A DNA stretch of 64,000 nt from Lachnospiraceae bacterium AB2028 (GTDB lineage Bacteria > Bacillota > Clostridia > Lachnospirales > Lachnospiraceae). The DNA is taken from assembly GCA_000621425.1 (NCBI GenBank), contig JHYJ01000009.1, forward strand, positions 62,001 to 126,000. Reading direction: 5' to 3'. The position numbers and the translations under genes were made by a program. Positions 1-64,000 of the stretch are shown here, one piece after another; the first letter of the stretch is position 1, and each line of letters begins with the position of its first letter. The notes under the pieces were generated by a model. It saw nothing but the letters and a program-made list of their open reading frames with translations. It did not search any database and was not told the origin of the DNA.

Positions 1-1
1 C

Positions 2-796
2 ATAGGAACTTACAAGACTGCCTATGCTGCACTGACTCACGGCTGCGACCGCTTTGTTCTCATAAGCACTGACAAGGCCGTTAATCCCACCAACATTATG
101 GGCGCCAGCAAGCGCCTGTGTGAGATGGTCATACAGACTTTTGATGCTAAGGTTAAGCAGGGCAGGACGGAGGATCTGCCTAAGCTCTTTACCCACTTTG
201 ACAGTGAGTCGGATTACGAAAGCAAAGCAACATCCGATACGATGGAAGGCACTAAGCCCCATACTGAATTTGTGGCAGTAAGGTTTGGAAATGTACTTGG
301 CAGCAACGGAAGCGTTGTACCTTTATTCAAAGAGCAGATAGCTCAGGGCGGACCTGTAACGGTAACTCACCCTGACATCATCAGATATTTCATGACCATA
401 CCGGAAGCCGTCAGCCTGGTAATGCAGGCAGGCACATATGCAAAGGGCGGCGAGATTTTTGTACTGGATATGGGCAGCCCCGTAAAGATTGACACTCTCG
501 CAAGGAACCTGATAAGGCTCTCAGGCCTTAAGCCGGATGAGGATATACAGATAGTTTATACGGGACTCCGCCCCGGTGAGAAGATGTATGAGGAAAAGCT
601 CATGGCTGAGGAAGGGATGCAGACTACTCCTAACCACCTGATACATATAGGCAAGCCACTGGAATTTGATACGGATACATTTATCAGGGATCTAAAGGAC
701 CTTATGGATGCGGCCTACAATGATGATGACCATATAAAGGAAAAAGTGGCGGCCATAGTGGGAACATACCATCCTGAAGGAGAGGTGCAGGCCTGA
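2..796 (+). CDS. NDP-sugar 4,6-dehydratase, CapD/FlaA1/PglF type (3' part)
   Basis: The 5' end lies outside the window; the reading frame is open from base 2, so the ATG at 98 is internal. The product is the C-terminal 264 residues of an extended short-chain dehydrogenase that converts a UDP-N-acetyl-hexosamine to its 4-keto-6-deoxy form. The visible catalytic motif is STDKA...MGASKR: Ser at codon 22, Met at codon 33 in the place of the usual Tyr, and Lys at codon 37. This S-M-K arrangement is known for WbpM/FlaA1-like enzymes. Full members have an N-terminal Rossmann part and often membrane segments, which cannot be seen here. The aminotransferase, sugar transferase and GT4 genes that follow support a bacillosamine-like or related amino-sugar route for a surface glycan. 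Confidence 0.9.
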
Positions 797-867
797 TAAT
801 GACTGCAATAAAAGCGCAGGTTCGTTGATTATAGTAAAAGTAACAGGAAAACATAAGGAATAAGATT

Positions 868-2103
868 ATGGAAGAGAGAAAGATAATATTCAGTCCACCT
901 GACATTACGGAAGAGGAAATAGCAGCCGTAGGTGATGCCTTAAGGTCAGGCTGGATCACAACAGGTCCCAGGACTAAGGAACTGGAAAAACAGTTTGCGG
1001 AATATGTGGGCGTATCTAAGTGTGTATGCCTTAATTCTGCCACGGCAGCAGAGGAGCTGAATTTCCGTATTGCCGGCATAGGTGAAGGGGATGAGGTGAT
1101 CGTGCCTGCGTACACATACACTGCATCTGCTTCGGCAGCGTTGCATGTGGGCGCAAAGATAAGATTCGTGGATTCACAGCCCGATTCTCCAGAGCTTGAC
1201 TATGATGCCTTGGAGGGAATGATAAATGAAAAAACTAAGGCTATAGTTCCCGTGGATCTTGCCGGTATCCCTTGTGATTATGACCGCATCATGGATATAG
1301 TGGAGCGTAAGAAAGCTTTGTTCAAGCCTGCCGGGAATACTGATCTGGGACGCAGGATACAGGAAGCCATAGGCCGTGTACTTATCATTGCGGACGGTGC
1401 ACATGCTGTAGGATCTGTATACAAGGGCAGAAAGATAGGCAGCATTGCCGATTTTACATCTTTTTCTTTCCATGCGGTTAAGAACCTTACTACCGCTGAG
1501 GGCGGAGCCGCTACATGGAAGGATATACAGGGTATAGATAACGAAGAGATTTACCATCAGTATCAGCTCTACAGCCTGCATGGACAGTCCAAGGATGCGC
1601 TGGCAAAGACTAAGGTCGGTGCTTGGGAATACGATATAGAAGGCGCCTGGTACAAATGCAATATGACGGATGTCTGCGCTGCTATCGGTCTGGTGCAGCT
1701 TAAAAGATATCCGGACATGCTGGCAAGAAGGAAAGAAATCATCAGCAGATATGATGCAGCCTGTGACAGCATGGATATAACACATCGCTGCCACTATTCT
1801 GATACATATACATCAAGCGGACACCTTTATCTGTCCGGGATGAATGGTGCTGATGATGCTATGAGACGCAGGGTGATAGAGGAGATGGCAGTAAGAGGAG
1901 TGCCGTGCAATGTTCACTACAAGCCGCTTCCCATGATGACTGCATATAAGGCTCTGGGTTTTGACATAAAGGATTTTCCTAATGCGTACCGTGCGTATGA
2001 AAACGAGATCACATTGCCTTTGCACACGAAACTCAGCGATGAGGATGTGGATTATGTGATCAGGACTTATAAAAAAGCATTGACAGCCGTAAGGGAAGGA
2101 TAA
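868..2103 (+). CDS. DegT/DnrJ/EryC1 family PLP-dependent sugar aminotransferase
   Basis: A 411-residue fold-type I aminotransferase. The family transfers an amino group, usually from glutamate, to a keto-sugar nucleotide, here presumably the product of the upstream dehydratase. Visible marks are SGWITTGP near residue 30, the NSATAAEE cofactor-phosphate region near 57, ADGAHAVGS near 180 and the SFHAVKN motif, whose Lys (about residue 205) should form the internal aldimine. Length is slightly above the usual 370-400 because of an insert around residues 150-170. It lies 71 bp after the dehydratase and 3 bp before the sugar transferase. It could make an amino sugar other than bacillosamine; the family alone does not fix the substrate. 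Confidence 0.9.
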   Translation: MEERKIIFSPPDITEEEIAAVGDALRSGWITTGPRTKELEKQFAEYVGVSKCVCLNSATAAEELNFRIAGIGEGDEVIVPAYTYTASASAALHVGAKIRFVDSQPDSPELDYDALEGMINEKTKAIVPVDLAGIPCDYDRIMDIVERKKALFKPAGNTDLGRRIQEAIGRVLIIADGAHAVGSVYKGRKIGSIADFTSFSFHAVKNLTTAEGGAATWKDIQGIDNEEIYHQYQLYSLHGQSKDALAKTKVGAWEYDIEGAWYKCNMTDVCAAIGLVQLKRYPDMLARRKEIISRYDAACDSMDITHRCHYSDTYTSSGHLYLSGMNGADDAMRRRVIEEMAVRGVPCNVHYKPLPMMTAYKALGFDIKDFPNAYRAYENEITLPLHTKLSDEDVDYVIRTYKKALTAVREG

Positions 2104-2106
2104 AGT

Positions 2107-2793
2107 ATGCCGCTTAGATGCTGGTCTGACATGCCAAAAGGCATGCGCAATGATGAGGTCCTATATTATTACAGAAGGCTTCTCAGGAAAAAAAGTGAAT
2201 TAAAGATCAAGTTTGCAGCAGACAAAATTCTTGCGGCTATTCTTCTGGTAATCTTTGCAATTCCCATGTGTATAGTGGCAGTTATGATAAAGCTGGATTC
2301 ACCGGGGCCTGTTTTCTTCAGACAGAAGCGCATCACTTCATACGGCAGGATATTCAGGATACACAAGTTCCGTACGATGGTTACGGATGCTGATAAAAGA
2401 GGCAGCAGCGTTACCGTAAAAGGTGACAGCCGCATTACGAAGGTAGGACAGTTTATCAGAAAATACAGGATAGATGAACTGCCCCAGCTTATAGATGTGC
2501 TGGAAGGCAATATGAGTTTCGTGGGCACCAGACCTGAAGTGCCTGAGTATGTAAAGAAATATACCAAGCCCATGCGTGCCACCCTTCTGCTTCCGGCGGG
2601 CATAACCAGCAGGGCAAGCATAGAGTACAAGGATGAGGCGGATCTTTTAGACGGAGCAGATGATCCGGACAGGGTGTATATACAGAAGATTCTTCCGGAG
2701 AAGATGAAGTACAATCTGGAGTCGATAGAGAGGTTTAGCCTGATCGATGATATGAAGGTGATGCTGGAGACGGTTGCGGCAGTTATTCGCTGA
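2107..2793 (+). CDS. Bacterial sugar transferase (PglC/WcaJ-like initiating phosphoglycosyl transferase)
   Basis: A 228-residue protein of the bacterial sugar transferase family (PF02397), which moves a sugar-1-phosphate from a UDP-sugar to undecaprenyl phosphate at the inner face of the membrane. After about 35 residues comes a hydrophobic re-entrant helix (ILAAILLVIFAIPMCIVAVM). Then come SPGPVFFRQKR, the HKFRTM motif, the DELPQL motif and SFVGTRPE, all diagnostic. It is a short monotopic form like PglC, without the polytopic N-terminal domain of WbaP-type enzymes. It starts 3 bp after the aminotransferase stop, so it is probably translationally coupled. Confidence 0.93.
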   Translation: MPLRCWSDMPKGMRNDEVLYYYRRLLRKKSELKIKFAADKILAAILLVIFAIPMCIVAVMIKLDSPGPVFFRQKRITSYGRIFRIHKFRTMVTDADKRGSSVTVKGDSRITKVGQFIRKYRIDELPQLIDVLEGNMSFVGTRPEVPEYVKKYTKPMRATLLLPAGITSRASIEYKDEADLLDGADDPDRVYIQKILPEKMKYNLESIERFSLIDDMKVMLETVAAVIR

Positions 2794-2858
2794 AAATACG
2801 TTCTTCGGTAGCGTTAGGCCGCAATAAAGAATTGTAGAGTAGTTAATATCGAGGAAAT

Positions 2859-4055
2859 ATGAAAAAACTGATTGCCCTTCTAACTAATAATGATGATGAT
2901 ATCTATTGTTTCCGTAAGGAACTGATAGAGTCGCTTATCGCAGAGGATTACGAGGTCCTTATATCCTGTCCCTATGGCGAAAAGTTCGAGCTGATGACGG
3001 ATGTGGATTATATCTATGATGATCCCGTTATCGACCGCCGCGGAACGGATGTGGTTGCAGATGGAAAGCTGCTTCTGCATTACATTTCGCTTTTTAAGAA
3101 GTACCGTCCCTTTGCAGTCCTTACATACACAGCTAAGCCCAATGTATACGGAAGCATGGCGGCCCACCTTCTTGGCATCCCTGTCATAAACAATGTGACC
3201 GGTTTCGGTTCCGTGCTTAATGAGTCCGGGCTGAAGGTTAAGCTTATAATGGGACTCTTTAAGTTTTCATACAGGCAGTCCGAGTGCATGATGTTCCAGA
3301 ATTCAACGAACATGCGCCTGGCTGTTACTTCAGGTATGGTAACGGGTAAAAAGAAAAAAGCCGGCAATGTTCTTATGTCTTTGAAGTACGGAATCTTCGG
3401 CGGCTGCAAGGCTATGCGTAACAGGGATTTCATACTTATCCCCGGGTCAGGGGTAAATACGGAAAGGTTTTCGTACATGCCCTATCCTGATGGCGGCGAT
3501 GGCATTGATGGCGAGAAGATCGTATTTAACTATATCGGCCGTATCCTTCATGACAAGGGCGTGGATGACTATATCGAGGCAGCAAAACGCATACACGCAA
3601 AATACCCGAATACAGAGTTTAATATGCTGGGGTTCATAGAGCCTACGGAAATGCATTATGAGAAAGAGCTGGCAGAGCTTGAGAAAGGGGGGATAGTTTA
3701 TTACCGCGGTTCCCAGAAGGATGTGAGACCGTATATTGAGCGTGCCCATGCGCTTATCCACCCATCTACCTATGGCGAAGGAATGAGCAATGTGCTGCTT
3801 GAAAATGCGTCATCCGGAAGGCCGCTTATTACTACTGATAATCCCGGCTGCAAAGAGACTGTTCTTGACGGAGTTACGGGATACATATATCGTGGCGGAA
3901 GCGTGGAAGAACTGGTGGAGAAGATCGAGAGATTTCTCAATATGTCCCAGGAGAAAAGAGAGCTTATGGGAAAGCGTGGCCGCCAGCGTATGATCCGGAA
4001 TTTCTCAAGGAAGAAAGTGATAGCTGCATATCTTAGCAAGCTGGAAGAACTGTAA
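2859..4055 (+). CDS. GT4 family glycosyltransferase (PglA-like)
   Basis: A 398-residue GT-B fold glycosyltransferase. The N-terminal half (LLTNNDDDIYCFRKELIESL, then AVLTYTAKPNVYGSMAA near residue 90) resembles the acceptor domain of PglA/Cps-type enzymes that act on a lipid-linked first sugar. The C-terminal half has the donor domain with FNYIGRILHDKGVDDYIEAA near 225 and HPSTYGEGMSNVLLENAS...TTDNPGCKE near 305-335, the E-x7-E region typical of family 4. It probably adds the second sugar after the PglC-like step. It overlaps nothing and ends 4 bp before the next gene. Confidence 0.88.
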   Translation: MKKLIALLTNNDDDIYCFRKELIESLIAEDYEVLISCPYGEKFELMTDVDYIYDDPVIDRRGTDVVADGKLLLHYISLFKKYRPFAVLTYTAKPNVYGSMAAHLLGIPVINNVTGFGSVLNESGLKVKLIMGLFKFSYRQSECMMFQNSTNMRLAVTSGMVTGKKKKAGNVLMSLKYGIFGGCKAMRNRDFILIPGSGVNTERFSYMPYPDGGDGIDGEKIVFNYIGRILHDKGVDDYIEAAKRIHAKYPNTEFNMLGFIEPTEMHYEKELAELEKGGIVYYRGSQKDVRPYIERAHALIHPSTYGEGMSNVLLENASSGRPLITTDNPGCKETVLDGVTGYIYRGGSVEELVEKIERFLNMSQEKRELMGKRGRQRMIRNFSRKKVIAAYLSKLEEL

Positions 4056-4059
4056 TATC

Positions 4060-4650
4060 ATGTCTAAAACCGAATTCGCAAAACCCGGAAATTTCATATA
4101 CCCTGTTCCTGCAGTGATGGTAAGCTGCGGGAGCATGGAAGGTGAAAAGAACATAATCACTGTTGCCTGGACGGGGACAGTGTGTTCTGATCCGCCCATG
4201 GCTTATATTTCCGTACGTCCCGAAAGACATTCATACGATATCATAAAAAAATCCGGAGAGTTTGTTATCAACCTGCCGGATAAGGAGCTGACGAAGGCTC
4301 TGGATTTCTGTGGCTGTACTACCGGAGCAAAGATAGATAAGTTTAAGGAATGTCACCTTACGCCGGAGGAAAGCAGTAAAATATCTGCACCTTCAATCCT
4401 TGAGGCCCCGGTATCCATAGAATGTAAGGTAACACAGGTACTTGAGCTGGGAACCCACGATATGTTTTTAGCAGAAGTGGTTGCCGTAAGGGTTGATGAC
4501 CGCTATATGGATGAAAAGAACTGCTTCCATATGGAAAAGGTTGGACTTTTAGCCTATGAGCATGGCAATTACCGTGAGCTGGGAGAAAGCCTGGGGTCAT
4601 TTGGGTACTCTGTACGGAAGAAAAAATCCAAACATAAGAAGAAAAAATAA
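4060..4650 (+). CDS. Flavin reductase-like (FMN-binding) domain protein
   Basis: A 196-residue protein of the flavin reductase-like family (PF01613). Typical features are the N-terminal PVPAVMVSCG segment, NIITVAWTGTVCSDPPMAYISVRPERHSYDII near residues 30-60 and GEFVINLP near 68. Such proteins bind FMN and usually act as small NAD(P)H:flavin reductases or electron-transfer proteins. The C-terminus is a Lys-rich tail (KKKSKHKKKK). It starts 4 bp after the glycosyltransferase, so it is transcribed with the sugar operon, although no glycan role is obvious. A second, distant member of the family is at 42618. Confidence 0.85.
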   Translation: MSKTEFAKPGNFIYPVPAVMVSCGSMEGEKNIITVAWTGTVCSDPPMAYISVRPERHSYDIIKKSGEFVINLPDKELTKALDFCGCTTGAKIDKFKECHLTPEESSKISAPSILEAPVSIECKVTQVLELGTHDMFLAEVVAVRVDDRYMDEKNCFHMEKVGLLAYEHGNYRELGESLGSFGYSVRKKKSKHKKKK

Positions 4651-4785
4651 CTATTTTTGTATTGCTGAGTCGCACATGCTGGCTAAATCGAACCATTTTT
4701 TCTTTGAAAAATGCCCGGAGAACTACTATTTAGCCAGATGTGCTGCCGGTGAACGATGTACGATTATTAAATTTAGGGACGAATT

Positions 4786-5439
4786 ATGGCAAGATATTAT
4801 ATAGCCGACCTTCATTTCTTTCACGATGCCCTGAATACCAGGATGGATAAGCGGGGTTTTTCTTCAGGGGAAGAGATGAATGAATATATGATTGGGAAGT
4901 GGAACGACCGTGTCCGCAAGAAGGATGAGGTGGTGATCCTGGGAGATTTTTCTCTGGGGAAGGCTGATGAGACCATGGAACTGTTAAAGCGCCTTTCCGG
5001 AAAAAAGATGCTCATAGAGGGCAACCATGAAAAGTATCTTAAGGATAAGTCCTTCGATAAGTCGCTTTTCGAATGGATAAAGAGCTACGCCGAGCTTCAT
5101 GATAACAACCGCAAGATAATAATGAGCCACTATCCGGTGTTCTGCTACAACGGCCAGTACCGCAAATCTGCATCGGGGAATCCGCGGACTTATATGCTAT
5201 ATGGCCATGTTCATGATACCATGGATGAGCGGCTGGTGATGCGCTTCCAGAAGGAAACCAGGGAAACGGTCCGTGAAGTTTTCGGCCAGGATGAAAAGCA
5301 GGCCATTCCCTGCAACATGATTAACTGCTTCTGTATGTACTCGGATTATACTCCGTTGACACTTGATGAGTGGATTGAAGTGCAGAAGAAGAGGGAAGAG
5401 GCGGAACCGGGTATAACAGATATGGCGAGCGCAAAGTAA
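4786..5439 (+). CDS. Calcineurin-like metallophosphoesterase
   Basis: A 217-residue protein with the metallophosphoesterase motifs in order: DLHFFH near residue 8, GDFSLG near 58, GNHEKY near 86, SHYP near 115 and GHVHDT near 145. The DxH and GNHE motifs bind two metals. Small stand-alone members act on phosphomono- or diesters; the substrate cannot be inferred. It is separated from both neighbours by about 135-180 bp and looks monocistronic. The ATG follows a modest AGGGA ribosome binding site. Confidence 0.88.
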   Translation: MARYYIADLHFFHDALNTRMDKRGFSSGEEMNEYMIGKWNDRVRKKDEVVILGDFSLGKADETMELLKRLSGKKMLIEGNHEKYLKDKSFDKSLFEWIKSYAELHDNNRKIIMSHYPVFCYNGQYRKSASGNPRTYMLYGHVHDTMDERLVMRFQKETRETVREVFGQDEKQAIPCNMINCFCMYSDYTPLTLDEWIEVQKKREEAEPGITDMASAK

Positions 5440-5476
5440 GCTGGCTCCATAGCAGGGAACAGAGATTTATGTGAAC

Positions 5477-5506
5477 TTGTATATCATGTGTCTTCTCTAT
5501 TATAAT
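5477..5506 (+). promoter_or_regulatory. Probable sigma-A promoter of purC
   Basis: TTGTAT at 5477-5482 and TATAAT at 5501-5506 are separated by 18 bp, about 110 bp upstream of purC. The long leader was searched for a purine riboswitch core; none was recognised. Confidence 0.55.
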
Positions 5507-5617
5507 ATTGTATTGTCAGGTTCCCAAACTCATGTAGCACACCTGCGTATTTGAAGTGATATGTGAGCTTGGAAACTTATACAAAATATAAACAAAACGC
5601 TAACCGGAGGAAGAAAA

Positions 5618-6499
5618 ATGGAAACTATGAAACCCGTTAAAGAAGGAAAAGTAAGGGAAATCTATGATAACGGCGACAGCCTTATCATGGTGGCAACTGA
5701 CAGGATCAGCTGCTTTGACGTGATACTTTCCAACAAGATCAATAAAAAGGGAACAGTTCTTACCCAGATGTCCAAATTCTGGTTCGACATGACCAAGGAT
5801 ATCGTTCCTAACCACATGATCAGTGCTGACGTAAAGGATATGCCTGAGTTTTTCAGACAGCCCCAGTTTGATGGCAATTCCATGATGTGCAAGAAGCTGA
5901 ACATGCTTCCCGTAGAGTGTATCGTAAGAGGCTATATCACAGGTTCCGGCTGGGCAAGCTACCAGAAGACCGGAACTGTATGCGGCATCAAGCTTCCGGA
6001 AGGCCTTAAGGAGTCAGATAAGCTGCCTGAGCCTATCTATACCCCTTCAACCAAGGCTGAGATAGGCGACCACGATGAGAACATTTCTTTCGAGCAGAGC
6101 ATAGAGCATCTTGAGAAGCAGTTCCCCGGCAAGGGCCAGGAATATGCCGAAAAGCTCCGTGACCTTACCATTGCCCTTTACAAGAAGTGTGCGGACTATG
6201 CGCTTACAAAGGGCATCATCATAGCTGATACCAAGTTTGAGTTCGGTCTCAATGAGGATGGCGAGATTGTGCTGGGTGATGAGATGCTTACCCCTGATTC
6301 TTCCAGGTTCTGGCCTGCTGACGGATATGAGGCAGGACATTCACAGCCTTCCTTTGATAAGCAGTTTGCAAGGGACTGGCTTAAATCCGATGAGAACAAA
6401 AATGAGCCCGAGAACTGGTCACTTCCCCAGGAGATAGTTGACAAGACTATCGAGAAGTACCTGCAGGCTTACAAGATGCTCACAGGCGAGGATCTGTAA
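5618..6499 (+). CDS. purC: Phosphoribosylaminoimidazole-succinocarboxamide synthase
   Basis: A 293-residue SAICAR synthetase, which ligates aspartate to CAIR with ATP in de novo purine synthesis. Clear signatures are GKVREIYD near residue 10, [16 protein letters not shown] near 27-42, [14 protein letters not shown] near 105, [32 protein letters not shown] near 203-235. Length matches the long form of the family. The gene stands alone rather than in a pur operon; a GGAGG ribosome binding site precedes the ATG. Confidence 0.97.
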
Positions 6500-6543
6500 T
6501 ACAGTTCTGCTATCTATAATCGTAATCTGATAAACTAAGATTT

Positions 6544-6594
6544 CTTCGGACGGCTACATGCACATCGTGATCTTTAGCATGTAGTCATCCGAAG
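6544..6594. terminator. Long inverted repeat after purC, likely terminator
   Basis: CTTCGGACGGCTACATGC pairs with GCATGTAGTCATCCGAAG across a 15-nt loop, with one G-T pair and one mismatch. It lies 45 bp after purC. The T-run after it is poor, so termination is probable but not certain. Confidence 0.5.
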
Positions 6595-6788
6595 TGTTAT
6601 ATTAGCGGAAATGTTATTATAATATTCTGCTTATCAGATATCTGATAAGTTGCAAAAAAAATTAAAAATTTCCCATAAAAACATATTTTATATCCGTACC
6701 TATATCAGAAGGATGAAAAAGACAGGCTGATCGGAAGAAAGAGGCAGCCGCAAAAAGAGTACAGTTCTTCAAAAAGGGAGGAAAGATT

Positions 6789-7988
6789 ATGAAAAAGAAT
6801 ATCATTAAGAAACTTTTACTTACCGCATTGCTTGCAACAACACTCTGCGCTACAGCCTGCGGCAGAAGCTCAGCTACATCCGAAGGAACCTATAGTTTAA
6901 AGGGTGCTGATTATGAAGCTGCAGCCATGGCCGCCGGAGATTACTATTACGACGATTATTCAAACGGCGCAACTATGGGAATGTATGAAGCCGCAGATGC
7001 TGATTACTACGAATATGAAGAGAGCTATGATTATGAAGAACCCCGGGCAGCTGAAAGTACAGGAGATACCGGAGATGTAGATGTACAGGAGACGGCACAG
7101 AGCACCAACAGGAAGCTTATCCGTACAGTTTCCCTTAATGTAGAGACACAGGAATTCGAAGCGCTCCGCAGTGATATCGAAGCAAGGATAAATGCACTGG
7201 GCGGCTATGTAGAGGACGGATATGTATATAACGGAAACCTTTACAGTGAAGGCAGCCTCAGGGAAGCAACCATGACTGTAAGGATCCCTTCAGACAAGCT
7301 GGATGAGTTCCTGAATATGGTGGCTGAGAATTCAAATGTAGTAACACAGAATGAAAGCGTTCGTGACGTAACTCTTGACTATGTGGATATGGACAGCCGC
7401 AAGAGCGCACTGAAGGCTGAGGAGAAGAGACTCCTTGAGATGCTTGAGTCCGCAGAGACAGTAGAAGACATGATCTACATCGAGGACAGGCTTACCGGCA
7501 TCCGTTACGAGACAGAGAGCATTGAGTCACAGCTAAGGACATATGACAACCTGGTTGATTACAGCACTGTAAACCTTACCATCAAGGAAGTTATCAAGCT
7601 TACAGAGATCGTTGAGGAGCCCACAGTAGAGCCTACAGTCGGCGAGCGTATATCAAAGGGATTCTCAGAGAGCCTTGAGGATGTTAAGAATGAGCTGACA
7701 GATTTCGTTGTAGACTTCATAATATCCCTGCCTTACCTTGCAGTGATCTTCCTGCCTATCATCGTAGTTTTGATAGTAGCAGCAATAGTGATATTCATCG
7801 TAGTAAGGATTATCGTTAAGTCTTCAAAGAAGAAGGCAAAGAAGAATTCTTCAGAAACAAAGGCAGATGCAAAGAAGGATTCAAAGCCTGAAGAAAGTAC
7901 AAAGAAGCTTGAAGAGGAAAAAAAGTCAGAGGAAAAGAAGGACACAGCAAAGTCTGATGACAAGTCAAAGGCTGACAAGAAGAACTAA
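6789..7988 (+). CDS. DUF4349 domain lipoprotein
   Basis: A 399-residue exported protein. Residues 1-24 form a lipoprotein signal peptide (Lys/Ile start, LLLTALLATTLCATAC) with the lipidated Cys at about 24. An acidic Tyr/Asp-rich linker follows (about 35-95). The DUF4349 core (about 105-270) starts with RKLIRTVSLNVETQEFEALRSDIEARI and contains a coiled-coil stretch (ALKAEEKRLLEMLESAETVEDMIYIEDRL). A transmembrane helix lies near 313-340 (LPYLAVIFLPIIVVLIVAAIVIFIVV), and the tail is a Lys/Glu/Asp-rich cytoplasmic segment. The function of the family is unknown; an envelope role is likely. The gene has its own terminator. Confidence 0.85.
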   Translation: MKKNIIKKLLLTALLATTLCATACGRSSATSEGTYSLKGADYEAAAMAAGDYYYDDYSNGATMGMYEAADADYYEYEESYDYEEPRAAESTGDTGDVDVQETAQSTNRKLIRTVSLNVETQEFEALRSDIEARINALGGYVEDGYVYNGNLYSEGSLREATMTVRIPSDKLDEFLNMVAENSNVVTQNESVRDVTLDYVDMDSRKSALKAEEKRLLEMLESAETVEDMIYIEDRLTGIRYETESIESQLRTYDNLVDYSTVNLTIKEVIKLTEIVEEPTVEPTVGERISKGFSESLEDVKNELTDFVVDFIISLPYLAVIFLPIIVVLIVAAIVIFIVVRIIVKSSKKKAKKNSSETKADAKKDSKPEESTKKLEEEKKSEEKKDTAKSDDKSKADKKN

Positions 7989-8054
7989 GATGGGGTCAGA
8001 CCCTTTGGACTAAAGGTCCAATGTACACAGCCCCTTGGGACTAAATCAGAGAAA

Positions 8055-8084
8055 GGACTGCCGTGGAACGGCGGTCCTTTTTTT
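8055..8084 (+). terminator. Rho-independent terminator after the DUF4349 gene
   Basis: GGACTGCCG pairs with CGGCGGTCC (one G-T pair) over a 5-nt loop and is followed by a run of seven T. Confidence 0.9.
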
Positions 8085-8119
8085 ATGCACAGGGATTATT
8101 TTCGAATTACAACGACAAA

Positions 8120-8136
8120 AGGTATAAATTTGTCTC
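8120..8136. promoter_or_regulatory. AAATTT-centred dyad operator, site a
   Basis: AGGTAT-AAATTT-GTCTC. It is one of six related sites in the window: left half AGGTAT or AGGAC, centre AAATTT, right half GTCCT or ATACCT. It lies 92 bp before the small gene at 8228. The right half has CTC instead of CCT, so this is a weaker copy. Confidence 0.55.
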
Positions 8137-8227
8137 TATTAGGCCAATGCTGCTTTGATAAGATGGAAACATCAGAGTTTAAAGAGATTCATGTAACAGA
8201 CTAAAAAGAAAGGAACAGGTAGAAAAC

Positions 8228-8614
8228 ATGTTGAGGGAGCAGCTGAGCGTAATGGAGCAGGAGAGTGTAGTGATGACAGTACGGAATATCATTTTTATCG
8301 CAGAGTGCGATGACGGGTCCGGAGACTACCGCTACCGTGTTTTCAATACAAAGGGGGAGTCGGTATGTCCTCCCGGTATCGTCAAGGCAAAGAGTGTACC
8401 ATACCTTCAGATGGTGTTCCGGACTGCCCTTTGTAATTATCGGGTCGTGGATGGCAAGATAACCATCGGCTGGTCTGAAAAGCTGATGGATGCAATAGAC
8501 GAGATGCTGGTCAATCTTTATGATGAAAGGCACCCCTCAGAGCCTGGGGATGATGACTGTTATTATGTGGCAGACTGGTTTGATGATGATCTGAATAGAG
8601 TTTTTGCTCCGTAA
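8228..8614 (+). CDS. Hypothetical protein, 128 aa, preceded by the shared dyad
   Basis: Not recognised. The 128-residue protein is soluble, mixed alpha/beta in appearance and acidic at its C-terminus (EPGDDDCYYVADWFDDDLNR), with no signal peptide or membrane segment. The ATG follows AAAGGAACAGG. It stands alone between the DUF4349 terminator and a truncated ATPase gene. The one clue is the AAATTT-centred dyad 92 bp upstream, which is also found before the genes of the accessory modules at 15-27 and 45 kb; it may belong to the same regulon. Confidence 0.65.
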   Translation: MLREQLSVMEQESVVMTVRNIIFIAECDDGSGDYRYRVFNTKGESVCPPGIVKAKSVPYLQMVFRTALCNYRVVDGKITIGWSEKLMDAIDEMLVNLYDERHPSEPGDDDCYYVADWFDDDLNRVFAP

Positions 8615-8671
8615 CTGCAAAAAATTTTTGTATTTCACACAATCTTAAACACACATTTGAAAATAGACTTC

Positions 8672-8745
8672 TGGCGAATTATAATGCAATTAATAGCTAT
8701 AAATCGCCAAACAGATAGTTTTATAAGAATGCGTGGCGATTTATA
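8672..8745. repeat. Three copies of TGGCGAWTTATA before a truncated ATPase gene
   Basis: TGGCGAATTATA at 8672-8683, TATAAATCGCCA (exact inverse of the third copy) at 8698-8709, and TGGCGATTTATA at 8734-8745, the last just before the AAGGAG ribosome binding site. The arrangement looks like an operator array for autoregulation of the following ATPase gene; this is inference. Confidence 0.6.
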
Positions 8746-8760
8746 AAGGAGAATGTGCTT

Positions 8761-9222
8761 ATGAAGATTGTGGGAAGAAGATATGAAAAAGAGATCCTGA
8801 TGCAATGCCTTAAGTCAAATAGACCGGAGTTCGTTGTAGTATATGGAAGGAGAAGAGTTGGAAAGACTTACCTGATTAAAGAGTTCTTTAATAAACAGTT
8901 TTCCTTTTATGCAACAGGACTTACGGATGAGAAAATGAAGGGTCAACTTAAGGGATTTAATGCAAGCCTGAATGAATACGGATTTGAAGATAAAAGTATT
9001 CCTGAAGATTGGTTTGAAGCGTTTGTGCGTTTGAGGAAACTTGTGGAAAGCGACAAAGTTTATCGGGAGCCGGTAAACAATAAACGCATTATATTTATTG
9101 ACGAACTGCCGTGGATGGATACTGCCAGATCGGATTTCAAGAGTGCTTTAGATTATTTTTGGAATAGCTGGGCTTCATCACAGGAGGATTTGGTTTTGAT
9201 CACTTGTGGGCAGAAAATATAG
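8761..9222 (+). pseudogene. Truncated AAA ATPase of the archaeal-type ATPase_2/DUF234 family
   Basis: The 153-residue product begins KIVGRRYEKEIL, has a Walker A (YGRRRVGKTYLIKEFF, near residue 30) and a Walker B (RIIFIDELPWMD near 112), then stops just after the LVLITCG sensor-1 strand. Complete members of this family run to about 450-480 residues, with a C-terminal DUF234 or DUF4143 nuclease-like part, so about two thirds is missing. The stop is followed directly by the leader of a glycosyltransferase gene, which indicates a deletion rather than a point frameshift. The ATG at 8761 is preferred over the GTG at 8755 because AAGGAG lies 9 bp upstream of it. It is probably a non-functional relic. 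Confidence 0.8.
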
Positions 9223-9279
9223 TATAATTATCTGCGGTGGTCTGTCATACCTGATGACAGTGGAAAAAGAGGAGCCTGA

Positions 9280-10386
9280 ATGAAAAAAGCCATAATACAT
9301 CTGAATTGTCTGGGACGGGGTGGCGCTGAAAAGGTAGGCGTCACGCTTGCTGCTGAGATGGTGAAAAAGGGTATTGATGTCATAATTGCCACCGAATGGA
9401 CTGATAAAGTGGAGTACCCGCTTCCAGAGGGTGTAATCAGGGAAAATGTGGGATTATCTGAAACAGAGGAAAAGTTCTCACGTTTAAAGAAGATAAATCT
9501 CCGGAAAGCCAGGCTTAAGGCTCTCATTGAACGTACATCCCCGGATGTTGTATTTGCTCTTGGCGGCAACCTGAATTACAGGGCTGTGTCAGCCACCAGG
9601 GGTACCGGGGTGCCTGCGGTAGTATCTGTAAGGAGTGATCCGAATGTTTACTATGCATCACTTTCTCAGAAGGTTCTGAGCAGCAGGTATTATAAGACTG
9701 CTGAAGGCATAGTCTTTCAGACCGAAGGGGCAAGGGATTTCTTCGGCCCGGAAATAGCTAAAAAGTCAGTCATAATTGTCAATCCCATTGATAAAAAATA
9801 TATCGGGATCAAGGCCCCGGAAAAGCGCAGGAAGGTCATAGTCAGCGCATCCAGGTTTGTGTATGTCAAAGACCATATGACTATGGTAAAAGCTTTTGAG
9901 AAGACTTTGGAGAAACATCCGGATGCCACAATGGAGCTCTATGGCGGCAAGGGTGCAGATAATGAAATCTTTCAGGTAAAGGAATGGGTACGGGCTCATG
10001 GACTGGCTGAAAAGATTCTTTTCATGGGCAGCAGCATAGAACTTGAAAAAAAGCTTTATGATGCGTCTGCCTTTGTTCTTTCATCTGTATACGAAGGAAT
10101 GCCCAATGCCCTTATGGAAGCTATGGCAATGGGACTTCCCTGCATATCATCCGACTGTCCGCCCGGGGGGCCGCGGGCTCTTATTGAAGAAGGCAAAAAC
10201 GGCCTTCTTTTTCCCGTTGGTGATGTTGATGCCCTGTCTAAGGCTATGGTAAGGATCCTGGATGATCCTGAGGCGGCAGAGAAAATGGGAAGAAAGGCTG
10301 CTGAAAAGACAAGTGCCTATACATCGGAAAATATAACTGCTATGTGGATTGAATATGCAGAGAGCGTTATTAAAAGCAATAAGTAA
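9280..10386 (+). CDS. GT4 family glycosyltransferase
   Basis: A 368-residue GT-B glycosyltransferase. The N-terminal IIHLNCLGRGGAEKVGVTLAAEM (residues 4-26) is the GGAE acceptor-domain signature of GT4 enzymes such as PglH/PglJ-like transferases. The donor domain has VSASRFVYVKDHMTMVKAFE near 190 and SSVYEGMPNALMEAMAMGLPCISSDCPPGGPRALIE near 268-303. The acceptor and the sugar are unknown. It opens a second glycan cluster, in line with two further GT4 genes downstream. Confidence 0.9.
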   Translation: MKKAIIHLNCLGRGGAEKVGVTLAAEMVKKGIDVIIATEWTDKVEYPLPEGVIRENVGLSETEEKFSRLKKINLRKARLKALIERTSPDVVFALGGNLNYRAVSATRGTGVPAVVSVRSDPNVYYASLSQKVLSSRYYKTAEGIVFQTEGARDFFGPEIAKKSVIIVNPIDKKYIGIKAPEKRRKVIVSASRFVYVKDHMTMVKAFEKTLEKHPDATMELYGGKGADNEIFQVKEWVRAHGLAEKILFMGSSIELEKKLYDASAFVLSSVYEGMPNALMEAMAMGLPCISSDCPPGGPRALIEEGKNGLLFPVGDVDALSKAMVRILDDPEAAEKMGRKAAEKTSAYTSENITAMWIEYAESVIKSNK

Positions 10387-10463
10387 GTTCTACTGATAAG
10401 CAGCTTGACCGTTAGTGCGGTCTGCGGTAAAAGCTTATTGGAGAGCATAGGAGTGTGGTTATC

Positions 10464-11642
10464 ATGCAACCAAAGAAAATTCTGATTATATCCGAAACTG
10501 TCCTTTTTCCCATGGACAGGGGAAACAGAAAACGAGTAAAAAATCTGATAGATCTTTTACGGAGCGAAGGGTGTACCGTAGACTATCTTTTTATGGATAC
10601 CTATCCTGAAGATGATCCGGAAAAGACTCGTGAATGGATAGGCACAGATCACTTTTTCTCTGTAATGAACAGGAAACGTTCTTTTTCTGTATGGTGTAAG
10701 CGTAAAGTTCGCAAAGTCCTTGAGATACTGCATATCCCTTTTGCCTTCAGATACTTCAGTCTTGATGAGAGTACATCCCCTGACCTGGGCAGGGATCTGG
10801 GAAAGTTTTTCGAAAGTCATAGCTATGACCAGGCCTGGGTGGTATGTACATACAATACCAGAGCTTTCCTTTCAGTTCCCCGGGGGACACTTAAGGTGCT
10901 GGAGACACAGAATGTTTCTTCAGTGAAACGACAGGAGTATGATGCTGTTAATTATAAGAATTATATTTTTGCAATGACCGAAGCAACTGAAAAGGCAGCC
11001 CTTGAGCGCTCTGATGTGGTGATCGCCATCCAGAATGAAGAAGAGGAGTTTTTCAGAAATATGCTTGGTGCAGTCAGCAGTACCAAGGCTGTTACTATCG
11101 GCGAAAATATGGAGATAAAGGAACCACATGTTGCCAACACCAAGAAAGTGGTTTTCCTGGGCAGTACCTATGTCATCAACAGGGAAGGTGTGATGCATTT
11201 CATAGATGAGATCCTTCCTGAGCTTAAGCGGATCTGTCCCGAGGCAGAGGTGATATTTGCAGGTTCAATATGCAAGAGCCTGCCTGACAGCGATGCTTAT
11301 ACAAAGCTTGGCTGGGTAGAAGATTTGGAGGAACTTTATCGGGATGCAAGAGTCATAATAAATCCCGTGCGTCATGGTGCAGGCCTCAATATAAAAATGG
11401 TTGAGGCACTTTCACAGGCGAAGCCTGTGGTTACCCATGTAAAGGGAATGCGTGGCTTGTCATACAAAAAGCCTGTGGCGGTGATTACGGATGACAATAA
11501 AGAATTTGCGGAAGCCGTTGCCGAGATCGTAAGGGATGATGCGAAGGCACTTGAAATGTCGCAGACCGCCGTAGAATTTATGATGGACTATGAAAACAAG
11601 AATCTGCAGGCTGTGAAAGACCTGCTGGCAATGAAACCGTAA
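10464..11642 (+). CDS. Glycosyltransferase (GT4-like, GT-B fold)
   Basis: A 392-residue protein. The N-terminal part (KKILIISETVLFPMDRGNRKRVKNLIDLL) resembles the acceptor domain of family 4 enzymes. The C-terminal part has VVFLGSTYVINREGVMHFIDEILPEL near 230 and GWVEDLEELYRDARVIINPVRHGAGLNIKMVEALSQAKPVV near 280-320, a common donor-site pattern of this group (GAGLKIKxxEAL). The ATG at 10464 is preferred over the GTG at 10455 because of the GGAG 10 bp before it. It probably works with the adjacent GT4 gene on one surface polysaccharide. Confidence 0.85.
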   Translation: MQPKKILIISETVLFPMDRGNRKRVKNLIDLLRSEGCTVDYLFMDTYPEDDPEKTREWIGTDHFFSVMNRKRSFSVWCKRKVRKVLEILHIPFAFRYFSLDESTSPDLGRDLGKFFESHSYDQAWVVCTYNTRAFLSVPRGTLKVLETQNVSSVKRQEYDAVNYKNYIFAMTEATEKAALERSDVVIAIQNEEEEFFRNMLGAVSSTKAVTIGENMEIKEPHVANTKKVVFLGSTYVINREGVMHFIDEILPELKRICPEAEVIFAGSICKSLPDSDAYTKLGWVEDLEELYRDARVIINPVRHGAGLNIKMVEALSQAKPVVTHVKGMRGLSYKKPVAVITDDNKEFAEAVAEIVRDDAKALEMSQTAVEFMMDYENKNLQAVKDLLAMKP

Positions 11643-11645
11643 TAT

Positions 11646-12353
11646 TTATTTTCGCCTTACGAAATACATGAAGCTCAGAATCTTATCTATAAGGCTGTAT
11701 TTTCTTTGAACCTGCTCTGTGGGAAAGGATTTAAATTTTTCTTTGTGCTCGGCAAGGAATTTCTCCAGCGTTTCGAAGTCTTTATCTTCCATTTCATTCG
11801 GATGATAGCAGAAAGTCACTGTATTAAAAGGCAGTTTCCGTACCTGCCCTGATTGCTGGGGGATGAAGGTGAATCCCCATCTGCTATATGGTTTATCCGC
11901 CACCGTATCTGATATGATCCGTATGTTGCTTTCGGAACTCAGGGCCTCCAGCGTATTCATGTCAAAAGTGTGGGCAGGTGAAAAAAACACCTGCGGTTCT
12001 ATATCATGCGCACGGAATACTTCAATACCTTTTTTTATCTTATCTTTCTGTTCATCAAGGGGAACTCCTGCAAACTCTGACAGTTTGTTGACAGGGTTTA
12101 ATCCGCCTTCGGTTGTGGTGTATCTGTGGGAATAGCCGTGAAGGGCAATAGTCCAGCCCTTGTTTATCCACTCATGAACTCTGTCCCAGAAATGGTCGTC
12201 AAAAGCATACTCATCCATCATGGAATCCTCGCAATGGGGAATCACGCCGATCAGAGGCTTTATGCCATATTTATCAAACAGAGATTCTATCCTGTTCCAT
12301 TTTTCAATATTTCTTTTTTCACAGGCGTCATCAAGACGGATATAATATGTCAT
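11646..12353 (-). CDS. DUF2334 polysaccharide deacetylase-like protein
   Basis: A 235-residue protein on the opposite strand whose stop lies 3 bp from the stop of the glycosyltransferase gene. It begins YYIRLDDACEKRN, a D-D metal-binding start of the carbohydrate esterase 4 fold, and has GWTIALHGYSHRYTT near 75, the H-x3-H motif of NodB-like deacetylases, and VFFSPAHTFD near 128. DUF2334 proteins are predicted to remove acetyl groups from polysaccharides. No signal peptide is visible, so it may act on an intracellular or lipid-linked precursor. It is embedded among glycosyltransferase genes, which supports a glycan role. Confidence 0.8.
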   Translation of the reverse strand: MTYYIRLDDACEKRNIEKWNRIESLFDKYGIKPLIGVIPHCEDSMMDEYAFDDHFWDRVHEWINKGWTIALHGYSHRYTTTEGGLNPVNKLSEFAGVPLDEQKDKIKKGIEVFRAHDIEPQVFFSPAHTFDMNTLEALSSESNIRIISDTVADKPYSRWGFTFIPQQSGQVRKLPFNTVTFCYHPNEMEDKDFETLEKFLAEHKEKFKSFPTEQVQRKYSLIDKILSFMYFVRRK

Positions 12354-12595
12354 GAAATATTTACACTATCTTCTTAGTTATTATCCTATAGGTAATCAGG
12401 CGCGGGTGCTTCCGGCGCAGACTACTTGTAAAGTAACATTACGAAACAATATATACCGAATCATCTTTTGTTGTCAAGTCAGCCGGTATAACAAAAAAGA
12501 AACGATGTCTGTTATAATATTGTTCGGGTGTCGGAAACAGCCGGCTTTTGGAAAAATCTGTATTTATGTTTTTTTAGAATTATGCGCATGGCTAA

Positions 12596-13864
12596 ATGAT
12601 TATGAAAAGCGAAAATACTTCAAAAAAGAATATAGCCATCCTTGTCCAGCAGGGAGTGGGGGGCGGTGCTCAGCGCATGGCTGCAAATCAGACGTTGGTG
12701 TTTGAAAAGGACTGCAATGTCTGGTTTGTTCTTTTTGAAAATAGCGACGACATCTATGCGCACGGCGGAAAGCTTGTTGATATGAATATGCCTCCGCTTA
12801 AGACCGCACCGATTTATAAGCGGGTCATGAATACCATAAACCGTACGAAGTATCTGGCAAAATTCAAGAAAGAAAAAAAGCTGGATGCAGTCATAAGCCA
12901 TCTTGACGGCGCCAATCTTGTGAATGTGCTTTCTGGACGGGGCAGTAATAAGTGCAGGATAATATGCGTCTATCACTCCATGCCATCAGCAAATGAAAAT
13001 CCTACTTTTATACACAGGGCTTTTCATCAGTTTATCGGCAGATTCAGTGACAGATACGTGATGGTATCTAAGCTGGCGGCCATGGACATGATAAAGAATT
13101 TCGGTGTCAGGAGAAAGGATGTGTCGGCCATACATAACTTTTCCGATAATGAAAAAATAAGCCGGCTTAAAGATATGGAACTTCCGGAAGATGCGCAGGA
13201 ATTCATTAATGCACATTCAAAGCTGATTATCACAGTGGGAAGGCTGACTTTGGTCAAACGTCAGGAAAGACTCATAAAACTTCTGAAACAGCTGCGCAGT
13301 GAAAAAGGGCTCGAAGACACAGGCCTGATGATCCTGGGAGACGGACCGCAGAAAGAATTCTTACAGGAAATCACGGCTGACAACGGGCTGGAGGATCATG
13401 TCTATATGCCCGGAAATGTGGATAATCCCTTTATGTACATTTCAAGGTCTGATGTCTTTGTACTGTGTTCTGATTATGAAGGCCTGCCTATGGCCCTTAC
13501 TGAGGCTGTGGCCTGCGGATGTCCGGTGGTCAGCTGCGATATGAAGTCAGGCGCCAGGGAGATACTTGCACCTGATACGGATGTGACGAAGGTTACAGAG
13601 GGCATAGAATACGCAAAGTACGGTATCCTGACCAGGCCATTTGAGAATAAGGCCAATGCTGACGAGACTTTCGGCGAAGCAAAGGAAGCTGATAAGGCCG
13701 AGATACTAAAGGAAGATGCAACTGCATCGTCTGCTTTATATGAGGGTGTTATGCAGATGCTTAAGGATGAAAAGCTTGTGTCTGCATATAAGAAGAGCTG
13801 CCCGGAATGCGCAGAGATGTTCAGCGTGGAGAATATAGTGAAACGCTGGAAGAAGCTGATGTGA
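12596..13864 (+). CDS. GT4 family glycosyltransferase
   Basis: A 422-residue GT-B enzyme. The acceptor domain has IAILVQQGVGGGAQRMAANQ near residue 14 (GGAxR/E signature). The donor domain has IITVGRLTLVKRQERLIKLLKQL near 205, LGDGPQKEFL near 248 and CSDYEGLPMALTEAVACGCPVVSCDMKSGAREIL near 290-323. An unusual acidic Ala/Glu-rich insert follows (about 350-385). A TATAAT at 12513-12518 could serve as the -10 element of the leader. It forms a tight pair with the membrane protein gene that starts 2 bp after its stop. Confidence 0.88.
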   Translation: MIMKSENTSKKNIAILVQQGVGGGAQRMAANQTLVFEKDCNVWFVLFENSDDIYAHGGKLVDMNMPPLKTAPIYKRVMNTINRTKYLAKFKKEKKLDAVISHLDGANLVNVLSGRGSNKCRIICVYHSMPSANENPTFIHRAFHQFIGRFSDRYVMVSKLAAMDMIKNFGVRRKDVSAIHNFSDNEKISRLKDMELPEDAQEFINAHSKLIITVGRLTLVKRQERLIKLLKQLRSEKGLEDTGLMILGDGPQKEFLQEITADNGLEDHVYMPGNVDNPFMYISRSDVFVLCSDYEGLPMALTEAVACGCPVVSCDMKSGAREILAPDTDVTKVTEGIEYAKYGILTRPFENKANADETFGEAKEADKAEILKEDATASSALYEGVMQMLKDEKLVSAYKKSCPECAEMFSVENIVKRWKKLM

Positions 13865-13866
13865 AT

Positions 13867-15237
13867 ATGAGTGATAAGATAAGAGAATTTCTGATCGAAA
13901 AAAACAATAGACTATTGATCATCCGCTGTATAGTCTGCCTTGCATTCTATGCATCTTTCTGTTTTATCTTCGGACCGACTCTCGGTGCTGATTCCAAGGG
14001 ATATATAAATATGATAGCAGCCAGGGAACCTGTGTACCCTTTACTGCTTGCATTATTTCGTACCATATTTCCGGAAAGCATCTATCTTAATGCAGTAGTG
14101 CTGTTTCAGAATATCCTGCAGACATTCGCTGTATGTTTCTGTGTGGAATTCTTCAGAAAACGCTTTGAACTGAACGAAATAGTGACCTCACTAATGTATA
14201 TTATCCATTTCGGTGTTGCCATCATGTGCCAGTTTCTTTCTGACAGGGATGCCATTTATTCAAATATGATAATGACTGAAGGTATCACCATGTCCCTTTG
14301 GCTTATATTTATCACGCTGCTGATCACGGCTATACTTGACGATTCATTGAAGTCATATCCTTGTGCCCTGGCTGTCCTTACGCTGATGGTTGCTACAAGA
14401 AAGCAGATGGCGGTCGGCTACATAGTGATGTGTGCATCAGTAGTACTGTGTCGTATAGGCAAGGATAAAATAAAGAAGTACTTACTCAGGATCGTAATAG
14501 TGTTGGCTGCCGTAATGCTGAGTTATCTGGCTGTACTTGGCATAACAGGAGTTTATAATCTTGCCCTCAGGGGGAAATTCGCAAAGAACACCAGGGACAT
14601 GAACCTTGTCCTTACCACGACTCTTTATGTTGCCGACAGGGAAGATGTATCACTCATTGATGATGAAGTTGCAAAGAGCCTTTTTGAAGAGACAATGTCA
14701 ATCCTGGATGAAAGCGAAAGCAATATAGCCTATGCCGGGAAAGGCTGGCAGTTGCTTTCGGAGCATTACGAAGATCATTATGATCTGATCACCGTTGATA
14801 CCACCAAGGACTTATTTGAGCAGTATGCGAAAAATGAGGGACTGAGTGATGAGATGGAAATACAGGCTGAGGCGGACAGGCTTAGCGGCGTTATCGTAAA
14901 GAGTCTTATTGCGGATAATCTGGGGAAATATATAAAGATATACCTGTCATCTTTCCTGACGGGACTCGTAAACACCGTTGCACATAAGAATACACTGCTT
15001 AACATCTACGCTTTCGTAGTATACCTGATTGCTATTGTTTTAATGGTACTCTGTTATTTCAATAAAAGTCAGAGGGATACGGCAGATGCATCGCTTATCG
15101 TCATAGGGGCGGTATTCGTAAATGTGGGTGTAACGGCAGCACTGATCTTCTGCCAGAGCCGTTACATGATCTATAATATGGCGCTGTTCTATATGGTGCT
15201 GCTATTGATGTCTGTAAAACTTTTTCTGAAAAAATAA
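13867..15237 (+). CDS. Polytopic membrane protein, probably linked to surface glycan assembly
   Basis: A 456-residue integral membrane protein with about 9-11 predicted helices (for example residues 20-40, 65-95, 130-160, 190-215 and 340-455). A short GADSKGYINMIAAREPVYPLLLALFRTIF segment after the first helix recalls GT-C type or polymerase-like proteins, in which a loop Asp follows TM1. A soluble loop lies near 240-340. The ATG at 13867, 2 bp after the upstream stop, is chosen over an upstream in-frame start inside the GT4 gene. It is likely a glycosyltransferase, ligase or polymerase; this is inferred from context only. Confidence 0.7.
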   Translation: MSDKIREFLIEKNNRLLIIRCIVCLAFYASFCFIFGPTLGADSKGYINMIAAREPVYPLLLALFRTIFPESIYLNAVVLFQNILQTFAVCFCVEFFRKRFELNEIVTSLMYIIHFGVAIMCQFLSDRDAIYSNMIMTEGITMSLWLIFITLLITAILDDSLKSYPCALAVLTLMVATRKQMAVGYIVMCASVVLCRIGKDKIKKYLLRIVIVLAAVMLSYLAVLGITGVYNLALRGKFAKNTRDMNLVLTTTLYVADREDVSLIDDEVAKSLFEETMSILDESESNIAYAGKGWQLLSEHYEDHYDLITVDTTKDLFEQYAKNEGLSDEMEIQAEADRLSGVIVKSLIADNLGKYIKIYLSSFLTGLVNTVAHKNTLLNIYAFVVYLIAIVLMVLCYFNKSQRDTADASLIVIGAVFVNVGVTAALIFCQSRYMIYNMALFYMVLLLMSVKLFLKK

Positions 15238-15336
15238 AGGACACTTCTTTTTTGTCTTATTTTTCATGTGAAATATTTTTATATGGCTTTTTCTTTTAAC
15301 ATGGCATCTAAATCTCAATTTGCCCACTTTTTAAAA

Positions 15337-15353
15337 AGGACAAATTTATACCT
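15337..15353. promoter_or_regulatory. AAATTT-centred dyad operator, site b
   Basis: AGGAC-AAATTT-ATACCT, about 155 bp before the HTH gene at 15509. It has one half-site of each type. Read on the minus strand it is nearly identical to the plus-strand copies before 8228 and 27490. Confidence 0.65.
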
Positions 15354-15414
15354 ATACAGCCCAAATTGTCTGCTAAGATGTGATCATAAGAGTAAAAATG
15401 GTTTTAATCTTGAA

Positions 15415-15431
15415 AGGGTTAAATTTGTCCT
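15415..15431. promoter_or_regulatory. AAATTT-centred dyad operator, site c
   Basis: AGGGTT-AAATTT-GTCCT, 77 bp downstream of site b and about 78 bp before the HTH gene start. Two sites in front of the only small HTH gene of the module could mean that this gene is the autoregulated regulator. Confidence 0.65.
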
Positions 15432-15508
15432 TATAACAATAGTGGCTACAGGTTATTATGGGACAGGATCCGATAAAAAGAACGAATGATCAGAGGAGGA
15501 AAACAGTT

Positions 15509-15961
15509 ATGGAGAACAGAGATTGTATGATGTATTTATCGCTGGATGATATGAAAAAACTGGGTAAGTGTTATCAGTCCTCAAAGAATGGGCCGGTGCT
15601 GAGACTTAGGGGGGTGCTGGTAGAGGCTATGAAAAGAAATGGAATAGCCACACAGGCACAGTTGTGTGCAAAAACGGGCACCAGGATAACTGAGACACAT
15701 CTGAGTAAATTACTCAAAGAGGGTACCACAAGAAACCGTGATGTGCTTTGGGTGTTGGCATTGGCCCTGCATATGGGGATCGAAGAGACCGAACGGCTTT
15801 TTAATTCAGTCGGTCAGAGCATAAACCCTTGTATAAGCAATGCAGTGTCTGACAGAGAGCGTCTTATCAAAACATTTATATCCATCAGGGGGCGAGACTG
15901 GGATATTGAGGACCTGGATGAGGAATTGGCTAAAAGAGGCATGCAAAAAATCTGTCAGTAA
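15509..15961 (+). CDS. Small helix-turn-helix (Cro/XRE-like) protein
   Basis: A 150-residue protein. Residues about 38-90 (LRGVLVEAMKRNGIATQAQLCAKTGTRITETHLSKLLKEG...) read as an XRE-like HTH, followed by a helical segment typical of these proteins (VLWVLALALHMGIEETERLFNSVG). The C-terminal 40 residues (ISIRGRDWDIEDLDEELAKRG) are unassigned. The ATG at 15509 has AGAGGAGGAAAA about 9 bp upstream and is chosen over a more distal start at 15458. It is the first gene of module 1 and has two copies of the dyad in its leader. It is a candidate regulator of the module, competing for that role with the WYL protein at 33819. Confidence 0.7.
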   Translation: MENRDCMMYLSLDDMKKLGKCYQSSKNGPVLRLRGVLVEAMKRNGIATQAQLCAKTGTRITETHLSKLLKEGTTRNRDVLWVLALALHMGIEETERLFNSVGQSINPCISNAVSDRERLIKTFISIRGRDWDIEDLDEELAKRGMQKICQ

Positions 15962-15974
15962 TAAAGTTTCCATT

Positions 15975-15989
15975 TTTCCATTATGGAAA
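15975..15989. repeat. TTTCCATTATGGAAA palindrome, copy 1
   Basis: An imperfect palindrome (one central mismatch) 185 bp before the gene at 16174. An identical 15-nt sequence is at 23804-23818 inside a terminator stem. Here there is no GC-rich outer stem or T-run, so it may be an operator. The rest of the 212-bp gap (15962-16173) holds a short GCTGC/GCAGC hairpin near the gene start and nothing else I recognise. Confidence 0.45.
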
Positions 15990-16173
15990 TATTAGGCACT
16001 GTTTTCTGTAGTATATTAAAAATGCAGATCACTTATGGCAGGATGACTCAGATGTGAAAAAAGGTAAGGACTTGCCAAAGTGAAAATATGCGAAGCAATT
16101 ACAGCCCTATAATGGGGATATAGAAATACGCTGCGAGATTGCAGCATCAAAAACAAGAGGATGAACAAAAATT

Positions 16174-17199
16174 ATGATGCGAGTAAGAGTTACAAAGGAG
16201 TTACTTGGAGGAGTTAGCACAGATAAGTTTGCTTTAAGCGGATCATTCTCTTTTTCAGAGATGATGGCAATGAAGGCGAGGGGCGAGGAGGCGTTTTATT
16301 CCCTCGAATATGTTTCTGAGATCCGAAGGGACGGGAAGACCATCGTTGAGCGCGGAAATAGAATGCTTAAGCAGTTTAAGGATTATCTTGAAAAAGAGAC
16401 TGGCGAAAAGCTTGACTTCCAGGAGGATTATGCAAATGCAAAAAACTGTGTAAGCCTTTTTGAACAGGTGAAGGAAAAGCTTGATGGAAAAAGTTATGAA
16501 ATTGTTTACGACACGGAGCCCGGTTCCCGTATTTTAAAGGACATTCCATACGAGGAAGTAGCAGGTAGTGAGTTATACAAAAAACTCAGAAAGATGATAT
16601 TAGTGGATGGGATGAAGCAGATTGAACTAAGCGCAGGCCCTGATCGCGATGCACAAGTTGTGGCTAAAACTGCCATTCGTCTTGCAAACGAACTGGGAAA
16701 TATCGGATGCGTGGATAATTTCAATGTAACAGAGTGCTGTGAAGTAGTCTCATTTCACCCTGGATATACATATGAAACGTTTATGGAAAAAACGGAAAAC
16801 TTGCGTGCATCAAAGGAATCTGTAAGGCATGATGCACTTAACCAGACTTCCAAGCTTGTAAGAATAGACGGGGTTCTGAAAGAATTTTGTAATTTTGCAG
16901 CTTTATGTCCGAAAAAGCCCTTTGTTCTTGTGATTGACAACTTTGATTCCGTTAATCTTCAGGAGGTCTTTGGCGAGGCTTTAACCTGTCTGTATCCAGA
17001 GTACCGTGGGGGAATGATTAAGGTCAGGACTATGCTTCAGTCATATTCGTGGTTTAACAATACAGATAACAAGCGGAATCGTGATATGTTTGAAGAGGGT
17101 TTCTATATTCCGACGAACGTAATAATCATTGGTATTGACAGGAGCAGCAGAAACCTGACAGTTCCGGCAGGTACCTTTGAGCTGTTACAGCTGGACTAA
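16174..17199 (+). CDS. McrB-like AAA+ domain protein that has lost Walker A
   Basis: A 341-residue protein with a tentative match to the McrB GTPase subfamily of AAA+. The stretch VVSFHPGYTYETFME near residue 190 resembles the VTFHxSYSYEDF segment of McrB. FVLVIDNFDSVNLQEVFGEALTCL near 248 resembles the FVLIIDEINRGNxxxIFGEL Walker B region but with D-N instead of D-E. YIPTNVIIIGIDRSSRNL near 308 resembles the IPxNLxIIGTMNTADRS sensor region but lacks MNT. Where Walker A should stand (near 150) there is SAGPDRDAQVV, without GKT. It is therefore probably a non-hydrolysing relative. It begins an operon with the CbbX-type ATPase downstream and may be its partner or scaffold. The assignment rests on motif order read by eye. 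Confidence 0.5.
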   Translation: MMRVRVTKELLGGVSTDKFALSGSFSFSEMMAMKARGEEAFYSLEYVSEIRRDGKTIVERGNRMLKQFKDYLEKETGEKLDFQEDYANAKNCVSLFEQVKEKLDGKSYEIVYDTEPGSRILKDIPYEEVAGSELYKKLRKMILVDGMKQIELSAGPDRDAQVVAKTAIRLANELGNIGCVDNFNVTECCEVVSFHPGYTYETFMEKTENLRASKESVRHDALNQTSKLVRIDGVLKEFCNFAALCPKKPFVLVIDNFDSVNLQEVFGEALTCLYPEYRGGMIKVRTMLQSYSWFNNTDNKRNRDMFEEGFYIPTNVIIIGIDRSSRNLTVPAGTFELLQLD

Positions 17200-17216
17200 A
17201 GACTTGTGCTGTGGGC

Positions 17217-17253
17217 CAGGTCCATACTTTCCGTCATGGGAAGCATGGACCTG
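17217..17253. terminator. Intergenic hairpin between the McrB-like and CbbX-like genes
   Basis: CAGGTCCATACTT pairs with AAGCATGGACCTG, followed by ATAAAAAA rather than T. It may be a processing or partial-termination element between the two genes, or a terminator for the minus strand, where the A-run would read as U. Confidence 0.4.
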
Positions 17254-17284
17254 ATAAAAAAGTGAAAAACGAGGAGAGAACGAT

Positions 17285-19249
17285 ATGGAAAAGTTTCAGA
17301 TGATAAAGGCAGATAAGCATGTGAAGATGATAAGCTACCCCGGCGGAAGTCAGGCGGAGCGTGCAGAGTACTTTACCTTAACGGATATTGATAAGACTAA
17401 GCTTCAACAGGATATAAGGAAGGGTGCGGTTTTTTTGGAGGGTGTTGACAGTCTCCTTAAGGAAAAGCGTATGCCGAAAGTTGTTTATATACATGCAGGT
17501 ACTGAGGAACTGGGACTGATCGCCTTAAACTGGATTGAAAAATCGTTAAAAAAGGATGACGACTGTTTCGAATATGATCCTGAAGATTTTGACGGCCTGT
17601 TTGACGACGAAGAGGACGAGGCATCGGATGACGTTATGGAAATAGAATATGGAACCCCTTGGGGCTTTATAGCAGAAGACCCCAGCCAGGTGCCGCTGAT
17701 CCCCTGGGATGAAATTGTTTCATATTTCAGGGATGATGATTCGGATTCAGTTGGGATATTTGGGGGAAACGCATTCCGCTTTGCAAAGTCTGGGGAAACC
17801 CAGGAGCCTTACTGGACGCATTGCAATACAAACCCGGTCTGCATCGTACAGAGCGGTTATGAAGATTTTCTGATAAAGCCTTCGGTAATGGAACAGTTTA
17901 AAGATAACAGCAGAGTGTACATTCTGCGGATTGATCCTCTGCTTCGGAATATGTTTAACACTGTGGAACTGGATTCCTGTGATGATGATGATTTTCCATT
18001 TGGCTGCGAAACAACAGTCGCAGGTGAGAATATGCGGAAAACAGTAATAATGTGTAATGCTGACTATGTAAAGATCAGTATGGATGAGGATCAGACTAAA
18101 AGGTACTATACAGAAGTATTAAAGCAGATCGTATCAAATTATAAATTCAGGCTGGATACAAAGATAAATAAGGACGAGCTGGTTGATTGTCTGATGAATC
18201 TCTGCAACGATCCCCTTGGGAACCCGGAGTGCTCATGCGGTGATTTCATTGAAAAAGCACTTTGTCATGTAATTGAACGAAAGAAAAAGGGCAAAGTGAT
18301 AAAGGAGGGGGATCTCCGTTATATCCTTTCGGAGCGGGACGACAAAAAGAAAGGTAATGTCCGCGGATGGGAGAGACTGGACAAGGAACTGATCGGAATG
18401 CCCGTCATAAAGAAGCGCATACGCTCAATCGTCAATAATTTTAAGTTTGAAAAAATCCGTGCTGAAAAAGGGCTTTCCTCACTGGGGTATCACAATGTTT
18501 ATATGATGCTTGGCGCACCGGGAACAGCCAAAACAACAGTGGCTCAGATCCTTGGTGACATCATGACTGAGGAAAAGCTACTGAGTGGCAAACGTTTTAT
18601 AAGTATAAACGGTGCAGAACTTAAGGGAAAGTATGTCGGATGGACTACAGACAAGGTTAAGCAACTTTTTTCCCAGTATGACATCATCTTTGTAGATGAG
18701 GCATATTCTCTAGTAAGCACTAGTGGAGATTCGGATGAATTTTCCCAGGAGGCGGTAGCACAGCTTTGCATAGAGCTTGAGAAACACGCCCAGGACCGTC
18801 TTGTTATCTTTGCAGGATACGGTGGTGATGATGTGGGGGAGAAGAGTAACCTGATGAAGCACTTTCTGGATTCCAATCCGGGTATTACGAGCCGCATAAA
18901 TTCCACTATCTTTTTCCCATCTTATACACCGGATGAGATGGTGGAGATCTTCCACAAACAGGCTGATATAAAAAAGATCAGCATGGACCGACAGGCGGAT
19001 GAGGAAGTACGAAAGTATTTTGAATGGCGCAGAAAGGCAAAGGATTTCGGAAACGGACGTGAGGCGAGGTCGCTTTTCGAAGCTTCGATAATGAAAATGG
19101 CAGAGCGCATTTCTGCACATAAGGGAAAGCATTCGGTAAAGGCACTGAATACGATGACAGCAGAGGATATCCTGGGGGCACTTGAAGAAAAGCGGATGGT
19201 TGCATCTAAGCTCACAGGAAAAACTAAACCCCTTGGCTTTGTAGTATAG
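17285..19249 (+). CDS. CbbX/CbxX-type AAA+ ATPase with a long N-terminal domain
   Basis: A 654-residue protein. The N-terminal part of about 360 residues is acidic and unassigned (DDEEDEASDD near 115). The C-terminal AAA+ module resembles the CbxX/CfqX (rubisco activase CbbX, EccA-like) group. It has Walker A GAPGTAKTT near 410, the pore-loop region KGKYVGWTTDKVKQLF near 450, Walker B IIFVDEAYSL near 468, an arginine-finger region PGITSRINSTIFFPSYTP near 535 and sensor 2 GNGREARSLFEAS near 590. Such ATPases remodel protein complexes as hexamers. It shares an operon with a ClpP-like peptidase, so it could be the unfoldase or a remodelling partner. A second member of the family is at 48322 in module 2. 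The start follows GAGGAGAG. Confidence 0.85.
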   Translation: MEKFQMIKADKHVKMISYPGGSQAERAEYFTLTDIDKTKLQQDIRKGAVFLEGVDSLLKEKRMPKVVYIHAGTEELGLIALNWIEKSLKKDDDCFEYDPEDFDGLFDDEEDEASDDVMEIEYGTPWGFIAEDPSQVPLIPWDEIVSYFRDDDSDSVGIFGGNAFRFAKSGETQEPYWTHCNTNPVCIVQSGYEDFLIKPSVMEQFKDNSRVYILRIDPLLRNMFNTVELDSCDDDDFPFGCETTVAGENMRKTVIMCNADYVKISMDEDQTKRYYTEVLKQIVSNYKFRLDTKINKDELVDCLMNLCNDPLGNPECSCGDFIEKALCHVIERKKKGKVIKEGDLRYILSERDDKKKGNVRGWERLDKELIGMPVIKKRIRSIVNNFKFEKIRAEKGLSSLGYHNVYMMLGAPGTAKTTVAQILGDIMTEEKLLSGKRFISINGAELKGKYVGWTTDKVKQLFSQYDIIFVDEAYSLVSTSGDSDEFSQEAVAQLCIELEKHAQDRLVIFAGYGGDDVGEKSNLMKHFLDSNPGITSRINSTIFFPSYTPDEMVEIFHKQADIKKISMDRQADEEVRKYFEWRRKAKDFGNGREARSLFEASIMKMAERISAHKGKHSVKALNTMTAEDILGALEEKRMVASKLTGKTKPLGFVV

Positions 19250-19267
19250 GAAAAAGGAGGAAGAGTT

Positions 19268-20452
19268 ATGGAAAGGTTTGAGAAGGAAGAAATTATCAGC
19301 GTTTTACTGACTACGTTAGCAGGCGAAAGCTGTTTTGATGTGACAGGAATGGTTTTTGAACCCTTGGGACATCCGACCCTGAAACTGCTTGATCGGTTAT
19401 CCGTTGAGGCTCCGGAATTATTTAAGGACAAGGGGTTTGTGATGGACATCATAAGGATTCTTTCCGAAAAGGAACATATGGATAGCACATATGACTGTCT
19501 CTTTATGAGCATGTATGACCTGATTGGTCAGGATCGTATGGATGAATATAAAAGAAGGGTATCTGAGGATGTCTGCCGAATCACAAAGGAAATTGCCTTT
19601 TTTCTGGACTGCCTTTTTGAGGAGTATTTAGATGACTCGCTTAAAAATGACAGAGACGTAGTGCTGGCTGTTTTTGAGTACTTGGCCTATCTTGCAGAAC
19701 GCAACGGACAATATTTAGCTGTTCCCTGTATCTGTAGCGAAGTGCCACACGAACTGTTGATGGATGATGAGGTTTTCAGCCTGTTGATAAGGACTGCTAC
19801 TCCGGCAACCATATATACTTCATTACTCACAGATAAGGAAAAGCTTGATGATAACATTATCTTCAGGCTTACGGAGTGGTATGTGCTGAATAATGCATTT
19901 GAAACTTACGGAAACGATGATATCAAAAAGGATTATATGGTGCTACTCAAGGAATGGGCAAGTGCCGTATACCATGCGGCCAGGTATCCGGAAACAGACT
20001 GGCTGTATGGGGAGAAAGATCCATATACAGAGAGGGTGTTTGAATTCAAAGATATAGCGTGCAGACTGTTCCTTTGTGAGCTGAATGATCCCATAGATCC
20101 GGATATTATGCTTATGAGAGTGATACATGCTTACGAAGACTTGATGCGTAAAAAGGATGAGGAAGAGACTACAGACTTCTGCTGGTATGAGTCCTTTATG
20201 AAACTGATAGAACCTTATACGCGTCAGATACGTCTGCTGTCAGCTGTTACTCTGAATGATGAGTCGTTCTTTTATGCCGTAAATAAAGTTGCACTTGGTG
20301 AACCATTGGATCTGGATGATGATATCGCAGGGGATGGGCAGAATGATGGGAAGCCTTCCGGGGCTTTGGAAAGTGCAGATGCAGATGATGGGGACGCCGG
20401 CTTTATGAATATTCCGGGGTGGAACGATGATAGCCAGATTCCGTTCAGTTGA
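19268..20452 (+). CDS. Unknown helical protein with SSB-like acidic IPF tail (paralogue of the gene at 26027)
   Basis: A 394-residue, acidic, mostly helical protein that I do not recognise. It is paralogous to the product at 26027: VPHELLMDDEVF...TPATIYTSLLTDKEKLDDNIIFRL here aligns with VPNEVLMDNGIF...SPMEIYNGLLTDAEKQDKNIICRL there. Both end in the same pattern: FMNIPGWNDDSQIPFS here and FMNLPDGCDDGIPFA there. The acidic residues followed by (I/L)PF at the extreme C-terminus resemble the tip of bacterial SSB, which recruits DNA-repair proteins, although one extra residue follows Phe here. It lies 18 bp after the AAA+ gene with a strong AGGAGGAAGAG ribosome binding site. Confidence 0.7.
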   Translation: MERFEKEEIISVLLTTLAGESCFDVTGMVFEPLGHPTLKLLDRLSVEAPELFKDKGFVMDIIRILSEKEHMDSTYDCLFMSMYDLIGQDRMDEYKRRVSEDVCRITKEIAFFLDCLFEEYLDDSLKNDRDVVLAVFEYLAYLAERNGQYLAVPCICSEVPHELLMDDEVFSLLIRTATPATIYTSLLTDKEKLDDNIIFRLTEWYVLNNAFETYGNDDIKKDYMVLLKEWASAVYHAARYPETDWLYGEKDPYTERVFEFKDIACRLFLCELNDPIDPDIMLMRVIHAYEDLMRKKDEEETTDFCWYESFMKLIEPYTRQIRLLSAVTLNDESFFYAVNKVALGEPLDLDDDIAGDGQNDGKPSGALESADADDGDAGFMNIPGWNDDSQIPFS

Positions 20453-20474
20453 TATAAGAAGGAGGAAAATAAAA

Positions 20475-20867
20475 ATGAGAACTGATGAAAGGTTTTGGAT
20501 AGGCGAAGTGGGACCTTTAAGAAAAAGACGGGCGGCTTTGGAGATCATACGAAGTGCTGTTGGTTCAGGCTTTGATACATTTGAAAAACTGTCAGAGCTG
20601 CTCAAACCTGTTTCAAAAGAATTTAGGGAGCTTCCTTTGATAACGGATAGTATAAAAGGAAATTCTGCGGACAGGTATTTTATAAATCATCCGCTCATGC
20701 TTGAAGAAAAGCTGTACTATGTCAATAAGCAGTGGGACAGAGGAAAATCATTTGATGAGCTGGTAAGGGTTGCAATAGAAGAGCTTGAGTGCGATGTCTG
20801 TGAAGAAATACCTTATGATGAGCTTACGAATGAGGGCAAGGCATTGCTGGAGAGGATGATGCAGTAA
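20475..20867 (+). CDS. Hypothetical protein, 130 aa
   Basis: Not recognised. A small charged helical protein (RTDERFWIGEVGPLRKRRAALEIIRSAVG...), acidic at its C-terminus (CDVCEEIPYDELTNEGKALLERM). The ATG at 20475 has GAAGGAGGAAAA upstream and is chosen over an in-frame start at 20427 that overlaps the previous gene. It lies inside the module 1 operon between the SSB-tail protein and a small membrane protein. Confidence 0.65.
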   Translation: MRTDERFWIGEVGPLRKRRAALEIIRSAVGSGFDTFEKLSELLKPVSKEFRELPLITDSIKGNSADRYFINHPLMLEEKLYYVNKQWDRGKSFDELVRVAIEELECDVCEEIPYDELTNEGKALLERMMQ

Positions 20868-20873
20868 AAGATT

Positions 20874-21107
20874 TTGAGAGGTTTGAACAGAGGGATGTTA
20901 AGGGAAGAGTGGGAGTTATTTTCAGCAAGGGAAAAGAACATCATAGTTGCAATCATCCTGACAGCATCCGCTGTCGTGGATATGATGATTGCAGTGAGGC
21001 TGCTGGAGGTTATGAAGGTTACAGGCATTCTGGATTATGTCATGGAATCGTCAACTGAAAAAATGATTCAGATCGCGCAGACCTTATGGAAGCTCTTGAT
21101 TGGGTAA
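20874..21107 (+). CDS. Small single-pass membrane protein, 77 aa
   Basis: A 77-residue protein with one strong hydrophobic segment (KNIIVAIILTASAVVDMMIAV, about residues 21-41) and an amphipathic C-terminal helix. The start is TTG at 20874; an alternative is the in-frame ATG at 20895 (70 aa), and neither has an ideal ribosome binding site. It lies 6 bp after the previous gene and 30 bp before the ClpP-like gene. No function can be given; a membrane anchor or a small effector is possible. Confidence 0.55.
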   Translation: MRGLNRGMLREEWELFSAREKNIIVAIILTASAVVDMMIAVRLLEVMKVTGILDYVMESSTEKMIQIAQTLWKLLIG

Positions 21108-21137
21108 AAATCTTAGAAATCTGAAAGGAGAATCAAA

Positions 21138-21707
21138 ATGGTAATCAATCCTATAGTAACTGATGAAAGAGGCAGAAGTAACGATATTTTTTCAAAGAAC
21201 CTGGAGAACCGTGTGATCCACCTGGTGGGTGAGGTGACGGATGAGATGTCAGCATCCATAACGGCACAGCTCCTTCACCTTGCTGCGGTTTCCGATGAGG
21301 ATATCCAGCTCTATATCAATTCTCCGGGTGGATCGGTGTCAGCGGGGCTTGCAATCTACGACACAATGCAGTATATCAAGCCGGATGTGGCTACGGTGTG
21401 CCTCGGCAGGGCGGCAAGCATGGGTGCTGTCATTCTCTCAGGCGGAGCAAAAGGAAAGCGTGCGATACTGCCTCATGGTGAAGTAATGATACATCAGCCA
21501 TCAGGTGGCATGGAAGGACAGGCAACGGAACTGGTCATAGCGGCAGAGCATATCAAGGACACTAAGCAGATCCTGAATGAAATCCTTGCCCAAAATTGCG
21601 ACAAGGATATCAAAAAGATTGCCAAGGATACCGACAGGGATCACTGGATGCGTGCAGAAGAGGCAGTAGCTTATGGTGTGGCAGATATGGTGCTTAAAAA
21701 CAGCTAA
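21138..21707 (+). CDS. ClpP-type serine peptidase (accessory copy)
   Basis: A 189-residue S14 peptidase with all key features: NSPGGSVSAGLAIYD near residue 56, catalytic Ser in GRAASMGAVIL (about 95), catalytic His in MIHQPSGG (about 119), the IAAEHI handle region and catalytic Asp in KDTDRDHWM (about 168). The N-terminal region (NPIVTDERGRSNDIFSKNLENRVI) differs from the housekeeping VPxVIExTxRGERxYDIYSRLLKxRII form, and no clpX or trigger factor gene is adjacent. It is therefore probably a second, module-specific ClpP that works with a Clp chaperone or the CbbX-type ATPase of the operon. The PARG-like gene starts at its stop. Confidence 0.9.
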   Translation: MVINPIVTDERGRSNDIFSKNLENRVIHLVGEVTDEMSASITAQLLHLAAVSDEDIQLYINSPGGSVSAGLAIYDTMQYIKPDVATVCLGRAASMGAVILSGGAKGKRAILPHGEVMIHQPSGGMEGQATELVIAAEHIKDTKQILNEILAQNCDKDIKKIAKDTDRDHWMRAEEAVAYGVADMVLKNS

Positions 21708-21721
21708 TGGAGAGAATTGTG

Positions 21722-22465
21722 ATGGATAGAAAAGAACAGAGAAAAGATGTTGCAGAACGTCATACATGGGAAATGGAAAGGCTGTATTCAGATGAAATCA
21801 GTAAGTGCGTAGTGGGAACAAAACTGTATGATGTAGATTTTGAACGGGGAGACAAAATCGGTGGGAAGGCTGTGTTTACTTTGGAACAGTCCTACACCCA
21901 GGACAGTATTTTTAAGAATGCGGGAAAAGGAAAAGTGGCTGTCTTGAACTTTGCGAGTTACAGACATGCCGGAGGCGGATTTATCAGGGGCTCTATGGCT
22001 CAGGAGGAATCGTTATGCCATGATTCTTTTCTTTATAATGTACTCAGTAAGTTTCCTGAATATTATGAATGGAATGAGTCGCATCTGAACAAGGCACTTT
22101 ACCGCAACAGGGCGCTTTATTCACCTGATGTATGCTTTTTTCCAAAGAAGGGTGAATCTGTGAGCGTAGATGTGATCACCTGTGCAGCGCCGAACCGTTC
22201 ACAGATATCTCGTAATGCATTGACAGAGGAGGAAAATGAAGAAGCGTTGCGGGATCGGATTCGGTTTATCCGTGATATATGTGATACGGAGGGTGTGGAA
22301 ACATTTATCACAGGAGCCTTTGGCTGCGGTGTGTTTGCCCAGAAGCCTGAGATCGTAGCAACGTTGTTCCGTGAGTACTTCGGCGATACCAAGGTAAAAC
22401 AGGTCATATTTGCTGTCCCTGCGGATCGTAATTACCCTGCTTTTGAGAAGGAATTTTCAGGCTAA
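21722..22465 (+). CDS. Microbial-type PARG / TIGR02452 macrodomain hydrolase
   Basis: A 247-residue protein of the DUF2263/TIGR02452 family, related to bacterial poly(ADP-ribose) glycohydrolase. The catalytic signature GGGFIRGSMAQEESLC (near residue 79) fits the GGG-x6-8-QEE loop of PARG, in which the second Glu is catalytic. VAVLNFASYRHAGGG, VDVITCAAPNRSQ near 145 and FITGAFGCGVFAQKPEIVA near 197 fit the macrodomain ADP-ribose pocket. It probably removes ADP-ribose from a target or cleaves ADP-ribose chains. The start at 21722 has GGAGAG at 21709-21714; an in-frame ATG at 21707 overlaps the clpP stop. A terminator follows, which closes this operon. Confidence 0.85.
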   Translation: MDRKEQRKDVAERHTWEMERLYSDEISKCVVGTKLYDVDFERGDKIGGKAVFTLEQSYTQDSIFKNAGKGKVAVLNFASYRHAGGGFIRGSMAQEESLCHDSFLYNVLSKFPEYYEWNESHLNKALYRNRALYSPDVCFFPKKGESVSVDVITCAAPNRSQISRNALTEEENEEALRDRIRFIRDICDTEGVETFITGAFGCGVFAQKPEIVATLFREYFGDTKVKQVIFAVPADRNYPAFEKEFSG

Positions 22466-22494
22466 AGTTGGCTGAAAAAATGAAAAGTGATCTG

Positions 22495-22528
22495 ACGGAG
22501 GAGGCAGTTTTTGTCTCCTTCGTTTTTT
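22495..22528 (+). terminator. Rho-independent terminator after the PARG-like gene
   Basis: ACGGAGGAG pairs with CTCCTTCGT (one G-T pair) and is followed by six T. It ends the operon that begins at 16174. Confidence 0.85.
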
Positions 22529-22569
22529 AGCGGATTACAGAAAGAAATGCGAAAGTTGAACTCTGATTG

Positions 22570-22578
22570 TGGTATAAT
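22570..22578 (+). promoter_or_regulatory. Extended -10 promoter before the DUF6465 gene
   Basis: TGGTATAAT gives a TGn plus consensus TATAAT, about 70 bp before the start at 22650. No clear -35 is seen, as is usual for extended -10 promoters. Confidence 0.5.
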
Positions 22579-22649
22579 CCAACTTGTGTGAAAAACATGG
22601 CTTGAAGATCTTGGAATATGAAATAAATCACTGAAAAAGGAGAAAGAAA

Positions 22650-22904
22650 ATGGCGAGAAAAAGCAGTGCCGAAAGAGCGAACAATCTTACCGGAGGATTT
22701 GCTACCGCACAGAAGAATATCGTGATCCAGTTCGGTAATAGCGAGAGAAAGACTGATGACATCCTTAAGGCAATCAAAGAGGATGCGGTTTCCAAGGGCA
22801 TACAGGATAACGATTTTTCTAAAGTTGACGTATATGTAAAGCCTGAGGAACACAAGGTTTTCTATGTGATAAATGATGAAGTGAACGGCAGCGTGGACTT
22901 CTGA
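22650..22904 (+). CDS. DUF6465 family protein
   Basis: An 84-residue protein with a basic, Ser/Ala-rich N-terminus (ARKSSAERANNL) and a small alpha/beta domain ending DVYVKPEEHKVFYVINDEVNGSVDF, the pattern of the DUF6465 family common in Lachnospiraceae. The basic tail could contact nucleic acid; the function is unknown. The ribosome binding site is AAAGGAGAAAG. It is followed after 94 bp by the ParA gene, with no terminator between, so the two are probably co-transcribed. Confidence 0.7.
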   Translation: MARKSSAERANNLTGGFATAQKNIVIQFGNSERKTDDILKAIKEDAVSKGIQDNDFSKVDVYVKPEEHKVFYVINDEVNGSVDF

Positions 22905-22998
22905 TATCGATTACATGTATGGTCAGATTGAGTCTTGGAAGAAATACAGAAACGACCGGAAACGGATATGATAGGCAACGGTCAGAAAGAGGATAAAA

Positions 22999-23760
22999 AT
23001 GGCAACAGTTTTTGTGATAGCAAACCAGAAGGGCGGAATCGGGAAGAGCACCACTGCTACAAATCTTGCGGGAATACTCGGAAAGAAAGCAAAAACGCTT
23101 CTGATAGATGCGGATCCCCAGGGAAATTCCAGCAGTACTTATGATGCAAAGATAAAGGATGTCGCAACGCTTTATGACGTAATGATAGACTCCGACAAGC
23201 TCCCGATTTCGGAAGCAATACAGCACACGGAAAACGGCGACATCGTCGCAGCCGATCCTCTCCTTGTGAAGGCGGAGAAGGTGCTTGACGGTGAAGTGGA
23301 AGGGTTTTACCGTCTGAAGGATGCGTTGGAAGAGATTGACGAAGAATACAAATACATCATCATTGATACTGCTCCTTCGTTGAACATCATTTTGTATAAT
23401 TGCCTGATCGCGGCGGACAAGGTTATCATCCCTGTCACAGCAGATTTTTATTCCATGCAGGGAATCCGGCAACTCTATGATACCATCATGGCCGTAAAGC
23501 GCCGCCAGAATAAAGATCTTTCCATCGCAGGTCTTCTTCTTGTAAAATACTCGGGAAGATCCAATCTTGAAAAAGAAACAAGGGAAGACATCGAAGCCAC
23601 TGCAAAGCAGATGGATACCAGGGTGTTTAAAAGCGTGATCAGGGAATGTGTCAAGACCAAGGAGGCACAGGAACACAAAAAGCTTCTCATTGACTATGCT
23701 CCTAAGTGTACGACATGCCTTGACTATATTGAATTCTCAAAAGAAATCGCAAAGGAATAA
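22999..23760 (+). CDS. ParA/Soj family ATPase, without a ParB
   Basis: A 253-residue ParA-type ATPase with a deviant Walker [16 protein letters not shown] (residues 10-24), Walker A' [12 protein letters not shown] near 34, Walker [11 protein letters not shown] near 116 and TADFYSMQG near 145. Plasmid and chromosome ParA proteins pair with a ParB and a parS site. No ParB-like gene is adjacent, so this is an orphan that may position another complex or the module's own DNA. No replication gene is near, which argues against a recently integrated plasmid. A terminator follows. Confidence 0.9.
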
Positions 23761-23790
23761 TACCGTATACAATCTGGTTGTATAAAAAAA

Positions 23791-23835
23791 AGAGACCGAT
23801 ATATTTCCATTATGGAAATTCAGGTCTCTTTTTTT
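23791..23835 (+). terminator. Rho-independent terminator after the ParA gene
   Basis: AGAGACC pairs with GGTCTCT around an inner TTTCCATTATGGAAA palindrome (23804-23818) and is followed by seven T. Confidence 0.88.
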
Positions 23836-23878
23836 GCATTATATTTATTATTAGCAAGTAAGAATCCTATAGGCATAA

Positions 23879-23896
23879 AGGGATAAATTTATACCT
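23879..23896. promoter_or_regulatory. AAATTT-centred dyad operator, site d
   Basis: AGGGAT-AAATTT-ATACCT, about 100 bp before the DUF4116 gene. A possible -10 (TAATAT) lies 14 bp further on. Confidence 0.65.
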
Positions 23897-23997
23897 ATAG
23901 GGACTACTGTAATATTGTACGATGAGGTTACAAAGAAAGGTGTAAGTAACCAGGCAAACTGCAGAACAATGGAAAAATGTGATGGGAGGATGTGGAT

Positions 23998-25989
23998 ATG
24001 TGTGATGACAAGGCAAAGGTTATGAAAATGGTTAAGGGAAACGGCTGGAATCTGCGTACTGCAAGTGAGGATCTGCGCAGTGACAAGGAAGTGGTGCTTG
24101 CAGCAGTAAAGCAGAATGGAAGGGCTTTGAAGTATGCATCCGATGATCTCAAGGCTGACCGCGAAGTGGTACTTGAGGCGGTAAAGCAGAATTGGATTGC
24201 TCTTGGATATGCAGCAACGGAACTGCGCGATGATGATGAAATAATGCTTGAAGCTGTAAAGCAGGATGGAACGGCGCTGCAGTACTATAGGAGAAAAAAA
24301 GGGGGGGAGTGGATGTACCAGTTCTTTCCGGCTGCGATACTGAAAGAGGTAAATTCACAGGATTGTTACAATGCTCTGTCAGCAGCTGTTCCACATGGTG
24401 GAGTTGGTTTTGAGGAAGACTATGCAAAATGGTGGGGTTTCCGAGAGAAATTTAAGCCTAAGGAGATGCCGGTAAGATCAATGGTGGGCATGGAGCATTG
24501 GAATAGGGAAGAGACGCTTGATGCAGTAGGCGTATATGGACTGGCATTAGGAAGCGCCAACGAAGCTTTTAGGACAGACAGAGAAATTGTGCTTGCGGCG
24601 GTAAAGCAGAACGGTCTTGCAATGCGGTACGCGAGTGAAGAACTGAGAGCAGACCGGGAAGTGGTGCTTGCGGGAATAGAACAGAATGGTATGGCCTTAG
24701 CATACGCAAGCGAGGGGTTATGGTCAGACAGGGAGATTGTACTGGTAGCGGTAACCAATTATGGTTCGGCTTTGCAGTATGCGAGCGAAGAACTGAGAGC
24801 AGACCGGGAAGTGGTACTTGAAGCAACCAAACAGAATGGTCTTGTAATGCAGTATGCGAGCGAAGAATTAAGAGCAGACAGAGAAGTGGTACTTGCGGCA
24901 GTAAAGCAGAACGGTCTTGCACAGCAGTATGCGAGTGAAGAACTGAGGGCAGATCGGGAGGTGGTACTTGCGGCAGTAAAGCAGAACGGTCTTGCACTGC
25001 AGTATGCAAGAGAAGAACTTATGGCAGATAAAGAACTGGTACTGGCTGCCATAAAACAGGATGATGATGCCTGCCGATTTATAAAGAGCAGTCTGTTGTC
25101 TGATAAGGATGTTTTGATGGAGCTTGCCAGATCATATAAAGGTTCCTTATATAACCCATTCACTCCGGTATATTATCATGAAAATGCATTAAATGCTGCT
25201 TATGGAGACCGTGATGTAGTGATTGAATTGGTAAAGCAGCATATCTGTGACTGGAATGAGGTAAGCAGGGATCTGTGTGCTGATAAAACGTTTGTAATGG
25301 AGGCACTTAAGTGTATAGAACAGGGACATAAAGAATCCGTAAGCAGAAATCAATATGGGAAAGACTACAGTTTTTTGGAATTCTCTGCTCAGTTTGAACA
25401 TGCGATGGAAAACATAGATGAGGAACTAAAAAAAGACTTGGAAATACAGCAAGTTGCGGAAAGTCTCAGGGCAATGTTCGATATCTGGATGTCATCCGAT
25501 GACAATGTTTTTGATGTTCCGGATAAAGAAAGCAGTCTTTGGAAGGATAGGGAGTTTGTCCTCAACGCCGTAAAGCGTATAGGAACACTCTTAAAGTACG
25601 CGCCTGATTTCCGGAGTGATGATGAGATAAAGTTTACGGCTGTAAAGCAGAACGGAATGGCCCTGGAGTTTGTGGATGCCGAACTGAGTCCGGGATTTCT
25701 GGACAAGGAATTGGTTCTCGAAGCCGTAAAGCAGAATGGAATGGCGCTAGAGTTTGCGGATACGAGGTTGAGGGCTGATAAGGAAGTAGTGCTTGCTGCG
25801 GTAAATCAGGACCGAAATGCGCTGGATTTCGTACACCCCAGTCTGAGGCATGATAAAGAAGTGCTGCTTGCGGCAGTTTCAAATGGTGCCTCACTGTACC
25901 AGATTGCAATGGAAAGGTGGAGTGTTGTGAAGGCCGGTGATATAGATTTGTTAAGAGCACAGGAAGATTATAAAAAAAGGATAGGATAG
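23998..25989 (+). CDS. Large DUF4116 repeat protein
   Basis: A 663-residue protein built from about 18-20 copies of a 25-residue unit of the form VVLAAVKQNGLALQYASEEL followed by RADRE, the DUF4116 repeat. Units are regular at residues 1-95 and 195-370 and more diverged at 400-650. The regular array is broken near residue 97 by RRKKGGEW, encoded by an A7G7 homopolymer, and by a 65-residue non-repeat segment with many aromatics. The function of DUF4116 is unknown; such solenoid-like repeats usually bind protein. The ATG at 23998 has GGGAGGA 7 bp upstream; the GTG at 23992 is too close to it. It has its own dyad site d and probably heads an operon with the gene at 26027. Confidence 0.85.
   Translation: MCDDKAKVMKMVKGNGWNLRTASEDLRSDKEVVLAAVKQNGRALKYASDDLKADREVVLEAVKQNWIALGYAATELRDDDEIMLEAVKQDGTALQYYRRKKGGEWMYQFFPAAILKEVNSQDCYNALSAAVPHGGVGFEEDYAKWWGFREKFKPKEMPVRSMVGMEHWNREETLDAVGVYGLALGSANEAFRTDREIVLAAVKQNGLAMRYASEELRADREVVLAGIEQNGMALAYASEGLWSDREIVLVAVTNYGSALQYASEELRADREVVLEATKQNGLVMQYASEELRADREVVLAAVKQNGLAQQYASEELRADREVVLAAVKQNGLALQYAREELMADKELVLAAIKQDDDACRFIKSSLLSDKDVLMELARSYKGSLYNPFTPVYYHENALNAAYGDRDVVIELVKQHICDWNEVSRDLCADKTFVMEALKCIEQGHKESVSRNQYGKDYSFLEFSAQFEHAMENIDEELKKDLEIQQVAESLRAMFDIWMSSDDNVFDVPDKESSLWKDREFVLNAVKRIGTLLKYAPDFRSDDEIKFTAVKQNGMALEFVDAELSPGFLDKELVLEAVKQNGMALEFADTRLRADKEVVLAAVNQDRNALDFVHPSLRHDKEVLLAAVSNGASLYQIAMERWSVVKAGDIDLLRAQEDYKKRIG
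24586..25035 (+). repeat. Six contiguous 75-bp coding repeats in the DUF4116 gene
   Basis: Units start at 24586, 24661, 24736, 24811, 24886 and 24961, each encoding a 25-residue block. Units 4-6 are the most alike at DNA level (for example GCAGTAAAGCAGAACGGTCT recurs), which indicates recent duplication and a chance of copy-number change. Confidence 0.85.
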
Positions 25990-26026
25990 TAGATCTTAGG
26001 GAAAAGATATACGGAGGAAGAATACT

Positions 26027-27352
26027 ATGGGTATTTCAAAGTTTGAAAAGGCAAAGCAGGTTTTAAGCAGCATTCTTGTGGGGGATGTCTGCAAGGATGT
26101 GCCCTTTGAGGAGTCTGCCGCAAAGATTTATCTTGATGATATGGCAAAGGAGATGCCGGAGTTTTTTACGGACAAGGCATCCGTTCTCAGTCTTATACGC
26201 GATATATCGCCTTCTGAGGATCTTATGATCAATATGGCATATGGTTTGGCATATGGTATTCCGGCGTCCAGTGATGCACATGATGCTGTAAATATGTTTT
26301 ATGATAATTATTGCGGGTTCATTGACCGTATTGTTTTGGAATATGCGGGTGATGTTGTACAAAATGATAAAGATGTTCTAAGGGTGGTGCTGGAGCTATA
26401 CTGCGACAAAAGAAAATACATAAGCCCATATTATAAAGGCATATATGAACTGCCACAGTTATGCTACGCTGTTCCCAATGAGGTTCTGATGGATAACGGG
26501 ATTTTTGATATGGTTCTGTACTTTGCATCCCCTATGGAAATATATAACGGTTTGCTTACGGATGCAGAAAAGCAGGATAAGAATATTATATGCCGCCTGC
26601 TGAAGGAATTAAGTGATCCCGCTATCAGAAACTATGAAGAGGAGTTCAGGGATATCTGCATTAGTGTACCCCGGGATATCCTTATGGATAATGATGTGCG
26701 TGCGCAGTTCTTTAAGTCAGGCATACCTTCGGTGATTTACGATGAAGTCTTTACTGATGAGGAAAAGCTGGATGATGACATGATTTTTGACCTTTTAAAG
26801 ACTTATAAGAATCCGGCATTCCCGGGTTATAAAAAGGATTTCCTGAGACTTAAGAAACTCTGGGCAGAGGCAATAATTGAGGATTTCAGGAATAATGAAT
26901 ATGCCGGAAGAATTTGCGAACTGAATGAACCGGAGGCAGCTGAGGACTTCTTTTTGATAATTGAGGATTTTCTTAATACCATTGCAGATAGTTTATGTGT
27001 GGATATTGATCAGGAGAAGCAGGAGTTTCTGAGAAGTATGGCTAAAAAAGACAGGGAGCTTTGGGAACAGTATGTAAGGGATGTGTATCCTGACGGCAGA
27101 GAGTTACCGGAGAATTATTATGCCTGGGAGAGCCTGTTCATAATAGGGTGTCCTTATTATGATTCATTTACCCGCGTGCTGGATCCGTACTTTTATCAGT
27201 TCATGCTCTTTGATAAAGTCGCAGCCGGGAATTTCTCGTTTTTTGTTGAAGAGGACAATGATGGTGAGGTATCTCAACCGGCTGATCAGGGGGAAAATGA
27301 ACCTTTTATGAATCTTCCGGACGGCTGTGATGATGGAATACCGTTTGCATGA
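26027..27352 (+). CDS. Unknown helical protein with SSB-like acidic IPF tail (paralogue of the gene at 19268)
   Basis: A 441-residue acidic helical protein, paralogous to the product at 19268 over its central part (VPNEVLMDNGIF...YNGLLTDAEKQDKNII). An internal echo is visible: VPRDILMDNDVRAQFFKSGIPSVIYDEVFTDEEKLDDDMIFDLLK repeats the same pattern, so the unit MDN-x-FF...P-x-IY...TDEEKxDDxIIxxLL occurs twice. The tail PFMNLPDGCDDGIPFA matches that of the paralogue. The gene lies 37 bp after the DUF4116 gene, with an AGGAGGAAG ribosome binding site. The function is unknown; the tail suggests contact with SSB-binding repair proteins. Confidence 0.7.
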   Translation: MGISKFEKAKQVLSSILVGDVCKDVPFEESAAKIYLDDMAKEMPEFFTDKASVLSLIRDISPSEDLMINMAYGLAYGIPASSDAHDAVNMFYDNYCGFIDRIVLEYAGDVVQNDKDVLRVVLELYCDKRKYISPYYKGIYELPQLCYAVPNEVLMDNGIFDMVLYFASPMEIYNGLLTDAEKQDKNIICRLLKELSDPAIRNYEEEFRDICISVPRDILMDNDVRAQFFKSGIPSVIYDEVFTDEEKLDDDMIFDLLKTYKNPAFPGYKKDFLRLKKLWAEAIIEDFRNNEYAGRICELNEPEAAEDFFLIIEDFLNTIADSLCVDIDQEKQEFLRSMAKKDRELWEQYVRDVYPDGRELPENYYAWESLFIIGCPYYDSFTRVLDPYFYQFMLFDKVAAGNFSFFVEEDNDGEVSQPADQGENEPFMNLPDGCDDGIPFA

Positions 27353-27387
27353 TCAGTTCTTTAGGCTGTGTATACTATTTTTGTAAA

Positions 27388-27405
27388 AGGTATATATTTG
27401 TCGCT
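27388..27405. promoter_or_regulatory. AAATTT-centred dyad operator, site e
   Basis: AGGTAT-ATATTT-GTCGCT, about 85 bp before the AddB-like gene. A consensus TATAAT follows at 27424-27429, so the dyad occupies the -35 region of this promoter. Confidence 0.62.
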
Positions 27406-27489
27406 ATGCAAGGGCGGTTATGATATAATTTAGTACAATAGTCACAAAACATAAGGACAAATGCGTCGAGTGTAGAAAGGGGTTATAAA

Positions 27490-30219
27490 ATGACGGATAT
27501 TAATGAATGGCTTGGATCAAATACTGCCAAGATTGTTATTTGTAATAACAAGACAAATGCAGGTGCATGGGTTAAATGTAAAAACAGATATGACGCAATG
27601 GTGCTGGGGGGGATAAAGGTAAAGACCATTTCAGAACTAGCGGCTGAAGTAGTAACATCTGCACTGGTCAGTGATAATAGTGGTATTCCGGAAATAACCA
27701 TATGTGATGATTCTACATCTGAACTTGTCATTAGGAAGATAATCAAAAAGATAATATCAGCTCCAACATATAAAGGTAATATAAAACAGTCTTCCGTAGA
27801 TGCGGCTCTCGGTAGGGAGGCTCTTCGTGTTATAAATGAGCTTCGTCTGGGAAAACCAAAGGAAGGCGGAGCTCTTAGCACGAAGGAAAAAGACCTGTTC
27901 GATTTTGTAAGTGATGTAAGGGCGGAATATGAAACTGTACTTAAAGATAATGATTTCTATGATAACACGCGTCTAATTATAGAAGCAGTAAGATTTCTTG
28001 AGGAATTTAGCAAAAAAGGAAAAATACTATATCAGTATAAGCAGTATGAAATGGGGGTTCTTATACCATGGGATATAAGACCTGCTGAACAGGCATTTAT
28101 TGATCTTTTTAAGACTCATTCAAAAAATGGGAGCTACAAAAAGATAGACATGCGTGAGAAAAACATCTCTGAGCAAAATCTTTCATTCTTTAAAGCATAT
28201 ACCTTTTCTGGAGAAATCAGGAATGCAGTAAATTGTATAAAGGATAATAATCTCCCGGTATCAGATGTTGAGATTCTCTGCATGAATCGTGGACTTGCCG
28301 ATATTTCTATGATGGTTCTTTCTGAAGCTGGTATAGCTTCTGATATGAAGGGGAATGCTGATTTTGGATCTAATGGCATACTGAGATTTACGGTGGACTA
28401 TTGTAATTGGCTGCTGAATGGAAGGGTAGAAGATCTCGGATACAGACTTCGCAACGAAAGAATAATTTATGCCGGGGACATTTTTGATAAAAACAGAACC
28501 GGCGTAGACGGAAAGGCTAAGCAAAAGGAGTTTGACGCACGCATCACGGAAGCGGTAAATGAACTCAATAGTTTGGCGGAGGGTGATGCCGCCAGCGTTT
28601 TAATACTTTTGGATTTCCTTCATAAGTTTTTCGAAAAGTATTCCAAAAAGATAAAAAGCGCATGGAACGAGTACAAGCCGGTATATGACAGAATGTCAGA
28701 GCGGTACAAGATTGCGGATGAAACGATCACATTAAAAGATGCTGCTTTTGAATTGAAAAATGCGGTTGAGAGAATAAAGATTTCAAATCCTCCCAAAACA
28801 GCAGCCGTCAGAGTTTCTGTGTTTTCAGACAGATTTACGACGACAAGGGATAATCTATTTATTGTAGGCATGGCAGATATGCATTTCAGAGTGAACAACG
28901 CGGATTCCCCTGTTCTTCCTTCATCGATAGTTCAAAAGATTAATGAAGAACCTGATATTTTCTTCAGATCTGCAGAGGAAATGAAAGAAGAATACCTGAC
29001 AGATTCGTTGAAGATGATCCGCTCATCAAGAATCGTGATTTCCTATGCTTCGTATGACATTGCATCAGAGATCCCAAAAGAACTGTCGGTATCTCTTTAT
29101 CTTAACAAGCTTATGAGAGAACTTGACAGGTTGGAAGATAACATTTTAAAGCCGGATGACGAGGAAAAAGGTTTTATATTCCCTGATTATAACTGTATTA
29201 AAAAAGAAGGATTTATCAAAGCTACTACACAGGGGAAGACGACTACTCCAGCAGCTCAGAAAATTGCAATAACATCATCGGCATTATGCGATCTTCTGTT
29301 GTGTCCGAGGAAGTATTATTACAATAAGGTCTGTGGTATATATGTATCCGAAGAAAGAGAAGTGGATGCCGGAAAATGGCTTAATCCTGCACAGAAGGGA
29401 CTGTTGTGTCATGAAGTGCTTGAAGAATACTGTAGAGAAGAACTTTTGAATAATAAATCGGTTTCCGCAGAAGTGAATGAAGCATCTTATAATGACATAT
29501 TTAAAAATATCTCAGATAAATGGAAAAGCACTGTCCCGCCCGTATCAAGGGAAATATGTGATAAAGAAATCAAGGAGTATAAAGAAACAATTCTAAATAC
29601 CATACAAGCGCTGCATGAGGAACTTAGCAGTGATACTTCAGGGAAAAAATGGGTGGTCGTTGGTATGGAAAAAGAGGTGGGAAAAAATCCCAATGATGCA
29701 TATTGCAGTGTAATGATAAAAGAAAACACATCTAATGAACTCTTTTTCTATGGAACGATAGACAGGATTGACTGCTATACAGATGAGGATAAGCTGGATC
29801 ATTACAGGATCATTGACTATAAAACAGGGAAAAAGCATAAGAAAGTTAAGGAAATAAAAGCTGGCTTATGGCCTCAGCATATTGTATATTCAAAGCTTCT
29901 TGATGCTTATTTGCGTAAAGAAAAGGGTGAGGATTACAAATACAAGCTGGATGAGTTTGTTTACCTTTTCCCGTTTGAAAAAAAAGAGCAGATGCATACA
30001 TTAAAAGAAGATAATGCTGAAAAGAAGGTTTTTGAATTTGATGATGAAACCTCGGACAAGATCGTCAATACGCTGTTTAAAAAGTGTTTCAGCTCAAATG
30101 AGACTAGAGAAAATCTGATGAAAGGCAAGCTGAAAGCTGATTGGAGGTCTCAGCCCGGGTGCTGCATGTACTGTAACTATAAATCAATCTGCAAGGATCG
30201 TATGGGGGATGAGTTATGA
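27490..30219 (+). CDS. AddB/RexB-like nuclease subunit with iron-sulfur cysteines
   Basis: A 909-residue protein of the PD-(D/E)XK nuclease group, similar in layout to AddB. The N-terminal half is a helicase-like scaffold without a Walker A; the start reads KIVICNNKTNAGAW where AddB has GxxGxGKT. The C-terminal part has ITSSALCDLLLCPRKYYYNKVCG near 597-615, LLCHEVLEEYC near 638, the nuclease core RIIDYKTGKKHKK near 773 and QHIVYSKLLDAYL near 797. A CCMYCNYKSIC cluster sits at 888-900. The Cys before the nuclease and the C-terminal Cys group are known to hold a 4Fe-4S cluster in AddB. At 909 residues it is shorter than the usual 1100-1170. It overlaps the AddA-like gene by ATGA, so the two are coupled. 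A G7 tract lies at 27606-27612. Confidence 0.82.
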   Translation: MTDINEWLGSNTAKIVICNNKTNAGAWVKCKNRYDAMVLGGIKVKTISELAAEVVTSALVSDNSGIPEITICDDSTSELVIRKIIKKIISAPTYKGNIKQSSVDAALGREALRVINELRLGKPKEGGALSTKEKDLFDFVSDVRAEYETVLKDNDFYDNTRLIIEAVRFLEEFSKKGKILYQYKQYEMGVLIPWDIRPAEQAFIDLFKTHSKNGSYKKIDMREKNISEQNLSFFKAYTFSGEIRNAVNCIKDNNLPVSDVEILCMNRGLADISMMVLSEAGIASDMKGNADFGSNGILRFTVDYCNWLLNGRVEDLGYRLRNERIIYAGDIFDKNRTGVDGKAKQKEFDARITEAVNELNSLAEGDAASVLILLDFLHKFFEKYSKKIKSAWNEYKPVYDRMSERYKIADETITLKDAAFELKNAVERIKISNPPKTAAVRVSVFSDRFTTTRDNLFIVGMADMHFRVNNADSPVLPSSIVQKINEEPDIFFRSAEEMKEEYLTDSLKMIRSSRIVISYASYDIASEIPKELSVSLYLNKLMRELDRLEDNILKPDDEEKGFIFPDYNCIKKEGFIKATTQGKTTTPAAQKIAITSSALCDLLLCPRKYYYNKVCGIYVSEEREVDAGKWLNPAQKGLLCHEVLEEYCREELLNNKSVSAEVNEASYNDIFKNISDKWKSTVPPVSREICDKEIKEYKETILNTIQALHEELSSDTSGKKWVVVGMEKEVGKNPNDAYCSVMIKENTSNELFFYGTIDRIDCYTDEDKLDHYRIIDYKTGKKHKKVKEIKAGLWPQHIVYSKLLDAYLRKEKGEDYKYKLDEFVYLFPFEKKEQMHTLKEDNAEKKVFEFDDETSDKIVNTLFKKCFSSNETRENLMKGKLKADWRSQPGCCMYCNYKSICKDRMGDEL

Positions 30220-33200
30220 TCATTAATAAATCAGAAGAAGATAAGAGAAAAGATATTGTTGAAAATATCAGTAATAGCGTGTTTGTTGAGGCGGGAGCCG
30301 GAGCTGGAAAGACTACCCTGATCATCAAAAGAGTGGAAAATCTTTTGAAGAGCGGTGTTTCTCCTGAAAATATAGTTGTCATCACATTTACCAATAAAGC
30401 AACGGAAGTACTGATCAGCAGACTAAATGATAAGATCATGACACTTATCGGAGATGAAAATCTGACTGATGCAGAAAGGCAGAATCTGGAAAATGCCAGG
30501 CAGCATATTTCCCGAATGCAGGTTTCAACCATTCATGGTTTTTGTTCCAGACTGCTTTCTGAAAATGCGTTGGGGGTGGGACTTCCTATCGAGCAGTCTA
30601 TAATCGATGAAGGACAGTCTGAATCAGAGCAGATGGTGCTGTTTGAATCGTATTTTAAAAAGGGTATGGATTACGGAGATTTTGATGCTCTGCTAACGAC
30701 ATATGACTCTTATTATGATATGAAGAATAAACTGTATGAACTATACAGTCAGTTTCTTAAAGTATGCAATAAGGATGTAGCTCTTCCAAATGAAAATGAT
30801 GCTATCCCAAAGATGAAGGATTATAGCACTAAAGCAAAGAAATGCTTTGACGATTTGCAGGAGGTCATAAATAAGGAGGTTTCCGAAAGGTTTGAATGTG
30901 CGGATATATGTGCTGATGAAAACCGATGTAATTTTCTGAAGGATTTTAGGGAAGCGTATGAGACCGTTTTGAAAGGTAAGGAAATGTTAGCTGGTATAAA
31001 AAAAGTATACGAGCTGACAGATGCAGGCAAAGTGGTTAAAACAAAAGGAGTCACGATCAAAGCAAAAACCATTAAGGATGGTACCGGGAAAAAGAAATCT
31101 CAGACAGTTCTTCTAGGTGAGGTAAATGCAGGTATCAAGAAATCTAAAGCGTTTAATGAAATTAAAACTCTCCTGGATGATGTTTCCAAAGTGCAAAAGA
31201 TTCTTTTACAGAAAAGCCTTCGTGCAGCTCTTATTAATTACTATGAGAGCAGAAACAGTTCGTTGTTAACAAACGATTTGCTTCTCGAAAAAACCAGGGA
31301 TCTTCTCAGGGATAATCCGGACCATGTAAAGGAACTTGCTGTAAAGTTCAAGCATATTTTTGTTGATGAATTTCAGGATGTGGATCATTTTCAGGCGCAG
31401 ATGGCACTGAGTTTCCATCGTGCAGGTAGCATATTGTTTATTGTTGGTGATCCTAAACAATCAATATACAGATTTCGTGGCGCGGAACCTGTTATCTTCG
31501 ACGAGGTTAAAAAGCTGTTTACCAATTCTAAATCAGATCAGGTTTTTGTGCTAAATAATAATTACAGATCTGCCAAGCCTGTCCTGGATTGGGTCAATGA
31601 CAATTACAGCAAGATATTTGTAAATAAATATAATAATATGATCGTCGGGAAAAGGCCATATGAGGGAACCATAAGCAGTACAACTCTTCAGGGCGTGTAT
31701 GTGGAACCGGACTATACTGGTGAAAAGTCCGATGCAGAGAGAGTGTCAGATATCGTAAAAAAACTGATCGATGAAAAATATACTATCCTGGATACCAGGC
31801 TTGTCGATGGCGAGGAGGTATATGAAGAGCGCCCTATAAGGCCAAAAGATTTCCTTGTCCTTGCGTGGGATACCACTAATTTTCCTGAGCTTGTAAAATG
31901 CTTCAGGACAGAGCAGATTCCCTGCATACTTTCGGGTAATCTGCCCCTTGGCGTTTATTGTGTATTAGAAAGATATATGTACTTATACAGGCATCTTGCG
32001 GGAGCAGGGGATTATAAGCTTACTCTCGAGGGTGCGATTGAAGCGGTTTTGCATTCAGATTGTGAAAAGCAGGAAGAACGGGAAAAGGCAGAAATAATTC
32101 TTAACGCATGGAGCAAAGAGACCCATAAGTTGAATGGCATGCAGCTTGCAGGTTTTCTGCTTGGTAAACTGCACTATATGCTGCCAAGAGATGATGAGAA
32201 AATGGTTATCTCAAGGGATGAAATGATATCATCTCTGGGCAAAATACATCAGATGATAGAGACAATAACAATTGCCGAGGGAACTGCTGATCCGAAGTGT
32301 TTTTATGACTGCATCAGGAATTATTTTTCAGGAAAGCTGAATTATGAGATAGAATTTGGTGACGGAGCAGATGATGCTGTCAGAGTGATGAATATAGATA
32401 AGGCTAAAGGTCTGGAGGGTAAGATTGTCATATTGATGTACCGTGGTGTCATGAATGATAAAGACAATGCTTACTATATAAAGACTATAAAAACAGATGA
32501 TGCCAATAACCCGCTGGATATAATGGATTGGAAATATGAGTACTACTACAGTGATATTCTTACTTCATCAGAATCTACTTTGGAAACGACGGAAAACAGT
32601 GAAGAAATAAAGCGGAAACAGTATGTCATTGTAACGAGGGCAGAAGAGGCACTTATAATTCTGTCAAAACCTTCAGATAAAGAAAAGGATTATCTGAAGG
32701 AATTGTGTTTTGATGCTTCAGAGGAGAAAACTTTATCAAATTATCTTGAAGAGGAGTTTTTTGAAAAGGCAGTATCCATGAATGATGGGGATGAAGATGA
32801 CACACTGAAAGATGTAAAAACTACGGAGATAACACCTGAAGACGGAGTGTCTGTCGTTGACGAGACTTCTGCGGATGATGTGAGACTATTTGACGAGAAA
32901 AAAGATCTTAGTCCTGTTCCGGAAGAACTGAAACGGAATATTCTTGTTTCCGTCACCCCCAGCGGACTTGAGCACGAAGAAAAGAAAACAAAAGCTGATG
33001 ACGTTGTGGATGAAAATATTTTTCAGGGGTCTGAAGAGGAATCGGCAACTGAAGCAATGCAGGCTGATGAATCCGAGGATCAGGACGAGGATCGTGATGA
33101 AACACTTGAAAAACGACCAAGCGGGAATATCTTCGGAACTGTGATGCACAGATCTTTTGAAATGTTCATAAATTACATCAGAGAGAAAGCTGATGTTTCA

Positions 33201-33761
33201 GATGATGATATTTCTGAGTGCATTAGGATTGCAATCTCCGAGAGTATGAGAGATATTAAGCAACGTTATAGAGATAATTATAAGGAAAAATGCTGTGAGT
33301 TCAAAGATTATCTGACGAAGGTGCTCTGTAGATTTGTTGCTGAAAAAAACATAAAGGAATTACTTGGCAGGACAGAGCAGTTTTATACGGAGTATGATTT
33401 TTCGTTCTGGACGAGTATTGCTGAGCTTGGTGATGACTACGATGTTCTTAAGCCATATCTCGAAAAAAAGAAGATACAGGTTTCGGATGATCAAAGGATA
33501 TACATCAATGGAGTTGCTGACCTGATGCTGCTTACGGATGATGGATGCCTTCATATAATAGACTATAAGTCAGATACAAAGGTGAGAAAAGCCGATGGCA
33601 AATATAAAACTTTGGCGGATGAGGAATTCAATGAACATCTGAAAAAATATGACGGCCAGCTGACGCTGTATAGGATTGCTATGAGTAAAGTGTTTGGCAT
33701 ACCACAGGATAAGATATCTACAGTGTTATATGATATGTATAATGGTACAGAGCGCAAATAA
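30216..33761 (+). CDS. AddA-like UvrD/Rep-type helicase-nuclease
   Basis: A 1181-residue SF1A helicase fused to a RecB-type nuclease. In order: Walker A VEAGAGAGKTTLI near residue 26, VVITFTNKATEVLISRL near 55, STIHGFCSRLL near 103, Walker B VDEFQDVDHFQ near 382, GDPKQSIYRFRGAE near 409, NNNYRSAKPVLDW near 446, IDKAKGLEGKIVIL near 727 and VTRAEEAL near 806. An acidic low-complexity linker occupies about 835-965. The nuclease core with HRSFEMF near 976 and IIDYKSDTKVRKADGKY near 1112 follows. With the AddB-like partner it should unwind and degrade or resect double-strand DNA ends. It differs from textbook AddA by the long acidic spacer. It is most likely a module-specific pair, but the host's only AddAB cannot be excluded. 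Confidence 0.88.
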   Translation: MIINKSEEDKRKDIVENISNSVFVEAGAGAGKTTLIIKRVENLLKSGVSPENIVVITFTNKATEVLISRLNDKIMTLIGDENLTDAERQNLENARQHISRMQVSTIHGFCSRLLSENALGVGLPIEQSIIDEGQSESEQMVLFESYFKKGMDYGDFDALLTTYDSYYDMKNKLYELYSQFLKVCNKDVALPNENDAIPKMKDYSTKAKKCFDDLQEVINKEVSERFECADICADENRCNFLKDFREAYETVLKGKEMLAGIKKVYELTDAGKVVKTKGVTIKAKTIKDGTGKKKSQTVLLGEVNAGIKKSKAFNEIKTLLDDVSKVQKILLQKSLRAALINYYESRNSSLLTNDLLLEKTRDLLRDNPDHVKELAVKFKHIFVDEFQDVDHFQAQMALSFHRAGSILFIVGDPKQSIYRFRGAEPVIFDEVKKLFTNSKSDQVFVLNNNYRSAKPVLDWVNDNYSKIFVNKYNNMIVGKRPYEGTISSTTLQGVYVEPDYTGEKSDAERVSDIVKKLIDEKYTILDTRLVDGEEVYEERPIRPKDFLVLAWDTTNFPELVKCFRTEQIPCILSGNLPLGVYCVLERYMYLYRHLAGAGDYKLTLEGAIEAVLHSDCEKQEEREKAEIILNAWSKETHKLNGMQLAGFLLGKLHYMLPRDDEKMVISRDEMISSLGKIHQMIETITIAEGTADPKCFYDCIRNYFSGKLNYEIEFGDGADDAVRVMNIDKAKGLEGKIVILMYRGVMNDKDNAYYIKTIKTDDANNPLDIMDWKYEYYYSDILTSSESTLETTENSEEIKRKQYVIVTRAEEALIILSKPSDKEKDYLKELCFDASEEKTLSNYLEEEFFEKAVSMNDGDEDDTLKDVKTTEITPEDGVSVVDETSADDVRLFDEKKDLSPVPEELKRNILVSVTPSGLEHEEKKTKADDVVDENIFQGSEEESATEAMQADESEDQDEDRDETLEKRPSGNIFGTVMHRSFEMFINYIREKADVSDDDISECIRIAISESMRDIKQRYRDNYKEKCCEFKDYLTKVLCRFVAEKNIKELLGRTEQFYTEYDFSFWTSIAELGDDYDVLKPYLEKKKIQVSDDQRIYINGVADLMLLTDDGCLHIIDYKSDTKVRKADGKYKTLADEEFNEHLKKYDGQLTLYRIAMSKVFGIPQDKISTVLYDMYNGTERK

Positions 33762-33818
33762 TAGGCCATATATTAATTGTGTCATTGTTGAACTGCCTTT
33801 AGGAAGAGGTGCTTTTGT

Positions 33819-35183
33819 ATGAAAAAGGAAAAATCGGATAAAAAAATGCAAGGGAAGCAAAAATGGGAAAAATTCATTGACCAGAACATAGATATCATGA
33901 TCGTGAGTGTACTGAAGACCTGTTCTGACAAGGAACATCCGAAAACAATCAATTTTATCAGGGAAGAACTGGGGAGGCGCTTCTTTGTAGATGACGAGAA
34001 TAACGGTTTCGGACATAGTACCGACAAAGAACACCTTAATAAGAGACTTAGAAGAAAACTTACGGAACTGTGTGATCTCGGAAAGAAATATGTCGGTGAG
34101 GATATTTTGGATATCACATGGCCGGAAGGCATGCCGGATGGCCTGCCCCTGGATATTTACCGTATTCTCGGCGGTCGTGTCGTGCTTGCAGAGGATTCAG
34201 GTATGAAAGGAAAAAAGGAGAAAGGCGAGACACATTCGAATTATTACTATTTCGAGCCTATCCTTTCTGAAAGCGATGTGCATTACATAAACTCTGCGGT
34301 GGAGAGCAACCATTATCTGTCAAAAGAGGAAAAAGACTACTTGACTGCCAGAACAGCTGTGGCCGGTGGATACTGGGGAAGAAAAGGGGATAAGAAAGAC
34401 AGTGATTTTGGTGATATATGGAACACAAAACTCACTAGTATTCCGCAACTCTCAGATATGCTATTGGCGGATGCCGATGGTATTCCTGAACTGACGCTTG
34501 AGGACAAAAAGGGAAAGCTGCCGTCCGAAGGTTCTGCTATGCTGAAGAAGATAATGATCCTCAGATATGCGATAACAAATAAGAAACAGATTGAGATAGT
34601 ACAGGGTAACTATGTTCCCGGAGAAAAAATGCGGTTGCAGTTCGCAAAGCGTAATGGTGGAAATAAGCTCTGTCTGAACCCGTATGCTATGGTTTCGCAG
34701 AAGGGGCAGCTTTATCTGATAGCTACATGCAAAGGAGAAAAGAATGCCAAGCATTACAGGGTGGACCGTATTATGGCATTGAAGGTTCTTGATGATAAAA
34801 AAAGAGAGGCTATTCCTGACCGGCTTAAAGAAAATTTTTTTGATAAAAAGAATAAGTTCATGTCTGAGGATTATATTTCTGTTAATCCCTTGATGAGGTA
34901 TGACGATAAAGACAGGCGCATAGACTGTACATTCCGTTGCAGGGCCGATGTTGTTTCGGTTGCGGTAGATAACTTCGGAACGAAAATAAAAATTGAGAAG
35001 GATGACTACAAAGGGACCGGGGCGCAGGAGTATGTGAAAATAACAGTTTCGAATAAAAGCTATGTAAATGTTAAGCAGTTTCTTCTTCAGAATTGTGATC
35101 TTGTTACACCGCTGGATCCACCTGAAATGGTAAATGACGTGAGAGATACTTTAATGGATGCAATTAAAAGAATTCCGAAATAG
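33819..35183 (+). CDS. WYL-domain transcriptional regulator
   Basis: A 454-residue protein. The N-terminal region (about 25-95) is a winged HTH (DIMIVSVLKTCSDKEHPKTINFIREELGRRF, then NKRLRRKLTELCDLG). A WYL domain lies near 245-330 (IMILRYAITNKKQIEIVQGNYVPG..., LNPYAMVSQKGQLYLIATC, KHYRVDRIMAL), and a WCX-like C-terminal region near 360-440. WYL regulators often sense nucleic acid or nucleotides and control defence and DNA-damage loci. It lies 57 bp after the AddA-like gene with an AGGAAGAGG sequence upstream, so it is probably co-transcribed. A related regulator is at 43914-45203 next to module 2. It is a candidate ligand of the AAATTT-centred dyads. Confidence 0.88.
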   Translation: MKKEKSDKKMQGKQKWEKFIDQNIDIMIVSVLKTCSDKEHPKTINFIREELGRRFFVDDENNGFGHSTDKEHLNKRLRRKLTELCDLGKKYVGEDILDITWPEGMPDGLPLDIYRILGGRVVLAEDSGMKGKKEKGETHSNYYYFEPILSESDVHYINSAVESNHYLSKEEKDYLTARTAVAGGYWGRKGDKKDSDFGDIWNTKLTSIPQLSDMLLADADGIPELTLEDKKGKLPSEGSAMLKKIMILRYAITNKKQIEIVQGNYVPGEKMRLQFAKRNGGNKLCLNPYAMVSQKGQLYLIATCKGEKNAKHYRVDRIMALKVLDDKKREAIPDRLKENFFDKKNKFMSEDYISVNPLMRYDDKDRRIDCTFRCRADVVSVAVDNFGTKIKIEKDDYKGTGAQEYVKITVSNKSYVNVKQFLLQNCDLVTPLDPPEMVNDVRDTLMDAIKRIPK

Positions 35184-35221
35184 AAAAACAGAATTCGGAT
35201 GGTACTTTATAAAATTGCATT

Positions 35222-35297
35222 TGTGTCCGATATATGAAGTACATGGAGCTTATCTACCGGCCAATAGGTGGGATCCGTGAATAAAATAGCGGACACA
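35222..35297. other. Inverted repeat in the 227-bp gap after the WYL gene
   Basis: TGTGTCCG at 35222-35229 and CGGACACA at 35290-35297 form an 8-bp perfect inverted repeat with a 60-nt interval that holds the weaker CCGGCCAATAGGTGGG segment. It may be a structured leader of the gene at 35411 or a chance pairing. Confidence 0.3.
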
Positions 35298-35410
35298 GGG
35301 ACGTGGATGAAACAGGAAAAAGGATATTCTTGTTTTGTCGGCGTCTTCTTATTTTACGGGGACGGAACCTTTTAGGGTGAGAGGTGGCTGCTTCATAAGG
35401 AGGTCATTAT

Positions 35411-36589
35411 ATGATCATTAGTTCCGGTACCGTAAATATGGGATCGGCACGGAGCTTTTCCAAGGCCTCAAGCCAGGGGCGGAGTATGACCATTACAGGT
35501 ACTTCCGGATCTGCCACTATGTGGAATTTTTCCGGCAGGCTTATGTCCGGCAGGAGTGTCAATGGAGTCAGCGGCGGAGCTGCAGCCGATCCGTATGTAC
35601 TTGCAAGTGTAACGGATCAGAAAGGTAAGGAGAGTTTTAAGAACAGCTTAAGGTCATTCGCGGACGGAACTGTCAGCGGAATGGATGAAATGTCTGCGGG
35701 GGATATGCTTTACAGCAACCTTAAGACATCAGTTTCCAACAGGTATCATGCGGAGGACGAGGAAAGATCTTTGGAGCAGATAAGGCATGAGAGCCTGCTA
35801 TATCTTTTGCAGCGGCTGCGCCAGATTCTCTTCGGTAAGGGTCATGATGCGAAGGCAGGTGCAGAGGGAGTTAAGTCATATTCTTCAAATTATGGAAGTG
35901 ACGGAAGGGCGCCAATAGCTTCATACAGCGAGTATGCTTCTTATGAGGAGACTGAAAGGACGGATTTTTCCACTGTCGGTAAAGTCATAACGGCTGATGG
36001 CAGAGAGATTGATTTTAACTTAAGTCTCACCATGAGCAGGAGCTTTAAGGAAGAGTACATGCGGCAGACGGATATTTATGCAGACAATGCCCTTAATGTA
36101 TTAGATCCCTTAGTCATTAACCTGCGGGGGAATATTGCAAATGTATCTGATGAAAAGGTATTCTTTGACCTGGATTCAGATGGGGAGCCGGATAGTATAT
36201 CCAGGCTTAATTCTGACAGCGGTTATCTGGCACTTGACCTGAACGGAGACGGTATCATCAATGACGGCAGCGAGCTTTTCGGCACATCATCAGGAGACGG
36301 ATTTGCAGACCTGGCAAAATATGATGAGGATGGCAACGGCTGGATAGACGAGGCGGACAGCATATACAGTAAGCTCCGTATATGGGTGACAGAGGCTGAT
36401 GGATCCCAGTCATTGTATACTCTTAAGTCTGCGGATGTTGGTGCAATCTGTCTTCAGAAACAGTCTACGGATTTTGCCCTTAAGTCCTTGTATGATAACC
36501 ATACCAATGGGCTTATAAGGGAGACCGGAGTTTTCCTTCATGAAGATGGAAGCGTGGGCACGATCCAGCATTTAGATCTGGTGAGATAG
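35411..36589 (+). CDS. EF-hand/dockerin-like calcium-binding repeat protein
   Basis: A 392-residue protein. The N-terminal 90 residues are Ser/Gly/Met-rich and of low complexity (MGSARSFSKASSQGRSMTITGTSG). Residues about 235-320 hold EF-hand-type acidic loops: DLDSDGEPDSIS, DLNGDGIINDGSELFG and DEDGNGWIDEADSIYSKL, with Asp/Asn at alternating positions as in calcium loops. This arrangement is found in Clostridia proteins of unknown function, some related to VCBS/hemolysin-type repeats. No signal peptide is visible, so any export would need another route. It has a strong AAGGAGG ribosome binding site and is single, with a terminator downstream. Confidence 0.75.
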   Translation: MIISSGTVNMGSARSFSKASSQGRSMTITGTSGSATMWNFSGRLMSGRSVNGVSGGAAADPYVLASVTDQKGKESFKNSLRSFADGTVSGMDEMSAGDMLYSNLKTSVSNRYHAEDEERSLEQIRHESLLYLLQRLRQILFGKGHDAKAGAEGVKSYSSNYGSDGRAPIASYSEYASYEETERTDFSTVGKVITADGREIDFNLSLTMSRSFKEEYMRQTDIYADNALNVLDPLVINLRGNIANVSDEKVFFDLDSDGEPDSISRLNSDSGYLALDLNGDGIINDGSELFGTSSGDGFADLAKYDEDGNGWIDEADSIYSKLRIWVTEADGSQSLYTLKSADVGAICLQKQSTDFALKSLYDNHTNGLIRETGVFLHEDGSVGTIQHLDLVR

Positions 36590-36673
36590 TTTCAGATCGC
36601 TAATAGGATGCATACAAATAGTGTTGTATCCGTATGAAAAATTAAATAGTATTTCCATTTGCAACAAATTAAT

Positions 36674-36698
36674 AGGGCAGGGATTGAATCCCTGCCCT
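36674..36698. terminator. Bidirectional terminator between convergent genes
   Basis: AGGGCAGGGA pairs with TCCCTGCCCT over a 5-nt loop, between the plus-strand EF-hand gene and the minus-strand transporter gene. The AT-rich flanks allow function in both directions. Confidence 0.75.
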
Positions 36699-36732
36699 AA
36701 TTTCGTTTTATATTTAGTTTAGCGTTTGTGTC

Positions 36733-37968
36733 TTATGCCTCAGATGTTTTCTTCTTATTTACCAGTACTGCACAGATCAGCAGTGCTACTGCATACAGCA
36801 CACCTGCAACCACAATGACTACGTTGTAATCGGTATTGGTGTGGTTCAGTATGATCTCGGACAGGTTGTTTCCGGTGATGCCGGCTACTGCCCAAGCGGA
36901 AAGTGCCAGGCCGTGTATCTTTGAGATGTTCTTCATTCCGAATCTTGAATCAAGAAGGGCAGGCAGTGTAGAGAAACCGCCACCGTAGCCTAAGTTTATT
37001 ACCATGAGCATCAGGATCACCAGTACCCCAAAAGGAAGGAATCTTGTAAGCAGCGTCACCAGGATACATGAAATGAAGATGATGTTATACACGACAGCCC
37101 TGTCCTTCATTTTGTCTGATATGGTTGAGTATCCGATTCTTCCCAGTGCGTTGCACAGTGCAGTTACGGAAGGCACAACGCTTACGATAAGGGGTAGTAT
37201 GGCGAGTGCTGCGAATTTGTTATTTAAAAGCTGTTTCTCATAAGGGATGAGCATAAGTCCGCAGTGTATATTGATATAGAAGATAAGCCAGATGCCGACA
37301 AAGGTTTTATCCTTAAACATGGACATAACATTGAATCCGTCATCGGCTGCTTTGTTTTCTACCCAGCCTTCAGGTTTCTTGAGGAGCATATGTCCCACAT
37401 ACATCATTATGAAATATGCGGCACCAAGTATAAGGAACATGGGCGCAATGCCGAATTTGTTCTGAAGGAATTCCATGATGGGGGTAGCGATAGCCTTTGC
37501 CAGTCCGAATCCCATGATGGAGATGCCGGTAGCAAGTCCCTTGTTGTCCTTAAACCAGAGCATAAGTGTTTTTACGGGGGTAAGGTATCCTATTCCAAGT
37601 CCTATGCCCATGATGCATCCGTAAAAGAGATATAAAAGAACCAGCGCCGGTATGCCCTTGCAGAACATTATCGTAACGCCTGTGCCTATCATGCCGGTGG
37701 TAAAGAAGATGGCTGACATCAGTGATGATACGTGGATATTTAATTCTACCAGGCGGCCTGCAAATGCGGCGGACATTCCTAAGAAGAATATAGCCAAGCT
37801 GAAAGCCCAGCCGACGGAGAAACCGTCCATTCCAATGGTCTGTGCAATTGACTCTTTAAAGGTGGAAAAGCAGTAGACTGTTCCTATGGAGCAGTGTATC
37901 AACAGTGCCGGTACGGCAGCCCTCATCCACTTGTTGTTCATGACGATCACCCTGTGTCCTTTCATCAA
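36733..37968 (-). CDS. Major facilitator superfamily transporter, OFA (oxalate/formate antiporter) type
   Basis: A 411-residue membrane protein with twelve predicted helices. The start SIGTVYCFSTFKESIAQTIG and GCIMGIGLGIGYLTPVKTLMLWFKDNKGLATGISIMGFGLAKAIATP (about residues 130-175) match the OFA family of the major facilitator superfamily. This family includes oxalate/formate exchangers but also many monocarboxylate transporters, so the substrate is not fixed. It is a single gene on the minus strand, with stop facing the EF-hand gene and a leader of about 280 bp shared with the divergent flavoprotein gene. Confidence 0.88.
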   Translation of the reverse strand: MMKGHRVIVMNNKWMRAAVPALLIHCSIGTVYCFSTFKESIAQTIGMDGFSVGWAFSLAIFFLGMSAAFAGRLVELNIHVSSLMSAIFFTTGMIGTGVTIMFCKGIPALVLLYLFYGCIMGIGLGIGYLTPVKTLMLWFKDNKGLATGISIMGFGLAKAIATPIMEFLQNKFGIAPMFLILGAAYFIMMYVGHMLLKKPEGWVENKAADDGFNVMSMFKDKTFVGIWLIFYINIHCGLMLIPYEKQLLNNKFAALAILPLIVSVVPSVTALCNALGRIGYSTISDKMKDRAVVYNIIFISCILVTLLTRFLPFGVLVILMLMVINLGYGGGFSTLPALLDSRFGMKNISKIHGLALSAWAVAGITGNNLSEIILNHTNTDYNVVIVVAGVLYAVALLICAVLVNKKKTSEA

Positions 37969-38254
37969 AATGCTTTGAATCCCTAAAGATAGTTACGGTT
38001 GCCCCCCTGCGACAGTATGATTATATAGTGTACTGATAAAAATACAATGTCAAAGGAAAAGAAAAAAAGGGGGAATGTGGGCTGTTTTTTGTTGATTATT
38101 ATCAATACCAGTGATGAAAATTTGTAATAATAATGAAAAAACTATGCTTCAGCCCTAAAACTGTGTAAGACAGTACCCATAAAAAGTGGTAAAATACAAT
38201 AAATATTGTCTTTTGCGGCAATAATGCTGTAATGATATGCAATCGGAGGTTTTT

Positions 38255-39637
38255 ATGGCTGACAGAGCAGATGTGTTGATAATAGGTGCGGGTCCCGGCG
38301 GAATATTCAGTGCGTATGAATTGGTGAAGCTGAATCCCAACCTTAAGATATCGGTTTTTGAATCGGGCAATCCCCTTGAAAGAAGGAAATGTCCCATAGA
38401 CGGAGTGAAGGTAAAAAGCTGCGTAGGCTGCAAGCCCTGTTCCATAATGAACGGTTTCGGCGGAGCAGGTGCTTTTTCCGATGGAAAGTATAATATCACG
38501 AACCAGTTCGGCGGTACTCTTTTTGAATACATCGGAAAGAAAAAAGCCATAGAGCTGATGGAGTATGTTGATGATATCAATATGAGTCACGGCGGCGAGG
38601 GCACAAAGCTTTATTCCACAGCAAATACTGAGATCAAAAAGCTCTGCCTTCAGAATGACCTGCATCTTCTGGATGCGTCCGTAAGGCATCTGGGCACTGA
38701 CATAAATTATGTAGTGCTTGAGAATATTTTCAATGAGCTTAAAAATAAGGTGGATTTCCATTTCCTTTCCCCTGTTGAAAAAGTAGAAAAGACAGAAGAC
38801 GGCTATAAGATAAAAGTCGGCGACGATTACTTTGAGGGAAAATACTGCATTATCTCTGCCGGCAGGAGCGGAAGCAAATGGATGGAGACAGTCTGCCGTG
38901 ATATGGATATCCCTACGAAATCAAACCGCGTGGATATCGGTGTCAGGGTGGAGCTTCCCTTTGAAGTATTTTCACATCTGACAGACGAGCTGTACGAGAG
39001 CAAGATAGTTTACCGTACCGCAAAGTACGGCGACTTAGTCCGTACATTCTGTATGAATCCCAAGGGTGCTGTGGTTAATGAAAATACCAACGGTATCGTG
39101 ACTGTTAACGGCCATAGTTATGAGGATCCGGAAAAGCAGACAGAGAATACCAACTTTGCCCTGCTTGTTGCGAAGCATTTCTCGGAGCCATTCAAGGACA
39201 GCAACGGATACGGCGAAAGTATTGCAAAGCTTTCAAACATGCTGGGAGGCGGTGTCATAGTGCAGAGATTCGGTGACCTTATCACCGGACACAGAAGCAC
39301 CCAGTCCAGGATAGATGAAGCATTCATCACGCCTACACTTGCGGCTACGCCGGGCGACTTAAGTCTTGTAATGCCCAAGCGTATACTGGACGGAATCATA
39401 GAGATGATCTACAAGCTGGACAAGATCGCGCCGGGTACTGCCAATGACGATACCCTGCTTTACGGCGTGGAGGTTAAGTTCTACAATATGGAAGTTGCAA
39501 TTGACGAGAATCTTGAGACACCGTACAAGAATCTCTTTATAATAGGCGACTGCAGCGGCATCACCCACTCACTTTCCCATGCATCTGCCAGCGGCGTGCA
39601 TGTAGCAAGGTATATAGCAGGACAGAGTGATAAATAA
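38255..39637 (+). CDS. FAD-dependent oxidoreductase (NAD(P)/FAD-dependent dehydrogenase-like)
   Basis: A 460-residue flavoprotein. The N-terminal DVLIIGAGPGGIFSAYELVK (residues 6-25) is an ADP-binding GxGxxG fold. A Cys-rich stretch KCPIDGVKVKSCVGCKPCSIMNGFGGAGAFSDGKYN follows at about 47-82, and the C-terminal FIIGDCSGITHSLSHASASGVHVARYI (about 427-453) closes the FAD site. This pattern fits the group often annotated as FAD-dependent dehydrogenase, found widely in Clostridia; the substrate is unknown. The ATG at 38255 has CGGAGGT 4 bp upstream and is chosen over an upstream in-frame ATG at 38237. Confidence 0.82.
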   Translation: MADRADVLIIGAGPGGIFSAYELVKLNPNLKISVFESGNPLERRKCPIDGVKVKSCVGCKPCSIMNGFGGAGAFSDGKYNITNQFGGTLFEYIGKKKAIELMEYVDDINMSHGGEGTKLYSTANTEIKKLCLQNDLHLLDASVRHLGTDINYVVLENIFNELKNKVDFHFLSPVEKVEKTEDGYKIKVGDDYFEGKYCIISAGRSGSKWMETVCRDMDIPTKSNRVDIGVRVELPFEVFSHLTDELYESKIVYRTAKYGDLVRTFCMNPKGAVVNENTNGIVTVNGHSYEDPEKQTENTNFALLVAKHFSEPFKDSNGYGESIAKLSNMLGGGVIVQRFGDLITGHRSTQSRIDEAFITPTLAATPGDLSLVMPKRILDGIIEMIYKLDKIAPGTANDDTLLYGVEVKFYNMEVAIDENLETPYKNLFIIGDCSGITHSLSHASASGVHVARYIAGQSDK

Positions 39638-39700
39638 AAATGTGTGCGGTGTGTACCGCGGACGTTTAAAGAATATTTTTGCAGAGGAGTTTTTACAATA

Positions 39701-40753
39701 ATGAAGGTTGTAGTTTTAGCCGGAGGCACAAGCACTGAACGCGAGGTTTCACTTATCTCCGGTGCAGGCATATACAGGGCACTTAAGTCAAAAGGACACC
39801 AGGCAGTACTGCTTGATGTGTATCTCGGAATAGATATTTCAAGAGAAAAAATCGGAAAGGTTTTCGACACAGACAAGGACTGGGCTGAGGGAATAGAGGA
39901 TATAAAGGAAGAGAGTCCCGATCTTGAAGCAATAAAGAAGATGCGTACGGACAGCCTTAAGACATTCTTCGGTCCGAATGTTCTGGAAATCTGCTATATG
40001 GCGGATGTGGTGTTCATGGCGCTGCACGGTGCGAACGGCGAGGATGGCAAGATACAGGCGACATTTGAACTGCTGGGAATTCCTTATACAGGAACAGATT
40101 ATTTAAGCAGCGGTATCTGCATGAACAAGATAATCGCAAAGGATATAATGCGTGTGAACGGCCTGCCTACTCCTGAAGGTTATGGACTGTTTATCGGGGA
40201 TGAAGTGCGTGAGATCGGATATCCTGCCGTAGTCAAGGCGAATAACGGCGGATCATCTGTAGGAACATATATAGTAAATAATCGCAAGGAAATGGACGAG
40301 GCCATAAAGGCAGCATCTGTTTACGACGATTATGTTGTAATAGAAAAATTCGTAAAAGGCAGGGAATTTACCTGCGGCCTGATAGACGGAAAGGCACTTC
40401 CCATAGTAGAGATAATGCCGGTGACAGGTGGATACGATTATAAGAATAAATACCAGAAGGGCATGACCAACGAGGTATGTCCTGCCGAGATTTCCAAGGA
40501 GAAGACTGAGGAGATACAGCGTACAGCCGAGAAGATATACAAAGCCCTGAGGCTCAATGCTTACGCAAGGCTGGATTTTATGATGGACGAGGATGAAAAC
40601 ATTTACTGCCTGGAGGCCAATACCCTTCCCGGCATGACTCCCATGTCCCTGCTTCCCCAGGAAGCTGCCTGCGTGGGAATGGACTATGCGGCATTATGTG
40701 AGAAACTGATGGAGATTGCACTGAGAGATTTCAAGTTAAGGCCCGGCCTGTAG
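39701..40753 (+). CDS. ddl: D-alanine--D-alanine ligase
   Basis: A 350-residue ATP-grasp ligase that makes D-Ala-D-Ala for peptidoglycan. Motifs: VVLAGGTSTEREVSLISG (residues 3-20), ALHGANGEDGKIQATFELLGIPYTGTD near 105-132, NKIIAKDIM near 140, VVKANNGGSSVGTYIV near 177, EKFVKGREFTCGLIDG near 215 and LEANTLPGMTPMSLLPQEA near 302-320. The ATG at 39701 has GAGGAG upstream and starts the conserved VVVLAGG strand; a longer in-frame start at 39644 would add 19 unrelated residues. murF follows after 69 bp, so the two successive steps of peptidoglycan precursor synthesis are probably co-expressed. Confidence 0.95.
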   Translation: MKVVVLAGGTSTEREVSLISGAGIYRALKSKGHQAVLLDVYLGIDISREKIGKVFDTDKDWAEGIEDIKEESPDLEAIKKMRTDSLKTFFGPNVLEICYMADVVFMALHGANGEDGKIQATFELLGIPYTGTDYLSSGICMNKIIAKDIMRVNGLPTPEGYGLFIGDEVREIGYPAVVKANNGGSSVGTYIVNNRKEMDEAIKAASVYDDYVVIEKFVKGREFTCGLIDGKALPIVEIMPVTGGYDYKNKYQKGMTNEVCPAEISKEKTEEIQRTAEKIYKALRLNAYARLDFMMDEDENIYCLEANTLPGMTPMSLLPQEAACVGMDYAALCEKLMEIALRDFKLRPGL

Positions 40754-40822
40754 GAGATGCATAGCCTGCCGGTTTTATTTTAGACCTGATATGGCGGAAA
40801 AGCAGTGAGGTGAGAAACCATA

Positions 40823-42184
40823 ATGAAAAACATGACAATCAAAAATATCGCAGAGGCATGCAGCGGCGAGATACACGGCGAGTACAATGAAGAAGCCGAG
40901 GCTACCTGCGTAGTCATTGATTCAAGGCTTGTCGAGGAGGGAGGCGTTTTTATCGCCACGAAGGGTGAGCGTGTGGACGGCCACAGTTTCATAGGACAGG
41001 TATTTGAAAAGGGCGCCCTTGCTGTAGTATGTGAGGAGCTACCGGAGAATCCTGCAGGTCCCTGCATCCTGGTTGAGAACAGTCTGCTGGCACTTAAATA
41101 TATTGCAGCATTTTACAGGGAGCAGCTCACCTGCCATGTGATAGGCATAACCGGAAGCGTGGGCAAGACCAGCACAAAGGAGATGGTAGCGTCCGTGCTT
41201 TCCCAGGGAAAGAAAGTCTGTGCTACCGAGGGCAACCATAATAACGAAGTGGGCGTGCCTCTGACAATCCTGCGTATACGGGATGACGATGAATGTGCCG
41301 TAGTGGAAATGGGCATAAATCATTTCGATGAGATGACAAGGCTTTCACATATCGCAAGGCCTGATACAGTAGTGATCACAAATATCGGCGAATGCCATCT
41401 GGAAAACCTGGGCGACAGGGACGGCGTGCTGAAGGCTAAATCAGAGATATTCGAATACTTTACCGGAAAGGGCGGCATCATCCTGAACGGCATGGATGAC
41501 GAGCTCAATACAATAACAGAGGTGAAGGGCGTAAAGCCCATAAGGTTCGGATTTTCCGGGATGACGGAAGGCCGTGCACCTGACTACAGGGCAGACAATG
41601 TACAGGACTGCGGTCTGTACGGAAGTGATGCGACCATAAAGGGACCGAAGGCTTTCAGGATAAATGTCCATATCCCGCTTTCCGGAGACCACATGATACT
41701 TAATGCTACAGCTGCGGCAGCAGTGGGCAAGCTGCTGGGACTCAGGAGCAAGCAGATAAGACTTGGCATAGAAAAGGTGAAGGCAACGGGGGGCCGGAGC
41801 AACATAATAAAGTCCGGAAAGCTTACCATAATAGATGACTGCTATAATGCAAATCCCACATCCGTAAGGGCGGCCATAGACCTTCTGTGCAAGGCTGAGG
41901 GCAGAAAGATGGCAGTGCTGGGCGACATGTACGAACTGGGCGGCCACGAGAACAAGCTTCACGCTGACATCGGTGCCTATGCAAAGGAAAGAGGCGTGGA
42001 TGTGCTCATCTGTGCAGGACCGCTTTGCAAATCTATGGCCGAAGCCTTCGACGGTGCGCTCTGGTACAAGGATACTGACGAGGTATGCCGCATGATAAGA
42101 AGGCAGATCAGGGCCGGAGACACGATCCTCATCAAGGCTTCACATGGTATGCACTATGAGAAAGTGGTGGAGAGTATAACCTAA
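40823..42184 (+). CDS. murF: UDP-N-acetylmuramoyl-tripeptide--D-alanyl-D-alanine ligase
   Basis: A 453-residue Mur ligase that adds the D-Ala-D-Ala made by Ddl to the UDP-MurNAc-tripeptide in the cytoplasm. Motifs: VIDSRLVEEGGVFIATKGERVDGHSF near 31-56, the ATP loop GITGSVGKTSTKEMV near 108, EGNHNNEVGVPLTIL near 137, VEMGINHFDEM near 161, TNIGECHLE near 186 and IDDCYNANPTSVRAAI near 335. It is the full family length. It lies downstream of ddl in the same operon. Confidence 0.96.
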   Translation: MKNMTIKNIAEACSGEIHGEYNEEAEATCVVIDSRLVEEGGVFIATKGERVDGHSFIGQVFEKGALAVVCEELPENPAGPCILVENSLLALKYIAAFYREQLTCHVIGITGSVGKTSTKEMVASVLSQGKKVCATEGNHNNEVGVPLTILRIRDDDECAVVEMGINHFDEMTRLSHIARPDTVVITNIGECHLENLGDRDGVLKAKSEIFEYFTGKGGIILNGMDDELNTITEVKGVKPIRFGFSGMTEGRAPDYRADNVQDCGLYGSDATIKGPKAFRINVHIPLSGDHMILNATAAAAVGKLLGLRSKQIRLGIEKVKATGGRSNIIKSGKLTIIDDCYNANPTSVRAAIDLLCKAEGRKMAVLGDMYELGGHENKLHADIGAYAKERGVDVLICAGPLCKSMAEAFDGALWYKDTDEVCRMIRRQIRAGDTILIKASHGMHYEKVVESIT

Positions 42185-42192
42185 GTATTAAT

Positions 42193-42221
42193 TTGACATC
42201 TCAGAGCGATAATACTATAAT
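42193..42221 (+). promoter_or_regulatory. Consensus sigma-A promoter of a small RNA
   Basis: A perfect TTGACA (42193-42198), a 17-bp spacer and a perfect TATAAT (42216-42221). No plus-strand gene follows within the next 390 bp, so it must drive a non-coding RNA. Confidence 0.88.
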
Positions 42222-42227
42222 TTGTTT

Positions 42228-42330
42228 ATCAAGCAGCCGGCAAGGAAGAGCTACCTTCCCGACCCGGCGACAAATGTTACTATAAAAGCAACCGTTTGTT
42301 TCCTAAGTCGAAGCGGTTGTTTTTATTTGT
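42228..42330 (+). ncRNA. Probable antisense RNA antitoxin for the convergent holin-like toxin
   Basis: A predicted RNA of about 100 nt from the consensus promoter to a strong terminator. Its 5' part folds as a GCCGG/CCGGC outer stem around a GGAAG/CTTCC hairpin (42236-42268). Its 3' end is the AAAAGCAACCG/CGGTTGTTTTT hairpin (42284-42324). The 3' end overlaps the last codons of the minus-strand toxin gene (42323-42415), so the two transcripts are complementary over their 3' regions, as in TxpA/RatA-type type I systems. The ends are inferred, not measured. Confidence 0.7.
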
Positions 42331-42415
42331 TCTTTTTACAAATAATAACCAGTGTGATTACTGCACACAACATGATCACGAACTGAAACAGATCTGTGAA
42401 TGTCACATACATCAT
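42323..42415 (-). CDS. Putative holin-like type I toxin, 30 aa
   Basis: A 30-codon minus-strand gene: MMYVTFTDLFQFVIMLCAVI followed by TLVIICKKNK. It has a short polar start, one hydrophobic helix of about 18 residues and a positively charged KKNK end. This is the plan of the putative holin-like toxin family (Hol_Tox) of Firmicutes. AAGGTGG lies about 10 bp upstream of the start as ribosome binding site. It is opposite and convergent to the small RNA with the perfect promoter, so the pair reads as a type I toxin-antitoxin locus in the 433-bp gap after murF. The rest of that gap (42420-42600) shows nothing else that I recognise. Confidence 0.75.
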   Translation of the reverse strand: MMYVTFTDLFQFVIMLCAVITLVIICKKNK

Positions 42416-42617
42416 TCATCGGCACCACCTTCCCTTCAAGCTCAGGTCGATAAGTGCAACCCACGAAAGTTGTAATTACTTGTCCGTCTAATACAGTTGG
42501 CTGCCGGCCGTATGAAGATGTCGGTGGAAGGATTCCGGTATGAGCCGGCCGTTAGAGTCACGGATGGCAGACAAGACACAATTATGGTAAAATAGGGGAT
42601 GTTTGGAGGTATTTATT

Positions 42618-43127
42618 ATGAGCGAATTAAAGAAAATTGATGTAACAAAATTTATAGGAAACCCTTTCACTATGTATGATAAGGGATGGGCTGAAATATG
42701 TGCGGCAAAGGCTGACGGAAGCGTAAATGCCATGACTGCATCATGGGGTGCTGTCGGAACGATCTGGAATAAGCCTACTGTAACCGTTTATATCAGACAG
42801 ACAAGATTTACAAAAGAGTTTGTTGATGAAACGGGCCGTTTTTCCGTAAATTTCCTTAATCCGAAGAACTTCAGGGAAACACAGCAGTATCTGGGCAAGG
42901 TTTCCGGCCGTGATGAAGATAAGATCGCAAAAAGCGGACTGAACATCATAAAAGAAAATGACCTTCCCTATTTTGCGGAATCATCACTTGTAATGCTCTG
43001 CAAGACACTGTGCAGGCAGGACATCACCTTAGAGTCCTTAAATGAAGATATCGTGGGTCAGTGGTATGACAATGATTCCATACACACGATGTATATCGCA
43101 GAAGTAACAGGACTCATGATCCGTTAA
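42618..43127 (+). CDS. Flavin reductase-like (FMN-binding) domain protein
   Basis: A 169-residue protein. NAMTASWGAVGTIWNKPTVTVYIRQTRFTKEFVDETGRFSVNFL (about residues 36-78) is the flavin reductase-like fold signature, with the TASWG start, the cluster near the FMN phosphate and the FSVNF strand. It differs from the copy at 4060 and belongs to the small flavin-reductase group common in Clostridia. The start at ATG 42618 has TTGGAGGT upstream. It is followed after 35 bp by the acyltransferase gene. Confidence 0.85.
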   Translation: MSELKKIDVTKFIGNPFTMYDKGWAEICAAKADGSVNAMTASWGAVGTIWNKPTVTVYIRQTRFTKEFVDETGRFSVNFLNPKNFRETQQYLGKVSGRDEDKIAKSGLNIIKENDLPYFAESSLVMLCKTLCRQDITLESLNEDIVGQWYDNDSIHTMYIAEVTGLMIR

Positions 43128-43162
43128 AAATAAGATAATATTACTCTGTAAGGAGAAGTAAA

Positions 43163-43897
43163 ATGATACGCATAGTGATTGCAGGAATATTCATCGCCAT
43201 ATTTTTGATCATTTCCATTCCCGTGCAGGTGGTTATGTTCCTGTACAGTTTCATTGATAAGGATGGCTGTGACAAGAAGAGCCTGGAGATAGTCAACAAA
43301 GCATTCCGTACAGTAACAAAGATAGCAGGTGTTAAGGAAACTGTCATAGGGCTTGAAAATGTGCCTAAAGATGAGGCAGTTCTTTATGTGATGAACCACC
43401 GCAGCATCTTTGATATAGTACTTACCTATGTCAAGGTACCCCGGCCTACCGGTTATATATCAAAGAAGGAGATGAACAAATTCCTGACGCTCAGCACCTG
43501 GATGATGTTTCTCCACTGTGAATTCTTAGACAGGGGTAACCTGCGCCAGGGAATGAAGGTTATTAAAAGATCCGCTAAGAATATTCAGGACGGCATCTCA
43601 ATGGCTATATTCCCGGAGGGAACAAGGAATAAATCTGATGAAGACATGCTGCCTTTTCACAAGGGAAGTTTCAAGATTGCGGAAATGGCAAAATGCAAGA
43701 TTGTTCCAATAGTCCTGAACAATACACCGGATATACTTGAAAACCATGTTCCGGCACTAAAACCCGTACATGTGGTAATAGAGTATCTTCCGCCTATCGA
43801 CGTACCGGCAATGTCCCGTGAGGAAAGAAAGACTCTTACGGAAAATGTCCGGGCACAGATGATAGAAACTTACAACAAAAACAAGGCTCTTGTATAA
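43163..43897 (+). CDS. plsC: 1-acyl-sn-glycerol-3-phosphate acyltransferase (PlsC family)
   Basis: A 244-residue membrane-bound acyltransferase that makes phosphatidic acid from lysophosphatidic acid. It has an N-terminal transmembrane helix (IVIAGIFIAIFLIISIPVQVVMFLY), the catalytic MNHRSIFDIVL motif (HX4D, near residue 77), CEFLDRGNLRQGM near 118 and the substrate motif IFPEGTRNKSDEDMLPFHKGSFKIA near 150. GCxxVP is present as CKIVPIVLNN. The ribosome binding site AAGGAG is good. Closely related acyltransferases can act on other acceptors, so the exact substrate is likely but not proven. Confidence 0.9.
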   Translation: MIRIVIAGIFIAIFLIISIPVQVVMFLYSFIDKDGCDKKSLEIVNKAFRTVTKIAGVKETVIGLENVPKDEAVLYVMNHRSIFDIVLTYVKVPRPTGYISKKEMNKFLTLSTWMMFLHCEFLDRGNLRQGMKVIKRSAKNIQDGISMAIFPEGTRNKSDEDMLPFHKGSFKIAEMAKCKIVPIVLNNTPDILENHVPALKPVHVVIEYLPPIDVPAMSREERKTLTENVRAQMIETYNKNKALV

Positions 43898-43913
43898 GAG
43901 CCTTATTTATTAT

Positions 43914-45203
43914 CTAAACTGTGGGCGCCTTTACATCCTTATAATATCTATATGCGCACTCAAGATTTTCCCGTACATTCAGTGCGGCTTTGAGTGCAAT
44001 CGTGTTTTTGACATCAGGTGAAGAAAGTATGATCACGTCCCTGCAGTACTCAGTTGCAAAAAGCACTATTCCGTTGAATGTAGATTTTACCTTTATGACA
44101 ACCCACTCATCCTTGGTGCCGGGGTCTATATTGCATGATTCAAGTACATCCTGTCCGGGCTTTCGTGTGGAGAGATTCCGTCCGAATACATCCACTATGG
44201 TATTCATCATATTGGGATTGGATGCATTGACCAGAAGTTGAAAGGTTATAGGTTTACCCGCATACATCACAGGATGCTTACTGCGGTATTCTGATTTGGA
44301 GGTGCTTACCTGGTCGGCTTCCGTACCGGAATAGCCTGAGTATTCCTTGAGCTCGTCTTCCTTTGCATCCACCGGATCTATGGTATCCATACGGTCTATA
44401 CGGAGATTTTGTACGTTATCGTGTTCTTTTATTCCTACGATACAGTAATAAAAACCGTTGCTCCATATTATCTTCAGGGGGCGCACTTTTTTTGGCTTTT
44501 CATATCCGGCCTTGGGAACAAGTTTTAAATTTGCATCATAAGTGCAGTAAGTTATTTCGGCTAGCTGCCTGTTTTTTATGATGTGTGCCAGATCGCTTAC
44601 ATGGCTTAGCACAGTAGTGTCGCTGTCTTTCAATTCCCTGTCTATTGATGTGGGCAGGTATGTAAGGAATTCATTGGATAGTGGTCTTATAGAACCCAGC
44701 TTGGCAGAGATTTTCTTTATATCATCCACAGCAAAAAAATTGTATGTTTCTATGGCATCATACAGAGTCTTTAATTCACTCTCAAGGATTGTAGATTCAT
44801 AATAGTAGAGCTTGTTTCTTTCACTGACTTTGGATCCTTTTTTGTCTTTTTCAGTTATGTCCGATACATTTACGTACTCTATGGTGCCGTCTTTTTTAGT
44901 GGTGGCTACTACGCAGCGCAAATAGAATCCGGCGTTGAAAGTATCGCTGATATCTTCGGGCTCTGTCAGCTCATAAATGTCGTTTCTTCTGAACAGGTCT
45001 AAATAGTTATCATCCATCAGTGCGGACAGCATTTTGCTCACTGTAGTATGTGCAATGGGAGTTCTGTTAAAAGGAATATAAAAAGTTTCGTTAAGTTTGT
45101 CGGTGATCTGCTGTAGGGTAAGCGGGTTATTTCGATCACTGTAATTTTTCAGCGTGAGTATCAGATAAAGTATATTGTTTCTTGATGATTCTGTTTTGGG
45201 CAT
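43914..45203 (-). CDS. WYL-domain transcriptional regulator (module 2)
   Basis: A 429-residue protein with the same plan as the one at 33819: an N-terminal winged HTH (ILYLILTLKNYSDRNNPLTLQQITDKL, TTVSKMLSALMDDNYLDLF, residues 8-75), a WYL domain near 215-290 (AEITYCTYDANLKLV, VRPLKIIWSNGFYYCIVGIKEH, LRIDRMDTI) and a WCX-like C-terminal part. It is divergent from the module 2 operon. The gap holds a perfect 22-bp palindrome (45271-45292) close to its own start and an AAATTT-type dyad (45348-45363) close to the operon. It is therefore a strong candidate for a local autoregulated regulator. Confidence 0.88.
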   Translation of the reverse strand: MPKTESSRNNILYLILTLKNYSDRNNPLTLQQITDKLNETFYIPFNRTPIAHTTVSKMLSALMDDNYLDLFRRNDIYELTEPEDISDTFNAGFYLRCVVATTKKDGTIEYVNVSDITEKDKKGSKVSERNKLYYYESTILESELKTLYDAIETYNFFAVDDIKKISAKLGSIRPLSNEFLTYLPTSIDRELKDSDTTVLSHVSDLAHIIKNRQLAEITYCTYDANLKLVPKAGYEKPKKVRPLKIIWSNGFYYCIVGIKEHDNVQNLRIDRMDTIDPVDAKEDELKEYSGYSGTEADQVSTSKSEYRSKHPVMYAGKPITFQLLVNASNPNMMNTIVDVFGRNLSTRKPGQDVLESCNIDPGTKDEWVVIKVKSTFNGIVLFATEYCRDVIILSSPDVKNTIALKAALNVRENLECAYRYYKDVKAPTV

Positions 45204-45270
45204 TTCTCACCTTTCTGCCACATCTATGGCTGCTTTGTGAAAGAAATCGTGTATTTATCTATAGTGGAGA

Positions 45271-45292
45271 TGATGTGCAATATTGCACATCA
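45271..45292. promoter_or_regulatory. Perfect 22-bp palindrome in the divergent WYL/operon gap
   Basis: The core is TGTGCAATATTGCACA (45274-45289) and the symmetry extends by three bases on each side without mismatch. It lies 67 bp upstream of the WYL gene start. The same 16-bp core occurs at 54837-54852, which makes a protein binding site likely. Confidence 0.75.
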
Positions 45293-45347
45293 CCTTATTA
45301 TATCATTTTTTCAGAAACGGAGCGGAAGAGATCAATTTGGATAAAAT

Positions 45348-45363
45348 GGGACAAATTCGTCCT
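45348..45363. promoter_or_regulatory. AAATTT-centred dyad operator, site f
   Basis: GGGAC-AAATTC-GTCCT. It is the most symmetric of the six sites (AGGAC-type halves on both sides) and lies 81 bp before the first gene of the module 2 operon. Confidence 0.65.
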
Positions 45364-45444
45364 GATTCATCAATGGTTTCTCTGGTATTGTGATGATATA
45401 GACAGTGTGAGAACGGTAATAGAAGAATGAAAGGGAACGATGAT

Positions 45445-46872
45445 ATGGCTATAAGTAAGGAGCTAATAAACCTAAAAAATGGGGAGTCGGCTGTGATTTC
45501 TCCAGAAATAGAAGAGAAACTTCGTGAGATAAAAAGACATCCGGAAGCCTATAACGTAGGGAAGACTCTTAACGGGCTTAAGCAGAAAAAGGCAGCCGGT
45601 AAGCCCTGCCCGAAGGACCTTATATGGGTTGCTGAAAAAAAGGGTCGTGACTATTTTTGCGGTGAAATAATGGAGGAAGTTTCCATATGCTGTATGACAC
45701 CGATGGTATTTGCAGTTCTGACTGATCCTGAGGGACTGATTCCCTGGATGCTTAAGACTATTAAGGACAGGTCAGTAGAGGACTTTGATGCGCCGGTTTT
45801 CTATAGGATTAGTGAAGATTCTTCTGATGTTTGCGCAGCTGACATTTTTGCGTCTGCTGATGATGGGGAATCCTCATCACACAAAAAGGATTCATCAGAA
45901 GGGGGGGTGATATTTGAACAGATCCCCTGTTTGGTTGATCCCTGTGCAGCCATATTAGGTGCTTATTTTGCGGACCAGAATAATGAAATTACGCTCTGGT
46001 ATTCACTGTTGAAAGCATATGGAAAGGGTAGGTCAAAGAATTGGTTATCCATTTTGCCAATAGTGCAGGAGCTTTCGGGGAACTTTTCCTTCTATCTGCG
46101 TTTTCCGGTTCTGTCAGCACGTGCTGATACAGGAAAGATGGTGGATCTTTTGCTTTATATTAAAAGGCGTGACAGCAACGTGTATGCGGAAATGATGTCT
46201 CCATATGTTTACCTGTCGGTTCTGATATGCGGTCTCGATGCCTGCGATGATAGGACAGCTTTCATAGCTAGTATGAAAAAGCTGTATCTTGAGGAATTTG
46301 GTGTCGAGAACCTGTTTTGGGATATCATGCTGAAAAAAAGGGCATGTCAGAATAATGATATGTTCATGAGCAACCCTTTTGGATACCATGATCAGAATCT
46401 AACATACTCCGAAATGTGGAAAAGGATCACCGGGCGTCAGCTTATCCTGGATGCAGATGAGCTGGACTTGACCGGTATGTATCAGAACTATGATGATCCC
46501 TTAGGTCAGATGCCTCCTTTTGGAGTTTCTAATTACGAGCAGGTGACTGATGACGGGAGGCTCACGGGTTTCCTTCTTATGGACCTGATCAGAAATTCAG
46601 ATATGGCAGTATATGGAAAACACTCAAGAAAAGCCGTGTTTGATGTTGAACATATACTAAAGGAGGGAACGGAAGAATTGGTATTGATGGCGCTTAGGAA
46701 AGACTTTATCCGAAAGGACGATATGGATGAGTGCTTTAGGTACATAAAGGAAATAGGAAGATGTGGCATAGCACCGGCGCTGGTGCTTAAGCAGAATGAC
46801 GAGTGGCCTGCATATGGGGAAGGCGGCAGGGGGGAAAAGCCTGCAAGAAGACGGAGGAAATGTCATGATTAA
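45445..46872 (+). CDS. Unknown protein of the MoxR/VWA operon, 475 aa
   Basis: A 475-residue protein that I do not recognise. It is soluble and mainly helical, with a Cys-containing stretch (YFCGEIMEEVSICCMTP, near 70), a low-complexity acidic Ser-rich part (SADDGESSSHKKDSSEGG near 140) and a very basic end (RGEKPARRRRK). The segment LVLMALRKDFIRKDDMDECFRYIKEIGRCGIAPALVLK (near 415-455) resembles the C-terminal part of the protein at 50051, a helical hairpin of the GFIxKxNxDxCI type. A G7 tract is at 45901-45907. The ATG at 45445 follows AAGGGAA; the ATG at 45427 is an alternative. It is the first gene after dyad site f. Confidence 0.7.
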   Translation: MAISKELINLKNGESAVISPEIEEKLREIKRHPEAYNVGKTLNGLKQKKAAGKPCPKDLIWVAEKKGRDYFCGEIMEEVSICCMTPMVFAVLTDPEGLIPWMLKTIKDRSVEDFDAPVFYRISEDSSDVCAADIFASADDGESSSHKKDSSEGGVIFEQIPCLVDPCAAILGAYFADQNNEITLWYSLLKAYGKGRSKNWLSILPIVQELSGNFSFYLRFPVLSARADTGKMVDLLLYIKRRDSNVYAEMMSPYVYLSVLICGLDACDDRTAFIASMKKLYLEEFGVENLFWDIMLKKRACQNNDMFMSNPFGYHDQNLTYSEMWKRITGRQLILDADELDLTGMYQNYDDPLGQMPPFGVSNYEQVTDDGRLTGFLLMDLIRNSDMAVYGKHSRKAVFDVEHILKEGTEELVLMALRKDFIRKDDMDECFRYIKEIGRCGIAPALVLKQNDEWPAYGEGGRGEKPARRRRKCHD

Positions 46873-48307
46873 AAGGCGATATCGTAAGGAACTGACACCT
46901 CTTAAATCGAGGAATGGTGCTGTCCGGGATGCAAGGGAAAAGATAGAAGGCGTAAAGCGCCGGATAAAGCGAAATTATCCTGCGCTTGTGGAAGCTGTTA
47001 ATTACCAGGAACCGGCAGCTGTGGAAGAGGATATAAAAGGGTTATGCACTGACGGAAAGCGGCTGTTTTTTAATCCTAAAGACGTGTTGGAAAGAACGGA
47101 TGAAGGAATGCTGTATTTTCAGATACTGCATATCATATTTCATGGTCTTTTAGGCCATTTTGAAAAAGGCTCGGCCTATGACCACAGGGCACTATCCTGG
47201 GATGTAATGGACCTGCAGGTGATGCGGGCGTTTAATGAATCCGGAATATCAACTGCTGACATGGAGCGTTATGACAATATTTTTTACGGATTTCCTGATG
47301 TAAGGGGAATGTTTGCTGATGAAAGCGGCTTTTCCCTGTACTACAAAGCAGTAAAGGATCCGACGGTTCAGATAAACATAAAGCGGAAGATAAAGAATAT
47401 AAAAAGGAATATTCCGTTGGCAGGATTAGATGATCATACCACATGGGCTTTGCCAAGACTGGAGCTGAAGGTTCAGCAATTGCCGACTGCAGGATTAAAC
47501 GGAAATAAAAATGGAGCCGGCGGCTGGAACCAGATAGTGATTTCACTTACAGGGGCAGGGATTAATGGCATTATGGGCTTAAGTCCCGGCGATTTAGAGA
47601 AAGCCATTGCAAGGGCCATAAGAAATTCCGGTATGAAATGCTGGGGCAAGGGTTCAGGAGGCCAGGCCGGAGAAGAGGTCATGGCGGATGATGAAGCGCT
47701 TATGGATTACAGGGAGCTCATAAAGGAAGCTGTGTCCAAGACGGAAGTCTGTAGGGAGTCTGAGGAACTGGATCCTGCACTTTATGAGTACGGACTTGAG
47801 CTGTATGGGGATGTACCTATCATAGAGCCGCTGGAACAGAAATACGAAAGCAGGATTTCGTCAGTAGTGATAGCCATAGATACCAGCGGTTCGTGTATGG
47901 ACAGGCTAAAGGATTTCTGGACTGAAACCCTGGAGATCTTCCGGGAGATATCCACGCAGGCTTCCATAGACAGGCTCCATTATCTGGAATGTGATGCGGA
48001 TATCAACGAGGAAAAAGAGTATACGTCCGTAGAAGAGCTGGGCTTGTCCGGAAATAGGTACCACAGTTTCAAAGGCTATGGCGGGACAAGCTTTGTCCCG
48101 GTATTTGAGAAAGCCCGGGAGTATGAAGAAGGTGGGGAAAAGATCGATTTCATGGTCTATTTTACCGATGGCGAGGGGGATTATCCTTTCGGTGATCCAG
48201 GCTTTCCGGTGTACTTTGTTTTTTCGGATAAAGAGGATGTGGAAAATACAGACAGCTACAGGCCGGAGTGGATAAGGACGATGGTGCTGGACAGCGCAGG
48301 AAGATAA
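46865..48307 (+). CDS. VWA domain protein of the DUF2201 type
   Basis: A 480-residue protein. The N-terminal region has LHIIFHGLLGHFEKGSAYDHRALSWDVMDLQVMRAF (near residue 90), which aligns with the metallopeptidase-like start of DUF2201 (AHEVLHLALGH), but the catalytic Glu of HExxH is replaced by Ile. The C-terminal part is a von Willebrand A domain with the MIDAS motif VIAIDTSGSCMD near 336 and GYGGTSFVPVFEKA near 405 and FMVYFTDGEGDYP near 430. In this family VWA proteins work with MoxR AAA+ ATPases, one of which is encoded 2 kb downstream. The start at 46865 overlaps the previous gene by 8 bp and has GGAGG upstream. Confidence 0.88.
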   Translation: MIKRRYRKELTPLKSRNGAVRDAREKIEGVKRRIKRNYPALVEAVNYQEPAAVEEDIKGLCTDGKRLFFNPKDVLERTDEGMLYFQILHIIFHGLLGHFEKGSAYDHRALSWDVMDLQVMRAFNESGISTADMERYDNIFYGFPDVRGMFADESGFSLYYKAVKDPTVQINIKRKIKNIKRNIPLAGLDDHTTWALPRLELKVQQLPTAGLNGNKNGAGGWNQIVISLTGAGINGIMGLSPGDLEKAIARAIRNSGMKCWGKGSGGQAGEEVMADDEALMDYRELIKEAVSKTEVCRESEELDPALYEYGLELYGDVPIIEPLEQKYESRISSVVIAIDTSGSCMDRLKDFWTETLEIFREISTQASIDRLHYLECDADINEEKEYTSVEELGLSGNRYHSFKGYGGTSFVPVFEKAREYEEGGEKIDFMVYFTDGEGDYPFGDPGFPVYFVFSDKEDVENTDSYRPEWIRTMVLDSAGR

Positions 48308-48321
48308 AGGAGGAAAGAAAA

Positions 48322-50061
48322 ATGTTTGATCTATATAAGGATTTTTACACAGGCAGGATACCCTATCTAAAGCCGGAGAACAGGTTTTTCGGGGGATACA
48401 GTGCGGAGCGGATAGTGCTTAAGAACGGCAATCAGTCCTCGTACTTTGATGCCTATTCTAAGCCGGTCGAGGAGTGCATAGTAAGGTATAGGAAGAGGAA
48501 TGACGGGCAGACCTATGATCCTGATGTACTTAATATGCGGGTTATCCTTGTCAGCAACGATGTTAACAGGGTGCGCAAGTCTGCCATGTGTCTTGCAGAT
48601 GGTGTAGAGACAGGCACATATGATGAAGAGGATGATTTTGGATATGATGACGAGGATATGGATTCACTCAGCGATATCGTAGAGATTGAATTAGGCCGTG
48701 ACCTGGCTGATGAGAGAGTGGCAGGAAATCCATACATCATCAAGACACAGACAGTGCTTGCCGGTGCGGAAGAATTCAAGGTCGGCGGGGTTCTCTTCAG
48801 GGGACTTGAGACAGGAAAACTTGCAGACCAGTGTGCAGCAATATCAGGCGTTCATAAGCAGAATGTTTTTGTGGGAATAAGTGCTGCTATGGTGGGAGTG
48901 CCTGAGATCCAGAGGCTTGTACTGGAAAGAGGCTTTGATATGGTGCGGCTTCCGGATGTGGACAGTGCATATTATAAAAAGATATCCGACGAGCTTATAA
49001 ACTACGGAGGAGTACCCTTTGAGAGTGATGCGCTGAAGGAGACTGTAATCGGCTCTGTCATAAAGAAATGCGGAAGACATATCAGCGAGGAACAGATAAG
49101 CAGGGCCCTGTCTGAAGCACGCCTTAAAATGGACAGCGGAGATGAAGTTTTTAAAGCCTGCCATTTCCCGGAGTATGTAAATACGGCTTCATACAATGCT
49201 TATGAGAAATTAAGTAAGATGACGGGGCTTGATAATCTCAAAGCTGCCGTCAAGGAATACATAGCAGTGAAGAAAGAAGCAAAGAATAATCCTAAGGCAG
49301 AGCCTGAATGCAGGCATATGATTTTTGAAGGAAATCCCGGCGGCGGAAAGACCATGGGTGCAGGAATCTTTTCAGAGATTATGGCTGCGGAAGGGATTTC
49401 TAACGGAACGTTCGTTGTTGCTTCGAGAAAAGACATCATAGGCGAGTATGTGGGGCATACTGCGCCGAAGGTTGAGAAGCTATTCAGGGAGGCTTCAGGG
49501 GGAGTGCTGTTTGTGGATGAGGCAGGGTTCTTTCTGGATGATGGCAGCGGCGGATTCGTGAAGGAAGCGATAAAGGAGTTTGTCAGGTACATGGAGCTTT
49601 GCAGGGATGTTACGGTTATTTTTGCAATGTATCCCGGAGAAACAAAGAGATTCCTTGGACTTGATCAGGGCCTATCATCAAGGATCTCTTCAACGGTCAG
49701 GTTTGATGACTATTCGGAGAAGGAACTGGCCGCTATATTCAAGGGAATGCTTGAAGATAAGGGTTATGTGGTTCCTGCAGCGATTTCCAAGAACGCCGGA
49801 ACGTTCTTAATGAAGCTGAAAGCCGAGAAAAACGGACGTTTCGGAAATGCCAGGGAAGCAAGGAGGCTGGCTGATATGGTGATTATGGCTGTTTCACTAA
49901 GGCACGAAAAAGAGTCAGCAGAAAAATGGGATGGCTGTATAAAGAATTCGGATCTGCGCGAAGCAATCAAAAAGATGGAGAAAGAGACAGCTACAAGCAA
50001 AACGGTAGACTATGGTTTTTCAAATTATAAACCGGCAGGGAGGTGCGCTAATGCTTTTTGA
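48322..50061 (+). CDS. CbbX/CbxX-type AAA+ ATPase (module 2)
   Basis: A 579-residue protein. The N-terminal part (about 1-290) is unassigned and has an acidic stretch (DEEDDFGYDDEDMDS near 95). The AAA+ module has Walker A IFEGNPGGGKTMGA near 336, the pore-loop region DIIGEYVGHTAPKVEKLF near 373, Walker B GVLFVDEAGFF near 394, an arginine-finger region GLSSRISSTVRFDDYS near 453 and sensor 2 GRFGNAREARRLAD near 506. It is the same subfamily as the ATPase at 17285, with a similar acidic N-terminal extension, so the two modules share a component type. The ATG at 48322 has AAAGGAGGAAAG upstream. Confidence 0.87.
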   Translation: MFDLYKDFYTGRIPYLKPENRFFGGYSAERIVLKNGNQSSYFDAYSKPVEECIVRYRKRNDGQTYDPDVLNMRVILVSNDVNRVRKSAMCLADGVETGTYDEEDDFGYDDEDMDSLSDIVEIELGRDLADERVAGNPYIIKTQTVLAGAEEFKVGGVLFRGLETGKLADQCAAISGVHKQNVFVGISAAMVGVPEIQRLVLERGFDMVRLPDVDSAYYKKISDELINYGGVPFESDALKETVIGSVIKKCGRHISEEQISRALSEARLKMDSGDEVFKACHFPEYVNTASYNAYEKLSKMTGLDNLKAAVKEYIAVKKEAKNNPKAEPECRHMIFEGNPGGGKTMGAGIFSEIMAAEGISNGTFVVASRKDIIGEYVGHTAPKVEKLFREASGGVLFVDEAGFFLDDGSGGFVKEAIKEFVRYMELCRDVTVIFAMYPGETKRFLGLDQGLSSRISSTVRFDDYSEKELAAIFKGMLEDKGYVVPAAISKNAGTFLMKLKAEKNGRFGNAREARRLADMVIMAVSLRHEKESAEKWDGCIKNSDLREAIKKMEKETATSKTVDYGFSNYKPAGRCANAF

Positions 50062-50473
50062 GGATGCTAATGAATTAACATTTGAGGGAGTGCTGTCAAC
50101 AGTAACGGACGAAGATGACAGTGGCCGTGTATTTGTAGATATAGATGACAAGGGTAACTACGGTTTCATACTGGCTTATTTCTATGATTCCCAATGTTTC
50201 TCTGATATGGAAGAGTTTTTTGGCCGTATCGATTATTTCAAGTCATCAGGCAAGGTACGGAAGGATAAGCTTATGGAGAAAATGCTGGATATCTGTGCAG
50301 AAAGGGATGACAGGAATGCTGAGATACGCTTCTTTAAAGATTTGTTGGCGAAGGGTTTCATAGAAAAAGCGGATACTTCCATGTGCATTAAGAAGATGCG
50401 GGCAAAAAAACGCTATCAGCTCATTCCTTTGATGGTACTTAAGGATGCAGGCGAGTTTAGTGTAAACAGCTAA
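50051..50473 (+). CDS. Hypothetical protein, 140 aa, of the MoxR/VWA operon
   Basis: A 140-residue protein of unknown function. The N-terminal half is an acidic beta-like region (VDIDDKGNYGFILAYF). The C-terminal half is helical: FFKDLLAKGFIEKADTSMCIKKMRAKKRYQLIPLMVLKDAG, which resembles the C-terminal part of the protein at 45445. The start at 50051 overlaps the ATPase gene by 11 bp with GGGAGG upstream; a longer start at 50012 would only add residues inside that gene. Confidence 0.68.
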   Translation: MLFEDANELTFEGVLSTVTDEDDSGRVFVDIDDKGNYGFILAYFYDSQCFSDMEEFFGRIDYFKSSGKVRKDKLMEKMLDICAERDDRNAEIRFFKDLLAKGFIEKADTSMCIKKMRAKKRYQLIPLMVLKDAGEFSVNS

Positions 50474-50550
50474 TCACCTTTGTAAGAATGGTTTAACACT
50501 GCGGGAAGAATGAGCGGGGCAGGGAAGATAAAGAATAAGGAGAGAATACA

Positions 50551-51732
50551 ATGGATATGAGATCAGAACAGACAAGCTATAGCGTAGCAGAGGCAAAGAG
50601 CGAGATGCTTTCGGGAATAAGGGCCTATATGTCAAAGGATAAGAAGGGAAAGTATTTTTATGATGTGATAAATAAGCTGCCTTTCTATCTAGAGGGACCT
50701 CCCGGAATAGGAAAGACTGAGATCGTTCGCCAGATCGCAGATGAGCTGGGGATCGGCTTTGTCAGTTTCTCAATAACACACCATACAAGGAATTCTATGA
50801 TAGGCCTTCCTGTAATAGAAAACCTGGAAAATGGCAGCAAGTATACTGAATATACCATGTCGGAAATAATAGCGGCAGTCCTTCGGGAAAAGGAAAAGGG
50901 AGCAAAAGAAGGAATACTTCTTTTGGACGAATTCAACTGTGCATCAGAAACTATCATGCCTGTCATGCTGGCCTTCCTTCAGACCAGGAACATAGGCCTG
51001 TATCATCTTCCTGATGAATGGGCTATAGTCCTTTGCGGTAATCCGTCTGAATTCAATGATAATGCGAAAAAGTTTTCGGCTGCGATCACCGATAGAGTGA
51101 GAAGGCTGGATATTATACCTGATACAGAGTGTTTTCTGGAGTATGCGAAGGGAAAGGACTATCATCCAATGGTCCTGAATTATCTGGAGCTTTTCCCGGA
51201 GAATCTTTATCTCGTAAAGAATGACAGGAACCGTAGTGAAACCGTCACCGCAAGGGGTTGGGAGAACCTGTCACACACCATAAAGGCGTATGAGGAATGC
51301 GGCATAGCCCTTACCCTTAAGACTATAATGCAGTTCATAAAATCCTATACCATAGCTTCGGATTTCTGGACATATTACTGGCTTAATAAGAATTCCTTCA
51401 CAGAGGAACAGATGCAGCAGGTAATAAACGGAAAGTATACTGATGATCTGGTGGAGAACTTTAAGGGCGGAAAGGTGGAATTCGTAGAGAGTGCACTTGG
51501 GATAATAGAAAAGGGCTTGACGGCAAATATTGCATACGAGACCTCCGGAACTATGTCAAAGAAGATAAGCAACGTGTTTGAATTCCTGGACAAGATTGGA
51601 ACAGGTGCAAACGGGCGCGAGAAGTTTTTCTTCTATATCACTGAGACGGATGGCCTGCTGGATGCAGTCCGCAAATCCGGAAATGCCGAGTACCTTGCAG
51701 AGGCCAGGAAGATATACGGTCTGACGGCATGA
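50551..51732 (+). CDS. MoxR family AAA+ ATPase
   Basis: A 393-residue ATPase. Walker A LEGPPGIGKTEIVRQIA near residue 48, a substrate-loop region THHTRNSMIGLPVIE near 75, Walker B GILLLDEFNCASETIMPVMLAFLQ near 120, sensor 1 AIVLCGNPSEFN near 158 and an arginine-finger region FSAAITDRVRRLDIIP near 173. The rest of about 200 residues is helical. MoxR proteins act with VWA partners to insert metals or remodel complexes, and the VWA gene of this operon is the likely partner. It is the last gene before the terminator at 51778, with AAGGAG upstream of the start. Confidence 0.9.
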   Translation: MDMRSEQTSYSVAEAKSEMLSGIRAYMSKDKKGKYFYDVINKLPFYLEGPPGIGKTEIVRQIADELGIGFVSFSITHHTRNSMIGLPVIENLENGSKYTEYTMSEIIAAVLREKEKGAKEGILLLDEFNCASETIMPVMLAFLQTRNIGLYHLPDEWAIVLCGNPSEFNDNAKKFSAAITDRVRRLDIIPDTECFLEYAKGKDYHPMVLNYLELFPENLYLVKNDRNRSETVTARGWENLSHTIKAYEECGIALTLKTIMQFIKSYTIASDFWTYYWLNKNSFTEEQMQQVINGKYTDDLVENFKGGKVEFVESALGIIEKGLTANIAYETSGTMSKKISNVFEFLDKIGTGANGREKFFFYITETDGLLDAVRKSGNAEYLAEARKIYGLTA

Positions 51733-51763
51733 GGAGGGTGCGGAGAAAATACAAAGATAAAGA

Positions 51764-51825
51764 AGTGATATAAATGTAAAAATGCGACTGGTTTGGAATC
51801 TGATTCCGAATCAGTCGCATTTTTT
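51764..51825 (+). terminator. Terminator-bearing repeat, copy 1
   Basis: AATGCGACTG (51781-51790) pairs with CAGTCGCATT (51812-51821), with an inner GGAATC/GATTCC stem and a T-run. Together with the leading GTGATATAAATGTAAAAATG segment it forms a repeat of about 37 bp that is similar to 53739-53775. It ends the module 2 operon. Confidence 0.85.
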
Positions 51826-51828
51826 CGG

Positions 51829-51921
51829 GATATAACATCCCACCGAATCCATATACCGGGAATGAATATAAGCGATATCATCGGATGTGCTAACCTCCCT
51901 TTGCGGAATAATGTTATAATT
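51829..51921 (-). pseudogene. Relic of a DDIAY-domain gene
   Basis: Read on the minus strand the segment gives IIPQREVSTSDDIAYIHS followed by RYMDSVGCYIPKK, which aligns with FIPQEEGITVDDIAYLHSGYMDGGGWYFPEK of the intact gene at 53829-54731. The start and the C-terminal residues are missing, and the frame runs into the terminator repeat. It is a deleted copy, not an active gene. Confidence 0.75.
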
Positions 51922-51988
51922 CTATAACACATAGCAAAATAGGATAGAAATAAAATGTTGCTGAAATCATTAATCAAGGGAGATTATT

Positions 51989-53014
51989 ATGTTTGATTTT
52001 AAATTTGAATTGGATAAGAACAATATCTCTACTTTTCTGACACCGGGGTGGCGTCTGCTTACTATTCCGAAGAGTCAGTATAAGGGGCGTAATAATTTGA
52101 ATGCTGATGCTACAAAAAAATTAAAGTTTACGGTAGATGAAAAACTTATTGAGAAATACAAAGATAAAGGTGCAGTTTATGATGCACTAAAGGCGATTCA
52201 GGAAGAGTGTGGGGAGAGTTATGTTGAGCTTCAGTATAGGATTACCCAAAGATCTGATACATTAAAATGTAAGCTTCCGGCAAGAGCGTCAGAATATCTT
52301 ATGGCTGTTTTCGTAGCTTCGGCTGTGAATTATCGTGATATCTTATTAAGTAAAGGTGAGGAGAAAACAGAACTTAAGAAAAGTCACCGGGATGCCATTC
52401 GCTGGTTTTCGGAAAATAAAGAAGGGTTCACTCTGAAGATAGATTCTGAAAACGCAGTGATTACAGAAATTAATATATACGATGCTGAAGGCAACAATCC
52501 ATTTGTTGAGTATTCCAGAAAAGCTATGCTTCAAACGTCGTACAGTAACGTGCTTGATCTAAAATTTGATATGGAGAAGGACTCAAAATTAAGGGATTTC
52601 TATTCTTCGGTAAAAGGATGGGTAAGTGCATCAGAATTGAAAAGTATAAAAAAGGGTGATGTAAAAAATGTGATCTATATGCTTTATGACGAAAATAAAG
52701 AAGAGATTTATGTTGGAAGAGCGGATGATCTGAAGGAAAGATTGGAACAGCATCAGAATAAGACGGATGACCCCATTCCTGAATTCACACATTATCGTTA
52801 TAGCATTATAGATCAGCAGTATGTTGACTATAGCTATTTTATAGAAGACGCGGCAATCCACGATTGCGCTGCTGTTTTTGAGATGAAAAAGCGTAAAAAC
52901 CTTAAGGAATCCTTGCAAAGTGCCATTAGCAAAAATAGAATAAAGGGCGATATGAATTCGATTGCTATGGTGAATACGGCTGAAAGTCAGGCACATTTAA
53001 GAAACAAAAAATAG
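51989..53014 (+). CDS. GIY-YIG domain protein
   Basis: A 341-residue protein. Residues 1-225 are unassigned (LTPGWRLLTIPKSQYKGRNN start, VELQYRITQRSDTLKCKLPARASEYLMA near 85). The C-terminal part has KNVIYMLYDENKEEIYVGRADDLKERLEQH (about 226-255), the GIY-YIG nuclease start with Tyr pairs and Arg at the expected positions, then HYRYSIID and a later FIEDAAI Glu candidate. In such N-terminal/GIY-YIG fusions the nuclease domain may cut DNA or RNA. It is paired with the SGNH hydrolase gene 27 bp later and enclosed by two copies of a terminator repeat. The start has AAGGGAG upstream. Confidence 0.78.
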   Translation: MFDFKFELDKNNISTFLTPGWRLLTIPKSQYKGRNNLNADATKKLKFTVDEKLIEKYKDKGAVYDALKAIQEECGESYVELQYRITQRSDTLKCKLPARASEYLMAVFVASAVNYRDILLSKGEEKTELKKSHRDAIRWFSENKEGFTLKIDSENAVITEINIYDAEGNNPFVEYSRKAMLQTSYSNVLDLKFDMEKDSKLRDFYSSVKGWVSASELKSIKKGDVKNVIYMLYDENKEEIYVGRADDLKERLEQHQNKTDDPIPEFTHYRYSIIDQQYVDYSYFIEDAAIHDCAAVFEMKKRKNLKESLQSAISKNRIKGDMNSIAMVNTAESQAHLRNKK

Positions 53015-53041
53015 ATTGTGTATAGTCAGGAGGAGAATAAC

Positions 53042-53719
53042 ATGTCGGACACAGAATCAAACACAAACAGCACAAAAAAGCGCATCATCTGTTTCGGTGA
53101 TTCCCTTACCTGGGGATATGATCCGGACAATAGGGTGCGTTTTGATGAGAACAGCCGCTGGCCGCAGGTAATGCAGAAGGCTTTAGGGGAGGGATATACT
53201 GTCATTGAGGAAGGACAGAACGGGCGCACTATTGCTACGGATGATCCGGCAGAGGGCGAGAAGAACGGCCTTAAGTATATAGGGCCATGTATGGAGTCCC
53301 ATACGCCTTTTGACCTGCTGATAATAATGTTGGGCTGCAATGACTGCAAGCGTAAGTTTGCTTATTCTTCAATGGATATAGCCGGCGAGATGCAGATAAT
53401 GCTTGAAAAGGTTCAGAGCTATAACCGGTTCAGATGTCAGGATGCCTTCAAAGTCCTGCTGGTATCTCCACCGACAGTATCGGAGGCAATCAAGGATTCC
53501 TGGCTGGGGGACAGCTTCGGTTATGAAAATGCGGTGAAGGTTTCTAAAGAGCTGGCAGAATGGTATAAAACTCTTGCAGAGATGTATAACTGTGATTATC
53601 TGGATGCTGCACAGTATGTGAAGGTGAGCGATACGGATGGAGTACATCTGGATACGGAAAATCAGAGAAAGCTAGGCAAAGTGATAGCAGAACGCATTAT
53701 AATACCCACATCAAAGTAG
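53042..53719 (+). CDS. SGNH/GDSL-type hydrolase
   Basis: A 225-residue esterase/lipase-like protein. The catalytic block GDSLTWGYDP (near residue 22) holds the Ser, NGRTIATDDP near 62 the Gly block region, MLGCNDCK near 98 the Asn block and DGVHLD near 205 the Asp-His pair. These are the four SGNH blocks. No signal peptide is visible, so it acts inside the cell on an unknown ester. The start at 53042 has AGGAGGAG upstream. Confidence 0.88.
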   Translation: MSDTESNTNSTKKRIICFGDSLTWGYDPDNRVRFDENSRWPQVMQKALGEGYTVIEEGQNGRTIATDDPAEGEKNGLKYIGPCMESHTPFDLLIIMLGCNDCKRKFAYSSMDIAGEMQIMLEKVQSYNRFRCQDAFKVLLVSPPTVSEAIKDSWLGDSFGYENAVKVSKELAEWYKTLAEMYNCDYLDAAQYVKVSDTDGVHLDTENQRKLGKVIAERIIIPTSK

Positions 53720-53738
53720 ATGTGTTAGTAATTTTGGG

Positions 53739-53797
53739 AGTGATATAAATGTAATAATGCGACTAATTTGGAATCGGCATCCAGATTAGCCGCATTT
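53739..53797 (+). terminator. Terminator-bearing repeat, copy 2
   Basis: AATGCGACTAAT pairs with ATTAGCCGCATT (one G-T type mismatch) and is followed by a short T-rich tract. The first 37 bp are about 85-90 percent identical to copy 1 at 51764-51800. Confidence 0.78.
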
Positions 53798-53828
53798 CTT
53801 GTGGGATTTTTTCTATTTTATGAGAGTG

Positions 53829-54731
53829 CTATTTATCATCCTGTTTAAAATACATGAAATCACTTCCATATTTTCTCAACTGGTCAAAATGCTCTTTACC
53901 GATTGCAAAATACTCTGCTACATTTTTTTCCGGAAAATACCAGCCCCCTCCATCCATATATCCGGAATGAAGATATGCTATGTCATCGACTGTGATCCCC
54001 TCTTCCTGTGGAATAAAGCATTTATCTTTAGCTGTGTAGCTAAAATATTTTCCAATATCGTGATACTCTACAAATCTGTATATTCCTTCTTCTATTTCTT
54101 TACAGATGACCGGTCCGTTGGTGTTAAAGGTTTCTTTATCTTCTTTCATTCCATAATAAATAAAACCCGGTATACCTTCCTCAGGCCACTTCCATTCAAA
54201 AGCTGTTCGCAGCTCAGGCTGCTTCATTCTTTTATAATACCCGAGTTCCGAAAACACATAGCCGCATAAAATGTCAAGCACGCTGTATCTTCTATAGCAC
54301 TCCATGATTTTTTTTAGATCAGCGGACATCCGTGAATCTTTGAGTGCGGAAGCCCTGTTAATCGGATAATTCAGATAGTCATCCAGGTTCGGATCTTCAT
54401 ATCCCCTTGCATATGCATAGAGCACACGGTAGACAGGGTAATGTCCCACTTCCAGTGTGCAGTAACTCGATTTCTGCCTCCAATTATAATAATCACTGTA
54501 GACTCCCCGCTGTCCATCCTTTTTCCTTACAAGCAGTCGAATCTGCCGGTACTCATGCAGGATCTGCCGTGCTTCCTTAGCTGAAAGCTCGAATTCCTCC
54601 TCTGCTTTATAAAGGCCGCCTGCTAGATGCCGGAAAGTATGCCCCGCAAATTCCTGCGTGTCCGGATACTCACATCTGAATCCGCACCTGATCTTACCAT
54701 TTTTTTCATTATACATATCTGACATATACAT
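53829..54731 (-). CDS. Unknown protein with C-terminal DDIAY domain, 300 aa
   Basis: A 300-residue protein that I do not recognise. The N-terminal 200 residues are charged and Tyr-rich (YRQIRLLVRKKDGQRGVYSDYYNW). The C-terminal 85 residues form a unit shared with the protein at 54900: EEGIYRF...PQEEGITVDDIAYLHSGYMDGGGWYFPEKNVAEYFAIGKEHFDQL...DFMYFKQ. No signal peptide or membrane segment is seen. Three versions of the domain in 3.5 kb, one of them a relic, suggest a family that is duplicated and lost often, as with immunity or toxin-related proteins; that is inference. A GGAGGCG sequence precedes the start. Confidence 0.7.
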   Translation of the reverse strand: MYMSDMYNEKNGKIRCGFRCEYPDTQEFAGHTFRHLAGGLYKAEEEFELSAKEARQILHEYRQIRLLVRKKDGQRGVYSDYYNWRQKSSYCTLEVGHYPVYRVLYAYARGYEDPNLDDYLNYPINRASALKDSRMSADLKKIMECYRRYSVLDILCGYVFSELGYYKRMKQPELRTAFEWKWPEEGIPGFIYYGMKEDKETFNTNGPVICKEIEEGIYRFVEYHDIGKYFSYTAKDKCFIPQEEGITVDDIAYLHSGYMDGGGWYFPEKNVAEYFAIGKEHFDQLRKYGSDFMYFKQDDK

Positions 54732-54764
54732 CGCCTCCTTTTGGGTTCTGTTAAATCATTTTCA

Positions 54765-54810
54765 GTAACTGTTCAGAGCCCCCGAGGGGGGCTGCAGTTA
54801 CCGTTTTTTT
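54765..54810. terminator. Strong hairpin with T-run between divergent genes
   Basis: GTAACTG pairs with CAGTTAC around an AGCCCCC/GGGGGGCT core and is followed by seven T on the plus strand. It lies between divergent genes, where an ordinary end-of-gene terminator is not expected. Confidence 0.6.
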
Positions 54811-54836
54811 CTTTATCTTATGTTATAAAAAGAGCG

Positions 54837-54852
54837 TGTGCAATATTGCACA
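54837..54852. promoter_or_regulatory. TGTGCAATATTGCACA palindrome, second copy
   Basis: A perfect 16-bp palindrome 48 bp before the gene at 54900. It is identical to the core at 45274-45289 near the module 2 WYL gene. Confidence 0.7.
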
Positions 54853-54899
54853 AGTTCCTGTTTTATTATTAAGAAGAACATAGCTGGGAGGTAATAAAC

Positions 54900-55346
54900 A
54901 TGGGAAATTGCACACATAAAACCAGTAACTTCAAAGGAAAGAAACTACACAGAAATATTGATCGCGAACCATTTCTTCCATACTGTTTTCATTCTGAAGA
55001 TGCTGTCCCTATAGAAGTTGAGGAAGGCATATATAAGTATGAGGCGTCGGATGATAACGGAAATTACCGTCAGGTATGCGTATGTATTGAGAATCTTATT
55101 TTTGATGAAGGGATAACACCTGATGATGTTGCTTACATCCAGGCTTGTTACTGGGATGCCGGCGGGTGCTGTCTGCCGGAAGATAATTATGCCGTGTATG
55201 TTGCAATCGGAAAAGAACATTTTCCCAGGCTGCTAGATCTTGGCGGTCCGGATTTTATGTACCATAAGAAGTCGAAAATGGGAAGTGAGGAAACACGTAT
55301 AGAAAGGCTGAAGGCCTTTTTCGAAATAGAGGATAAGCTAGTCTGA
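54900..55346 (+). CDS. DDIAY-domain protein, 148 aa
   Basis: A 148-residue protein whose residues 35-125 are homologous to the C-terminal domain of the product at 53829: EEGIYKYEAS...DEGITPDDVAYIQACYWDAGGCCLPEDNYAVYVAIGKEHFPRLLDLGGPDFMYHKK. It has little N-terminal extension, so it is a near single-domain form. The function is unknown. It is divergent from the paralogue, with the TGTGCAATATTGCACA palindrome in its leader. The ribosome binding site is GGGAGG. Confidence 0.72.
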   Translation: MGNCTHKTSNFKGKKLHRNIDREPFLPYCFHSEDAVPIEVEEGIYKYEASDDNGNYRQVCVCIENLIFDEGITPDDVAYIQACYWDAGGCCLPEDNYAVYVAIGKEHFPRLLDLGGPDFMYHKKSKMGSEETRIERLKAFFEIEDKLV

Positions 55347-55448
55347 ATGGTTATAGCTGATTTCTGTTGATATTGCTGATATTACTTTGCATGATATCAT
55401 CACCTGCCCGTGCAGGATGGCAGTTATCCTTAAGTTGTGGTAAAATAT

Positions 55449-55474
55449 CCTCCGTATGCGATTTCATACGGAGG
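55449..55474 (+). promoter_or_regulatory. trkA: Leader hairpin that covers the trkA ribosome binding site
   Basis: CCTCCGTATG (55449-55458) and CATACGGAGG (55465-55474) are a perfect 10-bp inverted repeat with a 6-nt loop. The right arm contains GGAGG, the Shine-Dalgarno of the ATG at 55485. When folded, translation start should be blocked. A TAAAAT at 55441-55446 could be the -10 element of a promoter that makes this a short 5' leader. Confidence 0.6.
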
Positions 55475-55484
55475 GGATACTCAT

Positions 55485-56840
55485 ATGAAGATAGTTATCG
55501 TCGGATGCGGCAAGCTGGGTTTTGCACTGGCAAGGCAGCTCAGCGAAGAAAAACATGATGTTACCGTAATTGACCTTAATGGTGAAAAGCTTGAGCGCGC
55601 TCTTGCCCAGCTGGATATTCAGGGGGTAGAAGGAAACGGCACGTCATTCAGGACACAGATGGAGGCCGATGTAGGGGGCTGCGATATCATTATTGCAGTT
55701 ACCGGTGCTGACGAGGTCAATCTTTTATGCTGTCTCATCGCTAAAAAGGCCGGCGTAAAGAAGACTATTGCCAGGGTGCGTAACCCTGTATATAACGAAG
55801 AAGTAAAATATTTTTCACATGAGCTGGGACTGTCAATGACAATAAATCCCGAGCTTGTCTGTGCAGGCAATATAGCCAGGCTTTTAGAGGTGCCGGGCGC
55901 CCTTGAAATCACATCATTCGCAAGGGGGCGTATAGACCTTATCCAGGTGCCTATCCCTGAAGGCTCAGTCCTTGAGGGCATGAGCGTATATGAATTTTCA
56001 TCAAAGATACATAAGGGCACTCTTATCTGTGCCATACTCAGGAACGGAGAAGTAACGATACCTGACGGCCGTTCCGAGCTTCATGTGGGGGACAATATGT
56101 ATGTCATAACGCCCCCGTCCCAGATCCATAAGCTTTTATCCAAGATAGGAATAAAGGAAAAGCCCATCCGTTCCGTCATGATAGCAGGCGGCGGTACTAC
56201 GGCTTATTATCTTGCAAAGCGTCTTGAGAGGGATGCGATGGAGGTTAAGATTATTGAGCTCGATAGAGCTCGCGCTGAGGAACTGAGTGAGCTGCTTCCG
56301 GATACGATGATAATCAACGGAGATGCATCTGACCGTCAGCTTCTTATGGAAGAAGGCATTTCAGACAGGGACGGTTTCGTCACACTTACCGGACTGGACG
56401 AGGAAAATATGGTGCTTAGCATGTTTGCCGGCAAGATGGGACATGCCAAGACTATCACTAAGCTGAACCATGTTTCATTCGAAGAAGTAGTTTCTGATCT
56501 TCCTATCGGAGCTATAGTAAGCCCGAAGGCGGCCATAGCTAAGATGATACTTCAGTATGTGCGTGCCATGGAAAATTCCTACGGCAGCAATATTGAGACT
56601 CTTACCAGGCTCCTGGACGGAAAGGTGGAGGCCCTGGAATTTGTCATCAGGCAGGAGTCTGATGTTACGGGCAAGCCACTTATGGAGCTTAAGCTTAAGA
56701 AGGGGATACTTGTGTGTGCAATAGTCAGGGAAGGCCGCGTCATTACCCCCGGCGGTCATGATGATATAAGGCTTGGGGATAATGTTGTGATAGTTACGAC
56801 CAACAAAGGTCTTAATGACATCAAGGATATACTGTTATGA
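55485..56840 (+). CDS. trkA: TrkA potassium uptake regulator
   Basis: A 451-residue cytoplasmic subunit of the Trk K+ uptake system. It has two tandem RCK modules: RCK-N1 MKIVIVGCGKLGFALARQL (residues 1-19) with NAD-binding GxGxxG, TrkA-C1 near 150-225, RCK-N2 VMIAGGGTTAYYLAKRL near 230 and TrkA-C2 near 375-450. It binds nucleotides and gates TrkH. The start at 55485 has CGGAGGGG upstream and begins the conserved strand; an upstream in-frame start at 55437 would add 16 residues inside the leader hairpin. The trkH gene overlaps its end. Confidence 0.95.
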   Translation: MKIVIVGCGKLGFALARQLSEEKHDVTVIDLNGEKLERALAQLDIQGVEGNGTSFRTQMEADVGGCDIIIAVTGADEVNLLCCLIAKKAGVKKTIARVRNPVYNEEVKYFSHELGLSMTINPELVCAGNIARLLEVPGALEITSFARGRIDLIQVPIPEGSVLEGMSVYEFSSKIHKGTLICAILRNGEVTIPDGRSELHVGDNMYVITPPSQIHKLLSKIGIKEKPIRSVMIAGGGTTAYYLAKRLERDAMEVKIIELDRARAEELSELLPDTMIINGDASDRQLLMEEGISDRDGFVTLTGLDEENMVLSMFAGKMGHAKTITKLNHVSFEEVVSDLPIGAIVSPKAAIAKMILQYVRAMENSYGSNIETLTRLLDGKVEALEFVIRQESDVTGKPLMELKLKKGILVCAIVREGRVITPGGHDDIRLGDNVVIVTTNKGLNDIKDILL

Positions 56841-58279
56841 ATTACGCAATGATCTTTTATCTGCTGGGGAGAGTAGTGCAGGTGGTCGGCTCAATGATGG
56901 TTGCACCTTTCATTGTTTCCCTGGTGTATAGCGAGAAGGCAGGATGGTATTATCTGTTCTGCGGCATTGCCATGTTTATAGTGGGGACGCTGCTGACTAT
57001 CAGGAAACCCAAGAAGACCGCCTTCTATGCAAAGGACGGTTTCGTGATGACATCCTTAAGCTGGATAGTGCTTTCGGCGGCAGGTGCACTTCCTTTCTGG
57101 CTTTCCGGAGAAATCCCTTCATATACGGATGCTCTTTTTGAATGTATATCAGGTTTTACCACAACAGGTGCATCGATTGTTCCTGCGGTGGAGGATCTGT
57201 CCAAGTGTACGAATTTCTGGCGCTGCTTTATACAGCTGATAGGCGGAATGGGAGTTCTGGTATTCCTTCTTGCGCTCCTTCCCCTTACTGGCGGCAGGGA
57301 CCTTTATATAATGAAGGCAGAAAGCCCCGGTCCCAGTGTGGGCAAGCTTGCACCTAAGGTCCGCCAGACAGCATATTATCTTTATGTTATCTACTTCTTC
57401 CTTACGGCCGCGCTTTTCATATCCCTGCTTATAGCAGGGATGCCCGCCTATGATGCCCTTTGTACGGCTTTGGCCACCACCAGTACAGGTGGCTTCGGTG
57501 TGAAAAACGATTCGCTTGGGGGCTATAGTCACACCATACAGTATATCGTGGCCGGTTTCCTTTTCTTTGCGGGCTTAAACTACAACTTCTATTTTTTCCT
57601 TTGGACGAGGCGATTCAAAGAGGCTTTTTCTATTGAAGAGATAAGGGCTTATGCAGTTGCTTTCTGGGGGGCTGTAGTGCTTATCGCCCTGAATCTCATA
57701 TCTGCAGGCACTTATGGTGCTGAGCCTGCGTTCAGGCATGCATTTTTCCAGGTCGGATCAATAATGACAACGGCAGGCTTTTCTTCCGTGGATTTTGAAA
57801 ACTGGCCTGCCTTGTCGAGGGATATCATTATCTGCCTTATGCTTGTGGGCGGCTGTGCCGGAAGTACCAGCGGCGGCATAAAGGTAAGCCGTATCCTGAT
57901 ATATGTTAAGATGCTGGCAAGGGAGCTTTCATCCCTATGCCATCCTAAGTCTGTCAGGGTAATCTGCATGGACGGAAAAAGGGTATCTTCGGATGTGCTT
58001 AGATCTACAATGGTATTTTTGGCTGCATATGTGGTGATATTTGCGGTATCAGTACTGCTTGTAAGCCTGGACGGCAGCGATTTTACTACGGATTTTACAG
58101 CAGTGGCTTCAGCTTTGGGCAATATCGGACCCGGTTTTTCGCTGGTTGGACCTGCCAGGAACTTTGCATTTTTCTCGGATTTTTCCAAGGCGGTGCTTAT
58201 GTTTGACATGTTGGCAGGACGTCTTGAGCTGTTCCCCATGCTGGTACTTTTGTCACCTGCCACATGGAGAAAGAACTGA
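56837..58279 (+). CDS. trkH: TrkH/KtrB-type potassium uptake membrane subunit
   Basis: A 480-residue membrane protein, the K+-translocating subunit that partners with TrkA. It has about ten hydrophobic segments and four pore-loop selectivity segments, for example SGFTTTGASIV near 110, TTSTGGFGV near 215, MTTAGFSSV near 313 and ALGNIGPGF near 427; the conserved Gly residues of these loops are visible. The SCAGSTSGGIKVSR-like loop appears as GGCAGSTSGGIKVSR near 337. ATGA overlap with trkA indicates translational coupling and equimolar synthesis. Confidence 0.95.
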   Translation: MNYAMIFYLLGRVVQVVGSMMVAPFIVSLVYSEKAGWYYLFCGIAMFIVGTLLTIRKPKKTAFYAKDGFVMTSLSWIVLSAAGALPFWLSGEIPSYTDALFECISGFTTTGASIVPAVEDLSKCTNFWRCFIQLIGGMGVLVFLLALLPLTGGRDLYIMKAESPGPSVGKLAPKVRQTAYYLYVIYFFLTAALFISLLIAGMPAYDALCTALATTSTGGFGVKNDSLGGYSHTIQYIVAGFLFFAGLNYNFYFFLWTRRFKEAFSIEEIRAYAVAFWGAVVLIALNLISAGTYGAEPAFRHAFFQVGSIMTTAGFSSVDFENWPALSRDIIICLMLVGGCAGSTSGGIKVSRILIYVKMLARELSSLCHPKSVRVICMDGKRVSSDVLRSTMVFLAAYVVIFAVSVLLVSLDGSDFTTDFTAVASALGNIGPGFSLVGPARNFAFFSDFSKAVLMFDMLAGRLELFPMLVLLSPATWRKN

Positions 58280-58354
58280 TATAAAAAAAATTCGTATTAT
58301 TTGAATTTTTATGGTAAAATGTTATTACTTATCTGAAAGGAGAACGGGGGTTTT

Positions 58355-59587
58355 ATGTTAGCGACACTTATTCCGCTTTTTGACCATAATACGAATGTCT
58401 GTGCTTATTCTATTTTTGCACAGAAGGAGAACTTCCTCTTAAATCCCAGAATGCTCGGTGTCGGACGCTATGACGGCGCTTCGAATATTGAGGGTATGGA
58501 GATTGTTGAGAATATGGGCTTGAATACCATTTCGGATGATAAGATGGTATTCATTGAAATGAACAATGTTTCATTATTCTCCGATATCTCAGGGCAGTGC
58601 ACCGCTCCGCATGACAAGCTGGTCCTGCTCATAGATAAGGACATTCCCCCTGAAGAAAAGTATATTAACAGGATACAGGAGCTGCGCAATGACGGTTATA
58701 AATTTGCCATCCGTAAGCTTCCTGTTAATCAGTTTGAGAATTATAAAGATATACTCAAGCTGGTTGATTATGTCCTGCTTAACCATAAAAAGATAGACAT
58801 CACCAAGGCTAAGGTTTATTTCTCCAGGATGTATCCTAATGTTAAGCTGGTAGCCGTAAATGTTAACTCCAAGGATGACTTTGAGGTCCTGAGAGAGGGC
58901 GGCGGTTATGATGTATACGAGGGAGAATTTTTCCGTACCCCTGTTAAGCATGGTGAAGAAGAGATAGCACCGTTAAAGGCTAACTATCTTGAACTCTTAA
59001 ATATCGTTAACGATGTTGACTTTGATCTGTCAGATGCTGCAGATATTATAGGCCGTGACCCGGCTCTTGTAATATCCCTGTTGGAAATGGTTAACAGGAT
59101 GACAGTAAATGCAGGTATCACTTCCGTAAGGCATGCGGCAGCAATGCTCGGCCAGAAGGAACTTAAGAAGTGGATCAATACAGCTGTTACCAAGGAACTT
59201 TGTGCAGACAGGCCTAGCGAAATCATGAGGGTATCGCTTATCCGCGCAAGGTTTGCAGAAAATCTTTCTGTAGTATTTGAAATGGCCGGACTTTCATCAG
59301 AACTTTTCCTGATGGGACTTTTCTCAGTGCTTGATGTAATACTTGAACAGCCTATGGCTGAGGCACTGGAGATGGTTAAGGTTTCCAAGGAGATCAGGCA
59401 GGCACTGGTTGATAGCACAGGTTCATTTGCACCGGTTTATGATTTTATCCTTCAGTATGAGAATGCATCATGGCAGGAGGTATCCAGACAGATGGTACTC
59501 ATGAACATCAATGAGAATACTATCTACAAGGCTTATGTCGATGCACTCCGCTGGTATAAAGAGCTTTTTGAGATAAAGCGTAAATAA
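58355..59587 (+). CDS. HDOD domain protein with degenerate EAL-like N-terminus (YuxH type)
   Basis: A 410-residue signalling protein. Residues 1-200 resemble the EAL phosphodiesterase fold but without the EAL motif and its metal ligands. Residues about 208-400 form an HDOD domain (ELLNIVNDVDFDLSDAADIIGRDPALVISLLEMVNRM, SVRHAAAMLGQKELKKWI, LIRARFAENL...FLMGLFSVLDVIL). This is the plan of the YuxH-like family, probably a c-di-GMP-responsive or regulatory scaffold without catalysis. The ribosome binding site is AAAGGAGA. A terminator follows. Confidence 0.83.
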   Translation: MLATLIPLFDHNTNVCAYSIFAQKENFLLNPRMLGVGRYDGASNIEGMEIVENMGLNTISDDKMVFIEMNNVSLFSDISGQCTAPHDKLVLLIDKDIPPEEKYINRIQELRNDGYKFAIRKLPVNQFENYKDILKLVDYVLLNHKKIDITKAKVYFSRMYPNVKLVAVNVNSKDDFEVLREGGGYDVYEGEFFRTPVKHGEEEIAPLKANYLELLNIVNDVDFDLSDAADIIGRDPALVISLLEMVNRMTVNAGITSVRHAAAMLGQKELKKWINTAVTKELCADRPSEIMRVSLIRARFAENLSVVFEMAGLSSELFLMGLFSVLDVILEQPMAEALEMVKVSKEIRQALVDSTGSFAPVYDFILQYENASWQEVSRQMVLMNINENTIYKAYVDALRWYKELFEIKRK

Positions 59588-59610
59588 TAGCGTATCATTT
59601 TATATACAAT

Positions 59611-59639
59611 AAAAAGCCGGCACTTTTGCCGGCTTTTTG
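59611..59639 (+). terminator. Rho-independent terminator after the HDOD gene
   Basis: AAAAAGCCGGC pairs with GCCGGCTTTTT around a 6-nt loop; the symmetric A/T ends allow function on both strands. Confidence 0.93.
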
Positions 59640-59660
59640 CAGATTATTGCAATAGTTTAG

Positions 59661-60917
59661 ATGGCAAAAAAAAGAAAAAAGAAACTGAATAATAATGGCG
59701 GTCGTATTCCCGGCTCATGGAAGATTGAAAATCAGAAGCATGCTAGAGTAAGGCACTATGTCTTCGACATGATCGAAGTGGGCTATGACGAGGACTTTGT
59801 CGGCAGGGGCTATGACATACTGAACCTGGTGGCTATCGTAATCAATCTGGTAGTTTCCATACTCATGACATTTAAAGAAATAAATGTTGCGTATGGTGAA
59901 CTGCTCCGCAGCATAGAGTACGTGACCATCATATTTTTCACTGTGGACCTTGTTCTCAGGATGTGGACTTCATCATTCCTTTACACTGAGATGCCGGGCT
60001 GGAAGGCGCTGCTCAGATACTGTGTAAGTTTTAACGGTATTGTGGATATACTTTCATGCGTGCCTTACTATCTGCCTGTGATCTTCCCGGGCGGTGCAGT
60101 CGCATTCAGACTCTTCCGGGTATTAAGAATATTCAGGCTCTTCAGGATAAATGCATACAGCGATTCTCTGAATGTTGTAATAGAAGTAGTAAGGAGCAAA
60201 GCACAGCAGCTGCTTTCTTCCATGTTCATAATCTTTCTCCTGATGCTGGCAGCAAGCCTCTGCATGTACAGCGTGGAAAATGCGGCACAGCCGGATGTTT
60301 TTGATAATGCGCTTTCCGGAATCTGGTGGGCATCTTCTTCCATACTTACGGTAGGCTATGGCGATATTTATCCTATCACTCCTTTGGGTAAGATACTGGG
60401 CACGATAATAGCTTTCCTTGGCGTAGGCCTGACAGCTATCCCTACCGGTATAATTTCTGCCGGATTTGTAGAACAGTACGGCAGGCTTCAGCGGATCGGA
60501 AACGGCGCGGACCAGCTCATGCAGTTTATCAGGGTAGAGCTTGATGCCAATGATTCCTGGATAGGAATGAAGATCGCGGATATAAAGCTTCCAAATGACA
60601 TGATGGTTGCGGCAGTTTCGCGAAATGAAGAAGTGATAGTTCCCAGGGGGGAGCTGGAGCTTTGCCGGGGCGATGTCATGGTCATTGCGGCAGAGCCTTA
60701 TGTAAAAGAGCTTAATGTGACATTACATGAGGTAGTGATAGATGAAGGAAATGAATGGAAAGACATGATGATAAAGGACCTGGATATATCAAGGCAGACT
60801 TTCATAGTGGCAGTTCACCGCAGGGGCAAGTCCCTTATCCCCGGCGGAACATTAAAACTTCGTGCCGGCGATACAGTCGTGCTGTATGAAAAGAACGGTA
60901 AGAAATTACGGTCATAA
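59661..60917 (+). CDS. Voltage-gated-type potassium channel with two RCK/TrkA-C domains
   Basis: A 418-residue membrane protein with six helices. The S4-like helix RLFRVLRIFRLFRI (near residue 148) has the regular Arg spacing of a voltage sensor. The selectivity filter TVGYGDIYPIT is near 228. Two TrkA-C-like modules form the C-terminus (RVELDANDSWIGMKIADIKLP...GDVMVIAAEP near 290-350; VIDEGNEWKDMMIKDLDIS...AGDTVVLYEK near 355-415). It should conduct K+ with gating by voltage and a cytoplasmic ligand. It is located after trkA-trkH and the HDOD gene and has a Lys-rich N-terminus (AKKRKKKLNN). Confidence 0.9.
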   Translation: MAKKRKKKLNNNGGRIPGSWKIENQKHARVRHYVFDMIEVGYDEDFVGRGYDILNLVAIVINLVVSILMTFKEINVAYGELLRSIEYVTIIFFTVDLVLRMWTSSFLYTEMPGWKALLRYCVSFNGIVDILSCVPYYLPVIFPGGAVAFRLFRVLRIFRLFRINAYSDSLNVVIEVVRSKAQQLLSSMFIIFLLMLAASLCMYSVENAAQPDVFDNALSGIWWASSSILTVGYGDIYPITPLGKILGTIIAFLGVGLTAIPTGIISAGFVEQYGRLQRIGNGADQLMQFIRVELDANDSWIGMKIADIKLPNDMMVAAVSRNEEVIVPRGELELCRGDVMVIAAEPYVKELNVTLHEVVIDEGNEWKDMMIKDLDISRQTFIVAVHRRGKSLIPGGTLKLRAGDTVVLYEKNGKKLRS

Positions 60918-60928
60918 ACCGACGCTTA

Positions 60929-60958
60929 TTGACAATTGTAGTTTCAAAAGGATATACT
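60929..60958 (+). promoter_or_regulatory. Sigma-A promoter of the SRP RNA
   Basis: TTGACA at 60929-60934, an 18-bp spacer and TATACT at 60953-60958, about 7 bp before the predicted RNA start. Confidence 0.75.
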
Positions 60959-60962
60959 TAGT

Positions 60963-61176
60963 GTTGCCGTATGGATATCAGACTTTGGCCGGTATGGCCG
61001 CCCGGTATAAGTGGCGTCGATCTATGGGTCTTGCACAATGCGTGCCTGTGAACCGTGTCAGGGTGGGAACACAGCAGCACTAAGCGGGAATGTCGCATGT
61101 GATGCGAGGCAGCCTGTGGGTAGTTAACTGTACCGGTAACGCATGCCGGTGTCATCTGGTCTCCATGCGGTTTTTT
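60963..61176 (+). ncRNA. ffs: Signal recognition particle RNA (scRNA)
   Basis: The diagnostic apical part is GTGAACCGTGTCAGG, then GTGGGAACACAGCAGCACTAAGC. This matches the Ffh-binding hairpin of bacterial SRP RNA (GUCAGG...GGAAGCAGC type) and the B. subtilis scRNA reading TGAACCATGTCAGG. Further 3', the GTAGTTAACTG region resembles the corresponding B. subtilis part. The 5' CCGTATGG near 60967 pairs with CCATGCGG near 61163-61170, which closes the molecule, and a run of six T (61171-61176) follows. The length of about 214 nt suggests a large form with an Alu-like 5' domain, but I could not fold that domain with confidence. Confidence 0.85.
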
Positions 61177-61262
61177 ATGTTGATAATAAACAGTTTAGGT
61201 CTGGTACCAGACTGTCATCATGGGGATTATCAGAGAATATCCGTGAGTAAGGAAATATAAGG

Positions 61263-62777
61263 ATGGCTGATGCAGCAAGCAAAAAACTGAATTTCCGGCC
61301 GATAATCTATTTGTATATATACATACCGATTCTTCTTTTTGTAGTGGGATGGTACAAATGGTACATTTCTATTCCGCTTGTCTGTGGGATGGTCTATGTT
61401 TTTATCCGCCTGTTCATGCAGGACAGGAAAGACAGCGGTGCCGAATCTGCTGTGAATTATAATCTTAGCGTTCCTGATATAATATCATCTGTGATAATAG
61501 TGCTGCTCCTTTTATTCTGGTGCTTTGTTTCCGGACAGGGCGGCTTTGTGTCCCAGACCGGGGACTGGGATAAGCATAATACGGTGCTTAATGTGCTGAC
61601 TTCAAATCCCTGGCCGGTAAGGGGCAATTTCGACGGAAAGGAAGGCGTCCTTACATATTATGTGGCGGGGTACCTTGTTCCGGCGGTCTGCGGAAAGATA
61701 TATGGCGGATTCCTCACGGCACAGCTGGTAACCCTTTTTTGGACGCTGGCTGGACTGGTTCTGATCATGCATCTTATAGCAGACATTCTAAAAATAAAGA
61801 ATCCCTGGTTAAGGATAGCTGTTGTTCCTGCATTTGCATTGTTTTCATCTTTTTCAGTGATGCTTAGCATGACTTACAATACCGTAGTTCCGGGGGATCT
61901 ATACTACAATACAACACATTTCCTGAGTAGTTCTATATTGGTACAGTTTACATCTAATATTTTAAATCTAAGCTGGGTTTATCCCCAGGCCTTGGCGGGA
62001 TGGCTTTTAACCCTGCTGCTTTTAAAGGATATCAAAAGGATAGACCGCTGGGGCGTGATCATTGCACCGGCAGCTATTTATTCTACTTTTGTATTCGTAG
62101 TCTTGATAGTTTTTGCTGCAATGCTGCTGCTTTTTAAGGAAAATGAAAATCTTGTTAAGGGGACAGAGATAAAGGGGCTGCTTAAGGATGTGTTCGATGT
62201 ATCGAATATCATAACGGTTATTCTGGCATCTACTTTTGTCTGGTATCTGATGGGATCGATCCTGCAGGATAAAAAGGGCTATATGGATATGGGATACAGC
62301 CTTATCGATTACAGGGGGCATCTTAGGACCTTTGTATTTTTAAGCCTTATGTGGGGGCTTTGGGCCTTACTCTTAATAAAGAAGGAATACGATAATTTCA
62401 TTTTCTATGCTGCATCTCTTATGTTCTTCCTGCTTATGATGGGAAAGATGGGCTTTTTCAATGACCTGTGCATGAGAGGCAGCTTGGTTCCGGTTACTGT
62501 TTATTCAGTGCTGGTAATAAAGAATCTGCTGGATGACAGCAATGACAAATGGTACAGGGTATTGTTGGCGACGTTTCTTATACTCAACTCGCTTGGTGGA
62601 ATATGTGAAGTAATAGGCCTTGTGAAAGCAGATGGCATAGATTTTGCGGCAACAGAGCGTGGATATTCTACTCTTTCTGAATTTGTGGCGATGCTGGGAA
62701 GGGAAAAACTGATGCTGATGCGCTACCAGTATGTTAACTGGGAGCCTGACGGTTTTGTACGGTTTCTGCTTAAATAA
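61263..62777 (+). CDS. Polytopic membrane protein, 504 aa
   Basis: A 504-residue membrane protein with about 12 predicted helices (for example residues 12-60, 72-95, 130-180, 215-260, 280-310 and 345-420). A large loop after the third helix reads GQGGFVSQTGDWDKHNTVLNVLTSNPWPVRG and carries Asp residues at the position where GT-C glycosyltransferases have catalytic acids. I do not recognise a specific family; surface-glycan or lipid glycosyltransferase function is possible. It is followed by an ATP-grasp gene. Confidence 0.7.
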   Translation: MADAASKKLNFRPIIYLYIYIPILLFVVGWYKWYISIPLVCGMVYVFIRLFMQDRKDSGAESAVNYNLSVPDIISSVIIVLLLLFWCFVSGQGGFVSQTGDWDKHNTVLNVLTSNPWPVRGNFDGKEGVLTYYVAGYLVPAVCGKIYGGFLTAQLVTLFWTLAGLVLIMHLIADILKIKNPWLRIAVVPAFALFSSFSVMLSMTYNTVVPGDLYYNTTHFLSSSILVQFTSNILNLSWVYPQALAGWLLTLLLLKDIKRIDRWGVIIAPAAIYSTFVFVVLIVFAAMLLLFKENENLVKGTEIKGLLKDVFDVSNIITVILASTFVWYLMGSILQDKKGYMDMGYSLIDYRGHLRTFVFLSLMWGLWALLLIKKEYDNFIFYAASLMFFLLMMGKMGFFNDLCMRGSLVPVTVYSVLVIKNLLDDSNDKWYRVLLATFLILNSLGGICEVIGLVKADGIDFAATERGYSTLSEFVAMLGREKLMLMRYQYVNWEPDGFVRFLLK

Positions 62778-62861
62778 GCAGGTGAGCATTTGGGGTACAA
62801 ATCTGATATAATATAATGTTGTGGTTATTTGATTGGTGATAGCTGATTATCAGGGGGCAAG

Positions 62862-63839
62862 ATGGCAAAAAAACTTAAGATACTGCTGACTGCCGGGGGT
62901 ACCGGAAGTGCCTGGCAGATAGCACGGACAATAGACAGGTTTTATAAGGACAGGATAGAGCTATATCTTTGCGATACCAACGCGATGGAGTTGGTAGCCG
63001 CATCGGTTTATTCTGACCATTTTTATACTGTTCCGCCGGTAAAGAGCAAGGGCTATGCTGAATATATGTATAGCCTGATAAAGGAAAACGGCATTGATAT
63101 TGTCATCCCGCTGATTCCCTGGGAGCAGGGATATTTTGCTGAAGACTATAAGCGTTTTCATGAGCTGGGGATAAGGAGTACTGCACCACTTGTCAGGACT
63201 GCCAGGTCTCTTAATCATAAAAAGAGGCTGCATGATTTCTGTGTGGAATGCGGTATCCCTACCATCCGTGTTTTTGAGGCTGATGAGATAAAAGCGGGCG
63301 ACACATATTTTGTCAAAAAGCTTGACGGATTCGGCTCAATGGGAGCAAAGAGGATAAAAGGCGCAGATCTGCTGGCTGCTGACAAGAAAGTGCTGGACAA
63401 GCTGGTCATCCAGGAGGATTGTACCGGAAAGGGCAGCAGGAAGGATGAAACGGAAGAAGTCACTGCGGAGTGCTTTTATGACGGTGTAGAGTGTCAGACC
63501 GTAATAAGGGAGCGGCTGGAGACTAAGAGCGGTGTTTGCACCAAGGCAAGGTTTAGGCATGATGAGGACATCGACAGGACGGTTAAGACTTTTACGGAAC
63601 TGCTTCCTTTCCCGCCTATATTCAACATACAGTTTGTACGCAAGGGAAACAAATGGCTGGTAATGGATGTTAACTTAAGACTTGCTGCAGGAACCGGTCT
63701 TTCGGCAGCGGCAGGCTTTGATGCCGTTAGGGCGATGCTTGCAAATATACTTGGGGATCAGGTGGATCCTAAATGGCTTACGCTTGATACGGATGTGAAG
63801 ACCGTGCTTAGGGTATACCAGGAGGTAGTAATAAAATAG
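62862..63839 (+). CDS. ATP-grasp family protein (carbamoyl-phosphate-synthase-like)
   Basis: A 325-residue protein. The start KILLTAGGTGSAWQIARTI (residues 5-23) is a nucleotide or dinucleotide-like beta-alpha-beta with a GGTGS turn; NHKKRLHDFCVECGIPTIRVFE near 118-140 and YFVKKLDGFGSMGAKRI near 150-165 are the N-terminal ATP-grasp lobe. VMDVNLRLAAGTGLSAAAG (near 268-286) holds the metal-binding acid of the C-terminal lobe. Similar proteins ligate carboxylates to amines, often on peptidoglycan or cell-surface precursors. The substrate is unknown. The ribosome binding site is CAGGGGGC. Confidence 0.83.
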   Translation: MAKKLKILLTAGGTGSAWQIARTIDRFYKDRIELYLCDTNAMELVAASVYSDHFYTVPPVKSKGYAEYMYSLIKENGIDIVIPLIPWEQGYFAEDYKRFHELGIRSTAPLVRTARSLNHKKRLHDFCVECGIPTIRVFEADEIKAGDTYFVKKLDGFGSMGAKRIKGADLLAADKKVLDKLVIQEDCTGKGSRKDETEEVTAECFYDGVECQTVIRERLETKSGVCTKARFRHDEDIDRTVKTFTELLPFPPIFNIQFVRKGNKWLVMDVNLRLAAGTGLSAAAGFDAVRAMLANILGDQVDPKWLTLDTDVKTVLRVYQEVVIK

Positions 63840-63841
63840 TT

Positions 63842-64000
63842 ATGGGCGTAAGGGAAGATCTTTTACAGAAAAGAATATTCGTAATGGATTTGGACGGGAC
63901 CCTGATCGATAGCAGGAAACGTCATGCTATCGTCATGCAGGAGGTTCTCTCACATACAAAGCGCAGCCTTAATGCTGAAGAGTATATGAATTACAAGGCA
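63842..64000 (+). CDS. HAD superfamily hydrolase (5' part)
   Basis: The visible 53 codons read GVREDLLQKRIFVMDLDGTLIDSRKRHAIVMQEVL; DLDGTL is HAD motif I with the nucleophile Asp followed by the acid/base Asp. The cap and motifs II-IV lie beyond the window. It starts 2 bp after the ATP-grasp gene, which indicates an operon. Confidence 0.85.
   Translation, partial: MGVREDLLQKRIFVMDLDGTLIDSRKRHAIVMQEVLSHTKRSLNAEEYMNYKA

What the first reader, a model, noticed from the sequence alone, without database searches (positions are those of the whole stretch)
15337..51732. A two-module NTPase-nuclease-protease system with shared operator motif
Seen: module 1 (15.3-35.2 kb) has an HTH protein, a McrB-like pseudo-ATPase, a CbbX-type AAA+, a ClpP, a PARG-like macrodomain hydrolase, an orphan ParA, a DUF4116 giant, two SSB-tail paralogues, AddB/AddA-like and WYL genes. 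Module 2 (43.9-51.7 kb) has WYL, an unknown, VWA, a CbbX-type AAA+, an unknown and MoxR. Known: MoxR/VWA, McrB-like, WYL and PARG-like proteins recur in conflict loci. Inference: these form one regulon that senses DNA damage or invading DNA and acts by DNA degradation, targeted proteolysis and ADP-ribose removal. The two modules are separated by housekeeping genes (ddl, murF, plsC), which is why they may have been missed as one system.
Basis: partly seen in the sequence, partly recalled or inferred. Interest (0 to 1): 0.87.

Follow-up and report, generated by a model that had tools for sequence, protein, structure and literature searches.

The report
Split AAA+/ClpP/AddAB immunity-like regulon
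Two gene clusters about 9 kb apart in a gut/rumen Lachnospiraceae genome look like halves of one machine of molecular motors, a protease and a DNA-cutting helicase, because relatives carry the same parts in one cluster and both clusters share a conserved promoter element that also marks core DNA-break repair genes.

Summary
The gene content is as described, with corrections, and the claim that the modules belong together holds up better than expected. In relatives, genes split here between modules 1 and 2 lie in one cluster: WYL | M2b–VWA–M2e–MoxR–ClpP–CbbX–LUD–AddB–AddA (L066); with pseudo-McrB and a McrBC/LlaJI pair (G022); with PARG (G381, across a contig gap); AddA–WYL–ClpP–VWA–MoxR–CbbX (two Acetatifactor MAGs). 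Module 1 ClpP falls in one clade with the ClpPs of those clusters, its AddA in a clade apart from canonical AddA. Forty generic VWA–MoxR loci of other genera have no ClpP, WYL or system-type AddB nearby. Two palindromes lie at fixed distances from –10-like boxes: palB (GGAYAAATTTRTMC) before module 1, module 2, canonical addBA and sbcDC; palA (TGTGCAATATTGCACA) before module 2 and a gene at 53.8–54.7 kb. Nuclease cargo differs between relatives (AddAB-like, LlaJI/McrBC, ZacABC). I read it as a new variant of MoxR–vWA conflict systems: WYL-controlled, probably damage-induced, anti-invader. Defence, ssDNA sensing and a CbbX–ClpP protease docking by a C-terminal xGF tail are inferred. The modules do sometimes occur apart.

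The parts
15338..15351 (+). palB site 1 (GGACAAATTTATAC); -10-like TAAGAT at 15374
15417..15430 (+). palB site 2; -10-like TATTAT at 15454, so the first gene may start at the ATG near 15509 rather than 15458 (inference)
15458..15961 (+). 167-aa putative DNA-binding protein (HTH by eye only); relative in module 1 of G003 (47%)
   Evidence: (no family)
16174..17199 (+). McrB-like pseudo-ATPase without Walker A; relative in the G022 cluster (39-41%)
17285..19249 (+). CbbX/SpoVK-type AAA+ (M1c), Walker A/B intact, C-terminal LGF
19268..20452 (+). M1d, paralogue of M1j, SSB-like acidic tail
20427..20867 (+). 146-aa unknown; membership not supported by relatives
   Evidence: no family
21138..21707 (+). 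accessory ClpP, Ser/His/Asp columns conserved; clade with ClpPs of one-cluster relatives
21707..22465 (+). microbial-type PARG; a PARG lies between CbbX and AddB in G381
22999..23760 (+). ParA-type ATPase; membership not supported by relatives
23881..23894 (+). palB site before the DUF4116 gene; -10-like TACGAT at 23918
23992..25989 (+). DUF4116 repeat protein; 53% relative in module 1 of G003
26027..27352 (+). M1j, helical-repeat model with disordered SSB-like tail; G003 orthologue ends DDIPF and lies directly before ClpP
27490..30219 (+). AddB-like with PD-(D/E)XK nuclease domain (IIDYKT)
30216..33761 (+). AddA-like UvrD helicase-nuclease, second copy distinct from canonical addA at G000:C3
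33819..35183 (+). WYL regulator M1m; 79% and 70% identical in syntenic G003 and G027 loci
43914..45203 (-). WYL regulator M2a, divergent from module 2
45274..45289 (.). palA TGTGCAATATTGCACA; -10-like TATCAT 11 nt downstream
45349..45362 (+). palB GGACAAATTCGTCC; -10-like TATTGT at 45386
45427..46872 (+). M2b, unknown 481 aa, mostly helical model
46796..48307 (+). VWA protein (DUF2201), DTSGS motif present, HIIFHG instead of HExxH
48268..50061 (+). CbbX/SpoVK-type AAA+ (M2d), C-terminal YGF
50012..50473 (+). M2e, 153-aa unknown; relatives in the same cluster elsewhere
50551..51732 (+). MoxR-like AAA+, Walker A/B intact
51989..53014 (+). GIY-YIG domain protein at the place where G003 carries ZacABC; possible cargo, but behind an inverted repeat at 51778-51824
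53829..54731 (-). 300-aa unknown, likely same regulon by palA; its relatives lie inside the cluster in G022 and G006
54837..54852 (.). palA, exact 16/16, between the 300-aa gene and a 148-aa relative

Best explanation
The two modules are a split copy of one Lachnospiraceae conflict system. Core: WYL regulator, MoxR AAA+ with its VWA partner, CbbX-type AAA+, accessory ClpP and mostly helical partner proteins (M2b, M2e, SSB-tailed proteins). Cargo: an exchangeable DNA-attacking set (here AddAB-like; LlaJI/McrBC or ZacABC in relatives). Proposed action: ssDNA from phage replication or breaks binds a WYL regulator (inferred), which turns on palB promoters of both modules and of addBA and sbcDC (shared element shown; binding and activation inferred), while the M2a WYL protein controls module 2 and the 300-aa gene through palA (inferred). 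AddAB-like nuclease then degrades invading ends, MoxR-VWA loads or remodels the complex, and CbbX-ClpP unfolds and degrades selected proteins (all inferred). Shown here: gene linkage across relatives, clade membership of ClpP and AddA, promoter elements at fixed spacing.
For: Single clusters with genes of both modules: L066, L069, L070, G022 (L046/L047), G006 (L050), and G381 (L065+L158) if its two contigs adjoin. Control: of 40 generic VWA-MoxR loci 0 have ClpP or WYL, 0 a system-type AddB (profile of one sequence, blind to canonical AddB), 1 an AddA match, 2 weak CbbX; of 17 system loci, cut ones counted as misses, 10 have ClpP, 9 WYL, 14 CbbX. Trees: system ClpP clade of 13 rows 99/93; system AddA clade of 12 rows 100/100. 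Co-occurrence M2b x second AddA p 6.5e-5. palB 9 places against 1 control genome-wide; -10-like TAnnnT 22/23 nt away in 16 of 18 sites, spacings outside 20-25 mean 0.76, at most 3. palA 3 places in 3.48 Mb, 0 control. Cargo: LlaJI, Zac.
Against: No experiment. One search scanned 10 of the 19 module genes against PADLOC: strong hits only for the AddA-like protein (GajB and other UvrD-type helicases) and, as regulators, the WYL proteins (4.9e-16, 2e-10); AAA+ hits are weak (TRIP13 3.6e-8, IetA 1.5e-6), so no known system is recognised. G027 and G010 have the AddAB/WYL part without M2b. palB also marks addB in G009, where no second AddA was seen (72% complete), so the palB regulator may be older than the modules. 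The system ClpP clade includes one of G017 with no system found around it. ParA and the 146-aa gene have no linkage. The 18 palB sites include orthologues and are not independent. palA at G000:C3 may be part of a terminator.
Confidence: 0.55

Rival explanations
1. A LexA-independent DNA repair regulon, not a defence system: palB is the box of a damage regulator (PafBC/DriD-like) and the modules help repair the cell's own broken chromosomes; MoxR-VWA-CbbX-ClpP do damage-linked protein quality control.
For: palB before canonical addBA and sbcDC with conserved footprints; WYL regulators activate damage genes in mycobacteria and Caulobacter (PMC11804915, PMC10693628: search listing; PMC12340889: passages).
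Against: Patchy distribution (5 of 35 genus genomes have M2b) and differing restriction-type cargo fit conflict better than core repair.
Confidence: 0.25
2. Two unrelated accessory clusters that happen to be neighbours in a variable region and share a regulator.
For: Each part can occur without the other (G027, G010); the two sites are separated by housekeeping genes; palA is absent from module 1.
Against: One-cluster arrangements on at least five separate contigs and the ClpP/AddA clades.
Confidence: 0.15
3. MoxR-VWA-CbbX form an assembly chaperone for a metal- or cofactor-dependent enzyme, and ClpP removes failed products; nucleases are passengers.
For: CbbX remodels Rubisco and MoxR-VWA pairs act as chaperones (recalled); 160 of 299 family genomes have a VWA match, and the 40 places examined sit next to MoxR without nucleases of the system type.
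Against: Generic pairs differ from the system type (MoxR about 460-540 against about 385-435 aa; none of 40 with WYL/ClpP); I saw no conserved enzyme client in the system loci.
Confidence: 0.05

Closest known systems
MoxR-vWA-centric ternary conflict systems (PMC7159879; passages and section 21 read)
   Same: MoxR AAA+ plus vWA core, a further AAA+ in the FtsH subtype, exchangeable effectors
   Different: Here the VWA is DUF2201-type without fused C-terminal effector; second AAA+ is CbbX/SpoVK-type; ClpP, WYL and AddAB/McrBC/Zac cargo. The paper's main text holds no 'ClpP', 'CbbX' or 'DUF2201' and one 'WYL'
CoCoNuT type IV restriction (PMC11090510; passages)
   Same: McrB-like ATPases, VWA and SpoVK-type AAA+ in one operon
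   Different: TerY-type VWA, coiled-coil McrB; main text holds no 'ClpP' and no 'AddAB'
AddAB helicase-nuclease
   Same: AddB-AddA pair, PD-(D/E)XK motifs in both
   Different: Second copy, separate clade, AddA far below the equivalog cut-off (169.9 against 707.65; canonical copy 970.7)
WYL damage/defence regulators PafBC, DriD, BrxR, CapW (PMC11804915, PMC9122588: search listing; PMC12340889, PMC9122601: passages)
   Same: WYL protein beside conflict genes or controlling damage genes; inverted-repeat or positionally conserved sites
   Different: Two WYL proteins and two unlike palindromes on one split system; binding untested
ClpXP/ClpCP (recalled)
   Same: ClpP with an AAA+ partner and a hydrophobic-Gly-Phe tripeptide
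   Different: The tripeptide lies at the C-terminus of a CbbX-type AAA+, not in a loop; docking untested

Membership tests
MoxR-vWA ternary system | MoxR AAA+ encoded next to a vWA protein | tested here: met
   (in the window two genes apart; adjacent or one gene apart in most relatives)
MoxR-vWA ternary system | vWA protein with C-terminally fused effector | tested here: not met
   DUF2201 VWA domain reaches residue 498 of 503
MoxR-vWA ternary system | third component VMAP, iSTAND, FtsH pair or beta-propeller | tested here: inconclusive
   no such Pfam match above its cut-off; M2b fold search gave no clear match
McrB | NTPase with Walker A | tested here: not met
   no Walker A in 16174-17199; weak McrB profile match
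Canonical AddAB | addA_Gpos equivalog score | tested here: not met
   169.9 against cut-off 707.65; the canonical copy elsewhere scores 970.7
Canonical AddAB | nuclease motif in both subunits | tested here: met
   IIDYKT and IIDYKS
ClpP protease | ClpP family with catalytic Ser-His-Asp | tested here: met
   S94, H119 and D168 invariant in the four sequences (assignment as catalytic recalled)
ClpP-dependent unfoldase | hydrophobic-Gly-Phe docking motif | tested here: inconclusive
   residue-Gly-Phe within 18 residues of the end in 17 of 17 full-length Lachnospiraceae CbbX-type rows and both window proteins, against Gly-Phe within 20 in 7 of 135 other proteins of 300 aa or more; absent from 6 of 7 outside proteins; docking not testable
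WYL ssDNA sensor (PafBC/DriD type) | WYL domain | tested here: met
WYL ssDNA sensor (PafBC/DriD type) | ssDNA-dependent activation | not testable with these tools
Anti-phage system | protects against phage | not testable with these tools
   only indirect: cargo with Zac and LlaJI matches in relatives

The most novel reading that the evidence does not exclude
A LexA-independent, ssDNA-triggered WYL regulon puts core break-repair nucleases (AddAB, SbcCD) and a two-locus immune machine under one promoter element. The machine's CbbX-type AAA+ are a new class of ClpP unfoldase that docks by a C-terminal hydrophobic-Gly-Phe tail, with MoxR-VWA as loading factor and exchangeable nuclease cargo.
Probability: 0.25. 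Interest if true: 0.92.

Novelty: new variant of a known kind. Interest (0 to 1): 0.72.

Why it matters
It would show that an immune-type machine can be split over two loci and still be held together by a promoter element shared with core DNA-break repair, would add ClpP and CbbX-type AAA+ to the parts list of MoxR-vWA conflict systems, and gives two precise candidate operator sequences that make the regulon directly testable.
Full report
WHAT IS THERE. The window is G000:C7:62001-126000 of a 3.48 Mb genome; 16 of the 19 named relatives are Lachnospiraceae (two named Acetatifactor), the other three are Treponema with distant MoxR. Module 1 runs from 15.3 to 35.2 kb and module 2 from 43.9 to 51.7 kb, with the domains listed in the observation check. 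The genes between include ddl, murF and plsC. In module 2 the first four genes from M2b on overlap (gaps -77, -40, -50 nt), then 77 nt to MoxR; module 1 is looser.

ARE THE MODULES ONE SYSTEM? In G022 a divergent WYL gene is followed by pseudo-McrB, a 981-aa unknown, an McrB-like and a LlaJI/McrC-like protein, a relative of M1j, a relative of the 300-aa gene at 53.8 kb, then M2b, VWA, M2e, MoxR, ClpP and CbbX. G006 has the same order from the M1j relative to the contig end in CbbX, with a helicase before it. L066 has a divergent WYL gene and M2b, VWA, M2e, MoxR, ClpP, CbbX, a LUD protein, AddB and AddA on one contig. L069 and L070 (Acetatifactor MAGs) have AddA, an opposite-strand WYL gene, ClpP, unknowns, VWA, MoxR and CbbX in a row; this is one locus, not one operon. 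In G381 one contig ends inside CbbX after ClpP, and another starts with the rest of a CbbX followed by PARG, LUD and AddB; that these contigs adjoin is an inference. G003 keeps a shorter module 1 and module 2 at the syntenic sites, with different AddAB alleles; its ClpP (96% identical), directly behind an M1j orthologue, lies upstream of the glycosyltransferase genes that border module 1; ZacABC lies behind its module 2. That same-strand runs are operons is inferred from spacing.

CONTROLS. Generic VWA-MoxR pairs are common: 160 of 299 family genomes have a VWA match at E 1e-10. From the places listed there I picked 40, mostly high-ranked and on long contigs, all in other genera: none has ClpP or WYL nearby, none a system-type AddB, 1 has an AddA match, 2 a weak CbbX match. 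Of 17 system loci (own C2 paralogue plus L060-L075, 232 kb in all; cut ones counted as misses) 10 have ClpP, 9 WYL, 14 CbbX, 10 M2b, 3 AddA. These loci were found by MoxR, so MoxR is given, the neighbours are not; the profiles were seeded in part with the same loci. In trees the window ClpP groups with ClpPs of system loci, of module-1-type loci (G003, G027) and one of G017 whose surroundings show no system (13 rows, 99/93), sister to the housekeeping ClpPs (13 rows, 99/96). The window AddA groups with the extra AddAs (12 rows, 100/100), apart from the 19 canonical ones, though the window, G022 and G027 rows have long branches. In the genus M2b and the extra AddA co-occur: 5 of 5 against 2 of 30, p 6.5e-5; without the own genome 4 of 4 against 2 of 30, p 3.2e-4; M2b with the accessory ClpP 4 of 5 against 2 of 30, p 1.4e-3. 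Relatedness is not corrected and several genomes are incomplete. Of the 16 genomes of L060-L075, 12 have some AddB match, 10 at E below 1e-15.

PROMOTER ELEMENTS. palB, up to 1 mismatch, occurs at 9 places in the genome against 1 for the reversed control. Four are in the modules. The others lie before canonical addB, sbcD, a KptA/Tpt1 gene (PF01885 2.9e-46), a small putative nuclease gene (label by eye, no Pfam match) followed by an Eco57I-type methylase, and one inside an rpoD gene. The stricter form GGAYAAATTTRTMC is found without mismatch 5 times in this genome, once in G027 (module 1), once in G017 and in none of the other 32 genus genomes; the reversed control hits three other genomes once each. 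Footprints: of 23 addB upstream stretches, 3 have palB within 1 mismatch (own, G027, G009), 2 were too short, 18 have 4 or more mismatches; of 15 sbcD stretches 3 have it (own, G027, G021), 12 have 3 or more (two of these shortened). In alignments palB stands out from diverged flanks. In 16 of 18 sites a TAnnnT hexamer begins 22 or 23 nt downstream, against a mean of 0.76 and at most 3 at spacings outside 20-25. The sites stand for about ten independent promoters, and two (G003 module 1, L070) were admitted by position with more mismatches. This puts the centre of palB near -42, the place of a class II activator or of a -35 substitute; a repressor is not excluded. DriD, a WYL activator, is described with a positionally conserved site (PMC12340889, passages).

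palA is an exact palindrome at 45274 and 54837; the genome has one further place with 1 mismatch, 78 nt before addB, which may be part of a terminator stem. System loci hold 25 palA matches within 2 mismatches in 725 kb (loci partly overlap) against 1 in 785 kb of control. TAnnnT lies 10-11 nt from palA in 14 of 28 site-directions, at most 4 at other spacings. Module 2 thus seems to have two promoters, one per palindrome. That M1m reads palB and M2a reads palA is my inference from which gene sits where.

HOW IT MAY WORK. See Best explanation. MoxR and both CbbX-type AAA+ keep Walker A and B, and the nuclease motifs of AddA/AddB are present; pseudo-McrB has no Walker A. ClpP keeps its Ser, His and Asp. 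All 17 full-length CbbX-type rows examined, and both window proteins, end with residue-Gly-Phe within 18 residues of the C-terminus, including paralogues that are not next to ClpP; Gly-Phe within 20 residues of the end occurs in 7 of 135 other proteins of these loci. Of seven outside relatives that I picked, Rubisco CbbX, a SpoVK of Paenibacillus (identified) and four others lack it, one of Selenomonas has it. ClpX uses such a tripeptide in a loop to dock ClpP (recalled). This is a lead, not a test. The SSB-like tail of M1j is on a disordered end of a helical-repeat model; the orthologue of G003 ends exactly in DDIPF.

NOVELTY AND SCORE. The core logic resembles MoxR-vWA conflict systems, so I call it a new variant. 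The searches named in Tried and rejected found no description of this combination in the held library, which lacks most subscription papers. Interest 0.72: strong linkage and regulatory evidence, weak functional evidence.

Noticed in passing
L172 (G027:C59), L174 (G003:C3), L173 (own C2:175001-190000): Another cassette, MoxR(about 366)-unknown-VWA(about 390-410)-ClpP(192)-TraG-like(451), in L172 twice; L174 has one such set plus a further ClpP-TraG pair, the own genome a ClpP-TraG pair.
   Followed up: no
L053 (own C2:411001-431000): Paralogous locus MoxR-VWA-WYL-SF2 helicase-unknown-CbbX-...-ClpP-TraG-ClpA-like in the same genome.
   Followed up: partly
L054-L058 (own genome): Five further SpoVK/CbbX-type paralogues, each with a C-terminal IGF or VGF.
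   Followed up: partly
L059:7703-8725: KptA/Tpt1 RNA 2'-phosphotransferase gene with a palB site 10 nt upstream of the ORF as called.
   Followed up: partly
L180:7585-14044: palB before a small putative nuclease, an Eco57I-type methylase and a 1006-aa weakly McrB-like protein: possible restriction locus in the same regulon.
   Followed up: partly
G000 genome: Six ClpP-like places in one genome.
   Followed up: partly
L066:13769-14407, L158:2800-3516: LUD-domain protein before AddB in two clusters.
   Followed up: no
window 51778-51824: Inverted repeat (23-nt arms, 91%) between MoxR and the GIY-YIG gene, likely a terminator.
   Followed up: no
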